From an uncultured Bacteroidales bacterium (GTDB lineage Bacteria; Bacteroidota; Bacteroidia; Bacteroidales; UBA932), in assembly GCA_944325495.1 (NCBI GenBank), contig CALVAD010000008.1:1-62532 (forward strand): a stretch of DNA of 62,532 bases, written 5' to 3'. Made by a program: the position numbers and the translations under genes. The notes beneath the pieces are model-generated. The model was not told the DNA's origin. It searched no databases and worked only from the letters and a program-made list of their open reading frames with translations. Shown here piece after piece: positions 1-62,532 of the stretch (positions within the stretch are counted from its first letter, which is position 1; each line of letters opens with the position of its first letter).

Positions 1-387
1 GTGATAGCGAAGGACGGGGAGATCGTGGCGACAGGATGCAACAGGGTGACCGACGAGCACGACCCCACGGCTCACGCGGAGGTCAGTGCGATCAGGGCTG
101 CGTGCCGCAAACTGAACACCTTCGACCTCAGCGGCTGTGAGATATACACCTCGTGCGAACCCTGCCCGATGTGCCTCGGCGCCATCTACTGGGCGCATCT
201 CGACCGCATGTATTACGGCAACAACCAGCACGACGCGGCTGAAATAGGCTTCGACGACGCATTCATCTACGAGGAGATAGCGCTGAAGCCCGAAGACCGC
301 AGGCTCGCGTCCATGAGACTGCTCCCCGAGGAAGCCATCAAGGCGTTCGAGGACTGGAGGCTCAAGGACGACAAGGTCGAGTATTAG
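1..387 (+). CDS. Guanine deaminase-like nucleoside deaminase (5' end cut off)
   Basis: This is the 3' part of a cytidine-deaminase-fold enzyme most like GuaD of Bacillus, which converts guanine to xanthine and ammonia in the cytoplasm. The zinc site is intact: His25-Ala-Glu27 (Glu is the proton shuttle) and the Cys55/Cys58 pair in PCPMC. The surrounding YTSCEPCPMCLGAIYW and the C-terminal KVEY resemble GuaD more than tRNA adenosine deaminase. Family members have roughly 25-30 more residues upstream, so the valine codon at base 1 is inside the gene and not a real GTG start. Its stop codon overlaps the stop of the convergent phosphatase gene by 4 bases. Another purine or cytosine deaminase specificity is possible. 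Confidence 0.85.
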   Translation: MIAKDGEIVATGCNRVTDEHDPTAHAEVSAIRAACRKLNTFDLSGCEIYTSCEPCPMCLGAIYWAHLDRMYYGNNQHDAAEIGFDDAFIYEEIALKPEDRRLASMRLLPEEAIKAFEDWRLKDDKVEY

Positions 388-1034
388 ACTATTTCCAGAA
401 GTCCGGCGAAACTGCCGGCGATGTAGTCCGGAGACGCGGTGCGGAGCTGCGTCTCCGTCTGGTTTCCGTAACTGACCCCGCAGGTGCGGCATCCGGCTCC
501 GGCGCCCATCTGCATGTCGAACACGGTGTCGCCGACGACGAGCGTATTTTCTGCCTGCTGCTTCATCCGCGAGAGCAGGGCGAGCACGAGGTCGGGTGCT
601 GGTTTAGGTGCGAGGCCGTCGGTAGCCGTGACGATGTCGTCGAAATATTTCTCTATTCCGTAAGGTGCCATTATCATTTCGAGAGATTCACGGCCGCGGG
701 AGGTTGCAATCGCCATTCTGACGCCTCTGGAGCTTAATTCCGCAAGGGTCCCGGTGACTCCAGGGAAAAGGGTGCTCGCAGCGGTGCCGTACTGCGGGAA
801 TATCTCGCGATACTTCCTTGCCGCCATGACGGTCTGTTCGGGCGTGAGTCCTGCCGCGCGCTGCAGCGACTGCTCCAGCACGAGCCCTATTGTCGGGCGT
901 ATCTGTTCTTCGGTTATCTCCGGAAATCCCAGCTGCCTGAACGCTTCCTGCGTGGTTGCGATTATTCCGGTGGCGGTGTCGGCTATGGTGCCGTCGAAGT
1001 CGAATATGATGCAGTCTGTCATCTGTCCTTTCAT
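384..1034 (-). CDS. HAD-superfamily phosphatase, phosphoglycolate phosphatase-like
   Basis: A cytoplasmic small-molecule phosphatase of the haloacid dehalogenase superfamily, 216 residues, which is the normal length for Gph/PpaX-type enzymes with a helical cap inserted after motif I. Motif I is FDFDGTIADT near the N-terminus (nucleophile and general acid Asp), motif II is the ATSRG stretch, and motif IV is VVGDTVFDMQMG, whose Asp pair binds magnesium. The substrate cannot be read from sequence; phosphoglycolate, pyrophosphate or a nucleotide are all possible. A -7 box lies only about 9 bases upstream of ATG 1034, so the mRNA leader would be a few bases long. An internal ATG at 1022 is an alternative start. 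Confidence 0.85.
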   Translation of the reverse strand: MKGQMTDCIIFDFDGTIADTATGIIATTQEAFRQLGFPEITEEQIRPTIGLVLEQSLQRAAGLTPEQTVMAARKYREIFPQYGTAASTLFPGVTGTLAELSSRGVRMAIATSRGRESLEMIMAPYGIEKYFDDIVTATDGLAPKPAPDLVLALLSRMKQQAENTLVVGDTVFDMQMGAGAGCRTCGVSYGNQTETQLRTASPDYIAGSFAGLLEIV

Positions 1035-1042
1035 TTAGGCTG

Positions 1043-1050
1043 CAAAAATA
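1043..1050 (-). promoter_or_regulatory. Promoter -7 box for the HAD phosphatase
   Basis: The minus strand reads TATTTTTG, a match to the Bacteroidetes -7 consensus TAnnTTTG. The predicted transcript start is about 4-5 bases before ATG 1034, giving an almost leaderless message. No clear -33 TTTG is visible. Confidence 0.5.
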
Positions 1051-1149
1051 GAAGTTGTTTTGAAATTTTACGAATAATTTCTTTTCGGAAAGAATTCTTG
1101 GTAACTGTGTGCGTTCCCTGTCATATACTTTCTTCCATCGTTGCTTTCT

Positions 1150-1213
1150 GCGGACGGCAAGCTTGTCCCTCCGCAGGCGGGAAAAGCCTGCTTCGGAACA
1201 ACTTGCCGTCCGC
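1150..1213. repeat. Long intergenic palindrome 1
   Basis: Perfect 12-base arms (1150-1161 and 1202-1213, GCGGACGGCAAG and its complement) enclose an imperfect inner stem ending in GCAGGC/GCCTGC. Read on the minus strand the tip is GGC-TTTTCCC-GCC, a shortened form of the conserved loop found in the palindromes at 10642, 14083, 25640 and 55507. It lies in the divergent gap between the HAD phosphatase and the TetR gene, so it cannot simply be a terminator for a convergent pair. Confidence 0.75.
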
Positions 1214-1397
1214 TATATTGAAACATACGGCAGTATTGACGGCATATCATTCTTTTCTCTGTCAGACTGCCGTTTTCACAAAAGGATAACCGTGCATTCC
1301 CCTGGATAATCTCTTGAAATTCATGTCGGCAAATTCCGTAACGGCTGGCAGGTCGATTTCTTTTTGAATCTGTTGTTCATCGGAATGGTATTTTTTC

Positions 1398-1440
1398 TAT
1401 ATTTGCATTGAATTAACTATATCGTTAGACAATATCGTTA
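1398..1440 (+). promoter_or_regulatory. TetR-gene promoter and probable autoregulatory operator
   Basis: The -7 box TATATTTG sits at 1398-1405, predicting a start near 1410. Directly downstream at 1414-1427 is TAAC-N6-GTTA, an inverted repeat, and the nine bases ATATCGTTA occur twice (1419-1427 and 1432-1440) with a 13-base period. A symmetrical site just after the start point is where a TetR-type repressor would block its own operon. Operator function is inference from position and symmetry. Confidence 0.55.
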
Positions 1441-1489
1441 ATCGCCGGCTCGAGCACTCGGGCTGACGTTGACACAGGAACAAGCGCAG

Positions 1490-2134
1490 ATGACAAAAGA
1501 ACAGGAAATACTCTCGGCCGCATCGGAAGAATTCTTCGAGAAAGGCTACGACGGCACCTCCACGGCGGTGATAGCGCGGAAGGCGGGCGTCACGCACGCA
1601 ATGGTCAACTATTATTTCCGGACGAAGGAGCAGCTGTTCCTCAGGATACTCGACTCCGCGGTCTACGACTTCGTGCAAGGGCTCAAACCCGTAATGCACG
1701 GAGAGGGAGATTTCCTCCGGACCATCCTGAACGCAGCTTCGGCCATCTTCGACTGCATGGACAGGCATCGCAGGCTGCCTTTCATGATCTTGGACCTTGC
1801 GCGCAACCATCCCGGACTTCTCGACCGCTATCTTGAATCCGGAATGAACGAAGCCAGGGGAGTTATAGCCGGGCATTCCGAGCGTCTTGCGGCGCAGATA
1901 GCCGCCGGAACATTTCCTGAAACGGGCATAGACGACATTCTGGATACGGTGCTGACCCTCGCGTCGGCGCCTTTCCAGAACATACCGCTGCTCGAGAACG
2001 TGCTGCATTTCACCTCCGGTCAGATTGAAGATTATCTTCAGGCCCGCAAGCGGGAGATGCTCTGCATGCTCGAAAGACGCTACTCCCTTCGGCCGCGGTG
2101 CGCCGATGAGCGGAAAATAAATGGAAACGACTGA
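1490..2134 (+). CDS. TetR/AcrR-family transcriptional regulator
   Basis: A DNA-binding repressor of about 214 residues. The N-terminal TetR helix-turn-helix is clear: ILSAASEEFFEKGYDGTS, then IARKAGVTHAMVNYYFRTKEQLF, the classic pattern ending in YYF-K-LF. The C-terminal half (from about residue 65) is an all-helical ligand-binding and dimer domain with no recognisable ligand signature. ATG 1490 is preferred over the in-frame TTG at 1469 because the helix-turn-helix then begins at the usual distance. The membrane protein gene follows after 14 bases, so the regulator probably controls that partner and itself through the operator at 1414-1440. Confidence 0.9.
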   Translation: MTKEQEILSAASEEFFEKGYDGTSTAVIARKAGVTHAMVNYYFRTKEQLFLRILDSAVYDFVQGLKPVMHGEGDFLRTILNAASAIFDCMDRHRRLPFMILDLARNHPGLLDRYLESGMNEARGVIAGHSERLAAQIAAGTFPETGIDDILDTVLTLASAPFQNIPLLENVLHFTSGQIEDYLQARKREMLCMLERRYSLRPRCADERKINGND

Positions 2135-2148
2135 TAAACAATGATATT

Positions 2149-3132
2149 ATGGCAGAAAAGAAATTGTACTGGGGCAGGACGATAGCGTCGTTCTTCCTCG
2201 TTCTGTTCACTATGCCTCTCGGACATGCGCTGATGCGCGTGATGGAGGAGACGATGGAGCCTTCGCTGATGAACACATGCGCGTTCATAATGGGCGCAGT
2301 GGGGCTTGCGATAGCCGTCTGGGGAGTGTTCGTCAAGGGCGACACGAAGCAGACGCTGTTCGGGCTTTTCGGCGGACTGCTGTTCTGGACCGGCTGGGTG
2401 GAGTTCCTCTACGGCTATTTCGCCACCCGCTTCGGCGTGCATTACGACCTGGTGGGCTCGGGGACGGTGCAGACGATCACCGAATATGTGAACGGCGTAG
2501 GAATCAGCCACGACATGCTGATAAACGGTGTCAATGTAAATGACATTCCCGCCGACGTGCTCAAGGAGATGCGCGGGTCGCGTCCGGAATATCTGATAAT
2601 GCCGGCGTCTTTCGGTTTCTGGGTCATGTTCATCGTGCTCTACCTGTTCGGTTCCCGCACCGGCTGCCATGCGCTGAACTGGCTGCAGAAAGTGTTTTTC
2701 GGCAAGAAGATGCAGGAGATCGTGCCGCGCGCGATGAGCCGTCACACGGCGATCACCACCTTCATGGAGCTGAACATCATGATGTGGACCATGTATCTGC
2801 TGCTGATGTTCGTCTATGATCCGGTGTTCCTCGGCGAGAGCCATCCGGTCACCATAGCGATTGCGATAGGATGCCTCGTGGGTTCAATCTTCATGTTCCG
2901 TTACGAGCTGGGGCTGCACGGCTGGGGTCCGAACATCCGCATGGCGATTTCGACGGTGGTCATATTCTGGACGACGGTGGAGGTGTTTGCGCGCAACGGG
3001 CTGCTGACGGAGTTCTGGATCGATCCTATGAACCATGTGCCCGAGATGGTCAGCATCCTTGTCTGCTTCGTGGCTCTCGCGGCCTTCCTGATCATCCGCA
3101 CCGTCCGCCGCAGGAAGACGGTGGCGGATTAA
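2149..3132 (+). CDS. Multi-pass membrane protein of unknown function
   Basis: I do not recognise this 327-residue protein. It shows about eight hydrophobic segments, near residues 10-30, 42-60, 68-88, 150-170, 207-227, 234-254, 263-283 and 298-318, and a short basic C-terminus (RTVRRRK). A soluble loop of about 55 residues lies between segments three and four. It contains no ABC, MFS or RND signature. It sits 14 bases after a TetR-type regulator, an arrangement common for exporters and membrane-stress proteins, so it is the likely regulated target. Its role is open. The convergent gap behind it holds two long palindromes. Confidence 0.75.
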   Translation: MAEKKLYWGRTIASFFLVLFTMPLGHALMRVMEETMEPSLMNTCAFIMGAVGLAIAVWGVFVKGDTKQTLFGLFGGLLFWTGWVEFLYGYFATRFGVHYDLVGSGTVQTITEYVNGVGISHDMLINGVNVNDIPADVLKEMRGSRPEYLIMPASFGFWVMFIVLYLFGSRTGCHALNWLQKVFFGKKMQEIVPRAMSRHTAITTFMELNIMMWTMYLLLMFVYDPVFLGESHPVTIAIAIGCLVGSIFMFRYELGLHGWGPNIRMAISTVVIFWTTVEVFARNGLLTEFWIDPMNHVPEMVSILVCFVALAAFLIIRTVRRRKTVAD

Positions 3133-3146
3133 TCATTAATTCGTTC

Positions 3147-3263
3147 GCCGAGGCGGCGTTCTGCCTCCGGAGAGGTTTCGCTTCGCTTCATCCCGCCGCT
3201 GTCGCGGCACCCACTCACGGCCGTGGGCGGCCAGCCTCTCCGGAGGCAGAACGCCGCCTCGGC
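3147..3263. repeat. Long intergenic palindrome 2 (branched-core type)
   Basis: The arms 3147-3175 and 3235-3263 are perfectly complementary over 29 bases. The 59 bases between them, read on the minus strand, align with the core of palindrome 3 (3403-3458), including GCCGCCC, GTGAG and GAAGCGAAGCG blocks. Within the core two small hairpins can form: CCCAC/GTGGG and GCCGC/GCGGC. It lies 15 bases past the membrane protein stop, in a convergent gap. Confidence 0.85.
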
Positions 3264-3375
3264 AATGAGGAGAATAATTTAATCCGGATCGTTCAAGCAG
3301 ATGACTCTGTCAGCCGTTGAACGGTCCGGATTGACTTGTAGCTTTACCGTCTGATAATCTTCGTCGGACATTCTT

Positions 3376-3485
3376 TGCGACAGTCGTACAGCTTTCAGGG
3401 AGGCTAGCCGCCCGCGGCTGTGAGCGGGCGATGCGAAGCATCGATGGAGCGAAGCGGAACCTCCCTGAAGGCTGTACGACTGTCG
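3376..3485. repeat. Long intergenic palindrome 3 (branched-core type)
   Basis: Arms 3376-3402 and 3459-3485 pair over 27 bases with one G-T wobble. The core (3403-3458) is homologous to the core of palindrome 2 but in the opposite orientation, while the outer arms of the two are unrelated in sequence. Inside the core CCCGC/GCGGG and GATGC/GCATC hairpins replace the CCCAC/GTGGG and GCCGC/GCGGC hairpins of palindrome 2, that is, the bases change but pairing is kept. It ends 10 bases before the DUF3737 stop. Confidence 0.85.
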
Positions 3486-3495
3486 CGAAGGGCCT

Positions 3496-4338
3496 TCACC
3501 TTGTCCTTATCACGCAATCCGCAGGTGCAAGGATGTTCTCGTCGAGAGTGACGGAGCCGATGGAGTCGGCGACGATCAGGCCCGAGGTCGGATTCTTGAT
3601 GTTGGTGATAGCGCCGCGGATGTCGGCACGAAGCGTCGAGTATTCGAACGCACGGTCGCATGCCGGGTCGAAAGTGCAGTTCTCCAGCACAAGGTCACGG
3701 GCGTAGCACAGCGGCTGCTCACCCGAGATATGACAGTTCACGAGCCGCAGGTTCCTGGAGTGCCAGCCCAGGTACTCACCGTCGAGCACGGAGTCATAGA
3801 TGGTAACATCCTCGACCTCCCAGAACGCATCCTTGGTCGAGATTTTCGCATTATGTATCTCCGCGTTCTTCACATACTGGAACACATACTTGCTGTCGCT
3901 CTCCAGCCCGTCGACGATGATATTGCTGCTGAACATGAAAGGATAGGTGCCGTCGTGCAGCTTCAGGTTCTTCGCCCGTATGCCGCTGCAGCGCCAGAAC
4001 ACTTCGTCGGCATCGTTCATCACGACATTCTCTATGTCGATTTCGTGCATCTCGCGGAACATCTTCGGGGCGTCGATTACGGTGTCCCTCATCTTCAGGT
4101 GGTCGGAATACCACAGCGCCGAGCGGCCGCCGACCGCGAAATAGCAGTTCTCGATCGTGAAGCCATGCACATGCCAGAAGGGGTAGTTGCCCTCGAAGCG
4201 GCAGTTCGTCGCCACTATATTGCTGCATTCCTTAATCGCCGATTCGCCTGCGAGGATGGTCACATTGTCGAGATGGAGATCGTGTGAAGCGAAGAGCGGG
4301 CGCTCGCCTCCGAATTCCTTATTTTTGATCAACTGCAT
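3496..4338 (-). CDS. DUF3737 family protein, right-handed beta-helix
   Basis: A 280-residue protein of the DUF3737 family. The sequence is a run of about twelve imperfect rungs of 18-22 residues with the pattern of alternating hydrophobics plus Asn/Cys/Asp turns (for example IVATNCRFEGNYPFWHVHG, FTIENCYFAVGG, LRLVNCHISGEQPLCYARD), as expected of a parallel beta-helix. There is no signal peptide, so it is probably cytoplasmic. Family members are widespread in gut Bacteroidales and Firmicutes but have no established function; the fold resembles polysaccharide-binding or lyase helices without visible catalytic residues. It has its own -7 box upstream, and a palindrome separates it from the pectin enzyme gene. 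Confidence 0.85.
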   Translation of the reverse strand: MQLIKNKEFGGERPLFASHDLHLDNVTILAGESAIKECSNIVATNCRFEGNYPFWHVHGFTIENCYFAVGGRSALWYSDHLKMRDTVIDAPKMFREMHEIDIENVVMNDADEVFWRCSGIRAKNLKLHDGTYPFMFSSNIIVDGLESDSKYVFQYVKNAEIHNAKISTKDAFWEVEDVTIYDSVLDGEYLGWHSRNLRLVNCHISGEQPLCYARDLVLENCTFDPACDRAFEYSTLRADIRGAITNIKNPTSGLIVADSIGSVTLDENILAPADCVIRTR

Positions 4339-4360
4339 GATTCCAGAATTTTTTGCGATG

Positions 4361-4368
4361 CAAAATTA
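4361..4368 (-). promoter_or_regulatory. Promoter -7 box for the DUF3737 gene
   Basis: The minus strand reads TAATTTTG, matching TAnnTTTG, 22 bases before ATG 4338. This predicts a leader of about 18 bases. Confidence 0.5.
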
Positions 4369-4466
4369 CAACGAATTTCAAATATCCTGCAATCAGATTT
4401 ACGGCATGGCCTACCAGTATTACGGAGTCTCCGCCTATCCTGAGCTGTCAGGTATTTGCAGCATGA

Positions 4467-4527
4467 CGGAGGGTCCGCCACCGGGAGGCTCTCCAGAAGA
4501 CCTTTCCTCCAAGCGACGGACCCTCCG
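4467..4527. repeat. Long intergenic palindrome 4
   Basis: Perfect 11-base arms (CGGAGGGTCCG at 4467-4477 and its complement at 4517-4527), continued inwards by an imperfect stem that closes with GGGAGG/CCTCC. The tip begins GGAGGCT like the other members of the family. It lies just downstream of the stop codon of the GH105/SGNH gene and could end that transcript. Confidence 0.65.
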
Positions 4528-4543
4528 CTATGTCCGGGGCCGG

Positions 4544-6571
4544 CTATCTGATATATTCCGCGATTGCGAGCCCGGAGTCCTTCAGGGCCGTGGCGAGAAT
4601 CTCACAGTACATGCGCGCGCCCTTTTCGAGAGTGTGCACGCTGTCGGCGAAATAGTCCGCCTGGGCGGTCTTTCTGCCCAGCTCCTCATATTCGGCCGCC
4701 GCGAGTTCGTTGAAGTCGATGAAGGCCGCGTCTTCCTTCTCGGCGACCAGACGGCACCATGCGTTGTAGCTGTCGTCGTAGCGCGAGATCGTCCTGCCGT
4801 CTTCCCAGCTGTTGAGCGGGGTGGGAGAGAGCACGATGGGGATGCCGCCGCGCATCTCTGTCTGGCGTACCATCATCCGTATGTAGTGCCCGTAGGAATA
4901 GACGTCCTCGGGCGCTCCGTTCTTCTCCATTATCACGGTCTCGGGCTCGTCCGAAATTCCGCTCAGGGTGCCGCGTGCGCGGCCGCTGTTGAGCGGTGCA
5001 CGGTCGTTGTGTCCGAACTGTATGAGCACGAAGTCGCCTTTCTGTATGCGGTCGCGCACTTCCGGCCATCTGCTGTTGAAGAAGGTGCGGCTGCTGAGCC
5101 CGCCGACGGCGTCGTTCTCGACTGTGGCTCCGCTCACATATTCGCCGAAGAAGCTGCCCCAGCCCCACTGGCCGTTGTCACCGGTTCCGCGTCCGTTCTT
5201 GCAGGTCGAGTCGCCGGCAAGGAAAATCATGGGCTTGCCGTCCTCGCGGGGCGTGATGCCGTCGCGAGCCGAGTTTGCGGACGGGCGTGCGGGAGTGTTC
5301 TCATACAGTCTGATGATCTCCGAAGCCGCTAGAATCACAGGACCGTAGCCGTGCGCCGCATACACGCTGACAGGCCGGTTCTCGTAGAAGGTGTTGGTCC
5401 ATCCGAGGCCGGTCCCGACACAGGTGTTCTCCACCTGCCCGAGCTCGTTGACCTGCGTCGCGACGCCTCTCCATCCGGACTTTGCGATGTCCTGGTATGC
5501 AGTGCGGTCTATCCATCCTTCGTTGACCGCGTGGGCGATGCAGTAGACATACATCGCGCTTGCGCTTGTCTCCAGATAGGATTCTGTCTTGTCGAGGAGC
5601 TGATGCCAGAGTCCGTTCGGAGCCTGATAGGGGGCGACGCCTTCTATGAGCTCTTTCAGCAGCGAGAGCAGTTCGTCGCGTCCCTGGACATTCTCGGGGA
5701 GTGCGTCAAGCAGGTCGCACAGCGTGAGCATAGCCCATCCGTTGGCCCGCGCCCAGTGGTATGAAGGGTGGATGTCCATGCTCTCGATCCAGCCGTGGCG
5801 GAAAAGCTTCTTCTCGGGGACCCAGAGATATTTCTTGAACAGCATCACCTGGTTCACGGCTTCGTTGTAGAACTTCCAGGTCAGGTCGCCGCGCTCTTTG
5901 GCGCTCAGCAGGCCGCGGAAGGCGATGGGGGTGATGCCCATGTACATGTCGTCGAGCCACACGGAGTTGGTCACGGGGCGGTGCCGGGCGAGTATGCCGT
6001 CGCCCATGCGGTATTCCTCGTACATCACGAAGGTGAACCAGTTGTCCAGCAGCGCGCGGAAGTCCCCGCTGCGCTCCGGGTCGGCAAGGGTGGCCTTGAT
6101 CATCGCGGCGGTCATCGCCCCGCAGTCGTCGAGCCATTTCGGCTGGGTGAGCGGCTTGAGTCTCATGGGGTATCCCGTGGCGTCGTAATACTCCTTGACC
6201 GGGCGATAGCAGCTGCCTATCAGGTCAAGTCTGTCGTAGACATAGTCCGCATACTTTTCCTCTCCTGTGACTTCGGAGGCCAGGAGAAGCCCCGAATAGG
6301 TGACGCCCCACTCATAGGTGTTGATGCCGAAGTCGCCTTTCCTGAAGCTGCTGTTCTCGTCGATGCGGTCGAGGTTCCTGAGGACCTTGCCGTCGCCGTC
6401 CACGACTTCCGCCGGGGTGCATCCGTCGATGTAGTTGAACACTCGGTCAAGGACTTCCCTGACCTCGACTACGGGGTCCTCCCTCTGCTGACGGGCTGCC
6501 TGCGCATCGGCGGGATGAACGCCGGCGATGAGGGCAAGGGCCGCCGGCAGGATGATTCTGTGGTTTTTCAT
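4544..6571 (-). CDS. Secreted two-domain pectin enzyme: GH105 unsaturated rhamnogalacturonyl hydrolase plus SGNH (CE12-like) acetylesterase
   Basis: A signal peptide (about residues 1-25, ending PADAQA) leads into a GH105 (alpha/alpha)6 domain, about residues 35-425, related to YteR/YesR, which removes the unsaturated sugar left by rhamnogalacturonan lyase. Recognisable parts are the INTYEWGVTYSGLL, WLDDMYMG (candidate catalytic Asp) and HWARANGWAM stretches. After a short linker comes an SGNH hydrolase (about 445-675) of the rhamnogalacturonan acetylesterase type: block I GDST with Ser454, GGLSSR, block III GHND near 519-522, and the Asp-x-x-His pair DSVH near 643-646. Deacetylation and disaccharide cleavage are thus joined on one periplasmic chain. 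No SusC/SusD lies nearby. The gene follows the UPF0210 gene by 19 bases and is probably co-transcribed with it. Confidence 0.92.
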   Translation of the reverse strand: MKNHRIILPAALALIAGVHPADAQAARQQREDPVVEVREVLDRVFNYIDGCTPAEVVDGDGKVLRNLDRIDENSSFRKGDFGINTYEWGVTYSGLLLASEVTGEEKYADYVYDRLDLIGSCYRPVKEYYDATGYPMRLKPLTQPKWLDDCGAMTAAMIKATLADPERSGDFRALLDNWFTFVMYEEYRMGDGILARHRPVTNSVWLDDMYMGITPIAFRGLLSAKERGDLTWKFYNEAVNQVMLFKKYLWVPEKKLFRHGWIESMDIHPSYHWARANGWAMLTLCDLLDALPENVQGRDELLSLLKELIEGVAPYQAPNGLWHQLLDKTESYLETSASAMYVYCIAHAVNEGWIDRTAYQDIAKSGWRGVATQVNELGQVENTCVGTGLGWTNTFYENRPVSVYAAHGYGPVILAASEIIRLYENTPARPSANSARDGITPREDGKPMIFLAGDSTCKNGRGTGDNGQWGWGSFFGEYVSGATVENDAVGGLSSRTFFNSRWPEVRDRIQKGDFVLIQFGHNDRAPLNSGRARGTLSGISDEPETVIMEKNGAPEDVYSYGHYIRMMVRQTEMRGGIPIVLSPTPLNSWEDGRTISRYDDSYNAWCRLVAEKEDAAFIDFNELAAAEYEELGRKTAQADYFADSVHTLEKGARMYCEILATALKDSGLAIAEYIR

Positions 6572-6590
6572 TATACTGGATTGGTTGTGT

Positions 6591-7955
6591 TTAGTTCTTG
6601 AAGCTGTGCACGGGTGCGGGTATGCGGCCCTCGCGGCTGATGAAGGCTTCGCAGCTGAAGCGGTTGACGGGTATCACCGGCGCATAGCCGAGCAGCCCGC
6701 CGAATTCCAGGCGGTCGCCGATCTTCTTCCCCTGAGCGGGGATGATCCTGACGGCCGTGGTCTTCTGGTTTATCATTCCTATGGCCGCCTCGTCGGCTAT
6801 TATCCCGGAAATAGTGGACTCCGGAGTGTCGCCGGGAACCGCTATCATGTCGAGTCCGACGGAGCAGACGCAGGTCATGGCTTCGAGCTTCTCGATGGTC
6901 AGCGCTCCGCATTCGGCGGCGTCGATCATGCCCTGGTCCTCGCTCACGGGGATGAAGGCTCCGCTGAGGCCGCCCACATACGACGACGCCATGATGCCTC
7001 CCTTCTTGACCTGGTCGTTGAGCAGGGCCAGAGCGGCCGTGGTGCCGGGAGCGCCGGCCTGTTCAAGCCCGATTTCCTTGAGGATGTCGGCCACCGAGTC
7101 GCCGACCGCGGGGGTGGGGGCCAGCGAGAGGTCGATTATCCCGAACGGCACCCCGAGCCTCCGGGAGGCCTCCTGGGCTACAAGCTGTCCCACGCGCGTT
7201 ATCTTGAACGCGGTTTTCTTGATGGTTTCGCAGAGCACCCCGAAATCCTCCCCGCGCACTTTCTCCAGCGCCGACTTGACCACTCCCGGGCCGCTGACGC
7301 CCACATTGATGACCGCGTCCGGTTCCGTGACTCCGTGGAAGGCTCCTGCCATGAAGGGATTGTCGTCAGGAGCGTTGCACAGGACCACGAGCTTGGCGCA
7401 GCCTATGGAGTTCCTGTCGGCAGTGAGTTCGGCCGTGCGCTTCACGATATGGCCCATGAGCCTTACGGCGTCCATGTCGAGTCCGGTTCTGGTCGAGCCC
7501 ACGTTCACGCTGCTGCATATCCTCTCCGTGGAGGCGAGCGCTTCCGGGATGGATTCCATGAGCAGGCGGTCGGCCCCCGTCATGCCTTTCGAGACTATTG
7601 CGGAATATCCTCCCATGAAGTTCACTCCGGTCTCCGCGGCCGTTTCGTCGAGGGCGTGCGCGATTTTCGCGAAATCCCCGGCGCTGCTGCAGCAGGATGC
7701 GCCGACGAGGGACACCGGAGTCACGGAAATGCGCTTGTTGACTATAGGCACTCCGAACTCGGCTGCTATTTCGTCCGCGGTGGCGGCCAGCCCCGATGCG
7801 AGGGAGAGGATCTTCGTCCTTATCCTGTCGCAGGTCCTGTCCACGCTTCCTCCCGCGCAGTCCAGAAGATTGATGCCCATGGTGATGGTCCGCACGTCGA
7901 GATTCTCCTTCTCGATCATGTCGTGGGTCTCGAATACTTCGCTGATGTTGATCAT
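6591..7955 (-). CDS. UPF0210 (PFL) family protein
   Basis: A 454-residue member of the UPF0210/PFL family, cytoplasmic, structurally related to the glycyl-radical pyruvate formate-lyase fold but of unknown reaction. Characteristic stretches include [13 protein letters not shown] near the N-terminus and the glycine-rich [16 protein letters not shown], plus the C-terminal [12 protein letters not shown] take ATG 7955 ([12 protein letters not shown]) as the start; an open frame continues upstream only because it overlaps the ACT gene in another frame. The ACT-domain gene ends 5 bases before it, and this pair is conserved in very many bacteria and archaea, implying joint function, perhaps amino-acid or nucleotide sensing. 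The pectin enzyme follows on the same strand. Confidence 0.9.
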
Positions 7956-7960
7956 GGCCG

Positions 7961-8233
7961 TCAGATTCTGTGCATCCTGTCGAAGATGTCGCTGCGCTGG
8001 CAGCGTATTTCTATGCCGAGAGTCCCTGCAAGCTCGTCGAGGACCTTGTTGAAGGCTGCGAAATCCATGTCGAGCCCGGAGATGTCGACTATCATCATCA
8101 TGTTGAAGTAGCCTTGGACTATGGTCTGTGAAATGTCGAGGATTCCTACGTTGTGGTCCGAAATGCAGGTGCATATTCTGGCTATTATGCCTACGCCGTC
8201 CCTGCCCACTGCGGTGATTATTGCCTTGTTCAT
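7961..8233 (-). CDS. ACT domain-containing protein (UPF0237 type)
   Basis: A 90-residue single ACT domain, the small-ligand-sensing fold found in amino-acid regulators such as GcvR. The beta-alpha-beta start is [20 protein letters not shown], followed by the strand of [12 protein letters not shown] and the second half [11 protein letters not shown], which are typical. It has no catalytic or DNA-binding part. The UPF0210 gene starts 5 bases later; the two always travel together, so the ACT protein is probably its regulatory subunit. Transcription probably starts from the TATCTTTG box at 8259-8266, about 20 bases before the ATG. Confidence 0.92.
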
Positions 8234-8258
8234 TTTCGTGGCTGATTTTGTATCGCGT

Positions 8259-8266
8259 CAAAGATA
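8259..8266 (-). promoter_or_regulatory. Promoter -7 box for the ACT-UPF0210 operon
   Basis: The minus strand reads TATCTTTG, a full match to the Bacteroidetes -7 consensus. The predicted leader is about 20 bases. Confidence 0.6.
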
Positions 8267-8334
8267 CGGAAATTTCTTGCTAAATTCGCATCCGGGACCG
8301 GACATGAGGTCCGGCCGACTGCAATAATCCAGCT

Positions 8335-9516
8335 ATGTACACAAAAATCAACGACGCCGTAAGATATATAGGCACCGACGACGGAACGCTCGACCTCTTC
8401 GAGAGCCAGTACCCCGTGCCTGCCGGCATGTCCTACAATTCCTACCTGATATGCGACAGGAAGACGGCCGTCCTCGACACGGCCGACATCCGCATGGGCG
8501 GGCAGTGGCTCGCGAATCTTGACGAGGCCCTGGAAGGCCGTGAACCCGACTATCTCGTGGTGCATCATCTCGAACCCGACCATTCGGCGATGATAGCGGC
8601 CGCGATGCGGAAATACCCTTCCATGACCGTCATCTGCAGCAAACCCGCCGCAGGAATGCTCCCGCAGTTCTTCGACGGGACGGATTTCGAAGGCCGCTGC
8701 GTCACGGTGGGAGAGGGGGATGTCCTTGAACTCGGAGAGCGCAGCCTGCGCTTCTTCATGGCCCCCATGGTCCACTGGCCGGAAGTCATGGTCAGCTGGA
8801 TGCCCGAAGACGGACTGCTCTTTTCCGCCGACGCGTTCGGCACTTTCGGCACCGTGGAAAATGCCGGCGGCCTGTTCTGCCGCGACATCGCCCCCTGGAG
8901 GGACGAGGCCGCCCGCTATTATTTCAATATCTGCGGCAAATACGGAGCGCAGGTCGGCAAGCTGCTCGACAAGCTCGGAGGCCTCTGGGTCTCGGTGCTG
9001 TGCCCTCTGCACGGCCCCGTGCTCCTCGATCCCGCATCCGCAGTCGGCGCGTACCGTCTGTGGAGCAGCTACACTCCGGAGAACTCCTCCGTCCTCATCG
9101 CCTTCGCATCCATCCACGGCGGAACCGCGGCGCTTGCCGGCAGGCTTGCCGAGATGCTTGAATCGAAGGGCAAGTCCGTGATTCTCAGGGATCTGAGCCG
9201 CTGCGACCTGTCCCTCGCAGTCTCCGATGCCTTCCGCTGCGGCACCACGGTCTTCGCGGCTTCGTCCTATGACGCCGGGGTTTTCCCTCCCATGCATGAT
9301 TTCCTTTGGCATCTCCAGATCAAGGGCTGGCAGAACCGTAAGGCGGCCGTGATACAGAACGGAAGCTGGTCGCCGACCGCCGGCAGGCTGATGTGCGGGA
9401 TGCTGGGGGAGATGAAGAACATAGAGCTGGCCGGAGAGGTGCTCACGATACGCAGCCGCATGCATGAAGCCGACATTCCGGCTCTGGAGGCCATGGCGGA
9501 TGCGCTTGCACGCTGA
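8335..9516 (+). CDS. Flavodiiron protein (FprA family A-type flavoprotein)
   Basis: A 393-residue flavodiiron protein that reduces oxygen to water, or nitric oxide to nitrous oxide, protecting an anaerobe's cytoplasm. The N-terminal metallo-beta-lactamase domain (about 1-245) carries the diiron ligands H77-x-E80-x-D82-H83 in HHLEPDHSAM and later His in VHWPEVM and CPLHGP. The C-terminal flavodoxin domain (about 255-393) opens with VLIAFASIHGGTAALA, the phosphate loop for FMN. Length and domain order fit the class A enzymes that take electrons from rubredoxin. A small GC hairpin (CCGGAC/GTCCGG) lies in the leader near 8297-8313. It is transcribed divergently from the ACT operon. Confidence 0.95.
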   Translation: MYTKINDAVRYIGTDDGTLDLFESQYPVPAGMSYNSYLICDRKTAVLDTADIRMGGQWLANLDEALEGREPDYLVVHHLEPDHSAMIAAAMRKYPSMTVICSKPAAGMLPQFFDGTDFEGRCVTVGEGDVLELGERSLRFFMAPMVHWPEVMVSWMPEDGLLFSADAFGTFGTVENAGGLFCRDIAPWRDEAARYYFNICGKYGAQVGKLLDKLGGLWVSVLCPLHGPVLLDPASAVGAYRLWSSYTPENSSVLIAFASIHGGTAALAGRLAEMLESKGKSVILRDLSRCDLSLAVSDAFRCGTTVFAASSYDAGVFPPMHDFLWHLQIKGWQNRKAAVIQNGSWSPTAGRLMCGMLGEMKNIELAGEVLTIRSRMHEADIPALEAMADALAR

Positions 9517-9634
9517 TTTCTGTTCCGTGGCACGGTTTTGGATATTTCCATGTCCGACAATCAAGAAACAGAATTCATAAGTTGCATTAGTTAGACATCA
9601 GTTTCAGGCCCGGACTCTAACCACGGGCCTTTAT

Positions 9635-9642
9635 TATCTTTG
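9635..9642 (+). promoter_or_regulatory. Promoter -7 box directly at the start of the hydroxyacid dehydrogenase gene
   Basis: TATCTTTG ends 5 bases before ATG 9648. With the usual -7 spacing the transcript begins at or within about 2 bases of the start codon, so the mRNA should be leaderless. Confidence 0.6.
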
Positions 9643-9647
9643 CATAT

Positions 9648-10574
9648 ATGAAAATAGTCTTTCTCGACGCGTCCACGCTTGGGGACATCCCCATGGACGA
9701 AATCAGTTCGCTGGGCGAGTTCCTGGCATATCCCGTAAGTTCCCGCGAAGAAGCCCTGCAGAGGGTGGGTGACTGCGATGTCCTGATAATCAACAAAGTG
9801 AAGGTCGATGACGCGCTCATCGCCGCCGCACCGAAGCTCAAGTTGATATGCGAGGCCGCGACGGGGGTGAACAACATAGATCTTGACGCCGCGAAGCGCA
9901 GGGGCATTCCCGTGCGCAATGTCGCCGGATATTCCACGGAGTCCGTGGTCCAGGCGACTTTCACGCATCTGCTGTCCCTTGTCGGCAATGCGCCGTATTA
10001 TGACGAATATGTGAAGAGCGGCAGGTATTCGGCTGGCGGCATCTTCACGGAAGTCAGCCGGCCGTTCACGGAGCTCTCCGGCCGGACTCTCGGCATCATA
10101 GGCATGGGCAGCATAGGCTCCCGGGTCGCCGCGGTCGCGTCCGCTTTCGGGATGAAGGTCGTGTATTATTCGACCTCGGGTACGGGGCACTGCAAGGAAT
10201 ATCCCAGCCTGCCCCTCGACGGACTTCTGGCGCAGTCGGACGTCGTGAGCATACACGCGCCGCTGAATGAACGCACGGCCGGCCTGATCGGCGCGGCTGA
10301 ACTGAAGATGATGAAACGCAGCGCCGTGCTGCTGAATCTCGGCAGGGGAGGAATAGTCGACGAGGCCGCGCTTGCCGCAGCAGTGGACGAGGGCCGGATA
10401 GCCGGAGCCGCACTGGATGTCTATGTGACCGAACCTCTCCCCGCCGACAGCCCCCTGATGCATCTGAAACATCCCGAACGCTTCCGTTTCTCGCCCCATA
10501 CCGCATGGGCCAGCGCAGAAGCGTTGCGCCGCCTGGTCAGCAAAGTTGCGGAGAACATCCGTCAGGGCTGGTAG
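9648..10574 (+). CDS. D-2-hydroxyacid dehydrogenase (NAD-dependent, glycerate/hydroxypyruvate type)
   Basis: A 308-residue cytoplasmic oxidoreductase that interconverts 2-keto acids and D-2-hydroxy acids. The Rossmann motif GIIGMGSIGSRVA lies near residue 148, the catalytic Arg is in the LNLGRGGIVDEAAL stretch after HAPLNERTAGLI, the Glu is in VYVTEPLP, and the catalytic His is in SPHTAWAS near the C-terminus. The N-terminal substrate domain ends with TGVNNIDLDAAKRRGIPVRNV. Substrate preference (glycerate, lactate, hydroxypyruvate) is not clear. There is no ACT domain, so it is not a full SerA. The promoter places the transcript start on the ATG. A small hairpin (10574-10593) and a long palindrome follow. 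Confidence 0.9.
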   Translation: MKIVFLDASTLGDIPMDEISSLGEFLAYPVSSREEALQRVGDCDVLIINKVKVDDALIAAAPKLKLICEAATGVNNIDLDAAKRRGIPVRNVAGYSTESVVQATFTHLLSLVGNAPYYDEYVKSGRYSAGGIFTEVSRPFTELSGRTLGIIGMGSIGSRVAAVASAFGMKVVYYSTSGTGHCKEYPSLPLDGLLAQSDVVSIHAPLNERTAGLIGAAELKMMKRSAVLLNLGRGGIVDEAALAAAVDEGRIAGAALDVYVTEPLPADSPLMHLKHPERFRFSPHTAWASAEALRRLVSKVAENIRQGW

Positions 10575-10641
10575 CGGGAAAACCGCTTCCCGCGGACAGG
10601 CGGCCGCGACCGCAGCTCGTCCACGAAGAAGCGGACAGACA

Positions 10642-10717
10642 GGACAGAAAGCGGATTCCCCCGAGGCAGGCTTTTCCCGAATTCATTGCCTGCCTCGGGG
10701 GAATCCGCTTCCTGTCC
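10642..10717. repeat. Long intergenic palindrome 5 (CCCGAAWT-loop type)
   Basis: Thirty-base arms (10642-10671 and 10688-10717) with a single mismatch and a 16-base loop TTTTCCCGAATTCATT. The loop closes on GGC/GCC. It lies between the convergent hydroxyacid dehydrogenase and the Omp85-like gene and ends 7 bases from the latter's stop codon. Confidence 0.85.
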
Positions 10718-10724
10718 GGGAATC

Positions 10725-12110
10725 CTAGAACAGATAACCTGTATTTATGTAGAACGCCCCCGTGCCGTCCTGGTTGTAGAGTGGATGATTCTTCGGGTAG
10801 AAATGGCTTATGGGTGTGCCGTACTCGAACGCCACGATGAAGTTCTCGTTCATAATGAAGCGGAGCCCGGCGCCCACGGTGATGTGCGGCGTGTCATGCT
10901 CCTGGCCCTTGGACATGTATTCCTCATAGGATTCCCTGAATTCCTCTTCGCCCCTGAAACTCATGTCACGTCCGCGGGTGACCATGGTGCCGTCGCTGAA
11001 GGCGCTGAGCCCGAAGGAGATGTTCTGGTTCCAGAGCGTGAAGTTCACGAAACGCCAGCGCAGTTCGGCGGTATAAGTCGCCATGTCGAGGCCGACGACC
11101 CTGTTGCGCATCACGCCCCTCACGGTCCGGTAGCCTCCCATGCCGTCCTTGTCGCAGTTCTCTCCCATCACGGTGATGTACGGGAGGACATAATATGGCG
11201 AGTAATTGCCGAACGCTCCTTCGTAGTTGAGCCTGTAGGCGAAGGTCAGCACGTCGTCGTCGATGATGGGGAAGTACTGGCGCATGGTGAGCGAGTATCT
11301 GTAGAAAGGGTTTTTGGTCCCAAGCCATTTGGGAGCGGCGATGATGTGGCCCTCGGCCCAGATTCCGCGCGTGGGGGCGCCTTCCTTGTCGCGGGTGTCA
11401 TAGACGAGCCCCAGCCTGATGCTGCTCGTGAAGCCTCCGTCGGCCTCGGAATCATCGATGAGACCCCAGTTCCTGTAGTCCTGGAAGAGCGTCGACTGGC
11501 TGTCGGGGTAGATGTTGTAATCGTCCTTGCCCTTGTTGATGCTCGTCCTGTCTATGGGCCCTTCCTTGAACCAGCTGAAATGATATCCGGCCTCCCACTG
11601 CAGATGCTCGGTTATGTCGCCTATGAAATCGGTCTTTCCCAGAATCTGCACGCGGCTCACGCGATAGAAGGGCGTGTATATGTATTTTTCGGGGTCCTGC
11701 CAGTTTTTCTTGTTCTGATTGCCGATTGCCACCCTTTCCTGGTCGAACCACGAAACATAACCGTTGAAGCCGTAGAAGTCCATGGCCTTGTCGATCGATG
11801 CCGTGAGCGCGGAGGACCAGCGTATTCCGGGGATGAGCGTCTTGTTGTCGTACATCACGGTGTACAGCTGCGAACCTTTGGTGAAGAAGGATGCTTCGAG
11901 GTATATTTTCGACCCGTAGTTGGGATAGAGGGTTCCGTCGCCGTAGTTGTAGATGTTCAGGATGGCGCCGTACTGGAAACCTTTGTCGGCGTCATAGGCT
12001 ATCGCGGGCAGCGGCCCGAAGTTGTAGCCTGTCTTGACGATTTCGGAGTCCTGGGCCTTGGCGGCCATGCCGAAAGCCAACGCTCCGAGAAGTAGAATGA
12101 ATTTTTTCAT
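10725..12110 (-). CDS. Omp85-superfamily outer-membrane beta-barrel without POTRA domains
   Basis: A 461-residue protein with a signal peptide (about 1-19, ending MAAKAQ) and then a barrel of alternating aromatic and polar strands to a terminal Phe (TGYLF). The GGYRTVRGVMRNRVVG stretch near residue 325 corresponds to the loop-6 (V/I)RGF-type motif of BamA/TamA barrels, here VRGV. There are no POTRA repeats before the barrel, unlike BamA itself, so it is a barrel-only member perhaps exporting or anchoring lipid or protein. It starts directly after the plsC stop codon, as the last gene of a BASS-PlsC-barrel operon; the pairing with an acyltransferase hints at a membrane-lipid role. Confidence 0.8.
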   Translation of the reverse strand: MKKFILLLGALAFGMAAKAQDSEIVKTGYNFGPLPAIAYDADKGFQYGAILNIYNYGDGTLYPNYGSKIYLEASFFTKGSQLYTVMYDNKTLIPGIRWSSALTASIDKAMDFYGFNGYVSWFDQERVAIGNQNKKNWQDPEKYIYTPFYRVSRVQILGKTDFIGDITEHLQWEAGYHFSWFKEGPIDRTSINKGKDDYNIYPDSQSTLFQDYRNWGLIDDSEADGGFTSSIRLGLVYDTRDKEGAPTRGIWAEGHIIAAPKWLGTKNPFYRYSLTMRQYFPIIDDDVLTFAYRLNYEGAFGNYSPYYVLPYITVMGENCDKDGMGGYRTVRGVMRNRVVGLDMATYTAELRWRFVNFTLWNQNISFGLSAFSDGTMVTRGRDMSFRGEEEFRESYEEYMSKGQEHDTPHITVGAGLRFIMNENFIVAFEYGTPISHFYPKNHPLYNQDGTGAFYINTGYLF

Positions 12111-13034
12111 CTATCTGAGGTCTTTGATAAGTCTGTAATAGAAGTTGAGCAGCTGCGATGAGAGCCATTGGAACGGAATGAACAGCGGAAGCAGCAGCCT
12201 GAACGCATAGTAGACCGTGTGGGTCCATGCCTTGTCCTTCATTTTCCGCAGCAGCAGGCAGGAGGGGAGCCAGATCGGGAGAGCGCACGCGGCGCAGACG
12301 GCGAATACCGGAAGTGACAGCAGCGCGGCGGGAATGCGGAGAGCAAGAAGGTCGTGCCTCCTCTCCGGCATGCGGTCGATGAGGGAGAGCAGCCGCCCCT
12401 GCAGTTCGTCGCAGAGGCTCTTCCACATCCGTGCGTCGCTGTCGCTTCTGTGCCTGTCCATGAATTCATTGATCTCGAACGGCTCTCCAATGCGGACCAC
12501 AGCCCTTCCTCCCTGCCGGAAGAAATATTCGTAGTCCAGCCCGACGGGGACGATGTGGACCGGGCAGCCGAGCTTCTCCGAAGCTATCCGCGCCACGCGG
12601 AAGATGCCTTTGTGCACTGGAAGCATGCCCGCCTCCGCCCTGTGCCTGCCTTCGCTGAACAGGCAGAACGGCATTCCGTGCGCGAAGCATTCGGTGATCT
12701 CGTCGAAGGTCTCGTAGTTCCTGATGACTTCCCTGAGTCCGTCGCGTTCGCGGGCTATCGGCAATATGCGCAGCCAGCGCAGGGCGGCGGCGATTTTAGG
12801 CTTGCTGAAAATGTCCATTCGCGCTCCGAAGCCTATGGGCCTGTGGCTTATCAGCAGCACGAGAAGCGCGTCCATGAGTGCGCAGCGGTGGTTCGGCGCG
12901 AACATTACCGCTCCGTCTGCCGGTATTTTTTCGCGGCCTTCGACTTTCACCGACGAGAACGAGGCGCGCGTGCAGAAGTCGACATAGTATCTGCCTATGC
13001 CGTACCAGAAGCTGCGTGTCCAGATCTTTCTCAC
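12111..13034 (-). CDS. Lysophospholipid (1-acyl-glycerol-3-phosphate) acyltransferase, PlsC family
   Basis: A 307-residue inner-membrane acyltransferase of phospholipid synthesis. The catalytic motif is NHRCALMD (His49, Asp55), the Bacteroidetes form with five residues between His and Asp; the second motif is GFGARMD, and FSEGRHR (about residue 128) stands for the EGTR substrate motif. A hydrophobic hairpin near residues 215-260 follows the catalytic domain, giving a longer C-terminus than E. coli PlsC. It overlaps the upstream transporter gene by 4 bases and abuts the downstream barrel gene, so the three are surely translated from one mRNA. Acyl acceptor could differ from lysophosphatidate. 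Confidence 0.88.
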   Translation of the reverse strand: MRKIWTRSFWYGIGRYYVDFCTRASFSSVKVEGREKIPADGAVMFAPNHRCALMDALLVLLISHRPIGFGARMDIFSKPKIAAALRWLRILPIARERDGLREVIRNYETFDEITECFAHGMPFCLFSEGRHRAEAGMLPVHKGIFRVARIASEKLGCPVHIVPVGLDYEYFFRQGGRAVVRIGEPFEINEFMDRHRSDSDARMWKSLCDELQGRLLSLIDRMPERRHDLLALRIPAALLSLPVFAVCAACALPIWLPSCLLLRKMKDKAWTHTVYYAFRLLLPLFIPFQWLSSQLLNFYYRLIKDLR

Positions 13035-13990
13035 CTGGCGACGCTTTTCCTGCGGTCACTGAGATTGAACAGCAGGGCGGCCGTCAGTCCGCTGACAATA
13101 TGCCAGATGCCCCACCATGCCGTGATCACGAGCGTGCCTCCGTGGGGAGGGAAGTCCGCGAAAATCGAGGTCCCGAGCAACAGCACGAGCCCGAGACCGC
13201 TGTTCTGGATGCCCGTCTCGATGGTGATGGTCCGGCGGTCGCGGGCGTTGAGCCTGAAGGCGGAGCTGGTGCCGTAGCCGAGCAGCAGCGCAAGCAGGTT
13301 ATGCACCAGGACAATCAGGAAGATGTACTTGATGCATTTCAGGAAGGCGTCGATGTTGCCCATGAACGACAGCACTATCATGGCTATGAAGAAGAGTATG
13401 CTGAATATCTGCATGGGCTTCTTGAGCTTCTCCGCGATCCTGGGCAGGTAATGTGCGGTGAGGATGCCGAGAGTCAGGGGTATTCCGAGCAATATGAATA
13501 TGGTCTTGAAGACATCCCAGAGAGGGATGGCCAGCTGCGGCACGTCGCCTGCGATGTTCGACAGATTCATATAGAGATTGCCGTAGAACCAGAAGTTGAA
13601 CGGCGTGGTCAGAATCGCGAGGGCGGTGCTGATGGCCGTGAGGCTAACCGAGAGTTCGACATTGGCCTTCGACAGCGAGCTGATGAAGTTGGAGATGTTG
13701 CCGCCGGGGCAGGAAGCCACGAGTATCATTCCCATCGCCATGGTCCAGGAGATCGAGGAGCCGAGAGCGAGGGCGAGCAGAAAGGTGAACAGCGGCAGCA
13801 GTATGATCTGGCTTAAGGCTCCGACGAAGACGGACTTGGGCTTCTTGAAGACTTCGACGAACATTCTCGGCTTGATTCCCAGAGCCACTCCGTACATCAC
13901 GAATGCGAGAACGATGTTGATGGTGTTCATGCCTCCGGCATTCAGAGTCACGTCGATGCCGTCGATGAGCGAGACGATTTCAGGTTTCAT
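13031..13990 (-). CDS. Bile acid:sodium symporter (BASS) family transporter
   Basis: A 319-residue polytopic inner-membrane protein with nine or ten membrane segments. The signature MILVASCPGGNISNFISSLSK near residue 90 is the crossover-helix sodium-site motif of ASBT/BASS proteins, and a matching second-repeat motif region IETGIQNSGLGLVLL is present near residue 250. Such proteins import bile acids, pantothenate, pyruvate or other organic anions with sodium; the substrate here is not evident. It is first in an operon with plsC and a barrel, with a TATCTTTG -7 box at 14016-14023 giving a leader of about 21 bases. Confidence 0.92.
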   Translation of the reverse strand: MKPEIVSLIDGIDVTLNAGGMNTINIVLAFVMYGVALGIKPRMFVEVFKKPKSVFVGALSQIILLPLFTFLLALALGSSISWTMAMGMILVASCPGGNISNFISSLSKANVELSVSLTAISTALAILTTPFNFWFYGNLYMNLSNIAGDVPQLAIPLWDVFKTIFILLGIPLTLGILTAHYLPRIAEKLKKPMQIFSILFFIAMIVLSFMGNIDAFLKCIKYIFLIVLVHNLLALLLGYGTSSAFRLNARDRRTITIETGIQNSGLGLVLLLGTSIFADFPPHGGTLVITAWWGIWHIVSGLTAALLFNLSDRRKSVAR

Positions 13991-14015
13991 AAGTACGCGT
14001 CATTTCAATCGGAGA

Positions 14016-14023
14016 CAAAGATA
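14016..14023 (-). promoter_or_regulatory. Promoter -7 box for the BASS-plsC-barrel operon
   Basis: The minus strand reads TATCTTTG, an exact TAnnTTTG match, 26 bases before ATG 13990. Confidence 0.6.
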
Positions 14024-14082
14024 CTATAATTTTTAAATTATCGCCGCCGCGGCCGGACCGACGGTTTGCGCGAACTATGGGA

Positions 14083-14158
14083 GCCGGTTTCCGCAGCTGC
14101 CCCGAGGGAGGCTTTTCCCGAATCTTTCGCCTCGCGAGAGGCAACTGCGGCTGCCGGC
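14083..14158. repeat. Long intergenic palindrome 6 (CCCGAAWT-loop type)
   Basis: Thirty-base imperfect arms (14083-14112 and 14129-14158, about seven mismatches) around the 16-base loop TTTTCCCGAATCTTTC. The loop is nearly identical to that of palindrome 5 although the arms are unrelated. It is placed upstream of the BASS operon promoter, not between convergent genes. Confidence 0.8.
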
Positions 14159-14350
14159 GCACAGCTGTCAGCATCGACCTCCATACACCGGCCGCTTTTG
14201 CCATTGCCGCCGGCCGCAAATGTCAATATACCCCTCCCCGGTACCGGCTTCTGACGCTGCCCCTGCATGAGCTTTAACAAAAAAATTACAGAATTGTAAT
14301 GACCTGATATAGAAAGCCGGAAAAGATTATTAAAAATTTTTCAAAAAAAT

Positions 14351-14381
14351 TTTGCAGATTAAATAAATTGTTCTACCTTTG
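14351..14381 (+). promoter_or_regulatory. Consensus promoter for the candidate small RNA
   Basis: TTTG at 14351-14354, exactly 19 bases, then TACCTTTG at 14374-14381: a perfect TTTG-N19-TAnnTTTG Bacteroidetes promoter inside a strongly AT-rich stretch. No protein gene follows on this strand. Confidence 0.75.
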
Positions 14382-14385
14382 CATT

Positions 14386-14500
14386 CGGGTTGAGTAAGCG
14401 ACCGTTCTGGTCCATCAGCCTATTGGTTATTAGTTTTAGTGTTATTAATTATGTGGTTAGTGTGAGTTGTTGCCGCGAGGTACCAACTCATTTCTTTTTA
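14386..14500 (+). ncRNA. Candidate small non-coding RNA of about 115 nt
   Basis: A free-standing transcription unit: perfect promoter just upstream, and at the end a strong intrinsic terminator (stem TGAGTTG/CAACTCA at 14463-14469 and 14484-14490, inner TGCC/GGTA, a GCGA tetraloop, then TTTCTTTTT). Near the 5' end a two-part hairpin can form: GGTTG/CAGCC outside and GACC-GTTCT-GGTC inside. The middle is U/A-rich. No ribosome site or ATG is present. It lacks the GGAAGGAAGCAGCC core of SRP RNA and I cannot match it to a known family. The only downstream gene on this side is convergent, so it is not a leader. Confidence 0.6.
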
Positions 14501-14549
14501 TATGCCCTTCTGTCTGTTTTTCATAAGCTGCCCGCATACCTGAACCTGT

Positions 14550-15806
14550 TCATATAGCGGTGATTTTCATTGTTCTGCCTGTGGCGGGATGTCTGAACTC
14601 CAGCGTTTCCGCGTGCAGGTAGAGCCTGTCGGCGGGGGTGCCTCCATAGAGGAGGTCGCCCTTGATCGGCCGCCCGAGCCCGTCGGGATGCGCGGCGTGC
14701 ACCCTCAGCTGATGGGTGCGGCCTGTCAGCGGCCGGAACAGGATTTCGACCTCTCCGTCAGGAAGCAGTTCGAGGACCTCGTATTCCGTGACGGCCGGTC
14801 TGCCCGCCGCCCTGTCGACGATCTGCCTCGGCCTGTCGTAGTAGTCGGCGGACAGAGGGAGCGCGACGGTTCCGCTTCTTGCCCTTCCGAAAGGGGAGTG
14901 TCCGGCGCTGAGTCTCGCCCTGTAGGTCTTACGGACTTCGCGTCCGGCGAACTGCGCTTCGAGATCCGCCTTGGCCGTCAGGTTCCTGGCGAACACCATG
15001 ACTCCGGAAGTGTCCATGTCAAGACGGTGGCAGGAATGGACTTCGCCGTAGTTTTCACGCAGCCGTTCCAGCAGCGACTTCACTCCTGTCCTTCCCGGCA
15101 CGGAAAGCATTCCCGCGGGCTTGTTCACCGCTATTATGGCGTCGTCGCAATAGAGAATCTCCGGTTCCCGCCCCTCATATTCGCGGTCGAGCGGATTCGG
15201 CGCGACCTCCAGCCCCTGCATCATGAAAGTCAGCAGAGGCCCGCATTTGCCGAAGCATGCAGGATAGAAACGGCCGTGCTGGCGTACTTCCGAGGCATGC
15301 GCCGCGCCATACCAGAATTCGCCCATAGCGAGCGGCCTGAATCCGTGTGAATATGCATGCTGCAGAAGTTTCGGCGCCGCACATTCGCCGGTTCCTCCGG
15401 GAGGCGTCATGCCGCGTGCGGCGAATATTTCCTTGACCGAGAGACATTCCCCGCGGGCGTTCAGCACTCTGTACCGGTCGAAAAGCCAGTCCTGCAGCTG
15501 AGCCGACGCCCGGCTTTTCGCGATACCGTCCGGCATGGCCGAAATCTCCGCTTCGCGGCGTCGGAAGTACCCCTGCGGGTCGGTATAATCAAATATGGGA
15601 GGGACGAATCCTTCCAATACGGAACGACCTCCGGCGAGTCCGCTGAAGGCATGGAGGCAGCCATGGTCGGTCAGCAGCACGCCGAGCATCTTGCCTTCCG
15701 AGAACAGCCCCCTTAGAAACTCCGACCCGTCTATCATGGCCGTCAGCGCGCGAGCGGCGTCTATGACAGACGGATCCGGAACATATCGGAAGGGATAGGT
15801 GAACAC
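14550..15806 (-). CDS. RluA-family pseudouridine synthase with Bacteroidetes-type N-terminal extension
   Basis: A 418-residue enzyme that isomerises uridine to pseudouridine in rRNA or tRNA. The catalytic Asp is in CHRLDMDTSGVMVFA (HRLD motif), followed by the K-x-Y of VRKTYRARL and the GRTHQLRVHAAH stretch typical of RluA. About 185 residues precede the catalytic domain, including FTYPFRYVPDP at the start; this long extension recurs in Bacteroidetes RluA proteins. I place the start at GTG 15806, 5 bases after the Maf stop, because the extension is conserved from that point; the open frame continuing upstream overlaps maf in another frame. Last gene of the DUF3467-kdsC-maf-rluA operon. Confidence 0.88.
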   Translation of the reverse strand: MFTYPFRYVPDPSVIDAARALTAMIDGSEFLRGLFSEGKMLGVLLTDHGCLHAFSGLAGGRSVLEGFVPPIFDYTDPQGYFRRREAEISAMPDGIAKSRASAQLQDWLFDRYRVLNARGECLSVKEIFAARGMTPPGGTGECAAPKLLQHAYSHGFRPLAMGEFWYGAAHASEVRQHGRFYPACFGKCGPLLTFMMQGLEVAPNPLDREYEGREPEILYCDDAIIAVNKPAGMLSVPGRTGVKSLLERLRENYGEVHSCHRLDMDTSGVMVFARNLTAKADLEAQFAGREVRKTYRARLSAGHSPFGRARSGTVALPLSADYYDRPRQIVDRAAGRPAVTEYEVLELLPDGEVEILFRPLTGRTHQLRVHAAHPDGLGRPIKGDLLYGGTPADRLYLHAETLEFRHPATGRTMKITAI

Positions 15807-15811
15807 TCCGC

Positions 15812-16387
15812 CTAAAGGAATTCCTTGAGTTCCTGCCAGATGCGGTGCACGGGCAGTCCCATGACATTGTATAACGAGCCTTCGATGCGGGAGATGCCCA
15901 CATAGCCTATCCATTCCTGCACCCCGTAGGCGCCGGCCTTGTCGTAAGGCCGGAAATTGTCGATGTAGCTGTCGATCTCCGCGTCCTCCAGCCGGCAGAA
16001 CTCGACGAGAGTCGAGACGCTGAAGCATTTCTCCCGCGAGCTGTCGCGCAGGGTCACGGCGGTGACGACCTCGTGCGTCTTTCCGGACAGGGCGTGCAGC
16101 ATCTCCTCGGCCTCCTCGCGCGAATGCGGCTTCCCGAGCACCCTGCCGCCGATTATGACCACGGTGTCGGCGGTGATGAGAATCTCGTCGTCTTCGAGCG
16201 GTCTGTGGAAGCCGTGCGACTTGCCGAGGCTCATGTCGACAGGCACCTGATGCGGATCGGCGCCGGGTTCGGCGGACTCCACGAAACTGTTGCCGGTGTC
16301 GACCATGAAGTCGAGCCGCAGGCCTGCGAGCAGCTCCCTGCGGCGCGGGGAATTGCTTCCCAGAATGATCTTCTTCCTGCCCTGCAT
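15812..16387 (-). CDS. Maf-family nucleoside triphosphate pyrophosphatase
   Basis: A 191-residue house-cleaning enzyme that hydrolyses non-canonical or dTTP/UTP nucleotides to monophosphates in the cytoplasm. Conserved elements are the N-terminal ILGSNSPRRRELL loop, the DEILITADTVVIIGG stretch (catalytic Asp in TADT) and the GKTHEVVTAVTL segment, followed by DSYIDNFRPYDKAGAYGVQEW, which is the usual C-terminal signature of the family (YxxxFxPxDKAGAYGIQ). It lies 1 base downstream of kdsC and 5 bases upstream of the pseudouridine synthase. Confidence 0.93.
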   Translation of the reverse strand: MQGRKKIILGSNSPRRRELLAGLRLDFMVDTGNSFVESAEPGADPHQVPVDMSLGKSHGFHRPLEDDEILITADTVVIIGGRVLGKPHSREEAEEMLHALSGKTHEVVTAVTLRDSSREKCFSVSTLVEFCRLEDAEIDSYIDNFRPYDKAGAYGVQEWIGYVGISRIEGSLYNVMGLPVHRIWQELKEFL

Positions 16388-16388
16388 C

Positions 16389-16922
16389 TCAATATATCAT
16401 GTGGAACTTGTCCTCGTCGAAGTTCCACTTGTCCTGGGCTTTCATGATGAGCTCTATGCCCTCGCGCAGGCAGCCGCGTCCGCCGGGCCTGGACGTCACA
16501 TAGTCCGCCGCGTCCCTGGCTTCCTGCACGGCGTCGGCCGGCGCTATGCCGAAGCCGCACGCCTTCAGCACCTGTATGTCGGGGATGTCGTCGCCGAAGT
16601 AGGCGACTTCGGACGGGTCGAGGCCCTGCTTCTCGCAGAAGGCGCGGAAAGTGGCCAGCTTCCCCCTGACGCCGAGATAGAGGTTCTCCTCCTTCACTCC
16701 CATGTGCTGGCAGCGGCTGCTGAGGGCGGGCGTGTCCCCGCCGGAGATCACGGCCATCGTGAAGCCCTTGAGCGCCGCCGCCCGCGATGCGAACGAATCC
16801 TTGGCGTCCACGGCTCTCACGAGGTCGTCGAGACCGGGGCCCATGGGGAAGATCATCCCGTTGGTGAGCACGCCGTCTATGTCGTAGGCTATGGCCTTTA
16901 TCTTCTTAAGATTTTGTTCCAT
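16389..16922 (-). CDS. kdsC: 3-deoxy-D-manno-octulosonate 8-phosphate phosphatase (KdsC)
   Basis: A 177-residue capless HAD phosphatase (class C0) that dephosphorylates KDO-8-phosphate on the way to lipopolysaccharide core. Motif I is AYDIDGVLTNG (DxDGV, typical of KdsC rather than DxDGT), motif II is VISGGDT, motif III the KLATFRAFCEKQGL lysine region, motif IV YFGDDIPDIQVLKACG, and the conserved GGRGCLREGIELIMK tail closes the tetramer active site. It overlaps DUF3467 by 17 bases and is followed by maf after 1 base. Confidence 0.93.
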   Translation of the reverse strand: MEQNLKKIKAIAYDIDGVLTNGMIFPMGPGLDDLVRAVDAKDSFASRAAALKGFTMAVISGGDTPALSSRCQHMGVKEENLYLGVRGKLATFRAFCEKQGLDPSEVAYFGDDIPDIQVLKACGFGIAPADAVQEARDAADYVTSRPGGRGCLREGIELIMKAQDKWNFDEDKFHMIY

Positions 16923-17229
16923 TGGGCATTATGTCTGCGAGGTTGAGCGTAGCCCCCTTGGGCTCGGGACCGCCGAGATCTATGGGGCCGAACTGGGCTT
17001 CATATTTGGTGATGTTGTCATAGAGCACGTTGAGCAGACGCTTGCAGTGTTCCGGCGCCATCACGATGCGGCTGCCTACCTCCGCCTTCTGCATGGCGGG
17101 CATCCTGGTCACGAAGTCCAGAATGAATTCACTTCTTGAATGCGCCACGATCACGAGGTTCGAATAGATGCCCCGTGCAACATCCGGCTTGATTTCGATG
17201 CTGAGTTGTTGTTTCTTTTCGTTCTCCAT
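16906..17229 (-). CDS. DUF3467 domain protein
   Basis: A 107-residue cytoplasmic protein of the DUF3467 family, small, single-domain and of unknown function. The central block VIVAHSRSEFILDFVTRMP and VMAPEHCKRLLNVLYDNITKYE are the family hallmarks. It is the first gene of the operon with kdsC, maf and rluA, overlapping kdsC by 17 bases. The promoter is the TAAATTTG box at 17265-17272, giving a leader of about 30 bases that carries a GC palindrome CCGGCCGGGCCGG. Confidence 0.88.
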   Translation of the reverse strand: MENEKKQQLSIEIKPDVARGIYSNLVIVAHSRSEFILDFVTRMPAMQKAEVGSRIVMAPEHCKRLLNVLYDNITKYEAQFGPIDLGGPEPKGATLNLADIMPNGTKS

Positions 17230-17264
17230 AAAAATCCGTTTGAACCGGCCGGGCCGGCAAGGGA

Positions 17265-17272
17265 CAAATTTA
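17265..17272 (-). promoter_or_regulatory. Promoter -7 box for the DUF3467-kdsC-maf-rluA operon
   Basis: The minus strand reads TAAATTTG, with a TTTG about 21 bases further upstream as a -33 element. The short leader contains CCGGCC-G-GGCCGG at 17246-17258. Confidence 0.6.
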
Positions 17273-17317
17273 GTGATTAAAGCCTGAATATTTCAAAAAA
17301 TTCTCCTCAAAAATGAC

Positions 17318-17325
17318 TATCTTCG
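17318..17325 (+). promoter_or_regulatory. Promoter -7-like box directly at the valS start
   Basis: TATCTTCG ends 6 bases before ATG 17332, so transcription would start essentially on the initiation codon. The same TATCTTCG variant occurs upstream of the GNAT gene at 50047-50054. Confidence 0.45.
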
Positions 17326-17331
17326 CGGCCT

Positions 17332-19971
17332 ATGGACATTGACGCAAGATACAACCCCTCGGAAGTCGAGGACAAATGGTATTCATACTGGCTCGAGAAC
17401 AGATTCTTCCACTCCGAGCCCGACGGCAGGGAGCCCTATACGGTGGTTATCCCGCCGCCGAACGTGACAGGCATACTCCACATGGGCCATGTGCTCAACA
17501 ACACCCTGAACGATGTGCTGGTGCGCAAGGCGCGCATGGACGGCAGGAACGCCTGCTGGGTGCCCGGCACCGACCACGCCAGCATCGCTACGGAATCCAA
17601 GGTGGTGGCCCGCCTCAAGGAGAAAGGCATCTCCAAGGACGACCTCACCCGTGAGGAATTCCTGAAATACGCCTGGGAATGGAAGGAGGAGCACGGCGGC
17701 ATCATTCTCCAGCAGCTCCGCAAGCTCGGCGCGTCCTGCGACTGGGACCGCACGCGCTTCACGATGGAGCCCGAGCTCACCGAGGCCGTGACCGCCACCT
17801 TCTGCTGGTTCTACAGGAAGGGAATGATCTACAGGGGTGTGCGCATGGTCAACTGGGACCCCGTGGCGCTCACCGCGATCAGCGACGATGAGGTGGTGCA
17901 CAAGGACACGAAGAGCCATTTCTATTACCTGAAATATTTCATCAGCGACGGCGGAGGCCGCCCCACGGCGGACTATGTGACCATCGCGACCACGCGTCCC
18001 GAGACAATCATGGCCGATGCGGCGGTCTGCATCAACCCCGCCGACGAGCGCTACCGTCACCTGCGCGGCAAGAAAGTGCTGATTCCCTTGATAGACAGGG
18101 AGATACCCATTATCGAGGACAGCTATGTGGAGATGGACTTCGGCACCGGCTGCCTCAAGGTCACGCCCGCGCACGACGCCCATGACTACGAGATAGGCCT
18201 GCGCCACAACCTGCCCGTGCTTGAGATCATCGACGACCGCGGCCGCCTGAACGAGAAGGCGCGGATACTTGTGGGCGAGGACCGCTTCGACGCGAGGAGG
18301 AAGATAGTCGGAATGCTCGAGGAGGCCGGAAACCTCATCAAGGTCGAGGAATACATATCGCCCGTGGGCTATTCCGAGCGTACCGACGCCGTCATAGAGC
18401 CCAAGCTCTCCGCCCAGTGGTTCCTGAAGATGGACCAGCTCGCCGCCAAGGCGCTCGAAAGCGTGGAGTCCGGCAAGATAAAGCTGATACCCGACAAATA
18501 CCGCAACACCTACCGCCACTGGATGGAGAACGCCCACGACTGGTGCATTTCGCGCCAGCTCTGGTGGGGCCAGCGCATACCGGCATATTATCTGCCGGAC
18601 GGAAACGTGGTGGTCGAGGAGACTCCCGAACTGGCTCTCGAAGCCGCCAGGAAGAAGGATCCTTCGCTGACCATGGCCGACCTGCGCCAGGATGAGGACG
18701 TGCTCGACACCTGGTTCTCCAGCTGGCTGTGGCCCATCTCCGTGTTCGACCCGAAGAGACCCGGACACCCGGAGCACAAGCCCAACAGGGACCTTTCCTA
18801 CTACTATCCCACCAACGACCTCGTGACAGGCCCGGACATCATCTTCTTCTGGGTGGCCAGGATGATCATGGCGGGCGACGAGTTCATGGACGACGTCCCC
18901 TTCCGCAATGTCTACTTCACGGGCATCGTGCGCGACAAGCTCGGCCGCAAGATGAGCAAGACCCTCGGCAACAGCCCCGACCCTCTCGACCTCATAGCCA
19001 AATACGGCGCCGACGCGGTCAGGCTCGGCATGCTGCTCTGCTCCTCCGCCGGCAACGACATACTCTACGACGAGTCCCAGGTCGAGCAGGGACGGAATTT
19101 CTGCGGCAAGATCTGGAATTCATGGAGGCTCGTCAGCGGATGGAACGTCGACGACAAGGCAGCGCAGCCCGAGGAGGCGCGCATAGCCGTCAAGTGGTTC
19201 GACAACCTGCTGTCCCGCACCATCGAGACCGTCGAGGACCATTATTCGAAGTTCCGCATCAGCGACGCCCTGATGGCCGTCTACAAATTGTTCTGGGACG
19301 ACTACTGCAGCTGGTATCTGGAGCTTGTAAAGCCCGCTTACGGAGCCGCTGTCGACGGCGTCACCTATTCCGCGACGCTGACTTTCTTCGAGAAGCTGCT
19401 GAAGCTCATACACCCGATAATGCCGTTCATCACCGAGGAGCTCTGGCAGTCCATGGGGCGCCGCAGCCCCGGAGAGACCATAATGTTCCAGCGCACGCCC
19501 GTCGCCGGACCTTACGACACGGCTTTCCTCGACAGCTTCGACGCCGCCCGCGAGACCGTGATGGCGATCCGCGGAATAAGGGCGCAGAAGCAGATTTCGC
19601 CCAAGGTCGCGCTCAAACTTTTCATCGACGGAGATTTCAGTGACGAGCTGCTTCCCGTGGTGAAGAAGTTCGCGGGCATCTCCGAGTTCGGAAAAGGCGG
19701 CGCCGAGGGCGCGTCGGTGTCCTTCATAGTGGGCACCGTCAGGATGAGCATACCTCTCGAAGGGCATATCGACACCGGAGAGGAGAAGGCTAAACTCCAG
19801 GCGGAGCTCGAAAGGCAGCGCAAGTTCCTGGCGTCCGTAAGAGCCAAGCTCGGCAACGAGAAGTTCGTCTCCCGCGCGCCCGAGGCCGTGATCGCAGCGG
19901 AGCGCAGGAAGGAGGCCGACAGCCTCGCGCGCATAGAGGCTCTCGAGGAGTCTCTGAAGAAACTGCAATGA
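17332..19971 (+). CDS. valS: Valine--tRNA ligase
   Basis: An 879-residue class Ia aminoacyl-tRNA synthetase that charges tRNA-Val. The HIGH motif appears as HMGH (residues 50-53) in PPPNVTGILHMGH, and KMSKS as KMSKT near residue 540. The editing domain that removes mischarged threonine lies between them (about 190-345, with the TTRPETIMAD stretch). The C-terminus (about 800-879) is a coiled coil rich in Glu/Lys/Arg that grips the tRNA, as usual for ValS and not for IleS or LeuS. No T-box is visible; the promoter is at the start codon. The Tat genes follow after 22 bases. Confidence 0.98.
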   Translation: MDIDARYNPSEVEDKWYSYWLENRFFHSEPDGREPYTVVIPPPNVTGILHMGHVLNNTLNDVLVRKARMDGRNACWVPGTDHASIATESKVVARLKEKGISKDDLTREEFLKYAWEWKEEHGGIILQQLRKLGASCDWDRTRFTMEPELTEAVTATFCWFYRKGMIYRGVRMVNWDPVALTAISDDEVVHKDTKSHFYYLKYFISDGGGRPTADYVTIATTRPETIMADAAVCINPADERYRHLRGKKVLIPLIDREIPIIEDSYVEMDFGTGCLKVTPAHDAHDYEIGLRHNLPVLEIIDDRGRLNEKARILVGEDRFDARRKIVGMLEEAGNLIKVEEYISPVGYSERTDAVIEPKLSAQWFLKMDQLAAKALESVESGKIKLIPDKYRNTYRHWMENAHDWCISRQLWWGQRIPAYYLPDGNVVVEETPELALEAARKKDPSLTMADLRQDEDVLDTWFSSWLWPISVFDPKRPGHPEHKPNRDLSYYYPTNDLVTGPDIIFFWVARMIMAGDEFMDDVPFRNVYFTGIVRDKLGRKMSKTLGNSPDPLDLIAKYGADAVRLGMLLCSSAGNDILYDESQVEQGRNFCGKIWNSWRLVSGWNVDDKAAQPEEARIAVKWFDNLLSRTIETVEDHYSKFRISDALMAVYKLFWDDYCSWYLELVKPAYGAAVDGVTYSATLTFFEKLLKLIHPIMPFITEELWQSMGRRSPGETIMFQRTPVAGPYDTAFLDSFDAARETVMAIRGIRAQKQISPKVALKLFIDGDFSDELLPVVKKFAGISEFGKGGAEGASVSFIVGTVRMSIPLEGHIDTGEEKAKLQAELERQRKFLASVRAKLGNEKFVSRAPEAVIAAERRKEADSLARIEALEESLKKLQ

Positions 19972-19993
19972 CAAACTCAAAAACGACGGAGAT

Positions 19994-20263
19994 ATGCTTG
20001 TATATCCTTTGATGATAGGGGTCTGGGAGATAGTCGCGATAGTCTTCATAATCGTGCTCCTTGTCGGCGGAAAGAAGATACCGGAATTGATGAAGGGCGT
20101 CGGCAAAGGGGTGAAGAGCTTCAAGGAAGGTCTCAACGGCATCGAGGACGAGGTCAACAGAAGCGGAGCCCCTTCTTCCGGGCAGGAAAAGGAGGCTTCC
20201 AAGTCCGCTGACTCCGCAAAGGGGAAGGGCGCCGGAGACGAATCCGGGACTTCCGCCGCCTGA
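19994..20263 (+). CDS. tatA: Twin-arginine translocase subunit TatA/TatB
   Basis: An 89-residue protein with one N-terminal membrane helix (about residues 9-26, GVWEIVAIVFIIVLLVGG), the Gly/Lys hinge KKIPELMKGVGKGVKSFKEG and a charged, disordered tail. The hinge and the first amphipathic helix match TatA. Many Bacteroidetes make do with one TatA-type protein beside TatC for export of folded proteins, and no second copy is seen here. A second possible start is ATG 20012. TatC follows 5 to 32 bases later, depending on its start. Confidence 0.93.
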   Translation: MLVYPLMIGVWEIVAIVFIIVLLVGGKKIPELMKGVGKGVKSFKEGLNGIEDEVNRSGAPSSGQEKEASKSADSAKGKGAGDESGTSAA

Positions 20264-20295
20264 AGGAGGTGGCCGGGGCCGGCAACAGTGCTGAG

Positions 20296-21027
20296 ATGTC
20301 CTTCTGGGAGCATCTCGACGTGCTCAGGGGCGCTGTCATACGCATCCTGATCGCGCTGGCCGTGCTCTCATGTCTGGGGCTCGCGTTCAAGGAACCGCTG
20401 TTCAGCGTGGTTCTCGCCCCGGCCGACAAGGATTTCTTCGTCTACCGGCTCGCCGGAATCGATTTCGGCATGAAGCTGATAAATGTCGACATCAGCGCCC
20501 AGTTCTTCGCCCACCTGAAGGCCTCGGTCATCGCCGGGCTGATTCTGGCGTTCCCGTATATTGTCTGGGAGATATGGAAGTTCATCGTCCCGGCTCTCTA
20601 TGAGGCCGAGAAGAAGGCGGTGCGCAGGACTTTCCTGCTATCGTCGGGGCTGTTCTATCTCGGCGCCGCCGTAGGGTATTTCGTGGTGCTGCCGTTCTGC
20701 CTGCAGTTCTTCATGGGCTACAGCGTGAGCCCGGATATCGCGAACACCGCCACCCTGCAGTCCTATATGTCGATGTTCGGCTCCCTGGTGCTGCTGATGG
20801 GCATAGCCTTCGAATTTCCGTCCGTGATACTGCTTCTGTCGATGCTGGGCGTCGTGGACAGGCCCATGCTCGCGCGCGGCAGGAAATATGCCTTCATCGC
20901 GCTGCTCATCGTCGCTGCCTTCATCACCCCCACCGGCGATCCGCTGTCGATGCTTCTGCTGACGGCGCCGCTTTACCTTTTATATGAATTGTCAATCGCC
21001 CTATGCTCGTCACGCAGGAACCCCTGA
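20296..21027 (+). CDS. tatC: Sec-independent protein translocase TatC
   Basis: The polytopic receptor of the twin-arginine export pathway, about 243 residues with six membrane segments. The N-terminal SFWEHLDVLRG motif (signal-peptide contact) and the FPYIVWEIWKFIVPALYEAEKK segment are diagnostic, as is the late FITPTGDPLSMLLLTAPL. I choose ATG 20296 because family proteins start a few residues before the FWEHL motif; an in-frame GTG at 20269 would add nine residues but has its purine stretch directly against the start. Its 3' end overlaps the CBM9-like gene by 25 bases. Confidence 0.93.
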   Translation: MSFWEHLDVLRGAVIRILIALAVLSCLGLAFKEPLFSVVLAPADKDFFVYRLAGIDFGMKLINVDISAQFFAHLKASVIAGLILAFPYIVWEIWKFIVPALYEAEKKAVRRTFLLSSGLFYLGAAVGYFVVLPFCLQFFMGYSVSPDIANTATLQSYMSMFGSLVLLMGIAFEFPSVILLLSMLGVVDRPMLARGRKYAFIALLIVAAFITPTGDPLSMLLLTAPLYLLYELSIALCSSRRNP

Positions 21028-21590
21028 TACAGACGCTCGGATGCGTCAACTGGCCGGATGAATTCCCCGACCGTCCCGAAGTCGTGTTCGACATGCGATG
21101 CGACGGCGACGAGATTCTGCTGCACTTCCGGGTGCGGGAGGATGTCACGCGGGCGGTGTGCGCGGCCGACAGGGAGCCGGTATGGGAGGACTCCTGCGTG
21201 GAATTCTTCTTCGCTCCCGCCGGCGACGGCCTGTATTATAATTTCGAATGCAGCTGCACGGGCAAGCTGTGGCTATGCTGCGGCCGGGGCAGGGAGAACC
21301 GCATTTTCCTGCCTGACGAGGCATATTCGGCCGTCAGACGCCGCAGCAGTCTCGGCAGCAGGCCTTTCGGCCTCATGGAAACCGGGGAATGGGAGCTTGA
21401 GCTGGCCATACCGGCGCGTGCGCTGGCATTCCACCGGCTGGACAGTTTCCGCGGACTGCGTGCGAAGGGCAATTTCTACAAGTGCGGCAACAAACTGCCG
21501 CGGCGGCACTATCTGAGCTGGGCTCCGGTGCGCACTCCGGCTCCCGACTTCCACCGTCCCGAGTTTTTTGACGATATAGTTTTCGACTAA
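21003..21590 (+). CDS. Carbohydrate-binding family 9-like protein
   Basis: A 195-residue beta-sandwich protein of the CBM9-like/DOMON-type family common in Bacteroidales. Recognisable stretches are the FDMRCDGDEILLHFRV start, VWEDSCVEFFFAP, YYNFECSCTGKLWL and the closing FYKCGNKLPRRHYLSWAP. It has no signal peptide, which argues against a secreted sugar-binding module, though homologues are often annotated as carbohydrate binding. Ligand is unknown. It starts inside the end of tatC (25-base overlap) and ends 1 base before the ABC-F gene, so it belongs to the valS-tatAC transcript. Confidence 0.8.
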   Translation: MLVTQEPLIQTLGCVNWPDEFPDRPEVVFDMRCDGDEILLHFRVREDVTRAVCAADREPVWEDSCVEFFFAPAGDGLYYNFECSCTGKLWLCCGRGRENRIFLPDEAYSAVRRRSSLGSRPFGLMETGEWELELAIPARALAFHRLDSFRGLRAKGNFYKCGNKLPRRHYLSWAPVRTPAPDFHRPEFFDDIVFD

Positions 21591-21591
21591 G

Positions 21592-23517
21592 ATGGTTTCG
21601 ATTGAAGATGTGACTGTGGCCTACGGCGGCTTCGTGCTGCTCGACAGGATAAACTTCCATATAAGCGACAACGACAAGATAGGCCTTGTCGGAAAGAACG
21701 GCGCCGGCAAGTCGACGGTGCTCAAGCTGATATGCGGCCTGCAGAGCCCGACCTCTGGCAGGGTTGACAAGCCCTCTGGGCTCGGCATCGGCTATCTGCC
21801 GCAGATAATGGAGCATCATAAGGGCAGGAGCGTGCTCGACGAGGCTCTGACGGCCTTCGACACGACGGCCGGACTCGAACGCGAGATAGCCGAGGTCACC
21901 AGACAGCTGGAGACCCGCACGGACTACGAATCCGACGAATATTCGGCCCTGATAGAGAAGCTGGGCAGCCTGCATGACAGGCTTGAGCTCAGCCACAGCG
22001 AACCCCCGGAAGTTCAGGCCCGCAAGACCCTGCTCGGCCTGGGTTTCCGCGAAGGCGAGCTCGGCCGCATGACCGAGACTTTCTCGCAGGGATGGAACAT
22101 GCGCATAGAACTCGCCAAGATTCTTCTGCGCAAGCCTCAGCTGATGCTGCTCGATGAGCCGACGAACCACCTCGACATCGAATCCATCGAGTGGCTGGAG
22201 GACTACCTGAAGAACTGCCGCTGCTCGCTTCTGATGGTGAGCCACGACCGGCGCTTTCTCGACAATGTGACGGGACGCACCGTGGAGATAATGCTCGGCC
22301 ACATCCATGACTACAAGGTCCCGTACAGCAAGTACCTGGAGCTTAGGGCGGAACGCCTGCAGCAGCAGACCGCCGCCTATGAGAACCAGCAGAAGATGAT
22401 ACATAAGACCGAGGAGTTCATACAGGCCTTCCGCTACAAGCCCACCAAGTCGAATCAGGTGCAGTCGCGCATCAAGGCCCTCGAGAAGCTCGACAGGATA
22501 GAGATCGACGAGACCGACAATGTCCGTCTGACCGTCAAGTTCCCGCCCGCGCCGCGCTCCGGCGACGTGGTGTTCAGGGGGTCCGGCCTCACTGTGGGAT
22601 ACCCCGGGAAAGTCGTGTTCAGCAACGCCGATATCGAAATCAGGAGGGGTGAGAAGGTGGCGTTCATCGGCCGCAACGGAGAAGGTAAGACGACCATGAT
22701 GAGGGTCATAGCCGGCGAGCTCCAGCCTCTGGAGGGCGAGGCCTGGCGGGGATACAATGTCGAAATCGGCTATTTCGCCCAGAATCAGGAGGATGTGCTC
22801 GACAGGAACGACACCGTCTTCTCGACGCTCGACCGCATAGCCGTCGGCGACATCCGCACGAAGCTCCGCGACATTCTCGCCCAGTTCCTGTTCCGCGGCG
22901 AAGACATCGACAAGAAGGTCGCGGTGCTTTCCGGAGGGGAGAGGGCCAGGCTCGGAATGGCCAGGCTCATGCTGCAGAGCCACAATCTGCTCGCGCTCGA
23001 TGAGCCTACGAACCACATGGACATAAAGTCCAAGGACATACTCAAGCAGGCGCTGAAGGCGTTCGACGGCACTCTCGTCGTCGTATCGCACGACAGGGAC
23101 TTCCTCGACGGCCTCGTGGACAAGATGTACGAGTTCCGCGACGGCCGGGTGACCGAGCATCTGGGCGGCGTAAGCGAATTTCTCGAGAAGCGCAAGATCG
23201 AGGATCTCAAGGAGCTTGAGCGCAAGTTCGCACCGGCGGCGCAGCCTTCGGACCGGAAGGACTCCGCGAAGGAGGAAAGGAAGGCCTCCCACGAGGAAAG
23301 GCGTCAGGAATCCCGTCAGGACAGGAAGAAAAAGAACAGGATTTCTTATCTTGAGGGCGAAATCGGCAAGCTCGAAGCCGCGATGAAGGACATAGAGACC
23401 GTGCTGTCCGCCCCGAGCGAATCGGACGACATAATGGAACTCACGCGGCGCTATCTCGAACTGAAGCGCGAACTCGACGCCAGGACCGACGAGTGGGCCG
23501 AACTTATGGAGGACTGA
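21592..23517 (+). CDS. ABC-F family ATPase (Uup/EttA type)
   Basis: A 641-residue soluble protein with two ABC ATPase domains and no membrane segments, as in ribosome-acting ABC-F factors. First Walker A: GLVGKNGAGKSTVL (about residue 34); first signature FSQGWNMRIELAKIL; Walker B LMLLDEPTNHLD. Second Walker A GRNGEGKTTMM (about 362); signature LSGGERARLGMARLM; Walker B LLALDEPTNHMD. The linker between them is the P-site interaction arm, and the last 100 residues form a charged coiled coil like Uup's C-terminal domain. It probably rescues or modulates stalled ribosomes; antibiotic protection cannot be judged from sequence. Tightly followed by the GIN-domain gene. Confidence 0.93.
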   Translation: MVSIEDVTVAYGGFVLLDRINFHISDNDKIGLVGKNGAGKSTVLKLICGLQSPTSGRVDKPSGLGIGYLPQIMEHHKGRSVLDEALTAFDTTAGLEREIAEVTRQLETRTDYESDEYSALIEKLGSLHDRLELSHSEPPEVQARKTLLGLGFREGELGRMTETFSQGWNMRIELAKILLRKPQLMLLDEPTNHLDIESIEWLEDYLKNCRCSLLMVSHDRRFLDNVTGRTVEIMLGHIHDYKVPYSKYLELRAERLQQQTAAYENQQKMIHKTEEFIQAFRYKPTKSNQVQSRIKALEKLDRIEIDETDNVRLTVKFPPAPRSGDVVFRGSGLTVGYPGKVVFSNADIEIRRGEKVAFIGRNGEGKTTMMRVIAGELQPLEGEAWRGYNVEIGYFAQNQEDVLDRNDTVFSTLDRIAVGDIRTKLRDILAQFLFRGEDIDKKVAVLSGGERARLGMARLMLQSHNLLALDEPTNHMDIKSKDILKQALKAFDGTLVVVSHDRDFLDGLVDKMYEFRDGRVTEHLGGVSEFLEKRKIEDLKELERKFAPAAQPSDRKDSAKEERKASHEERRQESRQDRKKKNRISYLEGEIGKLEAAMKDIETVLSAPSESDDIMELTRRYLELKRELDARTDEWAELMED

Positions 23518-23519
23518 CC

Positions 23520-24479
23520 ATGAATACCAAATCAAGACTGCTTTTGACGCTGCTGGCCGTGACGGTCCAGGCTTCCGCGCTGCATGCGCAGATCGCCGAG
23601 TACAGCCGCGAGCTGGACGCATTCACGCGCATTGAAGTCTCCGGAGACTTCAGGATAGAGATATCGGAGCAGCCCGGATATTCCGTCGCCGTCTCCGTGG
23701 ACGACGCGCTCAGGAATTATGTCCAGGCGTATGTGGACGGAGACGTGCTGAAGATATATCTCGATGATAAGAAACTTACGCCCGAAATCCGCCGGCGCTA
23801 CCGCAGCCGCACCGCGGAGGAACCTGTGCTCAGGGCGTCCGTAGGCATGCCTTCGTCGCTGCGCTCGCTGACGCTCGGAGACAAGGCCGTGCTGGGCGGA
23901 GTCACGGGCGAGGTCTTCGCGGCCGATTCGGCGAAATTCTTCCTTTCCGGCGACGCGCGCATCGACAGGCTCGCACTGACGGGCGGCGGATGCGTTCATG
24001 TGGCCATGGACCGGAGGGCGTCCGCCGAATTGTCCGCCGAATGCGGCAGCCTGAGCCTCGAGATGGGCGGAAGCAGCCGGATCAGGCTGGACATGCGCTG
24101 CGACGAGGCTTCACTGAGGCTTTCCTCCAACAGCTCCGGAGTGTTCGGCTGCGAGAGCGGGAACATCTCCGTCGTCGCGAAGGGAACCAGCCGCGCCATA
24201 TTCAACGGCAGCGCATCCGCGGTCCAGTATGAGCTTTCAGGCTCTACCGACGTCAACGCCGAGAATCTGAAATGCGTCGACGCCAAGGTGGACATGAGCG
24301 GTTTCTGCACCCTGACGGAGTCCGCGAGCGGCAGCCTTTTCCTGGTGATGAGCAACGGAGCGAAGCTGGTCTACAAGAATTCTCCTGTGTTCTTCATCAA
24401 CTCCATCAGAAATTCCAGCGTAATACGCTATATCGACGAAAGCAATCAGCAAGATGACGGTATTCGACGCACATTGTGA
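23520..24479 (+). CDS. Secreted GIN-domain (DUF2807) protein
   Basis: A 319-residue exported protein with a signal peptide (about 1-22, ending LHAQ) and a DUF2807/GIN domain, the putative head of auto-transporter-like adhesins, folded as a beta-helix of short repeats. It opens with FTRIEVSGDFRIEISEQPGYSV, the typical entry to this domain; later rungs alternate Ser/Gly-rich strands. Its binding partner is unknown. ATG 23520 lies 2 bases after the ABC-F stop and behind a GGAGGAC purine stretch. The gene overlaps the following dipeptidase gene by 26 bases. Confidence 0.85.
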   Translation: MNTKSRLLLTLLAVTVQASALHAQIAEYSRELDAFTRIEVSGDFRIEISEQPGYSVAVSVDDALRNYVQAYVDGDVLKIYLDDKKLTPEIRRRYRSRTAEEPVLRASVGMPSSLRSLTLGDKAVLGGVTGEVFAADSAKFFLSGDARIDRLALTGGGCVHVAMDRRASAELSAECGSLSLEMGGSSRIRLDMRCDEASLRLSSNSSGVFGCESGNISVVAKGTSRAIFNGSASAVQYELSGSTDVNAENLKCVDAKVDMSGFCTLTESASGSLFLVMSNGAKLVYKNSPVFFINSIRNSSVIRYIDESNQQDDGIRRTL

Positions 24480-25530
24480 CGCCCCCTCTCAGATGTCAAG
24501 GCTCAGGGATTACCGCCTCGACAATCCCGATGCGCAGGTGGACTTCCCCAAGATGCGCAGAGGAGGCGTCGGCGCCTCGTTCTTCGCTGCATATGTGCCG
24601 GCCTCCCTACAGGGAGAGGATGCGACCAGGCATGCGCGGCGGCTGCTCGACTTGCTCGACGTCCAGATGGCCGCCAATGCGGACATCGCGGCATATGCCA
24701 GATGCGCCGGCGGAGTGGTCCGGAACAGACGCGCAGGCAGGATTTCGGTCCTGGCGGGCATAGAGAACGCATCGGCGCTGAACGGCTCACTCGACCTTCT
24801 GCGGGAATTCTACAGAAGGGGAGTGCGCTACGTCACCCTGACCCACAGCGCGGACAACGATGTGGCCGACAGCTGCACGGGCAGCGGGCGCTGGGGCGGA
24901 CTCAGCCCTTTCGGCAGGGAACTGGTGCCTGCGATGAACCATATCGGCATGCTGATAGATCTCGCCCACTCGTCTGACGCGACGATGCGCGAGGTTCTGG
25001 GGCTTTCCGCGCATCCGGTGGCCTATACGCACGGCTGCTGCCGCGCTCTCGCCGCGCACAGGCGCAATATTCCGGACGAACTGATACGCGCGATAGCGGA
25101 TGGCGGGGGGATAGTCTGCATGAGCATCTACCCGTGCTTTCTCGACGACGGATTCGTGAGGACGCTTGAGGCTTCCGGGCTGGAATCTCAGATGTCGGTC
25201 GAAGACGAGTTCATCAAGGATCCCGGCAACCCGGCCAAGGCAGCGGCATGGGCGGCCGTCAGGCGCAGGCTTGAGGCGTTGCCTCGTCCGGGGGTGTCAA
25301 GGGTCGCGGACCATATCGAACATGCGGTGAATGTCGCCGGCATCGACCATGTCGGCATCGGAACGGACTATGACGGAATAGAAGTCACGGCCGAAGGTCT
25401 GGAGGATATTTCGAAGTTCGGCACCCTGCTCGACGAGCTCCGGCGCAGAGGCTTTTCGCGCAAGGAAGTCTCTAAAATCGCCGGTGAAAACCTTCTCAGA
25501 GTGCTTAAAATCGTCAGAAAACGCGTTTAA
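24454..25530 (+). CDS. Membrane dipeptidase (peptidase M19, renal dipeptidase-like)
   Basis: A 358-residue zinc dipeptidase of the amidohydrolase superfamily that cleaves dipeptides, including some with D-residues. Metal ligands are recognisable: DAHCD at the N-terminus, the bridging Glu in AGIENASALNG, His in LIDLAHSSD and in THGCCRALAAHRRN, and Asp in HVGIGTDYDGI. There is no signal peptide, so it is probably cytoplasmic. The stop codon lies inside a perfect 15-base inverted repeat (25526-25564). It is the last gene of the long valS transcript. Confidence 0.92.
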   Translation: MTVFDAHCDAPSQMSRLRDYRLDNPDAQVDFPKMRRGGVGASFFAAYVPASLQGEDATRHARRLLDLLDVQMAANADIAAYARCAGGVVRNRRAGRISVLAGIENASALNGSLDLLREFYRRGVRYVTLTHSADNDVADSCTGSGRWGGLSPFGRELVPAMNHIGMLIDLAHSSDATMREVLGLSAHPVAYTHGCCRALAAHRRNIPDELIRAIADGGGIVCMSIYPCFLDDGFVRTLEASGLESQMSVEDEFIKDPGNPAKAAAWAAVRRRLEALPRPGVSRVADHIEHAVNVAGIDHVGIGTDYDGIEVTAEGLEDISKFGTLLDELRRRGFSRKEVSKIAGENLLRVLKIVRKRV

Positions 25531-25564
25531 CATTTTTGTTATACATTAGAACAAAAATGTTAAA
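25526..25564. repeat. AT-rich perfect inverted repeat overlapping the M19 stop codon
   Basis: Fifteen-base arms (25526-25540, 25550-25564) with a 9-base loop. Each arm is itself a TAACA-N4-TGTTA-type dyad (25528-25541 and 25549-25562), spaced 21 bases. It could end transcription as a hairpin or be a protein-binding pair; the same motif pair occurs at the rarA start. Confidence 0.7.
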
Positions 25565-25639
25565 GATATTGATTATAAACGCGCTATTGTCGTAAGCTTA
25601 TCCGGGGCTGAAAGACGGGTCCAAAAGTGAGATTTAAGT

Positions 25640-25716
25640 GGCTGCTGCCGCAGCTTGCCCCTCGTGAGGCGGGAATTTCGGGGACAGCCTCCCTCGGAGC
25701 AGCTGCGGCAGCAGCC
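25640..25716. repeat. Long intergenic palindrome 7 (CCCGAAWT-loop type)
   Basis: Arms of 31 and 30 bases (25640-25670, 25687-25716), perfect over the outer 16 bases, around a 16-base loop. On the minus strand the loop reads TGTCCCCGAAATTCCC, so this copy is inverted relative to palindromes 5, 6 and 12. It lies in a convergent gap. Confidence 0.8.
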
Positions 25717-25811
25717 ATTGGTCCGGGCAAAACCCAGGCATGACTGCCGCGGCTGGTCTGAGTCAGGCGGTCAGAAGCCGTCAGCATGGTCAAGCGCTTT
25801 CGCGTGGTCTG

Positions 25812-26285
25812 TCAGTTTTCCTCTATGTAGTCAGCGAGAAATTCGAGCGCGGCTTCGGCGAACTGTCTGATGTTGCCGATGCGGCCGAGATTGCAGTTGT
25901 AGAGCAGGGTCTTCGTTCCTGCAGGGCCGCTTGCGGCAATCCATACCGTGCCCTCGGGGTAGTGCCCGTCGCCGCCCTCCGCGAGACCGGTCGTGGCGAC
26001 CGAATAGTCGCTGCCGGTCGCCGCCCTGACGCCTTCGGCCATGGCTGCCGCGACTTCACGACTTACGACGCCGTGTTCCTCTATTGTCGCCGCCGGGACG
26101 CCGAGCAGCTTCCGTTTCACCGAGACGGCATAGGAAGTCACCGATCCGAGATAATATTCAGATGAGCCGGAGACTGTCGTTATCAGATGCGAAATCTCCC
26201 CTCCGGTACACGATTCCGCCACGCTGAGCGTTCCGCCGCCGTTGCGGAGCAGGGACGCTATCCTGTATTCCACCTTCTCCTTCAT
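25812..26285 (-). CDS. CinA C-terminal family protein (nicotinamide-nucleotide amidohydrolase, PncC-like)
   Basis: A 157-residue stand-alone CinA C-terminal domain, like E. coli PncC, which deamidates nicotinamide mononucleotide to nicotinate mononucleotide in NAD recycling. The catalytic SVAESCTGGEIS (Ser-x-x-Ser with Lys partner in VSVKRKLLG) is intact. The usual ATTGIAGPGG motif is altered to ATTGLAEGGDG, which may affect the substrate pocket. It overlaps the DHODH-like gene by 4 bases (ATGA type) and is the last gene of the HTH-DHODH-like-PncC operon. Confidence 0.87.
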   Translation of the reverse strand: MKEKVEYRIASLLRNGGGTLSVAESCTGGEISHLITTVSGSSEYYLGSVTSYAVSVKRKLLGVPAATIEEHGVVSREVAAAMAEGVRAATGSDYSVATTGLAEGGDGHYPEGTVWIAASGPAGTKTLLYNCNLGRIGNIRQFAEAALEFLADYIEEN

Positions 26286-27178
26286 TGTTCTGCCTGATTG
26301 TCCGGTCCGCCGGAGGCGGTGTCTGTCCGCTCCGCTGCCGGGGTCCCGGTCTCCGCCGGCTCTCCGCCGCTTTCCGGCTGCCGGGGTTCGTCCGCCTTCT
26401 GCAGCCGTTTGAGTATGCTGCGGACGATTCCCGGGCCTTCGCGCACGAGTCCGGTGCGCACCTCCACGAGGTCAGCCCCCGCGGCCAGCGCTTCGATCAC
26501 CTGTTCGGGCGTGTCGATATGGTTGTTCGCGATTACCGGAAGTCTGCCGCCGGAACGCTCGCGGATCAGTTTCAGCTGCTCCAGTTCGCGAGTCTCGATG
26601 CCGTCCACGTTGTTGAGCATGCAGTAGTCCACGAGCTCCTCCACCTGGCCGGCCGTGAGCTCCTTTGGAATCTTGAGCACGACGGGCCTGTAGACGGGTT
26701 CCGCAATCCTTGCCTCGAGCATGGAATCTATCGGGTCCGTCGACAGGTCGTCCGGAAGTTCGACCACGAAGAAGTCGCAGAAATCGTAGGCCAGGGTGAA
26801 GGCCGTGAGATAGTCTGCCCTTATGCAGGCGGCGAGAATATTATGCTTCGGGTCCTTGTAGAGGTTCTGCAGGGCCCTCCTTATGCCGTCGGCGTCCATG
26901 GGCCCCATTTCCACGAAGCTGAAGCCGAGGCTGCCGAGGTCGTTGTAAAGCTCGCCGTGTATGTCCAGTCCGGCTCCGAGTCCTATCGGATGGTTGAACT
27001 GTATTCCGAATACCTCCTTCTGCAGCCTGGTCGGCCGGCTGCCGTACAGCCAGCGGGTGACCGTGCGTCCGAGGGGGAGTCTGCCGATGAGCCTGAAGTA
27101 CCTCAGGCTGACCATCGACGCCCTGTCAAGCTCCATGCGGCGCGCGAAAGGCTTTATCAGAATATCGTAGACGCTCAT
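26282..27178 (-). CDS. Dihydroorotate dehydrogenase-fold protein, probably not a classical PyrD
   Basis: A 298-residue protein resembling class 2 dihydroorotate dehydrogenase: an N-terminal amphipathic stretch (LIKPFARRMELDRA), then FNHPIGLGAGLDIHGELYNDLGSLGFSFVEMG, corresponding to NPVGLAAGLDK and GFGFVEVG, and a barrel end of PVIANNHIDTPEQVIEALAAGADLVEVRTGLVREGPG. The active-site parts that should follow are missing: GTVTP became MGPMDA, the N-rich FMN/substrate strand became ILAACIRAD, and NVSSPNT became VVELPDD. The last 45 residues are a Pro/Glu/Gly-rich tail. It may be a divergent FMN oxidoreductase with another substrate. It follows an HTH gene by 19 bases and overlaps pncC by 4. Confidence 0.7.
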   Translation of the reverse strand: MSVYDILIKPFARRMELDRASMVSLRYFRLIGRLPLGRTVTRWLYGSRPTRLQKEVFGIQFNHPIGLGAGLDIHGELYNDLGSLGFSFVEMGPMDADGIRRALQNLYKDPKHNILAACIRADYLTAFTLAYDFCDFFVVELPDDLSTDPIDSMLEARIAEPVYRPVVLKIPKELTAGQVEELVDYCMLNNVDGIETRELEQLKLIRERSGGRLPVIANNHIDTPEQVIEALAAGADLVEVRTGLVREGPGIVRSILKRLQKADEPRQPESGGEPAETGTPAAERTDTASGGPDNQAEQ

Positions 27179-27197
27179 CAGGGAGCAAAGATAATCA

Positions 27198-27749
27198 TTA
27201 TTTCAATTCCTGATAGGTGTTGTCGTCGTAGAACACCACGACCTTCGTGATTCTGCGGGCCTCCGGCGAGGCGTACTGCTCCGTCCTGAGTTCCGGTAGG
27301 CCTTCTGCCTCCGTCCCCGAGCGCACTGACCTGCCGGATGCCGTTTTCGCGCGTCCGTCGTTCTCCGCAGCTTCCGCAAGGCTGCCATAGTCCGCCGCGC
27401 GAGAATGCGATATTCCGACCGGCATATCGGAGAAGAGATCATTTTCCTCTTCTCGCGGGCTTATCTCCCCGGCTGCGGCTGTTTCCCTGCCTGCGGACGC
27501 TGCCGAGGTGATGGCCACGAAGCTGTCGGGTGCGGGGGAGTTTCCGTACATGCGTCCTTTGCCCGTTATCAGCCAGCTAAGGTTGAGAGTGGGGTAATGC
27601 CGTGCTATGCTCGAGAAGAATTCGAACCCCGGCTTGTTGCGTCCCGAGAGGATATGGGAGATGCTCGCCCTTGCGACACCGATGGTGTCGGCGAACTGCG
27701 ACTGGCTGATGTTCTCGGCGAGCAGAAACTGCTTCAGGCGTGTGTTCAT
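27198..27749 (-). CDS. XRE-family helix-turn-helix regulator
   Basis: A 183-residue regulator. The N-terminal HTH (about residues 4-55) reads LKQFLLAENISQSQFADTIG, then VARASISHILSGRNKPGFEF, the phage-repressor-like pattern. A long low-complexity Ala/Glu/Ser linker follows (about 75-165), ending with ITKVVVFYDDNTYQELK, a tail that recurs in Bacteroidales relatives. ATG 27749 is preferred; an upstream extension would cross the promoter. A palindrome TTTACACATGTAAA abuts the -33 region, suggesting autoregulation, and several TTTTACA half-sites fill the adjoining 496-base gap. It leads the operon with the DHODH-like protein and PncC. Confidence 0.85.
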   Translation of the reverse strand: MNTRLKQFLLAENISQSQFADTIGVARASISHILSGRNKPGFEFFSSIARHYPTLNLSWLITGKGRMYGNSPAPDSFVAITSAASAGRETAAAGEISPREEENDLFSDMPVGISHSRAADYGSLAEAAENDGRAKTASGRSVRSGTEAEGLPELRTEQYASPEARRITKVVVFYDDNTYQELK

Positions 27750-27768
27750 ATTGTGAATGGCTGTGTCA

Positions 27769-27815
27769 CAAATGTAATCACAATTCTTGAGGTGAGCAAG
27801 TTTTACACATGTAAA
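27769..27815 (-). promoter_or_regulatory. Promoter and palindromic operator of the XRE-regulator operon
   Basis: On the minus strand the -7 box TACATTTG (27769-27776) is preceded about 19-20 bases upstream by CTTGC as a -33 element. TTTACACATGTAAA (27802-27815; arms TTTACA/TGTAAA) lies directly upstream of the -33. The leader to ATG 27749 is about 15 bases. Binding by the XRE protein is inference. Confidence 0.55.
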
Positions 27816-28223
27816 CAACGGGAGAAATGTTGAAACATTGTTCATAACAAATGCTACGAAAGATTTTGTATAACATAAGATAAATATCTGATTAAAATAA
27901 CTTTATAAGTCGAATCGTGCGTTGTGGAACTGTACATTCACGAAATTTTACAAATTACAGCGGGAAAACCATGAAAAATACCGTTTGATAAAATGTGTAA
28001 ACCTCTGATTTTTCGAACATAACACGATAACAAAAGCATTGATAAGCCAGTCTTATTTTACAAAAATACAAAAGAAAGCTCAGGTCATCGCATTCGGGCA
28101 AATTTTACAATTTCGCACACTACAATTTACTATTTCAAACAACTATTCAGAAATGTAAACAATGCCCGGAAAGAAATCTGACTACAAAACCGCTCGCAAT
28201 TTGTTATAGTCTTAAACTTCAAT

Positions 28224-28231
28224 TATTTTTG
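28224..28231 (+). promoter_or_regulatory. Promoter -7 box for queA
   Basis: TATTTTTG, a TAnnTTTG match, ends 14 bases before ATG 28246 and predicts a leader of about 9 bases. Confidence 0.55.
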
Positions 28232-28245
28232 CAAACTTTTGAGAG

Positions 28246-29460
28246 ATGGACATGATACCTGTCATCAGAATCGAGGATTATTCATACGAGCTGCCGGAAG
28301 AGAGAATCGCCAAATATCCGCTTGCGGAGAGGGATTCCTCCAAGCTGCTGATATACAGGGACGGAGCCATACGCGACAGCGTGTTCCGCGATATCCCCGG
28401 CGAACTGCCTGCCGGTTCGGTCATGGTGTTCAACGACACCAAGGTCGTCCCCGCGCGTCTCTTCTTCAAGCGTCCGACGGGGGCGCATATCGAAATATTC
28501 TGTCTCGAACCGGACACTCCGTCCGAATATGACCGCAATTTCGCGTCTGTGGGCTGCTGCCGCTGGAAATGCGTCATCGGCAACGCAAAGCGCTGGAAGG
28601 ACGATGTCCTGGATTTCGACGCCGGAGGCACCGAAGCTGCGGGCCTGGAGCTTCAGGCTTCTCTCGTCGCCCGCGACGGCCGGACCGGAGTCGTGGAGTT
28701 CCGCTGGAAAGGAGAACTCCCGTTCTCTTCCGTGCTGGAGCTCTGCGGACAGGTGCCCATACCTCCCTATCTGAACCGCGGCACCGAAGCCATAGACCTG
28801 GAGCGCTACCAGACGCTCTACGCCAGGTTCAGAGGCTCCGTGGCCGCGCCGACGGCCGGTCTGCATTTCACTCAGCGCGTTCTCGACGAGATAAAGGCCT
28901 GTGGCGTCGATATTGAGAATGTCTGCCTTCATGTGGGCGCGGGCACCTTCCTGCCTGTGAAGACCTCGCTGATTTCGGAGCACCCCATGCACCGCGAACC
29001 TTTCTCGGTGAGCCTGGAATTGCTTAAGCTGCTGCGCGACACCAGCCGGCCGGTCGTCGCAGTGGGCACCACCTCGGTGCGCACTCTCGAATCCCTCTAT
29101 TATGAAGGTGTGTCCCTGCTCCGGACCGGCAGGCCCGCCGAAATCGCCCAGTGGGCGCCGTACACCGAAGAATACCCCTACAGCCGCGCGGAGGCGCTGG
29201 ATGCCATAGTGCGCCACCTCGAGGATCATGGGCTCGACCGTCTGGTCACGGGAACGCGCATAATCATCGTGCCGGGTTTCCGCTTCCGCGTCACCGACAT
29301 GATGGTCACCAATTTCCATCAGCCCCAGAGCACGCTGCTGCTGCTGATTTCCGCCTTCGTCGGCGGAGACTGGAGGAGCATATACCGCCATGCTCTGGAC
29401 GGCGGCTACCGTTTCCTGAGCTATGGCGACAGCTCGCTGCTGTACCGCCGCGACAAGTAA
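28246..29460 (+). CDS. queA: S-adenosylmethionine:tRNA ribosyltransferase-isomerase (QueA)
   Basis: A 404-residue cytoplasmic enzyme that moves the ribosyl part of S-adenosylmethionine onto preQ1 in the wobble base of tRNA, forming epoxyqueuosine. The N-terminus IEDYSYELPEERIAKYPLAERDSSKLL, the VFNDTKVVPARLFF stretch, VAAPTAGLHFT and LHVGAGTFLPVK are diagnostic. The protein is about 50 residues longer than E. coli QueA, with extra sequence near residues 95-140, common in Bacteroidetes. A second ATG lies at 28252. The acyltransferase gene starts 10 bases after its stop. Confidence 0.95.
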   Translation: MDMIPVIRIEDYSYELPEERIAKYPLAERDSSKLLIYRDGAIRDSVFRDIPGELPAGSVMVFNDTKVVPARLFFKRPTGAHIEIFCLEPDTPSEYDRNFASVGCCRWKCVIGNAKRWKDDVLDFDAGGTEAAGLELQASLVARDGRTGVVEFRWKGELPFSSVLELCGQVPIPPYLNRGTEAIDLERYQTLYARFRGSVAAPTAGLHFTQRVLDEIKACGVDIENVCLHVGAGTFLPVKTSLISEHPMHREPFSVSLELLKLLRDTSRPVVAVGTTSVRTLESLYYEGVSLLRTGRPAEIAQWAPYTEEYPYSRAEALDAIVRHLEDHGLDRLVTGTRIIIVPGFRFRVTDMMVTNFHQPQSTLLLLISAFVGGDWRSIYRHALDGGYRFLSYGDSSLLYRRDK

Positions 29461-29470
29461 TACCCCAAGC

Positions 29471-30622
29471 ATGAACGATATGGACAATGAATATCAGGAT
29501 ATAGCTCCGTATAGCGACGAAGAGGTGGCCAGGGTGCTCTCGCGTCTTGCCAGAAACCCTTTCCTGCCCGTAGTCTCCAAGTTCTTCTTCCCCGACGAAC
29601 CGTTCGACACCCTCAGGAAGCTGCTCAAGGACATCCGCACCATAGACCAGTTCCAGGAAGTGGTCATGTACAAGGTCGTCGCGGCTGTAATCGAACGCAG
29701 CACCTCGGGTTTCAGCTGCGACGGTCTGGAGAACATACGGCGCGACGGCGGCTTCCTGGCCGTGTCCAACCACCGCGACATAATACTCGACCCGGCTCTC
29801 GTGCAGTGGACGCTGTATGCCAACAAGCTGCCCTTCACGGAAATATGCGTGGGAAGCAATCTTCTGGAGGGCAACCGCATGGTCTCCGACCTCCTGCGCT
29901 CCAACCGCATGATCAAGGTCATCAGGGGCATTTCGGCCCGCGAGCTCTATCTTTCGTCGCAGCTCCTTTCGAGGTATATCCGCGACACGGTGACTTCCGG
30001 CAGGAGCGCGGTGTGGATAGCGCAGAAGGAAGGCCGCACCAAGGACGGCCGGGATATGACCGAGCAGGGGCTGCTCAAGATGTTCGACATGAGCGGCTCG
30101 GGCGATTTCCTCGAGGATTTCGACGCTCTGCACATCACCCCGATGAGCATCTCATACGAATATGAGCCCTGCGACATACGCAAGGCCCGCGAGCTGCTGA
30201 TCTCGCGCAGCAGGAAATATGTGAAGAAGAGGATGGAGGACACCCACAGCATTATGTCCGGAATCAAGCAGTGGAAGGGCGGAGTGCATCTGAACATAGA
30301 CAAGCCGCTGACGCGCGGCGAAATCGAGCTGGCCTCGGCATGCAGCCGCAATGACCGCTACCAGACCATCCGCCGCACCCTCGACCTGCGCATCATACGC
30401 GGCTACAAGCTCTGGAAGACCAACTACATGGGCTACGACCTCATGAACGGCAGCGGCAAGTACCGCGGAATCTACAGCGAAGCCGAGCTGGAGGCGTTCA
30501 AGGACTACACCGAACGCAAGCTCGACAAGGTGGAACGCAGCCTCGACCGCGATGAGCTCAGGAAGATATTCTGGCAGATATACGGCAATCCCGTGGCCGC
30601 ACGGGAGGAGGATCTTGAATAA
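29471..30622 (+). CDS. Glycerolipid acyltransferase (PlsB/PlsC-like)
   Basis: A 383-residue acyltransferase with the glycerophosphate acyltransferase block: motif I SNHRDIILDP (His-x4-Asp), FTEICVGSNLLEGNRMVSDLL, and motif III WIAQKEGRTKDG in place of FPEGTRS. It has no obvious transmembrane helix, and the C-terminal 100 residues are charged and helical. Longer than PlsC and shorter than PlsB, it may act on lysophosphatidic acid or on another lipid such as an aminoacyl or glycolipid precursor. It follows queA by 10 bases and precedes the small lipoprotein by 25. Confidence 0.82.
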   Translation: MNDMDNEYQDIAPYSDEEVARVLSRLARNPFLPVVSKFFFPDEPFDTLRKLLKDIRTIDQFQEVVMYKVVAAVIERSTSGFSCDGLENIRRDGGFLAVSNHRDIILDPALVQWTLYANKLPFTEICVGSNLLEGNRMVSDLLRSNRMIKVIRGISARELYLSSQLLSRYIRDTVTSGRSAVWIAQKEGRTKDGRDMTEQGLLKMFDMSGSGDFLEDFDALHITPMSISYEYEPCDIRKARELLISRSRKYVKKRMEDTHSIMSGIKQWKGGVHLNIDKPLTRGEIELASACSRNDRYQTIRRTLDLRIIRGYKLWKTNYMGYDLMNGSGKYRGIYSEAELEAFKDYTERKLDKVERSLDRDELRKIFWQIYGNPVAAREEDLE

Positions 30623-30647
30623 GTTTATCGATAAATATGCATCTGCA

Positions 30648-31142
30648 ATGAAAAAATTGTTCTATCTACTGGCAGGACTGGCGGTTCTGACCATTGCCAC
30701 CGGCTGCAACGGCAGGCTCGACGACGAAGACTACTATGTCGAGAATCCCAACTGGTATGTCGAGTATGACGGAAGGACGGTGTATCCTGACCACAGCTAT
30801 GTCGATTATGTGGGGGTCACCGTCACTGCCGGGCATGAAAGCTATCTTGTCGGCTGGGTGACCGTCGCCGAACTGGAGGAAATGGGAATTTCGGGCGCTG
30901 TCGGCTACTGGACCGACATCTACGCCGAGTGGCTCGACGCCCTTAACGACAATCCCTATGGAGAAGTGTATGACTGGGATTATTATTCCTATACCGGCAG
31001 CAACATTGTGGAATTCTCTGATGATTTCAAGACTGACCAGCCGTGCGTCGCCTTCATTTTCAGCGTCTATAGCTGGGGCACCCCTACAGGCTCGTATGCC
31101 GTTTCCGAGCCGTTCTATCCGGGCCAGCGCGTAGACTGGTAG
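30648..31142 (+). CDS. Small lipoprotein: stand-alone NW-domain of the BACON lipoprotein family
   Basis: A 164-residue lipoprotein with signal MKKLFYLLAGLAVLTIATGC (lipobox Cys20). The whole mature part is one domain beginning ENPNWYVEYDGR and ending TGSYAVSEPFYPGQRV. The same domain, about 125 residues, occurs inside the much larger lipoproteins at 31588 (ENPNWKVSYGGK to GKYALSEPFHPEE) and 37059 (NDNWTVSYGGR to GLYKVSEPFEPEE). I do not know a name or function for it. ATG 30648 gives a proper signal peptide; upstream in-frame sequence lies inside the acyltransferase gene. A terminator follows at 31193-31222. Confidence 0.8.
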   Translation: MKKLFYLLAGLAVLTIATGCNGRLDDEDYYVENPNWYVEYDGRTVYPDHSYVDYVGVTVTAGHESYLVGWVTVAELEEMGISGAVGYWTDIYAEWLDALNDNPYGEVYDWDYYSYTGSNIVEFSDDFKTDQPCVAFIFSVYSWGTPTGSYAVSEPFYPGQRVDW

Positions 31143-31192
31143 CGCTTCCGTCCTGAGACGGGAAGCAGCACGGATGACAAGCGGCATTCTAC

Positions 31193-31230
31193 ATCGGGTC
31201 GGCCCTTCCTGGCCGGCCCGATTTCGTTTA
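31193..31230 (+). terminator. Intrinsic terminator after the queA operon
   Basis: A 12-base stem ATCGGGTCGGCC / GGCCGGCCCGAT (one wobble, 6-base loop, 31193-31222) followed by TTTCGTTT. A second small hairpin, GCTTCCGTC/GACGGGAAGC, precedes it at 31144-31166. Confidence 0.75.
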
Positions 31231-31587
31231 TAAATGAAAGGAGATTCTCCGGTTTCTTTATAATCTGTTTGTCTGCTATAAATATTACAATCAATCCGCA
31301 ATTTAATAAAATTTTTAATTTTGAATTTGCGCCGTGGAAGGATGACTGTCCGGTGCGGCTTTTTCGATGCCGTTCTTTCGTAATGGACTGAAATTAAGCG
31401 ATAAAAGCTTCCCGAGAATATTCGATGAGGCCTTCGTTCCGGGGTTCGTGGAAGGCTGAAGGGAGTTTTGTTGATAGTTTTCTTAAAGAATTTTGCCTGA
31501 AAAGGCAGATTGTTTAATAAAATTCTTTACATTTAAGGTCGGCAAAATTTTTATACCTCTATATTATATCAACAAAATTTAAAGTCT
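31223..31587. other. AT-rich leader region of the first BACON lipoprotein
   Basis: No gene is visible. The last 75 bases share GTTTAATAAA, TTCTTTA, the -7-like TACATTTA at 31527-31534 and ATCAACAAAATTT with the region upstream of the paralogue at 37059, so promoter and leader were duplicated along with the gene. Confidence 0.5.
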
Positions 31588-34437
31588 ATGAGAAATCAAG
31601 TACTTTATTCCATTATCGGTGTGGCTGCGCTGTTCCTCGTGAACGCCTGCCAGAAGGAGGTAGTCAACCCCCCCACACTTAAGATCCCGACGACAGAATT
31701 CACGGCCGATGCCGCTGGCGGAGTCGTGACCGTGAGCTACACCCTGACCAACGGAGTGGAAGGTTCCAAGCCCAGCGTCGATCCCGTCGCGGAATACAAA
31801 TGGGTCGAGGACATCGCCGTCGAGACCAAGGCCATCAAGGTGACCGTGGCCAAGAACGAGACCACCGAGCCCAGAACTGCCGACTTCACGGTCAGCTATC
31901 CCGGAGCCGACAATGTCGAGTTCACGATCAACCAGGCCGCGGCAGGCGCTTCGTCAGAGTATGACTATGAGTATACGGTCGCTGCATTTATGGGCATGCT
32001 GTACGAAGAAGCCGAGACCTATGATAACTATCAGATATACATGAGCAGCCTGCCTCTTACTGCCGAGGGCGGATTTGATCTGACCGCTGTCAATTACACT
32101 TTCGACCTATATGCGAATGCCGGAACCAAGGGAGCCTTCCCCGCAGGCGAATATGTCCTTGGGGAAGGAAGCACCCCCAATACGATAGGAAAGGAGTGGT
32201 CGAGCTACACAACCGACGGTTATGAAACCTCCATCACCTTCACCGAAGGCACGATGGCAGTGTCGATAGATGGCGAGAATTATGTTTTCGACGTAATCCT
32301 GAAAGATGACAATGGTGAGACTCATCATCTTACTTACACCGGGCCGGCATTTGAGGTCGGCGGAGATGAACCTTCCGATGAGGTGAACTATGATTTGTCA
32401 TATTCACATTATTCGTTCACACCGTTCATGGATGCGGACAATTATTTCATAGAACTTTCCGACAAGCCTTTCGATGAAGACGGAATTAGAACTGACGGAG
32501 CGACCGTGGTTAAGTTCGATTTCTATGCAGCTTCAGGCAGTGACGGCGTGTTCCCTGCAGGTACATACGAGTATACCGATGGCTGGGGCGCCAATCCCGG
32601 CACATTTGGAGCCTCGTCCTATATCTATACCGCCGACAGCGAGATGATACATTTTGATGAAGGTTCGGCAGAGGTGTCCAAAGATGGTGATGACTATGTC
32701 ATCGAAGCCGTGCTGGTAGGGGAAGACGGACTTACATATAATGTGCATTTTACAGGGTATATAGGTCCCGAGGCTGTCGAGACTGAAGGTGATTTTGAGA
32801 TAACGGTCAGCAACATTACCGCGGAATCGTTCACCTACAGCATAGTGCCTGCCGACAAGGATATGACATATTTCGCATTCTTCTCCTCCAGAGAGATGCT
32901 TGAGCAGATGCAGGTGATTGTAGGCGATGTTCTTGACGAGGATGCTCTCTATAATATGGATAAGACTTATTTTTATCCAGACCTCTTCGACCTGTGTACC
33001 TATACCGGCGATTTGAAGGATGCGGAAGGCCCGGCGACTTCAAACACTGAGATGATAGTGTACTGCTATGGGGTAAATCCCGATACTCAGGAGAAGCTTA
33101 CGGATGTGTATTACGAAGAGTTCACCACTCTCGGGCTGCCGGCGGTGATCACCCTTGACGAGGATAGAATTGAGGCCGGAGCTGACGGCTACAATGGAGG
33201 GGTTTATTATATGACTGGCGGGGATTTCGGCGACGGCGCCATTTCTGCCATAGTTCAATATGACGCTGCTGGCTGGCTTTCTGCTACCGTAGACGAGGTT
33301 GAGAAATATATTTCAGTAACTGTCACTCCCAATACGACTCCGTTTGAGCGGACGGCGACTATCACAGTGACTCATCCCAGCGTCGAAGAGTCTGCAGTCA
33401 TCACTGTTGTTCAGGATGCGGGAGAGTTGATTCTTACTGAGAATCCCAACTGGAAGGTATCCTATGGCGGAAAGGTTGTCAATGGTGGTGAAGTCATAGA
33501 TCTTGCTGAAGTGACGGCCTCCGGCTCCGAGACATATGCATCCCCGCTTTTTGTCTCAAAGGCTGATTATGACTCCAAAGGACTTGAAGAGGTCATAAAG
33601 GAGGATTATCTCTATTGGAAGTCTATGATTGATTATTATGCCGGATATTATTCATGGTCTGATTTCATCTCCAATGAATCCGGCCGATGGCTGGTGGAAT
33701 ATCTGGAAGATCCGTCCATTGAGTATTATGCTCTTATCTATGGCCTTGAATCCGATGGCACTCTGACTGGAAAGTATGCTCTTTCCGAACCGTTCCATCC
33801 TGAGGAGATAGAAGTCGACGAGGGGTATGGCAAGTGGATAGGAACCTGGAGAATCGAAGATGCTTCCGGCGTAGGTTATGACGTGACTATTTCAGAGGGT
33901 ATTGCCGGTATGACCTATCAGATGGCAGGATGGCAGGAAGAGGACATCATGAGCTTGTATGGCGAAACATATTCGGTGCCTCTCGAGTATGATGCCGAAA
34001 GCGGAAATCTTGTGTTTAAGGCCGGAGAAGTTGGTACCCTTTATGGTTATTACCCGGTATATTTCCTTGGAAGCATGATTGAAAGTGGTTTAGTGTCTGG
34101 AAATTATGACATTGCTTCAGCTGCTTTCGGTGTGGACGAGAATACAGCGACGGTTAATGCCGCCGATGTTCCTCTGTCAGACGGTTCTGTTTTCCGTCCT
34201 GAAACGATGCAGATATTCCTCTTCGACGGTTCGGGATGGTATTCCTGCAGTGACATTGAAAATCTGCCTGCGTTCCCTATGACCATGACCAAGGTAAGTT
34301 CTTCAACCGCCAGTGCATCGCCAGCATCCGTTCCGACATTCAGGAGTTCTTATTCGGATGGAGATCAGATCAAGAGGGCGCGTAAACTCGAGCCTCTCCA
34401 GCTTGGCGGGTTTCAGAAAGGCCAGGTAAGGAAGTAA
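31588..34437 (+). CDS. Large multi-domain BACON lipoprotein (paralogue 1)
   Basis: A 949-residue surface or periplasmic lipoprotein (lipobox FLVNAC, Cys21). Domains in order: BACON about 30-118; two repeats of a 130-residue beta domain (about 124-258 and 265-392, each ending in a THHLTYTG/TYNVHFTG strand); an Fn3-like domain about 401-512; a second BACON about 518-612; the NW domain 617-743 (ENPNWKVSYGG to SEPFHPEE); a lipocalin-like domain 745-900 (YGKWIGTW start, MTMTKV end); then a linker and a basic tail GQVRK. BACON domains are linked to carbohydrate or mucin binding in gut Bacteroidetes, but no catalytic domain is present. Codons are AT-richer than the neighbours', especially after about 32000. 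Confidence 0.85.
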   Translation: MRNQVLYSIIGVAALFLVNACQKEVVNPPTLKIPTTEFTADAAGGVVTVSYTLTNGVEGSKPSVDPVAEYKWVEDIAVETKAIKVTVAKNETTEPRTADFTVSYPGADNVEFTINQAAAGASSEYDYEYTVAAFMGMLYEEAETYDNYQIYMSSLPLTAEGGFDLTAVNYTFDLYANAGTKGAFPAGEYVLGEGSTPNTIGKEWSSYTTDGYETSITFTEGTMAVSIDGENYVFDVILKDDNGETHHLTYTGPAFEVGGDEPSDEVNYDLSYSHYSFTPFMDADNYFIELSDKPFDEDGIRTDGATVVKFDFYAASGSDGVFPAGTYEYTDGWGANPGTFGASSYIYTADSEMIHFDEGSAEVSKDGDDYVIEAVLVGEDGLTYNVHFTGYIGPEAVETEGDFEITVSNITAESFTYSIVPADKDMTYFAFFSSREMLEQMQVIVGDVLDEDALYNMDKTYFYPDLFDLCTYTGDLKDAEGPATSNTEMIVYCYGVNPDTQEKLTDVYYEEFTTLGLPAVITLDEDRIEAGADGYNGGVYYMTGGDFGDGAISAIVQYDAAGWLSATVDEVEKYISVTVTPNTTPFERTATITVTHPSVEESAVITVVQDAGELILTENPNWKVSYGGKVVNGGEVIDLAEVTASGSETYASPLFVSKADYDSKGLEEVIKEDYLYWKSMIDYYAGYYSWSDFISNESGRWLVEYLEDPSIEYYALIYGLESDGTLTGKYALSEPFHPEEIEVDEGYGKWIGTWRIEDASGVGYDVTISEGIAGMTYQMAGWQEEDIMSLYGETYSVPLEYDAESGNLVFKAGEVGTLYGYYPVYFLGSMIESGLVSGNYDIASAAFGVDENTATVNAADVPLSDGSVFRPETMQIFLFDGSGWYSCSDIENLPAFPMTMTKVSSSTASASPASVPTFRSSYSDGDQIKRARKLEPLQLGGFQKGQVRK

Positions 34438-34456
34438 TCGACTTCCATGCAAGATT

Positions 34457-34490
34457 CAGGTCGGGCGTCAGCCCGACCTGTTTTGTGTTT
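34457..34490 (+). terminator. Intrinsic terminator after BACON lipoprotein 1
   Basis: A perfect 10-base stem CAGGTCGGGC / GCCCGACCTG with loop GTCA (34457-34480) followed by TTTTGTGTTT. Confidence 0.85.
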
Positions 34491-34720
34491 ATGGCTCAGG
34501 GCGTGAGGTGCTGTCAGATGTCATTGACTGGTGTGTGTCGGCAAGTACACTGTTTGATATAGGGTTGAAAAATGGCAGTACGGGGCCGATTTCAATAAGT
34601 GTTTCAGCAGGTTCTTTTAAGGCATATTCGCTGATTTTCGATGCATATTGATAGGATTGAAGCCTGCGCTTGTCGCCGCGGGCCGTGAGCCTGCCAAGGC
34701 TGAATTGAACCCCGCCCCGG

Positions 34721-34949
34721 ATTGCCGGAAACTGAAATTCATTTGCTACGCCGGCATGTCATATGGTGCGATGGAAGCGGTGCAGCTGCGTCTGATGGAA
34801 CCATTTTCCTTCCATCAGACGCAGGGGCCGATGTTCTGCATTGCTGCATGGCATGGAGGTGAACCAGATGATTTTCATTAAGCTGCTGACGATTTATATA
34901 TGCCGATCATTCAAAGCCGATATTGGGACAAGGTATGCTCTCCCGGGAG
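34721..34949 (+). repeat. 229-base direct repeat element, copy 1
   Basis: About 90 percent identical to 35158-35387 (roughly 95 percent over the first 170 bases). It starts ATTGCCGGAAACTGAAATTC and ends in a half-palindrome CAAGGTATGC-CTC-CGGGAG. Internal pairing: TGCCGG/CCGGCA near the start, and a 13-base perfect hairpin GCGTCTGATGGAA / TTCCATCAGACGC. No protein is conserved between the copies beyond about 40 codons that end at the same stop. Confidence 0.85.
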
Positions 34950-34983
34950 TGATTCTGAAATTATGTATGTGCGCTATGTTTCC

Positions 34984-35067
34984 GAAACATATTGAGCAGC
35001 AGTCATTTGCGCTTCGCTATTGCTCCCAGGTCGGCCTCCGGAAGGCGACTTGGGAGCAATATGTTTC
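34984..35067. repeat. Long palindrome 8 between the two direct-repeat copies
   Basis: Outer arms GAAACATATTG (34984-34994) and CAATATGTTTC (35057-35067), and a competing inner stem of about 18 base pairs from ATTGCTCCCA (35019) to TGGGAGCAAT (35060) with a CCGGA tip. The two structures share the right arm, so they are alternatives. Confidence 0.65.
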
Positions 35068-35157
35068 CCGAAAACACCTCTCCAGATGCCTGGAAGGCCG
35101 TTTTTGCAAAACTCGCCGCTCACAAGTATTTTGGAAACACGGGTCGACATTGACATC

Positions 35158-35387
35158 ATTGCCGGAAACTGAAATTCATTTGCTACGCCGGCATGTCATA
35201 CGGCCCGATGGAAGCGGTGCAGCTGCGTCTGATGGAAGCATTTTCATTCCATCAGGCGCAGGGGCCGATGTTCTGCACTGCTGCATGGCATGGAGCTGAA
35301 CCAGATGATTTTCATTAAGTCGGCGACGATTTACATGTGCCGATCATTCAAAGCTGGCAGCCGTACAAGGTATGCGCTCACGGGAGG
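35158..35387 (+). repeat. 229-base direct repeat element, copy 2
   Basis: Second copy of the element at 34721, in the same orientation, 437 bases downstream. Its internal hairpin keeps pairing: GCGTCTGATGGAA now faces TTCCATCAGGCGC, an A-to-G change that turns an A-T pair into G-T. Its end merges into the left arm of palindrome 9, whose right arm is lacking in copy 1. Confidence 0.85.
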
Positions 35388-35425
35388 CTTTTATACCGCC
35401 TCCCGTGAGCGCATACCTTGTACGG
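35361..35425. repeat. Long palindrome 9, perfect 28-base arms
   Basis: Arms 35361-35388 and 35398-35425 are perfectly complementary over 28 bases, loop TTTTATACC, closing on GGAGGC/GCCTCC. The closing bases and the T-rich start of the loop match the GGC-TTTT type of the family, with a short loop. Confidence 0.85.
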
Positions 35426-35778
35426 CTCTGGACAGGTTGAATCTGCCTTTGTCCGTCGCGTCTTCCGCCGAGCGTCTGTGCATGCCCACGATGCACTGGC
35501 TCCCGCCGCAGTGGTTCGCTATCTGACTGATTTCGGCGCTCGGCGGCGACTGGCGGGCAAAGAAACATAAAAAAGTGACGGAAGTTTCTTATCGAAGCAT
35601 GGAAATATGACAACCGCTGAGCAACTTTGTCCCGTGCCGTCCGTTCCGCCGCTTCGTCATGTCCGGAAGGTCGTTTCCTCCATTGTGGCCGGTTCCGGAT
35701 TCGCGACGACGGACCTGAATCCGCGATAGCCGTGAACGGTGCTGCCGGCACGAATGTTCAACCAAAAACTGTACGACT

Positions 35779-36705
35779 ATGGAAATTTCAACACCTGTCT
35801 ATGTGAACCCCCTGTCGGACTCGGGGTTCAAGGCTATTTTCTGCGACCCGGAGAACAAGCGCGACCTCATCGCCATGCTGAACGTGTTCCTTCGTCCGGC
35901 GGGCAGACATGTGGAGGATTTGGAGTATGCGACGACGGAGCTGCCCGGGGTGACACTGTCGAACAAGGCGTCGCGCGTTGACCTGCGGTGTACGGACGAG
36001 ACGGGCCGGAGGTTCATCGTGGAGGTGCAGCGCAGCGCTCAGCCGCGCTTCTTCCGCCGCTGCGTGTACTACGCCTCGCGGATCTACGCTTTAGGGTCCG
36101 AGCGAGGTGACGGGCAGAGGTACGAACTGCTGCCGGTGTACTTCGTGGCTCTGACGGACCGTGACTTCGGCTTCGAGAGGAGCAGGCGCGAGTGGAGGGA
36201 GCACTACACTTCGGTGTACACATTCAGGGAAAAGTGCACGGGGCAGGAGGAGGATGAGACAATTTCGATTATCTTTGTGGAACTGAACCGTTTCGGGAAG
36301 GTGCGTTACGAGGAGTGTGCGACGGACGAGGAGCGATGGTGCTGGACGCTGAAGAACATGGCCGGGATAGGGCGGTCGCCAGATGAGGCCGGAGCCACGC
36401 TGATGCTGCTTCCGGAGCTTGAGCACCTTCTGGAGTCCGGACGGATAGCCGGGTTCAGCAAGGACAAGAGAGCCAAATACGATGCGGACATGATAACGGA
36501 GATGGACTATCAGAACATACTCGCCACTGCGAGGGAGCAGGGGCATGATGCCGGATTTGCTGAAGGCGAATCCAAAGGCCATGCGGCCGGATTTGCCGAA
36601 GGAAAGCTGGAGGTTGCCAGGAAGCTGCTTGCGTCCGGAATGTCCGGAGAGCAGGTCGCGGAGTTAACCGGCCTGACGGCCGAACAGCTGGAGAAGCTGA
36701 ATTAG
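35779..36705 (+). CDS. Rpn-family recombination-promoting nuclease / PDDEXK transposase-like protein
   Basis: A 308-residue protein of the Rpn/YhgA-like family (PD-(D/E)XK nuclease transposase). The N-terminal PVYVNPLSDSGFKAIFCDPENK entry and the nuclease core D68...E82-x-Q84 in RVDLRCTDETGRRFIVEVQ match the family, which uses Gln or Lys at the last position. The C-terminus has the usual tandem AGFAEGESKGHAAGFAEGK and the helical VARKLLASGMSGEQVAELTG stretch. Relatives cut DNA and stimulate RecA-independent recombination; some are linked to phage defence. No terminal repeats or other transposition gene is present. Codon use is GC-rich, unlike the flanking lipoproteins. Confidence 0.9.
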   Translation: MEISTPVYVNPLSDSGFKAIFCDPENKRDLIAMLNVFLRPAGRHVEDLEYATTELPGVTLSNKASRVDLRCTDETGRRFIVEVQRSAQPRFFRRCVYYASRIYALGSERGDGQRYELLPVYFVALTDRDFGFERSRREWREHYTSVYTFREKCTGQEEDETISIIFVELNRFGKVRYEECATDEERWCWTLKNMAGIGRSPDEAGATLMLLPELEHLLESGRIAGFSKDKRAKYDADMITEMDYQNILATAREQGHDAGFAEGESKGHAAGFAEGKLEVARKLLASGMSGEQVAELTGLTAEQLEKLN

Positions 36706-37058
36706 AATCCGACAGGAATAAAGCTCTTGAGTGCCGGGGCGAGCCCTGCTGACGCTGTCCCGGCGCAGTTGTCGCGGATGGTCCTCGACAAACAAGCTGT
36801 CGCCATGGTCCGACCGTTCTGCAGAACTTCAGACCCGATAGAACGGATTTGTTATATTTCCGAAGGATAAACCGACAAAGATTTACGAATCGTCAGCGAA
36901 TGAGGGAAAAATCGGAAATAATTGAAGTGTAGGCATACAAATATTTGTCATTCAACGGATTGTTCCGTATCGCCATTTATCCGGAATTATTTCTTTAGTT
37001 TAATAAATTTCTTTATTTTTGAGCCATTAAAACATTTATCAACAAAATTTTTTGAGTC
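36706..37058. other. AT-rich gap before the second BACON lipoprotein
   Basis: No gene. A weak hairpin GCCGGG/CCCGGC (36733-36764) follows the Rpn gene. The last 65 bases carry the -7 box TATTTTTG (37014-37021) and the GTTTAATAAA, TTCTTTA and ATCAACAAAATTT blocks shared with the leader of the 31588 gene. The rest shows nothing I can name. Confidence 0.5.
37014..37021 (+). promoter_or_regulatory. Promoter -7 box for BACON lipoprotein 2
   Basis: TATTTTTG matches TAnnTTTG and predicts a leader of about 34 bases. The homologous position before paralogue 1 reads TACATTTA. Confidence 0.5.
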
Positions 37059-38744
37059 ATGAGAAAATCAATGTTTTATTCCATGCTTGGCATGGCGGCC
37101 CTGTTCCTCATGAACGGATGCCAGAAGCCGGCAGAGGAAGCTCCTGATCCGGTCATCAATCTTGATGTGACTGAAGGCAGGTACGAAGTTCCCGCCGCAG
37201 GAGGAGAGGTTAAGATCGCTTACTCCGTAGAGAACCCCGTCGAGGGAGTTTCTCTCAAGGTTTCAGCCGCACCCAACGACTGGGCTACGGGTTTCAAGGC
37301 TGACGGTACGAATATCATTGTCAATGTCACCCCCAAGCTCGATCTCGATGCCGAAAGGTCAGTAGAGGTCACAGCATCCTATACGGGAGCCGTTGATGTC
37401 ACCTTCACTCTGGTGCAGGTGCCCGACGACGCTAGCAAGCGTCCTTCGCTCAAAGTCGAGCCTTCCACCTATGAAGCCGCTGCGGAAGGCGGTACCGGTT
37501 CAGTGAAGTATACTCTGACCAATCCCGTCGAGGGCGCCGAGCTAAGCGTGGCTCTTGCCGATGCGGAGGACAGCTGGGTCAGCAACCTTGCCATAAATGA
37601 GACCGACGGAACCGTGACTTTCGATGTAGCGGAGAATACGACCGTCAGAGAAAGGTCCGCCGTAGTCAATGTAACTTATACTGCCCTTTCCAATCCTGTA
37701 AGCTTCACCATAGCGCAGTCTGCCCCTGAGGAAGCATTCAAAGTGAATGACAATTGGACTGTAAGCTATGGCGGACGCGACAATGATCCTGAATATGGTG
37801 TTACCGACTATATAAATGTCGAATCATCGGACGATGAAAGGTATTTCGTGGCTGTGTTCGATAGGGCAACATTCGATCAATATGGTATAGCGACCGTCGC
37901 CGAGAATTCTCTCTCAAATAATATCGCATTATATGGCGAGGATCAGTTCCTGCAGTATCTTACCTATGTAGGAGAGGCATCTGTTGCATATGTGCCTTTC
38001 GATGCCGGAGTCGAATATGTTGCGATAGCAATTGGTGTAAGCGACGATTGTGATCTGACAGGCCTTTACAAGGTGTCCGAACCGTTCGAACCCGAGGAAC
38101 TCGAAGCTTCCGAGGCATACAATAAATGGATCGGAGACTGGAAGTTTGTCGGAGCGAACAACGCCGAATTCGATATCACGCTCTCTGCTGCATCTCCTGA
38201 GGTTTCATATACCATGACCGGATGGATGCCCGATGCATTCACGGAGGAGATACCTGTTACGGTTAATTACGATAGTGCGACCGGCTCATTGATCTTCGAC
38301 TCCAACATGGATCTTGGAGGAATTGTAACTCAAGGCGAACAATGTACTTTAGGATTCTATGGTATCGCCAATGCTTCTGGCAATCAGACCGTGCTTATCG
38401 GCTATGATATTGCAACCGCAACTTTGGGCGCAACCGAAACTGAAGCGACTGTCGTTGGACATACCCATCAACTTTCGAATGGTGCTACAGGAGAGATATT
38501 CAATATGCAGTACATAGGTGTTCCTGATGATCAGGCATCATCAAGTGTTTGGGTGTACTATGATCAGAATTTAGTTCCTACGTTCCCTGCTACCATGACC
38601 AAGGTCGAGACAAGCGGAACAAGCATGTCGGTGGGCGTTCTGAAGGATATCAGGGCACTTGACAAGCAGATCATGGCTTCTGCCAGTGGTAAAATCAATA
38701 CCCACAGGATGCTTTCTCCCAAGATGGCAAGAATCGCAAGATAA
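37059..38744 (+). CDS. BACON lipoprotein (paralogue 2)
   Basis: A 561-residue lipoprotein (lipobox FLMNGC, Cys21, followed by QKPAEEAP). Two BACON domains come first (about 32-122 and 132-225, both with the VEGVSL/VEGAEL and VTFTLVQ/VSFTIAQ strands), then the NW domain (about 228-350, NDNWTVSYGGR to SEPFEPEE), then the lipocalin-like C-terminal domain from YNKWIGDW (about 353) to FPATMTKVE, and a tail ending KMARIAR. It lacks the repeats and Fn3 part of paralogue 1. Signal sequence and promoter are closely related to paralogue 1. Function unknown; surface glycan binding is a guess from the BACON domains. Confidence 0.85.
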   Translation: MRKSMFYSMLGMAALFLMNGCQKPAEEAPDPVINLDVTEGRYEVPAAGGEVKIAYSVENPVEGVSLKVSAAPNDWATGFKADGTNIIVNVTPKLDLDAERSVEVTASYTGAVDVTFTLVQVPDDASKRPSLKVEPSTYEAAAEGGTGSVKYTLTNPVEGAELSVALADAEDSWVSNLAINETDGTVTFDVAENTTVRERSAVVNVTYTALSNPVSFTIAQSAPEEAFKVNDNWTVSYGGRDNDPEYGVTDYINVESSDDERYFVAVFDRATFDQYGIATVAENSLSNNIALYGEDQFLQYLTYVGEASVAYVPFDAGVEYVAIAIGVSDDCDLTGLYKVSEPFEPEELEASEAYNKWIGDWKFVGANNAEFDITLSAASPEVSYTMTGWMPDAFTEEIPVTVNYDSATGSLIFDSNMDLGGIVTQGEQCTLGFYGIANASGNQTVLIGYDIATATLGATETEATVVGHTHQLSNGATGEIFNMQYIGVPDDQASSSVWVYYDQNLVPTFPATMTKVETSGTSMSVGVLKDIRALDKQIMASASGKINTHRMLSPKMARIAR

Positions 38745-38768
38745 TCCTCTTGCTTTCCATACCATGAT

Positions 38769-38806
38769 GACAGGCCGGGCCGCTTTTGGTCCGGCCTTGT
38801 CTTGTA
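38769..38806 (+). terminator. Intrinsic terminator after BACON lipoprotein 2
   Basis: The stem GACAGGCCGG / CCGGCCTTGTC (38769-38801, one bulge, inner CC/GG pairs and a TTTT tip) follows the gene, with a short T-containing tail CTTGT. Confidence 0.6.
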
Positions 38807-38828
38807 GTTGTTCTCGATCCGGCTTGTC

Positions 38829-38932
38829 TTTGGCGGCCTGGAGGGAAACAGGCGGAAGGTCTCCGGACCGGGCGGTCGGCCTCGGCGGCTGCCGAATGCG
38901 TTTCGGCCCTCCAGTCACTTAGGACGCCAAAG
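38829..38932. repeat. Long intergenic palindrome 10 (imperfect, branched)
   Basis: Outer TTTGGCG/CGCCAAA, then CTGGAGGG (38838-38845) with CCCTCCAG (38907-38914), then AAAC/GTTT, enclosing a very GC-rich 50-base interior able to form several small hairpins. Extra bases on the right arm make the stem asymmetrical. Confidence 0.55.
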
Positions 38933-39042
38933 CTTGTTGCAAAAGCGTTCAATGAATTTTCCGCTCATAATACAAGCAATGTTGATAAGATTTTTTATTT
39001 TTATGACAGCAAAAAATTCCATCAACTAATTATAGTATTATT

Positions 39043-41112
39043 ATGAAGAACAAATCGTTTTTTGCGTCCGTCGCCGGACTTGCGGTGCTGTTCCTCGTGA
39101 ACGCATGCCAGAAACCCGCGATGGAAGAACCGAGCATCATGCTTAGCTTGAGCTCCGTTCCCGTGACGGCCGAAGGAGGGGACTTCGACGTCGCGTTCAA
39201 GGTTTCCAACCCCCCCGCAGATAACGGAGCCGTGACCGCAGAGCTTGCGGATCCGAACGCGGCGGAGTGGGTGACCGGTCTCACGGTCAACGAGGAGAAG
39301 TCCACTGTCGAATTCCATGTGGAGCCTAGCAAGACACCTGAGCAGCGGACGGCCGAGGTGACAGTGTCCTGCGCGGGAGCCGAGGATGCCAGCTTCACGA
39401 TCGTCCAGGAACCCGGCGTGCCCGATCCCTTCACCTTCACGCTCAAGGACAAGTCCTTCAAATCCGTAACCTTCGACCTGATTCCCGAAGACAAGGACAT
39501 GTACTATTTCACGGCGTTTACGACCCAGTCATATCTCGACGCCTATGGGCTGACGACGGACGAAGCCCTGTATCAGGACGACATCGATTACTATGGCAGC
39601 AATTTCGGCAACAATCTCGCGCAGGGCGACCAGACGGACATCACCTACGACGCCAGAATCATCCCTGCGACGGACTATGTCGCCTATGTCTACGGAGTGG
39701 ATCCTGACTCCTATGAGAGGCTGACCGACATAGTCTATCTGAAGGTCACCACGGACCAGGTCGAGCTGGTTGACGTCGATTTCTCCATAGATGTCGTCAA
39801 GGACGGAGCCGGCTTCACCTTCTCGGTCGATCCCGGGACCTACGACGGCTATTGGAACGCATTGTGCGTGGAGACGGCTTCTCTGGATCCGGAGGTATCG
39901 CTCTTCGAGCTGGTAAGCTCCGCATGGAACAACCAGGCCGCCGCCTATTTGAGCTATGGCTATGCGCCAGAGGTGATTCTCGAGCAACTGTGTCTGAAAG
40001 GCGCCAACGGATCTCTGTCTTTCCAGAATATCAAGCCTGAAACTGCTTATACCGTCATAGTATTCGCTGTCAATTCGGATGCGTTCGCAAGTTCGGAGCC
40101 TGCTGTGGTGGAGGTGACCACCGGGGCGGTATCCGCATCGGACAATGAGATCGAGGTTTCCGTTGACAGGGTAAGCGGCAGTACCGCCATGCTCCATATC
40201 GCCACGAGCAATGATGACCCCTATGGCTTCATGATTCTTGACGCCGTATCCGTGGATGGCATGAGCGACGAAGAGATTCTTGCGGAGCTTATCGCCGGCA
40301 ATGAGTTCTATACCAATGAAGGTCCGCTTGATACGAAGTTCACCGGGATGGAGCCGGAACATTCATACAAGGCCGTAGCCTTCGGATACGAAGCCGGTGA
40401 AGCGACGACAGGCCTGTCCAGCTGCGATTTCACCACGACGGCAGGCGTAAGCGGCAGCATAGACTTCGAACTCCGCTTCGATGATTACTATGACATTGCA
40501 GCGACTGCGGATGCGCTCACCGCGGCAGGCTACGCCGAGGACGGAAAATATGTCGCATCTCTCGCGGCGGACGCTGACTGTCTGATGCCCGTGACGCCCG
40601 TTACCGATCCCGAGGTAGGCACCTTCTACTATGTCATCCTGTCGGATCTGCCCGGCAATCATGCCGACGATGACACCTACCTTAACTTCCTGATGTCAAG
40701 CGGCAACAGTATGGATGCAACATACTACCGTCTGCCTTATGATTCGCCCATGTTCGCCATAGGCGTGGCGTTCGACGACTTCGGCCAGCCCGGACCCGTA
40801 TGGAAGAGCGATTCGTTCACATTGACTGAAGACGGAGTCTCCGATCCTCAGGGATTCGTGGATTACCTGTATCCTCCTCTCAAGTCCGCATCCGCGCTCC
40901 GCGCCGAGACGCCCAAGGCGGCGGCCGCTATCGGCAGCATCGACGCTTCACCCGAAGCGGAACATTTCGCGCCCGTTGCGATTGAAAGGCAGCCCGCAGT
41001 CTACAATGGTGGCGAGGCGGTCATAAGCTACCTTCCCGCCAGAGGGAATCTGGCAGGGACGGACGCGATGCAGCTTGAAGCCGGCAAGACCGGCAGGCTT
41101 GTGCGCAAATAG
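39043..41112 (+). CDS. BACON lipoprotein with Fn3-like domains (paralogue 3)
   Basis: A 689-residue lipoprotein (lipobox FLVNAC, Cys22, then QKPAMEEP). After one BACON domain (about 32-125) comes an Fn3-like domain (about 128-240, FTFTLKDKSFKSVTFDLIPE to YVYGVDPDSYERLTD) homologous to the one at residues 401-512 of paralogue 1, then two more Fn3-like sandwiches (about 245-362 and 366-470) and a final beta domain (about 475-620). A low-complexity linker leads to a basic end TGRLVRK. It lacks the NW and lipocalin-like domains of the other two. Codon use is GC-richer than in paralogue 1. Ligand unknown. Confidence 0.83.
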   Translation: MKNKSFFASVAGLAVLFLVNACQKPAMEEPSIMLSLSSVPVTAEGGDFDVAFKVSNPPADNGAVTAELADPNAAEWVTGLTVNEEKSTVEFHVEPSKTPEQRTAEVTVSCAGAEDASFTIVQEPGVPDPFTFTLKDKSFKSVTFDLIPEDKDMYYFTAFTTQSYLDAYGLTTDEALYQDDIDYYGSNFGNNLAQGDQTDITYDARIIPATDYVAYVYGVDPDSYERLTDIVYLKVTTDQVELVDVDFSIDVVKDGAGFTFSVDPGTYDGYWNALCVETASLDPEVSLFELVSSAWNNQAAAYLSYGYAPEVILEQLCLKGANGSLSFQNIKPETAYTVIVFAVNSDAFASSEPAVVEVTTGAVSASDNEIEVSVDRVSGSTAMLHIATSNDDPYGFMILDAVSVDGMSDEEILAELIAGNEFYTNEGPLDTKFTGMEPEHSYKAVAFGYEAGEATTGLSSCDFTTTAGVSGSIDFELRFDDYYDIAATADALTAAGYAEDGKYVASLAADADCLMPVTPVTDPEVGTFYYVILSDLPGNHADDDTYLNFLMSSGNSMDATYYRLPYDSPMFAIGVAFDDFGQPGPVWKSDSFTLTEDGVSDPQGFVDYLYPPLKSASALRAETPKAAAAIGSIDASPEAEHFAPVAIERQPAVYNGGEAVISYLPARGNLAGTDAMQLEAGKTGRLVRK

Positions 41113-41143
41113 CACCACGCGCGCGTTCCCTCGTGGATAAGGG

Positions 41144-41182
41144 AAACCCCGGAAGTCCAATCGGGCTTCCGGGGTTTCTTCT
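41144..41182. terminator. Terminator between BACON lipoprotein 3 and the redox operon
   Basis: A perfect 12-base stem AAACCCCGGAAG / CTTCCGGGGTTT (41144-41177, 10-base loop). It is followed by CTTCT on the plus strand. Placed between convergent genes, it may serve both, though the minus side lacks a long T run. Confidence 0.8.
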
Positions 41183-41200
41183 GTTATATGCGCCTGCTTT

Positions 41201-42784
41201 CTAAAGCGAAGCTATCAGCGAGAGGTTGATGCCGGTGTATGCCGGGGTGAATCTGCATACGCCGCCGGAGCACATGTAGCCTTCGCGGAAGCGGCCGGCA
41301 TTGATCGCACAGCGTATCTTGCCGCGCGAGTAGCTGACGCTGCCGCTGGGGTAGTGGGTGCCGGTGTCACCGTAGTTCCACATGTCCTGGACGGCGACGC
41401 TCCAGTTGGGAGCGAAATTGTATTCGAGCAGGACAGCGGCCCAGTTTCCGTGGTCGTTGAGGTCGCCGAAGAGGTGCTGCAGCTCCATGCGCAGCGAATT
41501 CTTGCGGTCGAAGCGGTAGGTCATGTCGGCCACTATAGCGTGGGAGTTCAGGATGTCCTCGCCCTGCAGCTGTGTGCGTTCGTTGTAGGTCTGCCAGCTG
41601 TAGAGCAGTATCAGCTTGAAGTCGCGTCCGAACCAGCGTTCGATGTCGAGCGTGAGGTCTCGGAAGAGAAGCGGATCCTCTCCGTCGGTGATCTGCTGGC
41701 TTTTATACCAGCTCGAGAAGTTCGCATGCACCTTCATGCCTTTCCTGCCGCCGATCGCCGTGCCCCTGCGGAAATTGTAATAGAGGTCGGCTTGTCCTCC
41801 GATCTCGTCGCTTTGTGCGCTGTAGGGCTTGAGCGACGCGAGCATGTAGGTGTGCTGCTGGGTCAGAGCGGGCACATAGTTGATGTAGGTGTACATGTCG
41901 CTTTCGTTGCGCAGTCCCTGGAAGAACGGGTTGTCGAGCTTGCGGAAAGTCAGCAGGGCGCCGAAGCCGCCGCCGGTGTAGCTCATGTCGACCTGTATGG
42001 CCCTGCTGCGCCCTTCGTTGAGCTGATTGTAGAAGGCGGGGTCGCTGTTGCGGTCCACGTATTCCCCCTTGATCTGGAATCCGTCGTAGCCGAGCAGCAG
42101 GCGGCCGGAGTATCCGGTGGAATGCGGAGACCACGAGGGGTCGGCATTCGAAGGCTGGGCCTCGTATTTGTCGACAACGCTGCCTTCTAGGACTATGCTC
42201 ATCCTGTCCATGTTCAGCAGCCTCGACAGGGAGAACGAAAGGTCAGCGCCGGAAACCATGGCGTCGGAGTACTCCCTGATATCGCGCACACGGCCGTAGA
42301 GCCCCCTGACATTCAGGAAGTCTCCGAAGTTGTATGCGGCGCGTATTCCCTGAAGGGCGTTGTTGACACCGAGTTCGCGGTCCTCGTAGGTCCTGAACAG
42401 CAGCCCGCTGCCGAACTGCTCGTAGAGACTGCCGACCCGGATGTCCCAGCCGTTGGATGCGAATCCTACATAAAGGTCGTAGGTCAGGAAATTCTGTCCG
42501 GAGAGAGTCCCGCTGAAGTAGCCGGTGAGAGCGGGAAGATAGCCTTCGAGCTGGACTCCGGCGGTAAAGCCGCCTTTGGCGTAGTCGAGCTTGAGGTAGT
42601 TGTTGGAGCCGAAGCGGCCTTCGGGTGCTGTCGCTCCCGTGGCGGCGTCGTCGAAGTAGTAGGTGGTGTTGGTCTCGAAGCTGGCGGAGAGGCTGCCTCT
42701 GTCGTCAGAACCGGCATGGAGCGCGGCTGACGGCAGTAACAGCAGCCCGAAAACGCACAGCATCGTCGTGCGATGTGTTTTCAT
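41201..42784 (-). CDS. DUF6029-type outer-membrane beta-barrel protein
   Basis: A 527-residue secreted protein (signal peptide about 1-24, ending ALHAG) made almost entirely of amphipathic strands with aromatic girdles, as in a large outer-membrane barrel; it ends in a strand (GINLSLIASL). The IRVGSLYEQFGSGLLFRTYEDRELGVNNAL stretch near residue 115 and the organisation match the DUF6029 family, which in Bacteroidales lies beside a thioredoxin and an Omp28-like protein, as here. It is the last gene of the minus-strand redox operon, 16 bases after tlpA. Whether it moves substrate for the redox proteins or helps their secretion is unknown. Confidence 0.8.
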   Translation of the reverse strand: MKTHRTTMLCVFGLLLLPSAALHAGSDDRGSLSASFETNTTYYFDDAATGATAPEGRFGSNNYLKLDYAKGGFTAGVQLEGYLPALTGYFSGTLSGQNFLTYDLYVGFASNGWDIRVGSLYEQFGSGLLFRTYEDRELGVNNALQGIRAAYNFGDFLNVRGLYGRVRDIREYSDAMVSGADLSFSLSRLLNMDRMSIVLEGSVVDKYEAQPSNADPSWSPHSTGYSGRLLLGYDGFQIKGEYVDRNSDPAFYNQLNEGRSRAIQVDMSYTGGGFGALLTFRKLDNPFFQGLRNESDMYTYINYVPALTQQHTYMLASLKPYSAQSDEIGGQADLYYNFRRGTAIGGRKGMKVHANFSSWYKSQQITDGEDPLLFRDLTLDIERWFGRDFKLILLYSWQTYNERTQLQGEDILNSHAIVADMTYRFDRKNSLRMELQHLFGDLNDHGNWAAVLLEYNFAPNWSVAVQDMWNYGDTGTHYPSGSVSYSRGKIRCAINAGRFREGYMCSGGVCRFTPAYTGINLSLIASL

Positions 42785-42800
42785 TTCAGATCCTCCTTCA

Positions 42801-43301
42801 TTATTCCTGCAGTTCGAGAATCTTGTCGAAAAGTTCCTCCTCGCTGCCGGGGGTGTAGCTCAAGTGGGTGAACACGATGTTGCCGTCCTTGTCGAGCACG
42901 AAGGTGGTAGGTTCGGTCTGAACGTTCATGGCTCTCGAAAGGTCACCGTTCTCGTCGAGATAGTAGCTGAAGTCGTTCCACCCGCGGCCAGTTACCATCG
43001 GCGCGACTTTCGATGAGGAGCGGGCGTCGTCCCTGGCGACGGCCACGATCTTGAAATCGGCCTCCTCTATCCAGTCGACATAGGCGTCGTTCAATGCCCC
43101 GAGTTCCTGCAGGCAGGCGTGGCATGTTGTGCTCCAGAACGACAGGATCACCGGCGTGGAGCCGTCCAGCACGGAGCGTATGCTGCATGTCTGTCCGTCG
43201 AGCTGCTTGACTTCCACGTCGGGAAGGCTGTTCTGGGCGCCGGCCAGAACGGGCAGCAGGCAGAGTGCTGCGCTGATGATTGATTTAGTCTTCATATTCA
43301 T
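42801..43301 (-). CDS. TlpA/ResA-family periplasmic thiol-disulfide oxidoreductase
   Basis: A 166-residue exported thioredoxin-fold protein (signal peptide to about residue 22, VLAGAQ). The active site is CHAC in LSFWSTTCHACLQEL, a variant of the usual CPPC or CGPC, which would shift its redox potential. The central VAVARDD and the cis-Pro region TEPTTFVLDKDGNIVF are typical of TlpA. It overlaps the Omp28-like gene by 17 bases; a second ATG lies at 43295. It is the third gene of the DsbD-alpha/Omp28/TlpA/DUF6029 set and probably accepts electrons passed across the membrane by a DsbD-like protein coded elsewhere. Confidence 0.88.
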   Translation of the reverse strand: MNMKTKSIISAALCLLPVLAGAQNSLPDVEVKQLDGQTCSIRSVLDGSTPVILSFWSTTCHACLQELGALNDAYVDWIEEADFKIVAVARDDARSSSKVAPMVTGRGWNDFSYYLDENGDLSRAMNVQTEPTTFVLDKDGNIVFTHLSYTPGSEEELFDKILELQE

Positions 43302-44724
43302 AGTCGGTTTTGCCGTTGAGAGGAATTGTCACCACATTGTCGACTATATGGCCGTAGTTTCCGTATATGGCGTTGCGTACGGAGCCGTTGAACTTCGTAT
43401 CGGTCTCGTATGTGGTGAATATCAGTGCGTAGGCGTTGTCCATGTTCTCGATGACACCTTCCGGAATGTCATATTCCGCAATGAAATCCACGATTCCTTC
43501 GGCCTCGCCGTCTATCTGCGTCCCTTCCGCTCCGGTCACCGAGCAGCGCTCCACATAATTATGGACATAGTTGTTCCCGCCGGGGTATCTGGAGTCGTAG
43601 GATGACTGGTAGGCGACGATTCCGTCCTCAAGCAGGTAGACATGAAGCCGGTAGGGAAGAGCCTCCTTCGTGGCGATGGCGCACTGAATTGTCAAAGAGC
43701 CGTCGGAGGTGCGGCTGGCTGCCGCGATGCCGGTCTTGGACGGAAGCTGTTCGGCAGCTTCGTCCGCGAGTCCGGTGAGCATGCCGCTGGTGATGTTCGT
43801 CTGATAGTTTTCTACGACTGCGAGGGCGTTCACTACACCTGTGGGGTAGCCTTCGATGTCGTAAGTATCCATAATGTCATCCGCGTTCTCAGAGTATACA
43901 TCCGAGCTGGAGCCGTGGATGGTCATGGGCACGATCCTGGGGTTCTCTTCCACCGCGAGCTTGAAACTCTCGGCCATCATGGGGCAGTTTCCGCACCAGG
44001 TGGCGGTGAAGCGCATCGCAAGGCTCCTGCGGTAGAAAGCCCGGCTCCAGTCGCTGATTTCGGATGCGAAGCTGTAGCCCTGGTTCAGCGCGATGCTTTG
44101 GCTCCCGCCGGAGGCGCAGCTGACAGTCAATGAGGCGGAGCGGAAATCTTCTCCGCCGTTCTCTCCGACCTCGATGCTGACTCTGGCAGTCCTGACTTCG
44201 GATGCCGTGACTCCGTCTTCGAGCAGCGCCGCCTCACCGTATTCGGCTTCGCCCGGGACCGCCCAGTCCTGGTCGGAACTTACCGTCAGCTCGTCGTTGG
44301 TGAGCATCTCCAGCACAACGGTGCCGGCTTCGGCTCCTGTGCTGAGCGAGGCGCTCGTGAATTCCACGCCCTTCGCGCCTCTCTGCACGGCATAGAACCT
44401 GACTATCTGGGGAGTCTCGCCTTCGACATAGATGTCGAAATGCGAAACCCTCTCCTGTATTTCCTCATTGTCGCTCCGCGCGCTTATCTCAATGGTGTTT
44501 TCTCCCTCGAATCCGCTCGTAGGGGAGATGGAGACCCAGTTCACGCTGCTGCGCACCTGCCATCCTCCTTCGAAATTGAAATCGAGGGTGGCGGGGATGT
44601 CGGCCTCGCAGGGGAGTATGACGGTCTCTCCGGTGATGGGCTCGGGGGACGGAGCGGTCCTGTCCGTCGAGCACGCGGCCAGCACCAGGAAGGCGAGAGC
44701 CGCGAACTTGTTAGCTTTTTTCAT
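43285..44724 (-). CDS. Omp28-related lipoprotein with BACON-like and thioredoxin-like domains
   Basis: A 479-residue lipoprotein (lipobox VLAACS, Cys18). Two BACON-like beta domains (about 35-125 and 128-222) precede a thioredoxin-like part with CGNC in FTATWCGNCPMMAE (about residues 240-255), joined to the Omp28 domain that runs to the C-terminus, with QSSYDSRYPGGNNYVHNYVE as a conserved part. Omp28 proteins are fimbria-associated surface proteins of Porphyromonas and relatives; the CxxC suggests a surface or periplasmic redox role. It follows the DsbD-alpha gene by 24 bases and overlaps tlpA. Confidence 0.85.
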   Translation of the reverse strand: MKKANKFAALAFLVLAACSTDRTAPSPEPITGETVILPCEADIPATLDFNFEGGWQVRSSVNWVSISPTSGFEGENTIEISARSDNEEIQERVSHFDIYVEGETPQIVRFYAVQRGAKGVEFTSASLSTGAEAGTVVLEMLTNDELTVSSDQDWAVPGEAEYGEAALLEDGVTASEVRTARVSIEVGENGGEDFRSASLTVSCASGGSQSIALNQGYSFASEISDWSRAFYRRSLAMRFTATWCGNCPMMAESFKLAVEENPRIVPMTIHGSSSDVYSENADDIMDTYDIEGYPTGVVNALAVVENYQTNITSGMLTGLADEAAEQLPSKTGIAAASRTSDGSLTIQCAIATKEALPYRLHVYLLEDGIVAYQSSYDSRYPGGNNYVHNYVERCSVTGAEGTQIDGEAEGIVDFIAEYDIPEGVIENMDNAYALIFTTYETDTKFNGSVRNAIYGNYGHIVDNVVTIPLNGKTDYEYED

Positions 44725-44748
44725 GATTTACAGATATTTACATATACA

Positions 44749-45201
44749 CTACCTTACTATTGGGATTACAATGTTCTCGACCATGGGCCTGTCGCAGTTG
44801 GCGTCGTTGCATGCCATCCATTCAATTTGTGCGCTGACGCTCGTCGCGGTCCCGGAGACCCTGACTTTCTGCCGGAAGACGACCTTGCCTTCGAAATAGC
44901 CTATTTCCATCATGAAGACGTCGTCGTAGAACCGGTGGAGCTTGCCGTCGATTTCCAGTTCTCCGACGGTTTCCGTTCCGCCCGCCGTGTCGAAGCTGAT
45001 CGTGGTGGCAGTGGGTCCGAATTCGGTCCTGACCGTATCGTAGATGTGCCAGCCGAAATCAGGTTCGGCGACAATTGAAATTTCATACAGATCGGGTGAA
45101 ATTTCTTTCGATTCGTAAGTCCATTGGACATGTCTGCTTTGAGCGTTCAACGAAATTGCACAAAGTGCACTGAAAATCAACGTGATGGACAGATTCTTCA
45201 T
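44749..45201 (-). CDS. DsbD N-terminal (alpha) domain-like periplasmic protein
   Basis: A 150-residue secreted protein (signal about 1-20, SLNAQ) formed by one domain of the DsbD N-terminal type (DsbC-corrector/DsbD alpha), the immunoglobulin-like carrier that hands electrons to periplasmic thioredoxins. The two reactive cysteines are in EWMACNDANCDRPM near the C-terminus, as in DsbD-alpha (C-x5-C). The membrane part of DsbD is absent, so a separate CcdA-type protein must supply electrons. First gene of the redox operon; a TATTTTTA -7-like box lies about 25-30 bases upstream of the ATG on the minus strand. Confidence 0.82.
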   Translation of the reverse strand: MKNLSITLIFSALCAISLNAQSRHVQWTYESKEISPDLYEISIVAEPDFGWHIYDTVRTEFGPTATTISFDTAGGTETVGELEIDGKLHRFYDDVFMMEIGYFEGKVVFRQKVRVSGTATSVSAQIEWMACNDANCDRPMVENIVIPIVR

Positions 45202-45336
45202 TTGTCTGTGTTTTTGTTCGAGCCTTAAAAATAGCGTTTTTTTGGTAAAAATTGCCGGAGTTGTTCAATTATTTGATACTTGTCAAGAAGCTGCGGCGGG
45301 CCGCCTCCGCTGCAGCGCGCACGGTTGTTACACAAT

Positions 45337-45822
45337 TTATATTATGTTAAGTTGTGCATATTCCTCGACGAGTCCTCTGCAGGCCGCGTCGAGATCGCGG
45401 TATGTGCGTTCGAAATCACCGCTGTACCAGGGATCGGCAACATCCTGCCCGGGCCTGCCGGCATAGTCCATCATGAAACGGATCTTGGCGAAGTCCTCCG
45501 GGTCTATGATGCGCTTGAGAAGCCGCTCGTTCGAATGGTCCATGACGACGAGAATGTCGGCGCCGCGGGCTTCCTCCGGCGTGATCCTGTGGGCGGAATG
45601 TGCGGTGAAAGGCACTCCCTTCTGCCTGAGCTTGGCGGCCGCGGGCGGATACATGGAGTTCCCCTGCTCTTCGTATGATACTGCTGCAGAGCTGATTGCG
45701 AATTTTTCGGCAATTCCTGCACGCAGGACGATGTTTTTGGTTATGAATTCGGCCATGGGGCTTCTGCAGATGTTCCCGTGGCAGATGTAGATCAGCTTGA
45801 GCGGCGTTCCGGAATTCATCAT
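45337..45822 (-). CDS. Low-molecular-weight protein-tyrosine phosphatase
   Basis: A 161-residue cytoplasmic phosphatase of the arsenate-reductase-like LMW-PTP fold. The phosphate loop is C14-HGNIC19-RS (family C-x-GN-x-CRS) and the general acid is in the DPWYSGDF stretch at about residue 138. In Gram-negative bacteria such enzymes often act on tyrosine kinases of polysaccharide export, but no such locus is here; arsenate reduction is unlikely without the third Cys arrangement. It has a TAATTTTG -7 box at 45849-45856, leader about 22 bases, and is divergent from rlmD. Confidence 0.92.
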   Translation of the reverse strand: MMNSGTPLKLIYICHGNICRSPMAEFITKNIVLRAGIAEKFAISSAAVSYEEQGNSMYPPAAAKLRQKGVPFTAHSAHRITPEEARGADILVVMDHSNERLLKRIIDPEDFAKIRFMMDYAGRPGQDVADPWYSGDFERTYRDLDAACRGLVEEYAQLNII

Positions 45823-45848
45823 CGGCTGTAATTTGAATATTCGACCGG

Positions 45849-45917
45849 CAAAATTACTAAAATCCCGGCACGGACCTTGAAAATATTTTCAGCCTGCTGC
45901 AAAAAGTTGTAAATTTG
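45849..45917. promoter_or_regulatory. Divergent promoters of the LMW phosphatase and rlmD
   Basis: Minus strand: TAATTTTG (complement of 45849-45856) drives the phosphatase. Plus strand: TAAATTTG at 45910-45917, with TTTC 19 bases upstream, drives rlmD with a leader of about 50 bases. Both match TAnnTTTG. Confidence 0.55.
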
Positions 45918-45972
45918 TCATCGCGCCGGTTCGGAAACGCTTTGCGGCAGCCGTGCCGGCGGCAAGACTGAC

Positions 45973-47382
45973 ATGCCAAGAGTGAAGAAGGAAATAATAC
46001 TGGAGAACCTGACCGTCGAGTCGGTCGCCGCCGAAGGCAAATGCGTGGCCCATACTGGCGAGGGGCAGGTCGTCTTCATAGAATACGCCGTTCCGGGCGA
46101 TGTGGTCGACGCCCGGGTCACAGTGAAGAAAAAGAACTATCTGGAGGCGCGCATAATACGTCTGGTGCAGCCCTCGCCCGACCGTCTGGAACCGTTCTGC
46201 GAGCATTTCGGCCTGTGCGGAGGGTGCCGCTGGCAGCTGCTCCCCTACTCCATGCAGCTGGAGGCGAAACAGCGCCAGGTGTACGACCAGCTTTCGCGCA
46301 TCGGCCATCTGAAACTGCCTCCGCTGCGCCCCATCCTCGCGTCCGACAAGACTGAATTCTATCGCAACAAGCTGGAGTTCACCGCTTCTGACAAGCGCTG
46401 GATACTTCCGGACGAGGATCCGGAGGGGCTCGCCGCGGAGCAGAAGCTCGGACTCGGCTTCCATGTGGGCCGCTTCTTTGACAAGGTGCTCGACATACGC
46501 AGGTGCTGGCTGCAGCCGGAGCCGTCCAACGCCATACGCCTTTTCATCAGGGAGTACGCCGTCTCCCACGGAATACCTTTCTACAATATAAGGGAGAACA
46601 GCGGGATTTTCCGCAACATGTTCGTGCGGACGACCGACGACGGACAAGTGATGCTGATAGTCTGCTTCGCCGCCGATTTCGACGGCCGCGCGGCGATGCT
46701 TGACGCTGTGGCGGAGAGATTTCCGCAGATAAGCTCCCTGTACTATGTGATCAACGACAAGCTCAACGACAGCATCGGAGACCGCGAATGCATTCTCTAC
46801 AAGGGCGCCGACGCAATCTGGGAGACCATGGAGAACCTGCGTTTCAGGATAGGCCCGAAGTCGTTCTACCAGACGAACAACGGCCAGGCGCTCAAGCTGT
46901 ACCGCACCGTGCGGGAGTTTGCGGGGCTCACCGGCGTCGAGACGGTCTACGACCTCTACACCGGCACCGGGACCATAGCCCAGTTCGTCAGCTCCGGAGC
47001 CTCGAAGGTCGTGGGGATAGAATATGTGCCCGAGGCCATAGAGGACGCCAGAATCAACGCCGCCGCGAACGGAATTGACAACTGCAGCTTCTTCGCGGGC
47101 GACATGAAGGACATCCTTACCGCCGGCTTCATCGCCGAACACGGCCGCCCGGACGTCATAATCACCGATCCCCCGCGGGCCGGCATGCACCCCGACGTGA
47201 TCGCGACCATTCTCGGGGCCGCGCCGGAAAAAATAGTGTACGTGAGCTGCAACCCGGCATCCCAGGCCCGCGATCTCGAGGCTCTGTGCAGGGACTACAC
47301 CATAGAGGCAGTGCAGCCTGTCGACATGTTCCCCCACACCACCCATGTGGAAAACTGCGTGCTTCTGCGGCGCGCAATCTGA
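45973..47382 (+). CDS. rlmD: 23S rRNA (uracil-5-)-methyltransferase, RlmD/RumA family
   Basis: A 469-residue S-adenosylmethionine-dependent enzyme that methylates C5 of a uridine in 23S rRNA. An N-terminal TRAM domain (about 8-65) precedes the iron-sulfur cluster cysteines C-x5-CGGC in CEHFGLCGGCRW plus a later Cys. The SAM-binding DLYTGTGTIAQF is near residue 335, DPPRAGMHP near 397, and the nucleophile is in VYVSCNPASQARDL; the end HTTHVENCVLLRR is typical of the family. It could be a paralogue with another target uridine (RlmC, TrmA subgroup), but length and cluster favour RlmD. Confidence 0.92.
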   Translation: MPRVKKEIILENLTVESVAAEGKCVAHTGEGQVVFIEYAVPGDVVDARVTVKKKNYLEARIIRLVQPSPDRLEPFCEHFGLCGGCRWQLLPYSMQLEAKQRQVYDQLSRIGHLKLPPLRPILASDKTEFYRNKLEFTASDKRWILPDEDPEGLAAEQKLGLGFHVGRFFDKVLDIRRCWLQPEPSNAIRLFIREYAVSHGIPFYNIRENSGIFRNMFVRTTDDGQVMLIVCFAADFDGRAAMLDAVAERFPQISSLYYVINDKLNDSIGDRECILYKGADAIWETMENLRFRIGPKSFYQTNNGQALKLYRTVREFAGLTGVETVYDLYTGTGTIAQFVSSGASKVVGIEYVPEAIEDARINAAANGIDNCSFFAGDMKDILTAGFIAEHGRPDVIITDPPRAGMHPDVIATILGAAPEKIVYVSCNPASQARDLEALCRDYTIEAVQPVDMFPHTTHVENCVLLRRAI

Positions 47383-47418
47383 TTTTTTTTGTAATTTAGT
47401 CAGGAAAAACAAGTGTAT

Positions 47419-48702
47419 ATGAGATTTAAACCTACCGAGTACAAATTGATGAATGTGGCGACGGGCCGCATCTTCGATGACGAGGGCTGGACCCTTGCGG
47501 ATCCACAGAGCCCCGAGCCCTCCCTTGTCCGGGCAGTATATGCAAACAGCAAGTTCACTCCGCGCGAGGATCTCAAGGGCATCTACCGCTATGCGGACTG
47601 GATGCCTGTCAGACGCACGCTCAAGAATTCCTGTGCGCCCGCGACCTACAAGTCGAAAGGTCTCGCCAAGTTCCTCGGACTGGACAATCTCTATATAACC
47701 TTTTCCGGATATTATCCGAAGGTCGGCGCCCGGTTCCAGACCTGCTCGTTCAAGGAGACCGAGGCCTTTTCGGTCTGCGCCAGGATGTCCAGGAAGGAGG
47801 ACAGGGTGCTGATAGTCCAGTCCGCCGGCAACACGGCGAGGGCCTTCGCCCAGATATGCTCCGACAACGACATTCCGGTGGTCATCTGCATCCCGGAGGA
47901 CAGCAAGCACGACCTCTGGTTCCACAAGAAGCTGGACAAGTGCGTGAAGCTGATCGCCGTCCCCCACGGCTGCGATTACTATGATGCGATACATCTCGGC
48001 GAGAAGCTCGCCAGAAACCCCAGATTCTTCCTCGAAGGCGGCGCCAAGAACGTCGCCAGGCGCGACGGCATGGGCACCACTATCCTGAGCCATGTGGAGG
48101 TGACGGGAAGGATACCCGACGCGTATTTCCAGGCAGTCGGTTCAGGCACCGGAGCGATTGCGGCGTGGGAGAACGCGGAGCGGCTTGCCGCCGACGGGCG
48201 TTTCGGGGAGAACAAGATGCGCGTGTATGTCGCGCAGAACGCTCCGTTCACGCTCATCTGCGACTCGTGGAAAGCCCGCACCAGGCAGCTTGCCGAGCTT
48301 ACGCCCGAAGCGGGGCGCCGGCAGGCGGAAATCATCCTCGCCAAGGTGCTCGCCAACCGCCAGCCGCCGTACAGCATCGCTGGAGGCCTTTTCGACGTGC
48401 TGTCGAAAAGCGGCGGCGATGCTTTTGCCGTTCCCAACGACGGCATCATGTACTGGCTGCTGATGTTCCGCAATCTCGAAGGCTATGACCTGCTGCCGGC
48501 CAGCTGCGCGGCGGTGTCCGCGCTCGCACAGGCCGTAAAGGAAGGAAAGGTGCGCAGGGACGAGAACATAATGCTCAACTGCACCGGAGGCGGATTGCTC
48601 GGATCCATGAGCAAAGGCTATGTCTTCAAGGAGCCGGACCTGATTCTCAGTCCTGACCTGCCGGAGGAGGAGATAATCGCCGCCGTGGACAGCCTGTTCT
48701 GA
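47419..48702 (+). CDS. Cysteate synthase (PLP-dependent, threonine-synthase-like)
   Basis: A 427-residue fold-type II PLP enzyme. The expected PLP lysine is Lys112 in TCSFKETEAFSVC, followed by the phosphate-binding SAGNTARAFAQ and later FQAVGSGTGAIAAWE and CTGGGLLGS. These stretches, together with RYADWMPVRRTL near the start, agree with the cysteate synthases known from Methanosarcina and annotated in Bacteroidales, which turn O-phosphoserine and sulfite into L-cysteate. In Bacteroidetes cysteate feeds sulfonolipid (capnine) synthesis, a link established in Alistipes and Chryseobacterium. ATG 47419 is taken over GTG 47413. A threonine synthase is the alternative, but the N-terminal domain differs. 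Confidence 0.87.
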   Translation: MRFKPTEYKLMNVATGRIFDDEGWTLADPQSPEPSLVRAVYANSKFTPREDLKGIYRYADWMPVRRTLKNSCAPATYKSKGLAKFLGLDNLYITFSGYYPKVGARFQTCSFKETEAFSVCARMSRKEDRVLIVQSAGNTARAFAQICSDNDIPVVICIPEDSKHDLWFHKKLDKCVKLIAVPHGCDYYDAIHLGEKLARNPRFFLEGGAKNVARRDGMGTTILSHVEVTGRIPDAYFQAVGSGTGAIAAWENAERLAADGRFGENKMRVYVAQNAPFTLICDSWKARTRQLAELTPEAGRRQAEIILAKVLANRQPPYSIAGGLFDVLSKSGGDAFAVPNDGIMYWLLMFRNLEGYDLLPASCAAVSALAQAVKEGKVRRDENIMLNCTGGGLLGSMSKGYVFKEPDLILSPDLPEEEIIAAVDSLF

Positions 48703-48711
48703 AAATCACCC

Positions 48712-48747
48712 GCCGGGGCCGGATAAATTCCGGCTCCGGCTTTTTTT
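48712..48747 (+). terminator. Intrinsic terminator after the cysteate synthase gene
   Basis: The stem GCCGGGGCCGGA / TCCGGCTCCGGC (12 base pairs with one wobble, loop TAAAT) is followed by seven T residues. The T run reaches the stop codon of the convergent barrel gene. Confidence 0.9.
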
Positions 48748-49415
48748 CAGATGCTGACGGCTATCGTCAGGCTGAGAGCGCCGTAGGTGGCGCTGTTGCT
48801 GCGGATGTTCTGTTCCGCCACATAGCCGGGTCCGTCCGGGTTGGGAATCGGCGGCCTGCTCAGCGCGGCCATGGCGGTGATGATGAGATCGATGCTGCAG
48901 CGCTCCGTCAGGGCGAAACGGTATCCGGCGCCTATTCCTGACAGCAGGCTCACCCTCGTCTTCAGGGTCTTGGGCATGTGGAAGCCGGCGCCGGCCTGGG
49001 CGTAGTAGAACATTCCGTCGCGGCCGGTCTTCTTCGGGAAGAAACTCATGCGCAGCAGGGCCGGAATTACGCGGTTGTCCTCGTGTATGCCCGCATAGCC
49101 GGCGTGCAGGGAGACCATGAGCAGTTCTCCGGGAGGCACGAAGCCCACCCCCGCCAGCAGCAGCCCGTTGGGGTGCATGTCGATTCCGTAGTAGCTTTCA
49201 TTGATTCTGTAGCCTTCCTCGCTGAGGATGTTGTAGTGGTAGTCACGGTAGACGGACTGCACATAGCCCCATTCGCAGCTGAAGCGGAAGCGTCCGAAAA
49301 CGCCCGTCTGCATCGGAGTGTGCCCTTCCTGAGCGGATGCGGCCGCAGCCGTTCCTCCCGCCATCAGCGCGGCGAGCGTAAGCCTGAACATTATGTTGCG
49401 GAGCGGAAATTTCAT
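48747..49415 (-). CDS. Small outer-membrane beta-barrel protein, unknown function
   Basis: A 222-residue exported protein (signal peptide about 1-28, ending AASAQ) followed by amphipathic beta strands with a pattern like eight-stranded barrels: FRFSCEWGYVQSVY, LLLAGVGFVPPG, MVSLHAGYAGI, FYYAQAGAGFHMP, VSLLSGIGAGYRF and a final YGALSLTIAVSI. No named family is recognised. It lies 10 bases downstream of another small barrel gene on the same strand, so the two are probably co-transcribed. Confidence 0.75.
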   Translation of the reverse strand: MKFPLRNIMFRLTLAALMAGGTAAAASAQEGHTPMQTGVFGRFRFSCEWGYVQSVYRDYHYNILSEEGYRINESYYGIDMHPNGLLLAGVGFVPPGELLMVSLHAGYAGIHEDNRVIPALLRMSFFPKKTGRDGMFYYAQAGAGFHMPKTLKTRVSLLSGIGAGYRFALTERCSIDLIITAMAALSRPPIPNPDGPGYVAEQNIRSNSATYGALSLTIAVSI

Positions 49416-49425
49416 GTCGGTGTCC

Positions 49426-50001
49426 TCAGAATCTGTACATGATGCTTATGTGCGGCAGCAGCGCATGGAAAAGGCCGTTGCGGTAGAACGAAAGGTACAT
49501 GGAGCCGTTTTCCCTGTCCATGCGCAGGTGGACTCCGGGATTGGCCGACAGACCGAAGTCTATGGCGGCGTTGCGCGTGAAATCGAATCTCAGGCCTATC
49601 GAGCCCGAAAGGGCGGCCATCACCCCCATTTCCTTCTGCAGGGCCTCTCCGGTGCCCAGAATCGAGCCGTTCTCTCCGTCGTGCACATATCCGACCGTCA
49701 GGCCCGCGCCGGCGTGGAAGTTCATCGTGAAGCCGTCGGCTTCGTATGTGCTTATGATGTAGTCGTGAGTATAGCCGACCCTGACGCCTATGTCGGCGGT
49801 GCGTCCGGAAATCAGCCCGTAGGTGTCCGCGATGACGCTGATTATGTCCGTTTCGCGTCCGTCGCCTGATGGCAGCTGCGCCTGGAGCCCTATGCCTGTC
49901 GGAGAGCTGTAGAGTCCGGCGCTCCACTCCCTCGCCCCGGCCGTGGCGCTGACTGAAGCCAGCAGCAGGCATGCGATGAGGTATGTGCGGCACATGGACA
50001 T
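49426..50001 (-). CDS. Small outer-membrane beta-barrel protein, unknown function
   Basis: A 191-residue exported protein with a short signal (MSMCRTYLIACLLLASVSATAGA) and alternating beta strands ending in Phe (SIMYRF), the classic C-terminus of outer-membrane barrels. Strand-like blocks are ADIGVRVGYTHDYI, TMNFHAGAGLTVGYV, AALSGSIGLRFDF and MYLSFYRNGLFHALLPHISI. Family unknown. I choose ATG 50001: the -7 box TATCTTGC (complement of 50007-50014) places the transcript start only a few bases upstream. First gene of a two-barrel operon, divergent from the GNAT gene. Confidence 0.75.
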   Translation of the reverse strand: MSMCRTYLIACLLLASVSATAGAREWSAGLYSSPTGIGLQAQLPSGDGRETDIISVIADTYGLISGRTADIGVRVGYTHDYIISTYEADGFTMNFHAGAGLTVGYVHDGENGSILGTGEALQKEMGVMAALSGSIGLRFDFTRNAAIDFGLSANPGVHLRMDRENGSMYLSFYRNGLFHALLPHISIMYRF

Positions 50002-50006
50002 CAGCG

Positions 50007-50054
50007 GCAAGATAGTCAGATTTTTGATTTTTTCCTATTAAAACACTATCTTCG
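50007..50054. promoter_or_regulatory. Divergent promoters of the barrel operon and the GNAT gene
   Basis: Minus strand TATCTTGC at 50007-50014, with the start codon about 6 bases on. Plus strand TATCTTCG at 50047-50054, leader about 28 bases. Both are near matches of TAnnTTTG. Confidence 0.45.
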
Positions 50055-50086
50055 CCGACGTGTGTTAACTAAAATTGAAACCTGAG

Positions 50087-51223
50087 ATGGCAATCGAGAT
50101 CAAAGAAGTCAGGACCCGCCGCGAACTGCGGACCTTCGTTAACTTTCCCGAAAAACTATATAAGGACAATCCATACTATGTTCCGCCCCTCGTGTTCGAC
50201 CAGATGGACACGCTCGACCAGAAGAAGGGCGCCGCGCAGGAATTCTGCGACTCAAAGCTGTATCTCGCCTACAAGGACGGCAAGCTCGCCGGAAGGGTGG
50301 CGGCCATCGTCAACCGGCTCGCCAATCAGCAGTGGGACCACAAGGAGGTGCGTTTCGGCTGGTACGATTTCATCGACGACCCCGAGGTGGCGAGGGCTCT
50401 GATGGACAAGGTGGAGGAATTCGGCCGCAAGTACGGCATGGAGTCCGTCGTGGGGCCGCTCGGCTTCACGGATTTCGACCCGGAAGGCCTTCTGGTCGAA
50501 GGTTTCGACAGGCTCAGCACGATGGCCCTGATCTACAACCATCCCTATTATGTCAAGTACATAGAGGACATGGGCTTCACCAAGGATGCGGACTGGATTG
50601 AGTTCAAGATCGACATTCCCGAGAAGCTTCCCGAAAGGATAGACAGGATATGCAACCTGATCCAGGAGAGGAACAATGTCCACCTGCGCCAGATAACCAG
50701 GAAGATCGTCAGGGAGGAAGACTACGGCCACAAGATCTTCAAGGCTATCAACGAATGCTACAAGAATCTGTACAACTTCACCGTGCTTCCGGACCACATG
50801 GCCGACAAGTATCTGGATTTTTATCTCAGCATACTCGACCTGCGCTTCATCTCCGTGGTGGAGAACGAGAAGAACGAGCTCGTGGCCTTCGGCATCACCA
50901 TGCCGTCGATAGTCCGCGCCCTGCAGAAATGCCGCGGAAAGCTCTTCCCCTTCGGATGGTGGCATGTGCTCAAGTCGCTTTTCTGGAAGCGTGAGGAAGG
51001 AGTCGAGATGCTGCTGGTCGGGGTCCTGCCCGAATACCAGAACACCGGCATCAATTCCCTGATCCAGGCCGACATGTTCAGGAAATATGCCGAATTCGGA
51101 GTGAAATGGGCCGAGACCAATGCGATTCTCGAGACCAACATCAAGAATCAGGGTCAGTTCAAGGACTATAATCCCGAATGCAAGAAAAGACGTCGCTCAT
51201 ATATCAAAAAGCTTGAATATTAG
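50087..51223 (+). CDS. GNAT-superfamily N-acetyltransferase-like protein
   Basis: A 378-residue cytoplasmic protein common in Bacteroidetes and annotated as an acetyltransferase. The C-terminal half has the GNAT fold: ISVVENEKNELVAFGITMPS and VEMLLVGVLPEYQNTGINSLIQADMFRKYAEFG, where the acetyl-CoA loop (R/Q-x-x-G-x-G/A) is altered to QNTGIN. The N-terminal FVNFPEKLYKDNPYYVPPLVFDQ and VGPLGFTDFDPEGLLVEGFD are hallmarks of this subfamily. Its acceptor is unknown. ATG 50087 is preferred over the upstream TTG at 50075. The rarA gene starts 14 bases after the stop. Confidence 0.8.
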   Translation: MAIEIKEVRTRRELRTFVNFPEKLYKDNPYYVPPLVFDQMDTLDQKKGAAQEFCDSKLYLAYKDGKLAGRVAAIVNRLANQQWDHKEVRFGWYDFIDDPEVARALMDKVEEFGRKYGMESVVGPLGFTDFDPEGLLVEGFDRLSTMALIYNHPYYVKYIEDMGFTKDADWIEFKIDIPEKLPERIDRICNLIQERNNVHLRQITRKIVREEDYGHKIFKAINECYKNLYNFTVLPDHMADKYLDFYLSILDLRFISVVENEKNELVAFGITMPSIVRALQKCRGKLFPFGWWHVLKSLFWKREEGVEMLLVGVLPEYQNTGINSLIQADMFRKYAEFGVKWAETNAILETNIKNQGQFKDYNPECKKRRRSYIKKLEY

Positions 51224-51229
51224 GCGATT

Positions 51230-51264
51230 TAACAAAAATGTCAGAATCTATAACAAAAATGTTA
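51230..51264. promoter_or_regulatory. Paired TAACA-N4-TGTTA sites over the rarA start codon
   Basis: TAACAAAAATGTCA at 51230-51243 and TAACAAAAATGTTA at 51251-51264; the second is a perfect dyad, the first has one mismatch. They are 21 bases apart, and each contains an in-frame ATG of rarA. The same pair with the same spacing stands at 25528-25562. Function is unknown. Confidence 0.4.
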
Positions 51265-52539
51265 CCTCCTCTTCCCGAGCGGATGAGGCCCAGAAGTCTG
51301 TCGGAATATGTGGGGCAGAAGCATCTTGTGGGCGAGGGCTGCATCCTGAGGAACATGATAGATTCCGGCAATCTCTCGTCCTTCATCTTGTGGGGGCCTC
51401 CGGGCGTGGGCAAGACCACGCTCGCCCGCATCATCTCGAACACGCTCGACCGTGAGTTCTACACGCTCTCCGCTGTGAGCTCCGGCGTGAAGGAGGTGAG
51501 GGAGGTCATCGATGCGGCCAGGAAGAACATCTTCTCGCGCGGCGGCTCCCCCATTCTGTTCATCGACGAGATACACCGATTCAACAAGGCCCAGCAGGAC
51601 GCGCTGCTGGGGGCCGTGGAGGCCGGCACCGTGGTGCTGATAGGCGCCACGACCGAGAACCCGTCCTTCGAGGTCATAACTCCCCTGCTTTCCCGCTGCC
51701 AGGTGTTCGTGCTGAAGTCCCTCGAAGCCGCCGACCTCGACCTGCTGCTCCGGCGCGCGCTCAGCGAGGATGCGGTCCTGAAGCAGAGGAACATCGAAAT
51801 ACGCGAGAAGAAGGCTCTTTTCCGCCAGAGCGGGGGCGATGCGCGCAAACTGCTGAACATACTCGAAATCGTCGTCGACGCGAATCTCGGCAGCGATCCC
51901 ATAGTCATCGACAACCGGAGCGTCACCGAGTGCCTGCAGGAGAATGTCGCGATCTATGACAAGGACGGCGAGATGCATTACGACATCATCTCCGCGTTCA
52001 TCAAGAGCGTCCGCGGTTCCGACCCGAACGCGGCGGTGTACTGGATGGCCCGCATGCTTGACGGCGGCGAGGACCCTCTCTTCATTGCGCGCAGGCTGTG
52101 CATACTCGCGGCCGAGGACATAGGGCTCGCCAATCCCAACGCTATGCTGCTCGCCGACGCGACTTTCCGCATCGTGCACTCCATAGGCATGCCCGAGGCG
52201 CGCATCCCGCTCAGCGAATGCGCGATATATCTCGCGAGCTCTCCCAAGAGCAATTCGGCGTATATGGCGATAGACAGCGCTCTGGAGGCGGCCAAAGCCG
52301 ACAGGACGGCCGCAGTGCCGCTGTATCTGCGCAACGCCCCGACCAAACTCATGTCCGAACTCGGCTACGCCGACGGCTATAAGTACGCGCATGACTACCC
52401 CGGGCATTTCACCGACCTGGAATTCCTTCCGGAAGGCATGAAGGGCAGGGTTTTCTATGAGCCGCAGCCGAACCGCCACGAGGACACGCTCAAGTCCTAT
52501 CTGCAGTCGTGCTGGCCGAAATATTACAGCAAGAAATGA
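51238..52539 (+). CDS. rarA: Replication-associated recombination protein A (RarA/MgsA)
   Basis: A 433-residue AAA+ ATPase of the clamp-loader clade that acts at stalled replication forks with SSB. Walker A WGPPGVGKTTLARI (about residue 51), Walker B ILFIDEIHRFNKAQQDALL, sensor 1 LIGATTENPSFEV, and the C-terminal EDIGLANPNAMLLAD and YLASSPKSNSAYMAID tetramer region are all typical. Two in-frame ATGs (51238 and 51259) have the same upstream AACAAAA context; the first gives the usual N-terminus. Its stop overlaps the aldehyde dehydrogenase start by 4 bases (ATGA). Confidence 0.95.
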   Translation: MSESITKMLPPLPERMRPRSLSEYVGQKHLVGEGCILRNMIDSGNLSSFILWGPPGVGKTTLARIISNTLDREFYTLSAVSSGVKEVREVIDAARKNIFSRGGSPILFIDEIHRFNKAQQDALLGAVEAGTVVLIGATTENPSFEVITPLLSRCQVFVLKSLEAADLDLLLRRALSEDAVLKQRNIEIREKKALFRQSGGDARKLLNILEIVVDANLGSDPIVIDNRSVTECLQENVAIYDKDGEMHYDIISAFIKSVRGSDPNAAVYWMARMLDGGEDPLFIARRLCILAAEDIGLANPNAMLLADATFRIVHSIGMPEARIPLSECAIYLASSPKSNSAYMAIDSALEAAKADRTAAVPLYLRNAPTKLMSELGYADGYKYAHDYPGHFTDLEFLPEGMKGRVFYEPQPNRHEDTLKSYLQSCWPKYYSKK

Positions 52540-53897
52540 GCATCGCGGAGACCGTCGCCGCCCAGAAGGCGTATTTCCGCTCCGGAGCCACTTTGCCTGC
52601 GGATTTCCGCCGCGCCGGACTCCGGAAGCTGCTGGATGCGTCGTACCGTTGGGAGAAGCCGCTTTGCGACGCTCTGATGCACGATCTCCACAAGTCTCCG
52701 GAAGAGGCGTACATGACGGAGATAAGCATGGTGCGCGGAGAAATTCGAAACCAGCTCGCACATCTGCGCTCGCGCATGCGCCGCAGGCATGTCCCGACTC
52801 CCCTCGCCCATTTCCCCTGCCGGGGATACGAAGTCTGCGAGCCGCTCGGCACGGTTCTGATCGTTTCGCCCTGGAATTATCCGGTCCAGCTGCTCCTGAG
52901 CCCGCTCGCCGGAGCGATTGCGGCCGGATGTACGGCCGTGCTCAAGACTTCGCCGTCGGTCCCGGAAGTCTCCACGGTACTGCGCCGCATGATCGAGGAA
53001 TGCTTCGCGCCCGAATATGTCGCCGTGGTGGAGGGCCACAGGGATGTTAACGCCGAGCTCTTCGCGCAGCGCTTCGACCTTGTCTTTCTCACCGGCAGTC
53101 CCGCTCTCGGCAGGATAGCGATGAAGGCCGCGGCGGAGCATCTGACGCCAGTCGTGCTGGAGCTGGGCGGCAAGAGTCCGTGCGTGGTCGACCGCGGCGC
53201 CGACCTGAAGACGGCCGCGAGGCGCATAGCCTGGGGAAAGACTCTGAATGCCGGCCAGACCTGCATAGCGCCGGACTATCTGCTGCTGCATGAGGATGTC
53301 AAGGAGGCGTTCATCGAGGCCTTCCGGCAGGCCGTCGCCGAACTTCACGGCTCTGATGCCGCGGCCTCCCCTCATTTTGCGCGCATCGTCAGCGACAAGG
53401 CCTGGCGGCGTCTGGTTTCATATCTGACGCAGGGAGAAATAGTCGCCGGCGGTCATAATGACGCAGGAAGCCGCTATATCGAGCCCACACTGCTCGACGG
53501 CGTGGATCCCGGCTCCCCCGTAATGCAGGAGGAGATTTTCGGTCCCATATTTCCCATCATCACATGGCGGAAGCCGGACGAGGTCGAGGATTTCGTGCGT
53601 TCGCGCGAGAAACCCCTTGCATTCTATTATTTCGGCGACAGAAGGAAAGGGCTCGAACTGGCCGGACGCTGCAGTTCCGGCGGAGCCTGCATCAATGACT
53701 GCATAATGCATATAGTCAACGAGCGGCTGCCTTTCGGCGGAGTCGGCAATTCCGGAACGGGCGCATATCACGGCAGGTACAGTTTCGAAGCATTCTCGCA
53801 CCGTCGCGCCCTCGTCGTCACGCCGACATGGATCGATCTCCCTTTCCGCTACATGCCGTACCGCTTCATCAGACTCATTAGAAGGATTCTGCGCTGA
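52536..53897 (+). CDS. NAD(P)-dependent aldehyde dehydrogenase (class 3-like)
   Basis: A 453-residue oxidoreductase that turns aldehydes into acids. The catalytic Cys is in NAGQTCIAPDYLLL (about residue 239), the general-base Glu in LELGGKSP (about 205), the Asn in SPWNYPVQLLLSPLAGAIAAG, and the Rossmann motif FLTGSPALGRIAM. The later EEIFGPIFPII and NERLPFGGVGNSGTGAYHG are standard. It lacks a signal peptide and ends in a hydrophobic, Arg-rich stretch (FRYMPYRFIRLIRRILR) as in membrane-attached fatty-aldehyde dehydrogenases (YwdH, ALDH3), so fatty aldehydes are a likely substrate. It overlaps rarA by 4 bases. Confidence 0.93.
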   Translation: MSIAETVAAQKAYFRSGATLPADFRRAGLRKLLDASYRWEKPLCDALMHDLHKSPEEAYMTEISMVRGEIRNQLAHLRSRMRRRHVPTPLAHFPCRGYEVCEPLGTVLIVSPWNYPVQLLLSPLAGAIAAGCTAVLKTSPSVPEVSTVLRRMIEECFAPEYVAVVEGHRDVNAELFAQRFDLVFLTGSPALGRIAMKAAAEHLTPVVLELGGKSPCVVDRGADLKTAARRIAWGKTLNAGQTCIAPDYLLLHEDVKEAFIEAFRQAVAELHGSDAAASPHFARIVSDKAWRRLVSYLTQGEIVAGGHNDAGSRYIEPTLLDGVDPGSPVMQEEIFGPIFPIITWRKPDEVEDFVRSREKPLAFYYFGDRRKGLELAGRCSSGGACINDCIMHIVNERLPFGGVGNSGTGAYHGRYSFEAFSHRRALVVTPTWIDLPFRYMPYRFIRLIRRILR

Positions 53898-53931
53898 CAT
53901 TGCCCATGCTCCGTGTTGACTCGCGGCTTTC

Positions 53932-54009
53932 GCCGGCGGGGCGTGGAAGCCGCTCCGGATGCGATTGATTTGGGGTTAGCCGCCATCGCAGCTTCCATGC
54001 CCCGCCGGC
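53932..54009. repeat. Long intergenic palindrome 11
   Basis: Nineteen-base arms (53932-53950 and 53991-54009) with one G-T wobble, closing on GGAAGC/GCTTCC around a 40-base interior containing GATGCGAT and CATCGC, which can form a second stem. It lies between the tandem aldehyde dehydrogenase and MATE genes. Confidence 0.75.
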
Positions 54010-54102
54010 AGCGAAGATAATCGAGCACGGCGCCGCCTATTTTTGCAAATGTCGGAATTTTGACCCTTTTTTGCACGCTCAAAAAGATACATTGTCGGAT
54101 TT

Positions 54103-55461
54103 ATGAACAGAGACGCGATTGATTTCGAGAAGGAAAGTGTATTCACCTTGTTCCGCAAACTTCTGATACCCACGCTGCTCGGCTCTACGGCCCTGTCGGC
54201 TGTGAGTGCCATAGACGGCATATTCGTCGGCCACGGAGTCGGAGCCGACGGGGTCGCCGCCGTCAACATAGTGGCTCCGATATATCAGGTCATGGCCGGA
54301 CTCGGCTTCATGATCGGTACCGGATGCTCGGTCGTCTCGTCAATACATCTGTCGCACAGGAAAGTAAAGGTCGCCAGGATAAATGTGTCCCAGGCCCTGC
54401 TTGCCGCATCCGTGATTTCCGCGCTGCTGATCGGCGCGGCACTGATTTTTCCCGAAGCCACGGCCCGGATGCTCGGAGCCTCCGACACCCTGATGCCCAA
54501 GGTGCTCGACTACCTGAAATGGATCATGCCCGCCTTCCTGTTCGAGATGTGGTCGCTGATAGGGCTGTTCATAATCAGGCTCGACGGCGCTCCGAAATAT
54601 GCGATGTGGTGCAACATGATACCTGCCGTTATGAACGTGGTGCTGGACTGGCTCTTCATTTTCCCTCTCGGAATGGGAGTCAAGGGCGCGGCGATAGCGA
54701 CGGCCATAAGCATCGCGGCCGGAGGGCTCATGGCGCTCGCCTACCTGCTGTTCTTCGCCAGGACCATGCGGCTGATACCCTTGAAAGTCAGCCTTACGAG
54801 CATCAGGCTCGGGTTCAGAAATGTCGGGTACCAGTGCCGGATCGGCTCGTCCTCCCTGCTCGGCGAGCTCATAATGGCGGTGTTCATGTTCGTAGGCAAC
54901 TGGCAGTTCATGAAATATCTCGGCGACACGGGCGTGGGCGCTTTCGGAATCGCCTGCTACTATGCGCCGTTCTTCTTCATGATAGGAAACGCCATAGCGC
55001 AGTCCGCCCAGCCGATAATCAGCTACAACCACGGTGCGGAGAGGCTTTCCAAGGTCGTGGAGGCGCGGTCGCTGCTGCTGCGGACCGCCGTCTGCTTCGG
55101 AATTTTCGTATCCGCGCTTTTCATAGCCATCCCCAAGGCGCTGGTCGGTCTTTTCGTGGATATACAGAGCCCTGCGGGCGTGCTTGCCGCCGACGGTTTC
55201 CCTTTGTTCGGCGTCGGAGCGCTGTTCTACATCGTGAACATAGCCCTGATCGGATATTACCAGAGCATAGAGAAAGTGCGCAAGTCCACCGTATTCATGC
55301 TTCTCCGAGGCTTCATCTTCCTGATTCCCATATTTTTCCTGCTGCCCGCCATGGCGGGGACCCACGGACTGTGGCTCGTGATGCCCGCCACCGAGCTGCT
55401 GACGACCATTGTCATATATCTGGCCTGGCGCATGTCCCGCCGACGCGTTATTGCCGCTTGA
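54103..55461 (+). CDS. MATE-family multidrug/sodium antiporter
   Basis: A 452-residue inner-membrane transporter with twelve membrane segments in two homologous halves, exporting drugs or metabolites in exchange for sodium or protons. The N-terminal ESVFTLFRKLLIPTLLGSTALSAVSAIDGIF region with VDGIFVGHGVG-type strands and AVNIVAPIYQVMAGLGFMIGTG are characteristic, as is the second-half FGIACYYAPFFFMIGNAIAQSAQPIISYNHGA. Substrate is unknown. It is separated from the upstream gene by palindrome 11 and from the convergent mltD-like gene by palindrome 12. Confidence 0.92.
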   Translation: MNRDAIDFEKESVFTLFRKLLIPTLLGSTALSAVSAIDGIFVGHGVGADGVAAVNIVAPIYQVMAGLGFMIGTGCSVVSSIHLSHRKVKVARINVSQALLAASVISALLIGAALIFPEATARMLGASDTLMPKVLDYLKWIMPAFLFEMWSLIGLFIIRLDGAPKYAMWCNMIPAVMNVVLDWLFIFPLGMGVKGAAIATAISIAAGGLMALAYLLFFARTMRLIPLKVSLTSIRLGFRNVGYQCRIGSSSLLGELIMAVFMFVGNWQFMKYLGDTGVGAFGIACYYAPFFFMIGNAIAQSAQPIISYNHGAERLSKVVEARSLLLRTAVCFGIFVSALFIAIPKALVGLFVDIQSPAGVLAADGFPLFGVGALFYIVNIALIGYYQSIEKVRKSTVFMLLRGFIFLIPIFFLLPAMAGTHGLWLVMPATELLTTIVIYLAWRMSRRRVIAA

Positions 55462-55506
55462 CGGAACGACGGTGTCCGCAGAGGGCGCTCTTCAAACCGG
55501 CGGGGC

Positions 55507-55573
55507 GGCCGGAAGAGAGGCTCCGGAAAGGCTGTACCCGAATTTTCGCCTTTCCGGAGCCTCTCTTCCGGCC
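55507..55573. repeat. Long intergenic palindrome 12 (CCCGAAWT-loop type)
   Basis: Perfect 26-base arms (55507-55532 and 55548-55573), closing on AAAGGC/GCCTTT, with the 15-base loop TGTACCCGAATTTTC. It fills the convergent gap between the MATE and mltD-like genes, 12 bases before the latter's stop. Confidence 0.88.
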
Positions 55574-55585
55574 TCTGCTGGCATT

Positions 55586-57217
55586 CTAACGCTTTACGGG
55601 AATCTTCAGCACCTGTCCCGGCATGATCTTGTTGCTGCGCATTCCGTTGGCCGCCTTGATCTCGTCGGCGCTCACTCCGGGATACAGTTTGGCGATGTTG
55701 TAGAGCGCGTCGCCGCTCCTTACCGTATAGGTCGTGTAGGTCGAAGGGTCAGAAGGATTCACCGTCGTCTTCGTGTTTGCGGAGGCGGATGCTGACGCGG
55801 TTTCGGGGGCCGGGGTCTTCCGGGCGTAGATATAGAGAATCTGCCCCGCCCTGATGTTCGACGAGCGCAGGTTGTTCCAAGACTTTATCTGACTTACGGT
55901 GACGCCGTAGCGGATCGCGATCTTTCCCAGGTAGTCGCCGCTTCGGACTCTGTATGCGATGCGTCCGTTGTTCCTGATCGCATCGGCGACCTCCTTCTGC
56001 ACGCGGCTGCTCATCAGCACGTCGGCCTTGTAGCTGTAGAGCGAGTCCCTGTCGGTCTCGACGAAGGCTCCAGTCCAGGTGTAGGGCAGCTTGAGGATAT
56101 AGCTGTGGCTGCTTCCCGGTATTATGTCGTGCAGATATTGCGGATTGAGGTTCTCCAGATCCTGCATGGGCACGCCCACGACCGCGCTGATCTGCTCGAA
56201 GTGCAGGTTGCGGCGTATCTCGAAGGTGTCGACCCTGGCAGGCATGCCGACCTCCTGGGGCACGATGCCGTATTCCCGGTAATAGGTCATCGCGTACATC
56301 GCCCCGACGAAGGCGGGCACATAGCCTCTCGTCTCTCTCGGCAGGAATGGATATATGCTCCAGAAGTCCCGGCTGCCGCCCGCCCTCCTTATGGCCTTGG
56401 AGACATTGCCTGCTCCGCAGTTGTAGGAGCTGATGGCGAGGGTCCAGTCGCCGAAGATCCTGTAGGCGTCGCGCAGATACCGGGCCGCGGCGTCGACGGA
56501 TTTCTCCACGTCCAGCCTTTCGTCGACATAGGAATTGATTTCCAGGCCGTAGCTGCGGGCGGTGCTGTACATGAACTGCCACATTCCGCTGGCGCCGGCG
56601 CGGGAGCGCGCGACGGGATTGAGCATGGACTCGACTATCGCCATGTACTTGAGCTCCACGGGCAGTCCGTAGCGCACGAAGACTTCCTCGAATACGGGAA
56701 AGTAATACTGGCTGAGCCCCATGATCCGGCCCATCTGGGTCCGCATCTTCTCCGAATAGAGAATTATGTAGTTCTTGACCACGTCGTTGTACGGCAGGGC
56801 GATGAAGGAATTCATGTCGGCGAGCCGCCTCTCGATCGCGCTGTCAGGCACGTCGGAGACGAAATGCACAGAATCCATGTCGTATTCGGTCACGGCGTCG
56901 AAGTCGCCGGAGAACGAGTTCCTATACCACAGGTGCAGCAGACTGTCGGTCATCTCCTGGGTGTATTCCGGCATCTCCGCGCCGTCGTCGCCGGGAGAGT
57001 CGCTTTCCATCATGGCCAGCAGCTCGGCCTCCATCTCGATACGGCCGCGTTCGAGGCTGTCTATTATGAAGCGCAGGGAGTCCATGCCGGCCCTGAGCCG
57101 TTCGTTCTCGGCGCTGAGTTCCCGTCGGGTCGGTCCGCGGAACCATCCGCCGGCGCCCTGGGCGTGCAGCTGCAGGCCGGAGAGCGTCAGAAGCAGGAAT
57201 ATTACGACTTTTCTCAT
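55586..57217 (-). CDS. Membrane-bound lytic murein transglycosylase D-like protein with two LysM domains
   Basis: A 543-residue secreted peptidoglycan-cleaving enzyme (signal about 1-20, LQLHAQ). The SLT domain (about 185-330) has the catalytic Glu in KYMAIVESMLNPVARS, then GASGMWQFMYSTARSYGL and ISSYNCGAGNVSKAIRRAGG. Two LysM modules follow: YRVRSGDYLGKIAIRYGVTV... (about 415-460) and YTVRSGDALYNIAKLYPGVS... (about 492-540), joined by a Ser/Thr-rich linker. No lipobox is clear. It forms the end of a parA-parB-DUF5683-mltD operon, an order conserved in Bacteroidetes that ties wall remodelling to chromosome partition. Confidence 0.93.
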   Translation of the reverse strand: MRKVVIFLLLTLSGLQLHAQGAGGWFRGPTRRELSAENERLRAGMDSLRFIIDSLERGRIEMEAELLAMMESDSPGDDGAEMPEYTQEMTDSLLHLWYRNSFSGDFDAVTEYDMDSVHFVSDVPDSAIERRLADMNSFIALPYNDVVKNYIILYSEKMRTQMGRIMGLSQYYFPVFEEVFVRYGLPVELKYMAIVESMLNPVARSRAGASGMWQFMYSTARSYGLEINSYVDERLDVEKSVDAAARYLRDAYRIFGDWTLAISSYNCGAGNVSKAIRRAGGSRDFWSIYPFLPRETRGYVPAFVGAMYAMTYYREYGIVPQEVGMPARVDTFEIRRNLHFEQISAVVGVPMQDLENLNPQYLHDIIPGSSHSYILKLPYTWTGAFVETDRDSLYSYKADVLMSSRVQKEVADAIRNNGRIAYRVRSGDYLGKIAIRYGVTVSQIKSWNNLRSSNIRAGQILYIYARKTPAPETASASASANTKTTVNPSDPSTYTTYTVRSGDALYNIAKLYPGVSADEIKAANGMRSNKIMPGQVLKIPVKR

Positions 57218-57219
57218 TC

Positions 57220-58125
57220 TCAGAAGCTGAAACCTATGCGCAGTCCAATGGCCGGGGTTCCGGGCGAGGCGTTGAAGGCGAACTGCCTGCCTTCCGGCAT
57301 TATGACCGTCGGCGACATGTCCATCGACAGGTCGTCGGTAACCTCGAAGTTATGCATGTAGGAGAATACATTTGCGTCGATTATCTGCAGCAGGTAGACC
57401 GCGGCCACGGCGAGCAGGGCATAATCCCTGTAGCGGCGGTAGAGGTTGCGGTAATACAGCGCCTGCTGCGCGGTTATAGGTCCTGTGTACTGGACATCCG
57501 GGTCGGTGGCCTCAAGATAGATGGAACGGAAGCGCTCGAAGTTCTTGGCGCAGTCGAGGTAGTAGTGGACCCCGAAACCCATGAGACCCAGATATATCGG
57601 GACTTTCCAGTACTCCCTGTTGTATATCTGGCCGAGTCCCGGCACGAGCAGGGAGTAGAGCGTGGCCTTGCCGGCATGGGGATAGTCCGAAGGCTTGTAG
57701 TTTACGACGCCGTCCATCATCGTGGCCCAGTAGGCCACGCCTGCGCCTACGAAGCACCATTTCGCCGCATCGTGGTTGCCCTGGCTGTTGAGATATATCC
57801 CGGCTCCGAGACTGCCGCCTATGGTTCCGTAGACCAGCGGCAGCTTCCAGTACTGGCGGTTGTAAATCTGATTGCCGCCGATGAACACGGCGGATCCGGC
57901 GAACATCGTGCCTATCTTCATCGTGTTCTTGTGGCCGAGCGCGCCGAAATATTCGCGGAACGAGAACAGCACGTCGACCGAATCCTTCTGACCGGTCGAG
58001 GTGGTGTCGTCGTTGTACTGCTGCGTGAACGCCTGTTCCTTGAACTGCGCGAAGCAGTCGGCCGGATTGAGCGCGGCGAGCAGCAGCACCGCCGGAAGTA
58101 TGAACAGAAATCTACTGCGGCCCAT
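57220..58125 (-). CDS. DUF5683 domain protein
   Basis: A 301-residue envelope protein of the DUF5683 family. A signal peptide (about 1-26, ADCFAQ) is followed by several hydrophobic segments (about 73-90, 97-113, 121-140, 155-195, 235-252) containing the repeated motif IYNRQYWKLPLVYG and IYNREYWKVPIYLG, which hallmarks the family. The Asp/Ser-rich start and the final IGLRIGFSF strand flank this core. Function unknown; its constant place between parB and a MltD-type lytic enzyme suggests a link to wall growth or division. It overlaps parB by 1 base. Confidence 0.87.
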   Translation of the reverse strand: MGRSRFLFILPAVLLLAALNPADCFAQFKEQAFTQQYNDDTTSTGQKDSVDVLFSFREYFGALGHKNTMKIGTMFAGSAVFIGGNQIYNRQYWKLPLVYGTIGGSLGAGIYLNSQGNHDAAKWCFVGAGVAYWATMMDGVVNYKPSDYPHAGKATLYSLLVPGLGQIYNREYWKVPIYLGLMGFGVHYYLDCAKNFERFRSIYLEATDPDVQYTGPITAQQALYYRNLYRRYRDYALLAVAAVYLLQIIDANVFSYMHNFEVTDDLSMDMSPTVIMPEGRQFAFNASPGTPAIGLRIGFSF

Positions 58126-59072
58126 CAGAACTGTTTGTCTTCAAGCGCTTTCACGAAATTGCGGACTTCCTCGTCGGAGTTGAAGCGTATGGTCATCGTA
58201 CCCTTGCCGGACGGGCTGCGCTTGAGCGATATCTCGCTGGAGAAATATTTGCCCATGCGGTCGAGCAGCCGGTAGTAGTCGTCGGTAAGCTGCTGCGGGG
58301 AGGCGTCTTTTGCGGCCTTCCTGGGTACGCTCTCCGGACTTATCTGAAGCTTGCGGACAAGGGCCTCCAGCTCCCTTACGGACAGGCCGTCACGGATCAC
58401 GAGGTCGCAGAGCTGTTCCTGCACCTCCGGGTCTTCGAGGCTGAGTATGGCCTTGGCGTGGCCGGCGCTGAGCAGGCCGACCTTGATGTCGTGCTGGACC
58501 TTTGCAGGCAGTTTCAGCAGGCGTATGGTGTTGGCGACCGTGGCGCGTTTCTTCCCCACCCTCTCCGCGAGCTGGTCCTGGGTGAGATTGCATTCGTCCA
58601 GCAGACGCTGGTAGCTGAGCGCCAGCTCTATCGGGTCGAGGTTCTCCCTCTGCACGTTCTCCACTATCGCCATCTCGAGCATGCCCTGGTCGTTGGCGTC
58701 GCGTATGTACGCCGGAACCGTGCTCATGCCGGCGAGCCTGCACGCCTTGTAGCGCCGTTCGCCGCTGATGATCTGATAGCGGTTGTCGCTTATGCGCCTC
58801 ACCGTGATGGGCTGGATGAGACCGAGGGTCCTGATGGAAGCCGCGAGTTCCTGGAGCGCCTCCTCGTCGAAGGAGCTGCGCGGCTGGAACGGATTCGGTT
58901 CTATCATGTCGACCGGAATGCGCAGTATGTCGGCCGTGTTCTCCTGCCGGCCGCGCGTTCCGACTATTTCCTTGTTGACATAGCCTACGGGCTTGCGGAG
59001 CTGGTCCGCGTCGGGTATCTCCCCGAGCAGGGCGCTCAACCCCTTGCCAAGGCCTCTTGGTTCTCTGCTCAT
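58125..59072 (-). CDS. parB: Chromosome-partitioning protein ParB
   Basis: A 315-residue DNA-binding CTPase that spreads from parS sites and loads SMC. The N-terminal GLGKGLSALLGE start, the CTP-binding ISGERRYKACRLAG (GERR) and VENVQRENLDPIE (arginine patch), the helix-turn-helix LTQDQLAERVGKKRATVANTIRLLKLP, and the C-terminal dimer domain are all present. I take ATG 59072 (MSREPRGLGKG); it overlaps the parA stop as ATGA. I see no CACGTG-centred parS candidate in the window, so its binding sites must lie elsewhere. Confidence 0.96.
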   Translation of the reverse strand: MSREPRGLGKGLSALLGEIPDADQLRKPVGYVNKEIVGTRGRQENTADILRIPVDMIEPNPFQPRSSFDEEALQELAASIRTLGLIQPITVRRISDNRYQIISGERRYKACRLAGMSTVPAYIRDANDQGMLEMAIVENVQRENLDPIELALSYQRLLDECNLTQDQLAERVGKKRATVANTIRLLKLPAKVQHDIKVGLLSAGHAKAILSLEDPEVQEQLCDLVIRDGLSVRELEALVRKLQISPESVPRKAAKDASPQQLTDDYYRLLDRMGKYFSSEISLKRSPSGKGTMTIRFNSDEEVRNFVKALEDKQF

Positions 59073-59845
59073 ATATTTTCTCCGTTGTGCTCCAGCACCT
59101 CTCTGGCGAGATTCAGGTAATTGCTGGAGCCGTTGCACATGATGTCATACAGAAGTATGGGCTTGCCGTGCGAAGGTGCTTCGCTAAGTCTTATGTTGCG
59201 CTGGATCACCGTCTTGAACACGAGTTCCTTGAAATGTTCGCGCAGCTCGGCCAGTATCTGGGTGTGCACCTTGGTGCGGCCGTCGAACATCGTGACCACG
59301 AAGCCTTCGATGGTGAGGGCGGGATTGACGCCGCTCTGGACGAGCCTTATGGTCTGCAGGAGCTTGCCCAGCCCCTCAAGGGCGAAGAATTCCGGCTGCA
59401 CGGGAATCATCACCGAGTCGGCGGCCGTGAGCGAATTGACCGTGATCAGGCCGAGGGACGGGGAGCAGTCGATGATGATGTAGTCATAGTCGCCGCGTAT
59501 GGGAGCGAGCACCTTCTTCAGCACCGATTCCCTGTCGGCGAGCTCGAGAAGCTCGATTTCCGCCCCCACGAGGTTTATGTGCGAAGGTATCATCCGCAGA
59601 TTGTCCACTTCGGTCTGGATGAGGGCGTCGCTGATGTCTATGCGGCCTATCATCGCTTCGTAGAGCGTCCTCTTCTCGTCGTTGTCGGGGGAGAAGTTGA
59701 GTCCGGAGGTCGTGTTCGCCTGGGGGTCGGCGTCGATGATGAGAACCTTCTTCTCGAGAACCGCGAGCGACGCCGCGAGGTTGATGGCCGTAGTGGTCTT
59801 GCCCACTCCGCCCTTCTGGTTTGCTATAGCTATTACTTTTCCCAT
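59069..59845 (-). CDS. parA: Chromosome-partitioning ATPase ParA (Soj)
   Basis: A 258-residue deviant-Walker ATPase that moves ParB-parS complexes over the nucleoid. The N-terminal deviant Walker A is KGGVGKTT (about residues 11-18), followed by DADPQANTTSGL, IIDCSPSLGLITVN (Walker B) and the PVQPEFFALEGL stretch. ATG 59845 (MGKVIAIANQKGG) is chosen. The TACATTTG box at 59864-59871 on the minus strand gives a leader of about 15 bases. ParB overlaps its end by 4 bases. Confidence 0.97.
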   Translation of the reverse strand: MGKVIAIANQKGGVGKTTTAINLAASLAVLEKKVLIIDADPQANTTSGLNFSPDNDEKRTLYEAMIGRIDISDALIQTEVDNLRMIPSHINLVGAEIELLELADRESVLKKVLAPIRGDYDYIIIDCSPSLGLITVNSLTAADSVMIPVQPEFFALEGLGKLLQTIRLVQSGVNPALTIEGFVVTMFDGRTKVHTQILAELREHFKELVFKTVIQRNIRLSEAPSHGKPILLYDIMCNGSSNYLNLAREVLEHNGENI

Positions 59846-59863
59846 ACTGTATGTCACAGATTA

Positions 59864-59871
59864 CAAATGTA
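59864..59871 (-). promoter_or_regulatory. Promoter -7 box for the parAB operon
   Basis: The minus strand reads TACATTTG, a full TAnnTTTG match, 19 bases before ATG 59845. Confidence 0.6.
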
Positions 59872-59911
59872 GGAAAATATTCCCACAATAGCCGCCACGG
59901 GATTTTGCGTT

Positions 59912-59943
59912 TTTGTTAAAATAAATTTTATAAGGTAATTTTG
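59912..59943 (+). promoter_or_regulatory. Promoter for the DAG-kinase-like gene
   Basis: TTTG at 59912-59915, a 20-base spacer, then TAATTTTG at 59936-59943: both elements of the Bacteroidetes promoter. The predicted leader is about 17 bases. Confidence 0.65.
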
Positions 59944-59964
59944 TGAGTTTTTAAAACCGCCCTC

Positions 59965-60921
59965 ATGACTGATTCTAAGGCAGACTGCTATTATTTCATC
60001 GTGAATCCGCGCGCCGGTTCGGGAAAGACCATGTACGAGTGGCTTCCCGCCGAACGCAGGCTGAAACGTCTCGGAATCCCCTGCGACATAGCCATGACGG
60101 ATCACAAGCGGCACGCCACCGCGCTCGCCCAGCATGCCGCGGCCGAGGGGTATCGCAGGATAATAGCCGTCGGCGGCGACGGCTCGCTGCATGAAGTGTT
60201 CAACGGAATCTGCCGCTGGTGCGCGGCGACGGGCGTCCCCACCGAGGAGTTCCTGATAGGAGTGGTTCCCATAGGCTCCGGCAACGACTGGATAAGGTCG
60301 CTGGGCGTCCCCAACGACACCACCGAGGTCATCGACCTCATCAGCAGGAACAGCTGCGGCAGCATGGATGTGATGAGGGTCAAGAGCAGCGGCGGCAGGA
60401 CCGCCTACATGGCGAACATCGGTGGGGTCGGCTTTGACTCACATGTCTGCAAGAGGGTGAACACCCAGAAGGAGAGCGGCAGGCGCGGGAAGATGATTTA
60501 CCTGAATTCGCTGCGCTATACCATATTCAATCTGAAGTCCATCTATATCAGTGTGGTGGCCGACGGTGAGGTGGTATTCACGGGGCTGAGCTTCTCCGTG
60601 GCCTTCGGGAACGGAAGGTATTCCGGCAGCGGCATGCGCCAGGTCCCCCTTGCGGTCATGGACGACGGCCTGCTCGACTATGCCATAATCCCGAAGGCGC
60701 CTCTGCTCAAGGTCGTCAGGGAGCTGCCTAGACTCTTCAACGGCACGCTGAACCAGTCGGAATATGTGATCAGCGGGAAATGCAGGTCCCTGCAGATAGT
60801 ACCCATGGACGAGCAGTCCGGCGACATATTCGAACTTGACGGGGAGATAGAGGGATGGCTGCCGATGTCCATAGAGGTCACGGGCCATCAGATTCGCGTC
60901 ATCAAAGGCGAAGGCGCCTGA
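59965..60921 (+). CDS. Diacylglycerol kinase-like lipid kinase (DagK/YegS family)
   Basis: A 318-residue cytoplasmic lipid kinase that phosphorylates diacylglycerol or a related lipid such as a ceramide. The catalytic-domain entry YYFIVNPRAGSGKT, the ATP-binding GGDGSLHEVFNG (residues 70-81) and VVPIGSGNDWIRSLG are diagnostic, as is MANIGGVGFDSHVC; the late DIFELDGEIEGW holds the second catalytic Asp/Glu region. Its last 20 bases overlap the convergent PAP2 phosphatase gene, so the two messages are antisense at their ends. Confidence 0.93.
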   Translation: MTDSKADCYYFIVNPRAGSGKTMYEWLPAERRLKRLGIPCDIAMTDHKRHATALAQHAAAEGYRRIIAVGGDGSLHEVFNGICRWCAATGVPTEEFLIGVVPIGSGNDWIRSLGVPNDTTEVIDLISRNSCGSMDVMRVKSSGGRTAYMANIGGVGFDSHVCKRVNTQKESGRRGKMIYLNSLRYTIFNLKSIYISVVADGEVVFTGLSFSVAFGNGRYSGSGMRQVPLAVMDDGLLDYAIIPKAPLLKVVRELPRLFNGTLNQSEYVISGKCRSLQIVPMDEQSGDIFELDGEIEGWLPMSIEVTGHQIRVIKGEGA

Positions 60922-61513
60922 TCGCAAGACGGGACAGTGAGGCCATCCCCCATCCTGCCAATATTCCCACAGCGCTTCCTACAATGATGTCGCCGAGGAA
61001 ATGCTGCCCCGCGAATATCCTGCTGAGGCTTACCATCAAGGCCCAGATGCAGATGCCCCAGCCGTATCCTCTATAGCGCAGGCGGCTGTCGTTGCGGAGG
61101 CCAAGCCAGGAACTTATCGCGAAACCGAAAGAGTTGGCGGCGTGCGCGGAATAGAACCCGAGATTGTAGTATTCGCTTTTGCCGCCTATTTCATGCAGTC
61201 CGCAGCCTAGCATGTATTCGTCGAAGCAGGGGCGCAGCCTGCCGAAGAACTCCTTGGTGAAGTTGGCGAGCTGGTCGCATACCACTATGGTGAGCACGCA
61301 GCCCAGTGTGACCGCGAGGGCCTTCTTCCATCCGAGGCGGATGAACAGGAAAACCAGTACGATGAAGTACAGCGGAAACCATATCTCCTTGTCGGAGAAT
61401 GTCTGCCAGATGACATCGGTTGCCGGCGAATGGAGGGAATTGATTGCGAGCGTCGCGGTCTTGTCCGCCTGTTCGAGCGCTCCCCAGAAACCTATTGTTG
61501 CAGTGCTGTCCAT
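60902..61513 (-). CDS. PAP2-family lipid phosphatase
   Basis: A 203-residue inner-membrane phosphatase with five or six membrane segments. The three phosphatase motifs are K87-x6-R94-P95 (KEFFGRLRP), YSAHAANSF with His124 (SAH in place of the usual SGH) and SRIFAGQHFLGD (S162-R163, His169, Asp173). Such enzymes remove phosphate from phosphatidate, undecaprenyl pyrophosphate or lipid A. The gene starts inside obg (22-base overlap) and its end overlaps the kinase gene by 20 bases on the opposite strand. Confidence 0.92.
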   Translation of the reverse strand: MDSTATIGFWGALEQADKTATLAINSLHSPATDVIWQTFSDKEIWFPLYFIVLVFLFIRLGWKKALAVTLGCVLTIVVCDQLANFTKEFFGRLRPCFDEYMLGCGLHEIGGKSEYYNLGFYSAHAANSFGFAISSWLGLRNDSRLRYRGYGWGICIWALMVSLSRIFAGQHFLGDIIVGSAVGILAGWGMASLSRLAIRRLRL

Positions 61514-62484
61514 AACATGTTCTTCAGTTTGTCTATGTTCCTTCCGGTGCTGGAAGAGATGAATACATGCGGAACGCCCTTGGGCAGCGAGGGCTCTATC
61601 TCCTTCTCCATGTCCGCATCAATGAGGTCGCATTTGGTGACGGCCAGCACCCGCCCCTTCGTCAGCAGTTCGGGGTTGTAGAGTTCCAGTTCGTTCAGCA
61701 GCGTCGCGTAAGCCCCGGCGATGTCGTCCTCCTCGACGCTCACCATGAAGAGCAGCACGGAGTTGCGCTCGATATGGCGCAGGAAGCGTATGCCTATCCC
61801 CTTCCCTTCGTGGGCGCCTTCGATGATTCCGGGGATGTCGGCCATCACGAAGGATTTCCCGTCGTGGTAGCTGACGATGCCGAGATTCGGTTCAAGGGTC
61901 GTGAAGGCGTATGAGGCGATTTTGGGCCTGGCGGCGGTCACTGTGCTCAGGAGCGTGGACTTGCCTGCGTTCGGAAAGCCTACGAGACCAACGTCGGCGA
62001 GCAGTTTCAGTTCGAGGATGAACCAGTTCTCCTCTCCGTCCTCGCCCGGCTGGGCGAAGCGGGGCGTCTGGAGCGTCGCGGTCTTGAAGTTGCTGTTGCC
62101 CAGACCGCCGCGGCCGCCCTTGCATAGTATGCGCTCCTCCCCCGGCTCCATGAGCTCGAAAAGCGTCTCGCCGCTCTCCGCTATCTTGGCCACGGTGCCG
62201 ACGGGCACGTCGAGTATTATGTCCTCGCCGTTCTTCCCGTGCCGGTTCGCCGAGCCGCCGGGACCGCCTTCCTCGGCCTTGATGTGCTTGCGGTATTTCA
62301 GGTGAATGAGCGTCCAGAACTGCGGATTGGCCCTGAGTATGACATGGCCTCCCCTGCCGCCGTCTCCCCCGTCGGGCCCGCCTTTGGGTATGTACTTGGC
62401 GCGGTGGAGATGCGCTGAACCCGCACCCCCGTGGCCGGAGGCGCAGAATATCTTGACGTAGTCTATGAAATTGCTGTCTGGCAT
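61492..62484 (-). CDS. obgE: Obg/CgtA GTPase
   Basis: A 330-residue ribosome-assembly and stress GTPase. The N-terminal glycine-rich Obg fold (about 3-158: ASGHGGAGSAHLHRAKYIPK, GGPDGGDGGRGGHV) is followed by the G domain: G1 GFPNAGKSTLLSTV (about 168), G3 DIPGIIEGAHEGKGIG, G4 TKCD and G5 SSST. The C-terminal OCT domain found in some species is absent. It is translationally linked to the PAP2 gene by overlap. The 48 bases upstream to the window edge are AT-rich and probably hold its leader or an upstream gene junction. Confidence 0.96.
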   Translation of the reverse strand: MPDSNFIDYVKIFCASGHGGAGSAHLHRAKYIPKGGPDGGDGGRGGHVILRANPQFWTLIHLKYRKHIKAEEGGPGGSANRHGKNGEDIILDVPVGTVAKIAESGETLFELMEPGEERILCKGGRGGLGNSNFKTATLQTPRFAQPGEDGEENWFILELKLLADVGLVGFPNAGKSTLLSTVTAARPKIASYAFTTLEPNLGIVSYHDGKSFVMADIPGIIEGAHEGKGIGIRFLRHIERNSVLLFMVSVEEDDIAGAYATLLNELELYNPELLTKGRVLAVTKCDLIDADMEKEIEPSLPKGVPHVFISSSTGRNIDKLKNMLWTALQQ

Positions 62485-62532
62485 ATATGCTTATTAATTA
62501 ATATTTTAAGTGGTTCTTTTGTGCCGCGGATA

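Follow-up and report, generated by a model that had tools for sequence, protein, structure and literature searches.

How can hairpins of one family keep a common loop while their stems are free to differ from copy to copy and each arm still pairs with its partner? The question is raised by the gaps between genes in a stretch of 62,532 nucleotides (hereafter the window) from an uncultured Bacteroidales bacterium, most likely of the genus Candidatus Cryptobacteroides. Hairpins with loops of 5–24 nt number 9, 5, and 3 in the window at scores of at least 12, 15, and 18, against averages of 0.12, 0, and 0 in dinucleotide shuffles (n = 25). The first-pass annotation had assigned about twelve gaps to a single family. 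With a covariance model we recovered seven members at E ≤ 0.01 (starting at 10642, 14083, 35359, and 55503 on the plus strand and at 1148, 25641, and 53933 on the minus strand) and one degenerate copy; the gaps taken together are a mixture. One contains a hairpin of a second class (3147–3263). By eye, the hairpin at 41143–41178 looks like an ordinary terminator, and those at 34786 and 35223 lie within the two copies of a local duplication.

The hairpin at 10642–10717 (+; E = 5.7e-16) has 29 of 30 positions paired around the loop TTTTCCCGAATTCATT at 10672–10687 and separates convergent genes (9648–10574, +; 10725–12068, −). Its orthologue is present in Candidatus C. merdipullorum, with two-arm changes. 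The hairpin at 55507–55573 (+; 26 of 26 pairs; model match 55503–55577, E = 1.1e-9) carries the loop TGTACCCGAATTTTC and also lies between convergent genes (54103–55461 and 55586–57217). A third (35359–35427, +; 30 of 30 pairs; E = 1.4e-8) has a shortened 9-nt loop, TTTTATACC. Two members with imperfect stems, at 14083–14158 (+; loop 14113–14128) and 25641–25715 (−; loop 25671–25686; outer arms reaching 25639–25717; E = 2.5e-8), form part of a subfamily whose arms are related, of the type GCCGCAGC..GCCCCGAGGGAGGC; positions 14079–14232 are 82% identical to C3:121614–121770. The four loops first reported, at 10672–10687, 14113–14128, 55533–55547, and, inverted, 25671–25686, are all in place with the sequence described. 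The member at 1148–1215 (−) has just TTTTCCC (7 nt) as its loop, and its outer arms are imperfect. At 53933–54008 (−) the model matches a diverged copy; a diverged hairpin (L275) occupies the same site in Ca. C. merdipullorum, with the loop in the same direction by eye, and is kept outside the pair counts given below. The degenerate copy at 4460–4534 (+) is weak (E = 0.041).

The family extends well beyond the window, as had been supposed, and its loops are conserved there too. We found about 91 places of class 1 in the genome (E ≤ 0.01), probably a lower bound because only 150 of 927 candidates were scored. Class 1 consists of near-perfect palindromes of 25–31 bp around loops of 15–17 nt. Of the 95 copies listed, 59 score at least 16 for the stem, and among these 51 stems and 53 loops fall within these ranges, statistics that model R1 and the score cut skew toward good stems. 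The fixed part is AGGC-TTTTCCC...GCCT. Of the loop core T-K-T-N-CCCGAA originally proposed, TTTTCCC is the best conserved segment, but the following GAA is absent from some copies. At arm positions 8–24, identity is 0.37 between copies (0.29 after shuffling) and 0.95 between the two arms of a copy. The arms, then, are free yet complementary; the earlier claim that they differ in every copy describes most of the family, but not the related-arm subfamily at 14083 and 25641. Class 2, with loops of 56–72 nt, obeys the same rule of free stem and kept loop. It includes the hairpin at 3147–3263 (+), whose perfect 29-bp arms (3147–3175 and 3235–3263) flank a 59-nt loop and of which related copies were found. 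Matches to the family occur in 54 of 400 genomes of the genus, this one counted, and in none of 392 other genomes sampled from the order, so that among the genomes sampled it has been seen in one genus only; of the 28 best R2 loci, four (L309, L312, L322, and L323) showed no long stem in the scan. In open-licence PMC text, searched by title and start of abstract, we found no paper on this hairpin family.

The copies lie mostly between convergent genes (39 of 55, as against 6 of the 31 gaps of the window), and 23 of 52 are within 20 nt of a stop codon, where random placement gives 14.4 (P = 0.0006). Intrinsic terminators, like many of these copies, are hairpins that follow shortly after a stop codon, and they carry a T-rich tail. 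Here, in contrast, only 10 of 109 hairpins have at least five T in eight nucleotides on at least one side, the stems are mostly 25–31 bp long, and the loop is conserved. The distinction from ordinary terminators already drawn by the first-pass annotation is borne out, and we rejected intrinsic terminators on sequence, the T-tract being missing in 99 of the 109. Within 30 nt of a stop codon, GGGAAAA is the sense strand in 15 copies against 3 in this genome (P = 0.0075), 5 against 3 in Ca. C. merdipullorum, and 10 against 5 elsewhere (P = 0.30), a modest and uneven bias. Elsewhere in the genus, 8 of 54 oriented hairpins fall inside ORFs called by a crude gene caller.

Proximity to stop codons, this modest orientation bias, and the two-arm changes described below would suit a structured RNA whose pairing is kept by selection on the transcript. 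For an RNA made from one strand, G-U pairs are expected in excess over A-C, but the two mismatches are about equally frequent: the stems of this genome contain 1,531 Watson–Crick, 30 G-T, 27 A-C, and 22 other pairs, and those of other members of the genus 1,583, 18, 14, and 12, respectively (including one 171-bp fold-back). RNA pairing therefore does not explain the upkeep of the stems, and we rejected RNA-level covariation on this symmetry, as wobble is not tolerated above A-C. A search of the window at Rfam gathering scores for known RNA families returned no match. Because selection on RNA would, moreover, not invert loops, which do flip (see below), we judge a structured RNA improbable.

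Comparison with Ca. C. merdipullorum, over stretches picked for their hairpins, shows how the stems change. Both flanks could be aligned for 28 copies. A corresponding hairpin is present for 15 of these: 14 that entered the pair counts and the diverged copy at 53933. Three copies anchored on one flank bring the orthologous pairs to 17. Besides 53933, we excluded two L118 copies that lie in a merged cluster; four L079 copies, where Ca. C. merdipullorum has another hairpin; L101 and L098:2545, where it has none; L088 and L107, whose gaps were overlong; the unmatched class-2 copy L113:2531; and two L116 array units. The orthologous pairs differ by 24 two-arm Watson–Crick changes and 20 one-arm changes, where independent arms would give 4.1 two-arm changes. 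Without L091 and L095, which have internal indels, there are 11 against 1.4 expected (calculated by hand). The sole two-arm change of L098 also adjoins an indel. Such co-change of both arms is a signature of an inverted repeat maintained by template switching. Orthologous arms are mostly kept between the two species, their sides changing together, and the idea that arms are wholly renewed in each lineage is not supported.

The loops also turn over in place. Of the 17 pairs, 5 show an inverted loop, exactly in L074/L276, L077/L262, and L090/L284 and nearly so in L098/L285 and L118/L265; two pairs (L116 and L076) that yielded no stem were scored as same-direction by eye. Inversion is also seen in three of five further pairs with arms judged homologous by eye, a count from which pairs without recognisable common arms (e.g., L305/L357 and L337/L359) were excluded. 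In L300/L336, a pair from genomes 98% identical, the inverted loops differ by one base. One of two class-2 pairs is inverted: in L130/L271 an identical 56-nt loop is reversed, while 7 of 30 arm positions have changed on both sides (by eye). In L098/L285, the 10th pair counted from the loop is mismatched, and the mismatch has not changed sides between the two species, showing that only the tip turned; by eye, the arm mismatch of L300/L336 is likewise unmoved. In-place inversion of the spacer is a second signature of an inverted repeat maintained by template switching.

Near-perfect arms might allow short-read assemblers to join a loop either way. Several hairpins do lie at contig ends, one contig ends in the 171-bp fold-back (L302), and our L074 copy is perfect (26 of 26 pairs). 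Against such an artefact, arm mismatches stand near the loop in L098/L285 (10th pair), in our L077 copy (8th), and in L090/L284 (19th and 21st), so that k-mers above about 22 tell the arms apart (the element is about 70 nt), and the family and its two-arm changes are independent of loop direction. We consider an assembly artefact very unlikely. Selection on a DNA cruciform could also make both arms change without passing through G-T pairs, yet it would leave loop inversion unexplained.

We therefore probably face a family of extragenic DNA hairpins in which template switching keeps the stems and selection keeps the loop core. Template switching is read here from its outcomes. The replisome would switch template inside the palindrome, so that the arms stay complementary; copying one arm from the other would restore pairing with a new sequence, and a switch between strands would copy the loop backwards and flip it. 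The loop core is presumably under selection, most likely because the hairpin tip is recognised at gene 3' ends, with a putative role as a transcription boundary or in mRNA 3' protection. The first-pass annotation had invoked stems renewed by templated synthesis: the two-arm changes, the lack of a G-T excess, and the in-place inversions agree with it, but the arms are mostly retained between orthologues, not wholly replaced.

Where might the arms come from? When 95 left arms were compared with 364 kb of this genome (about 18%), 31 matched other elements. Matches outside elements are mostly 14–16-mers, the exceptions being tandem copies at L095, L096, and L111 and an 18-mer shared by the L117 arm and positions 57287–57304 of the window (E = 8e-5). 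Within this portion of the genome, copying of arms from other sites was rejected. By eye, units of tandem arrays (L076, L079, L096, L111, and L116) have the same left arm and, for the most part, the same core, with a matching right arm in the last unit only, and in L095/L096 the right arm pairs better with the previous unit. Alternatively, a mobile loop could make its own stem: the loop unit would insert, about 27 bp of flank would be copied as an inverted repeat, and flips and corrections would follow. This would fit the tandem arrays, the narrow range of class-1 stem lengths, and the class-2 copies L130, L271, L272, and L287, whose 56-nt loops are the same or nearly so between unlike arms. 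However, a clean one-arm empty site did not turn up, the sole candidate (L119/L261) being more simply a deletion of the stretch between TCTCCG repeats within the arms; the class-2 copies L100 and L103 have arms in common; 15 of 28 two-flank copies, in stretches chosen for hairpins, have their counterpart in Ca. C. merdipullorum; and the identity of the L130/L271 loops beside flanks of 83% identity points to conservation or conversion rather than recent spread. We hold this origin to be unlikely. Slightly less likely still is its fuller form, in which loops of at least two classes are autonomous units that spread between loci by one rule, folding back at an AGGC/GCCT or GAGG/CCTC tip recognised by a putative host or element factor and copying about 27 bp of adjoining DNA into the stem.

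The hairpins had also been likened to REP sequences. REPs, as described in the available part of PMC3733652, are 20–40 bp long and end in GTAG or CGTC, those with GTAG being linked to RAYTs. Mobile palindromes of this type would share the many copies, the extragenic location, and the preference for convergent gene ends, and Y1_Tnp proteins of about 300 aa do occur in the genus. Nevertheless, the stem sequence is not conserved (arm identity between copies is 0.37, against 0.29 after shuffling, although one subfamily has related arms), and neither this genome (draft, 89% complete) nor that of Ca. C. merdipullorum (G073, draft) yielded a Y1 transposase match. Elsewhere, Y1_Tnp is present in 13 of 16 genomes with hairpins and 12 of 16 without an R2 match, and the five Y1_Tnp loci examined contain no family-type hairpin. 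In the 12 nt beyond the stems of 109 hairpins (ends pooled), no base is conserved, each accounting for 18–34%. Lacking both end tag and Y1 association, and with free stems, the hairpins were not filed as REP/RAYT, an identity that we regard as highly improbable.

The origin and upkeep of long perfect stems is an old puzzle for which template switching has been proposed, with few natural test sets. This lineage has about 90 free-stemmed hairpins of conserved tip in one genome, and at least one flip between genomes 98% identical, from which the rate, strand, and limits of template switching could be measured with strain sequences. What unites this extragenic hairpin family is the loop and not the stem, and a search based on repeated stems might overlook it.

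Like the REP elements of PMC3733652, as far as the part available describes them, these hairpins are high-copy extragenic palindromes; REPs lie mostly between unidirectional and convergent genes, and the present family differs in its free stems, conserved loop, and absence of both a flanking tag and RAYT association. The closest parallels to the proposed upkeep are template-switch (quasipalindrome) mutations, for which the accessible sections of two studies report arm homogenisation, both-arm changes, and inversion of the loop or spacer (PMC8604942, PMC8794818). Arm homogenisation and spacer inversion by template switching at inverted repeats are described in the first of these for scattered yeast genes (PMC8604942), whereas the present case comprises about 90 sites of one conserved-loop family in a single bacterial lineage. 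In the rRNA data of the second, compensatory change with loop inversion is given as extremely rare (PMC8794818), in contrast to inversion in 5 of our 17 orthologous pairs. The small inversions of plastid hairpins, in the portion of PMC6824564 available, similarly flip-flop in place between bounding stems, mostly in intergenic regions; they concern eleven single sites, one with a 9-bp stem, whereas ours are dispersed copies of one family, with a loop core in common and stems that are longer.

The window has many more strong hairpins than chance predicts: at loop lengths of 5–24 nt, 9, 5, and 3 were found at scores of at least 12, 15, and 18, against means of 0.12, 0, and 0 in 25 dinucleotide shuffles. 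The four loops named in the first-pass annotation (10672–10687, 14113–14128, 25671–25686, and 55533–55547) are present, and a core is common to all four. In the genome to which the window belongs, a draft MAG, a pattern search allowing three mismatches returned 26 places and the reversed pattern 3; at least one of the 26 (L027) resembles, by eye, a chance match in coding DNA. The genome-wide covariance search proposed in the annotation yielded further copies: model R1 gave at least 105 matches at E ≤ 1 (150 of 927 candidates scored), or at least 93 places once 12 same-site matches on the other strand were dropped, at least 91 of them at E ≤ 0.01. Because R1 was built from 13 copies picked for long stems (alignment A2), stem statistics lean that way: 59 of the 95 listed copies have a stem score of at least 16, with stems of 18–32 bp (25–31 bp in 51) and a 15–17 nt loop in 53. 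In these 59 copies, the inner stem AGGC/GCCT is more than 90% conserved. The TTTTCCC of the loop is conserved at 83–97% per position, except the second (T in 64%). No conserved stem sequence was found across copies, arm identity at positions 8–24 being 37% (54 copies) versus 29% in a shuffle. Within a copy, arm identity is 95%, with perfect pairing in 22 of the 59 stems.

Among named relatives in the contig collection, Candidatus Cryptobacteroides merdipullorum ChiHecec2B26-709 is the closest (87% identity for one protein), and the genus was therefore taken as Cryptobacteroides. Its genome holds 55 matches at E ≤ 0.1; counting both-strand hits once leaves about 45 places. Alignment of orthologous gaps gave 17 hairpin pairs. 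Loop direction is kept in 12, including L076 and L116, called by eye as the script found no stem for either, and inverted in five, exactly in L074, L077, and L090 and nearly so in L098 and the third copy of L118. In L098, the two species have the tenth-pair mismatch on the same side; the tip alone has therefore turned. In the 15 pairs for which a stem was obtained, 24 base pairs are altered on both sides and still Watson–Crick, where independence predicts 4.1 two-sided changes; two are two-sided otherwise, 20 changes are one-sided, and 273 base pairs are unchanged. Without the indel-holding pairs L091 and L095, 11 two-sided changes stand against 1.4 expected (hand calculation), the single one in L098 also adjoining an indel. 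Of five pairs elsewhere in the genus, chosen by eye for homologous arms, L300/L336 (98% identity), L306/L341, and L304/L328 are inverted and L338/L358 and L310/L315 are not.

Pairing at the RNA level, which would spare G–U on the transcribed strand, was considered as the cause of stem upkeep. G–T and A–C mismatches number 30 versus 27 in one set and 18 versus 14 in the other; this symmetry and the loop inversions argue against it and indicate that stems are kept up as DNA. Arm homogenization and spacer inversion are described in PMC8604942 as outcomes of polymerase template switching at inverted repeats; according to PMC8794818, compensatory change with loop inversion would be the strongest support, yet was extremely rare in rRNA. 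As the two occur together in L118/L265, L304/L328, and L130/L271, template switching, which would keep the arms complementary and turn the loop around, is probably the maintenance mechanism. The stem renewal by templated synthesis put forward in the first-pass annotation fits the two-sided arm changes and in-place inversions in part, orthologous arms of the two species being mostly conserved rather than replaced outright.

The copy at 3147–3263, previously grouped with the others, is a hairpin but belongs to a second class, which follows the same free-stem rule with a loop of 56–72 nt closed by GAGG/CCTC. A regular expression, which misses 3147–3263 and L131 (both seen separately), found six copies in loci of the window's genome, five in merdipullorum stretches, and no copy at the remaining genus loci scanned. 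Arms are 24–31 bp long in nine of these 11, and the 11 stems comprise 252 Watson–Crick pairs, one A–C, and one G–T. L100 and L103 have common arms; the remaining long arms differ. In L130/L271, the flanks are colinear, the 56-nt loop is identical but points the opposite way, and both sides are altered at 7 of 30 arm positions (counted by eye); L089/L282 keeps its loop direction. The class-2 loop itself contains small hairpins (3147–3263; L100, L103, L113, L124, L130, L131, L271, L282, and L287), with a seemingly free stem and the tip CGCTNCGCT (by eye); the free-stem rule may be nested there.

By eye, five tandem arrays (L076, L079, L096 with its duplicate L095, L111, and L116) consist of units with a common left arm and, mostly, a common core, the last unit being the sole full palindrome. 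The L116 array is also present in merdipullorum; L095 and L096 belong to a duplicated segment, with one and the same hairpin and array at C1:167239 and, on a second contig, at C9:43067. Other differences between the two species were read by eye. The relative has an extra hairpin at L119/L261, where the sequence of the window's genome fits a deletion between TCTCCG repeats within the arms, and one hairpin, joined at CGGCAG, in place of three at L118/L265. It has a different hairpin in the L079 and L122 gaps and none at L098:2545 and L101. A local direct duplication (approximately 34731–34900 and 35154–35330) contains the hairpins 34786–34824 and 35223–35261. A further interspersed repeat, whose ends read TTGGGAGCAATA / CGCTCCCAAG, sits in gaps differing between the two genomes (35018–35061 in the window; L285, about 1130–1424; L269, about 1845–2273; by eye). 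At L302 (1357–1714, G060:C205), a near-perfect fold-back of 171 bp around a loop of the first, short-loop class (class 1) forms the end of the contig; it is either a genuine inverted duplication or an artefact of the library or of assembly.

For genus and order surveys, we used a broader covariance model, R2 (alignment A5), with 12 candidates scored per genome. Matches at E ≤ 0.001 occur in at least 54 of 400 genus genomes, counting the window's own and that of merdipullorum, present under G214 with the same contigs; a direct check of 28 of the best loci gave a stem score of at least 15 in 24 and not in four. Across the order (393 sampled genomes, 206 genera), there was no match at E ≤ 1e-4 besides the window's own genome. 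Distant members retain TTTTCCC or TTTCCC, with a variable inner stem (GGAAGC, GGGGCC). Comparison contigs (L155–L233; 1.29 Mb, about a third from other genera) hold just 11 long hairpins, none with a class-1 loop; three lie on a Neisseria contig and have GCCGTCTG arms, GCCGTCTG being part of the DNA uptake sequence.

Gene positions came from a home-made gene caller. None of the 95 listed copies lies inside a called gene (11 are at contig or locus edges). Mapping against gene orientation, also advised in the annotation, showed that convergent gaps are favored (39 of 55 usable copies, versus 6 of 31 window gaps longer than 30 nt). A stop codon lies within 20 nt of 23 of 52 copies, against 14.4 expected had the copies been placed at random in those gaps (p = 0.0006). 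At distances of up to 30 nt from a stop codon, the GGGAAAA strand is the sense strand in 15 versus 3 cases in the window's genome (p = 0.0075; 21 versus 9 at a 150-nt limit), in 5 versus 3 in merdipullorum, and in 10 versus 5 elsewhere (p = 0.30). That these are intrinsic terminators is rejected by sequence: most lack a T-tract (at least five T in eight), present in 10 of 109 hairpins, in line with the earlier statement that they are not ordinary terminators. The intergenic stretch 14321–14503 (about 180 bp) is, among the matches listed, about 74–95% identical in many of 61 genus genomes, the adjoining coding DNA being about 64–75% identical; it has no Rfam match and might represent a leader or promoter region that is conserved.

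Across species the loop core persists although the inner stem and the arms change, and we therefore consider it held by something besides template switching. A putative factor reading the hairpin tip at gene ends would do so and is the leading explanation, with about an even chance of being correct. The REP-like reading of the first-pass annotation is not supported: a search for Y1_Tnp, the RAYT-type Y1 transposase suggested there, found no match in the draft genomes of the window's organism or merdipullorum and no association with hairpins in other genomes, no end tag was found beside the stem across 109 hairpins, and the stem is not conserved. Genus genomes (G007, G033, G035, G048, G059, G060, and others) each encode several Y1_Tnp proteins, about 300 aa long, whether or not hairpins are present. 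The family is a variant of known extragenic palindromes; a known mutational process, acting on an unusual scale, apparently maintains it.
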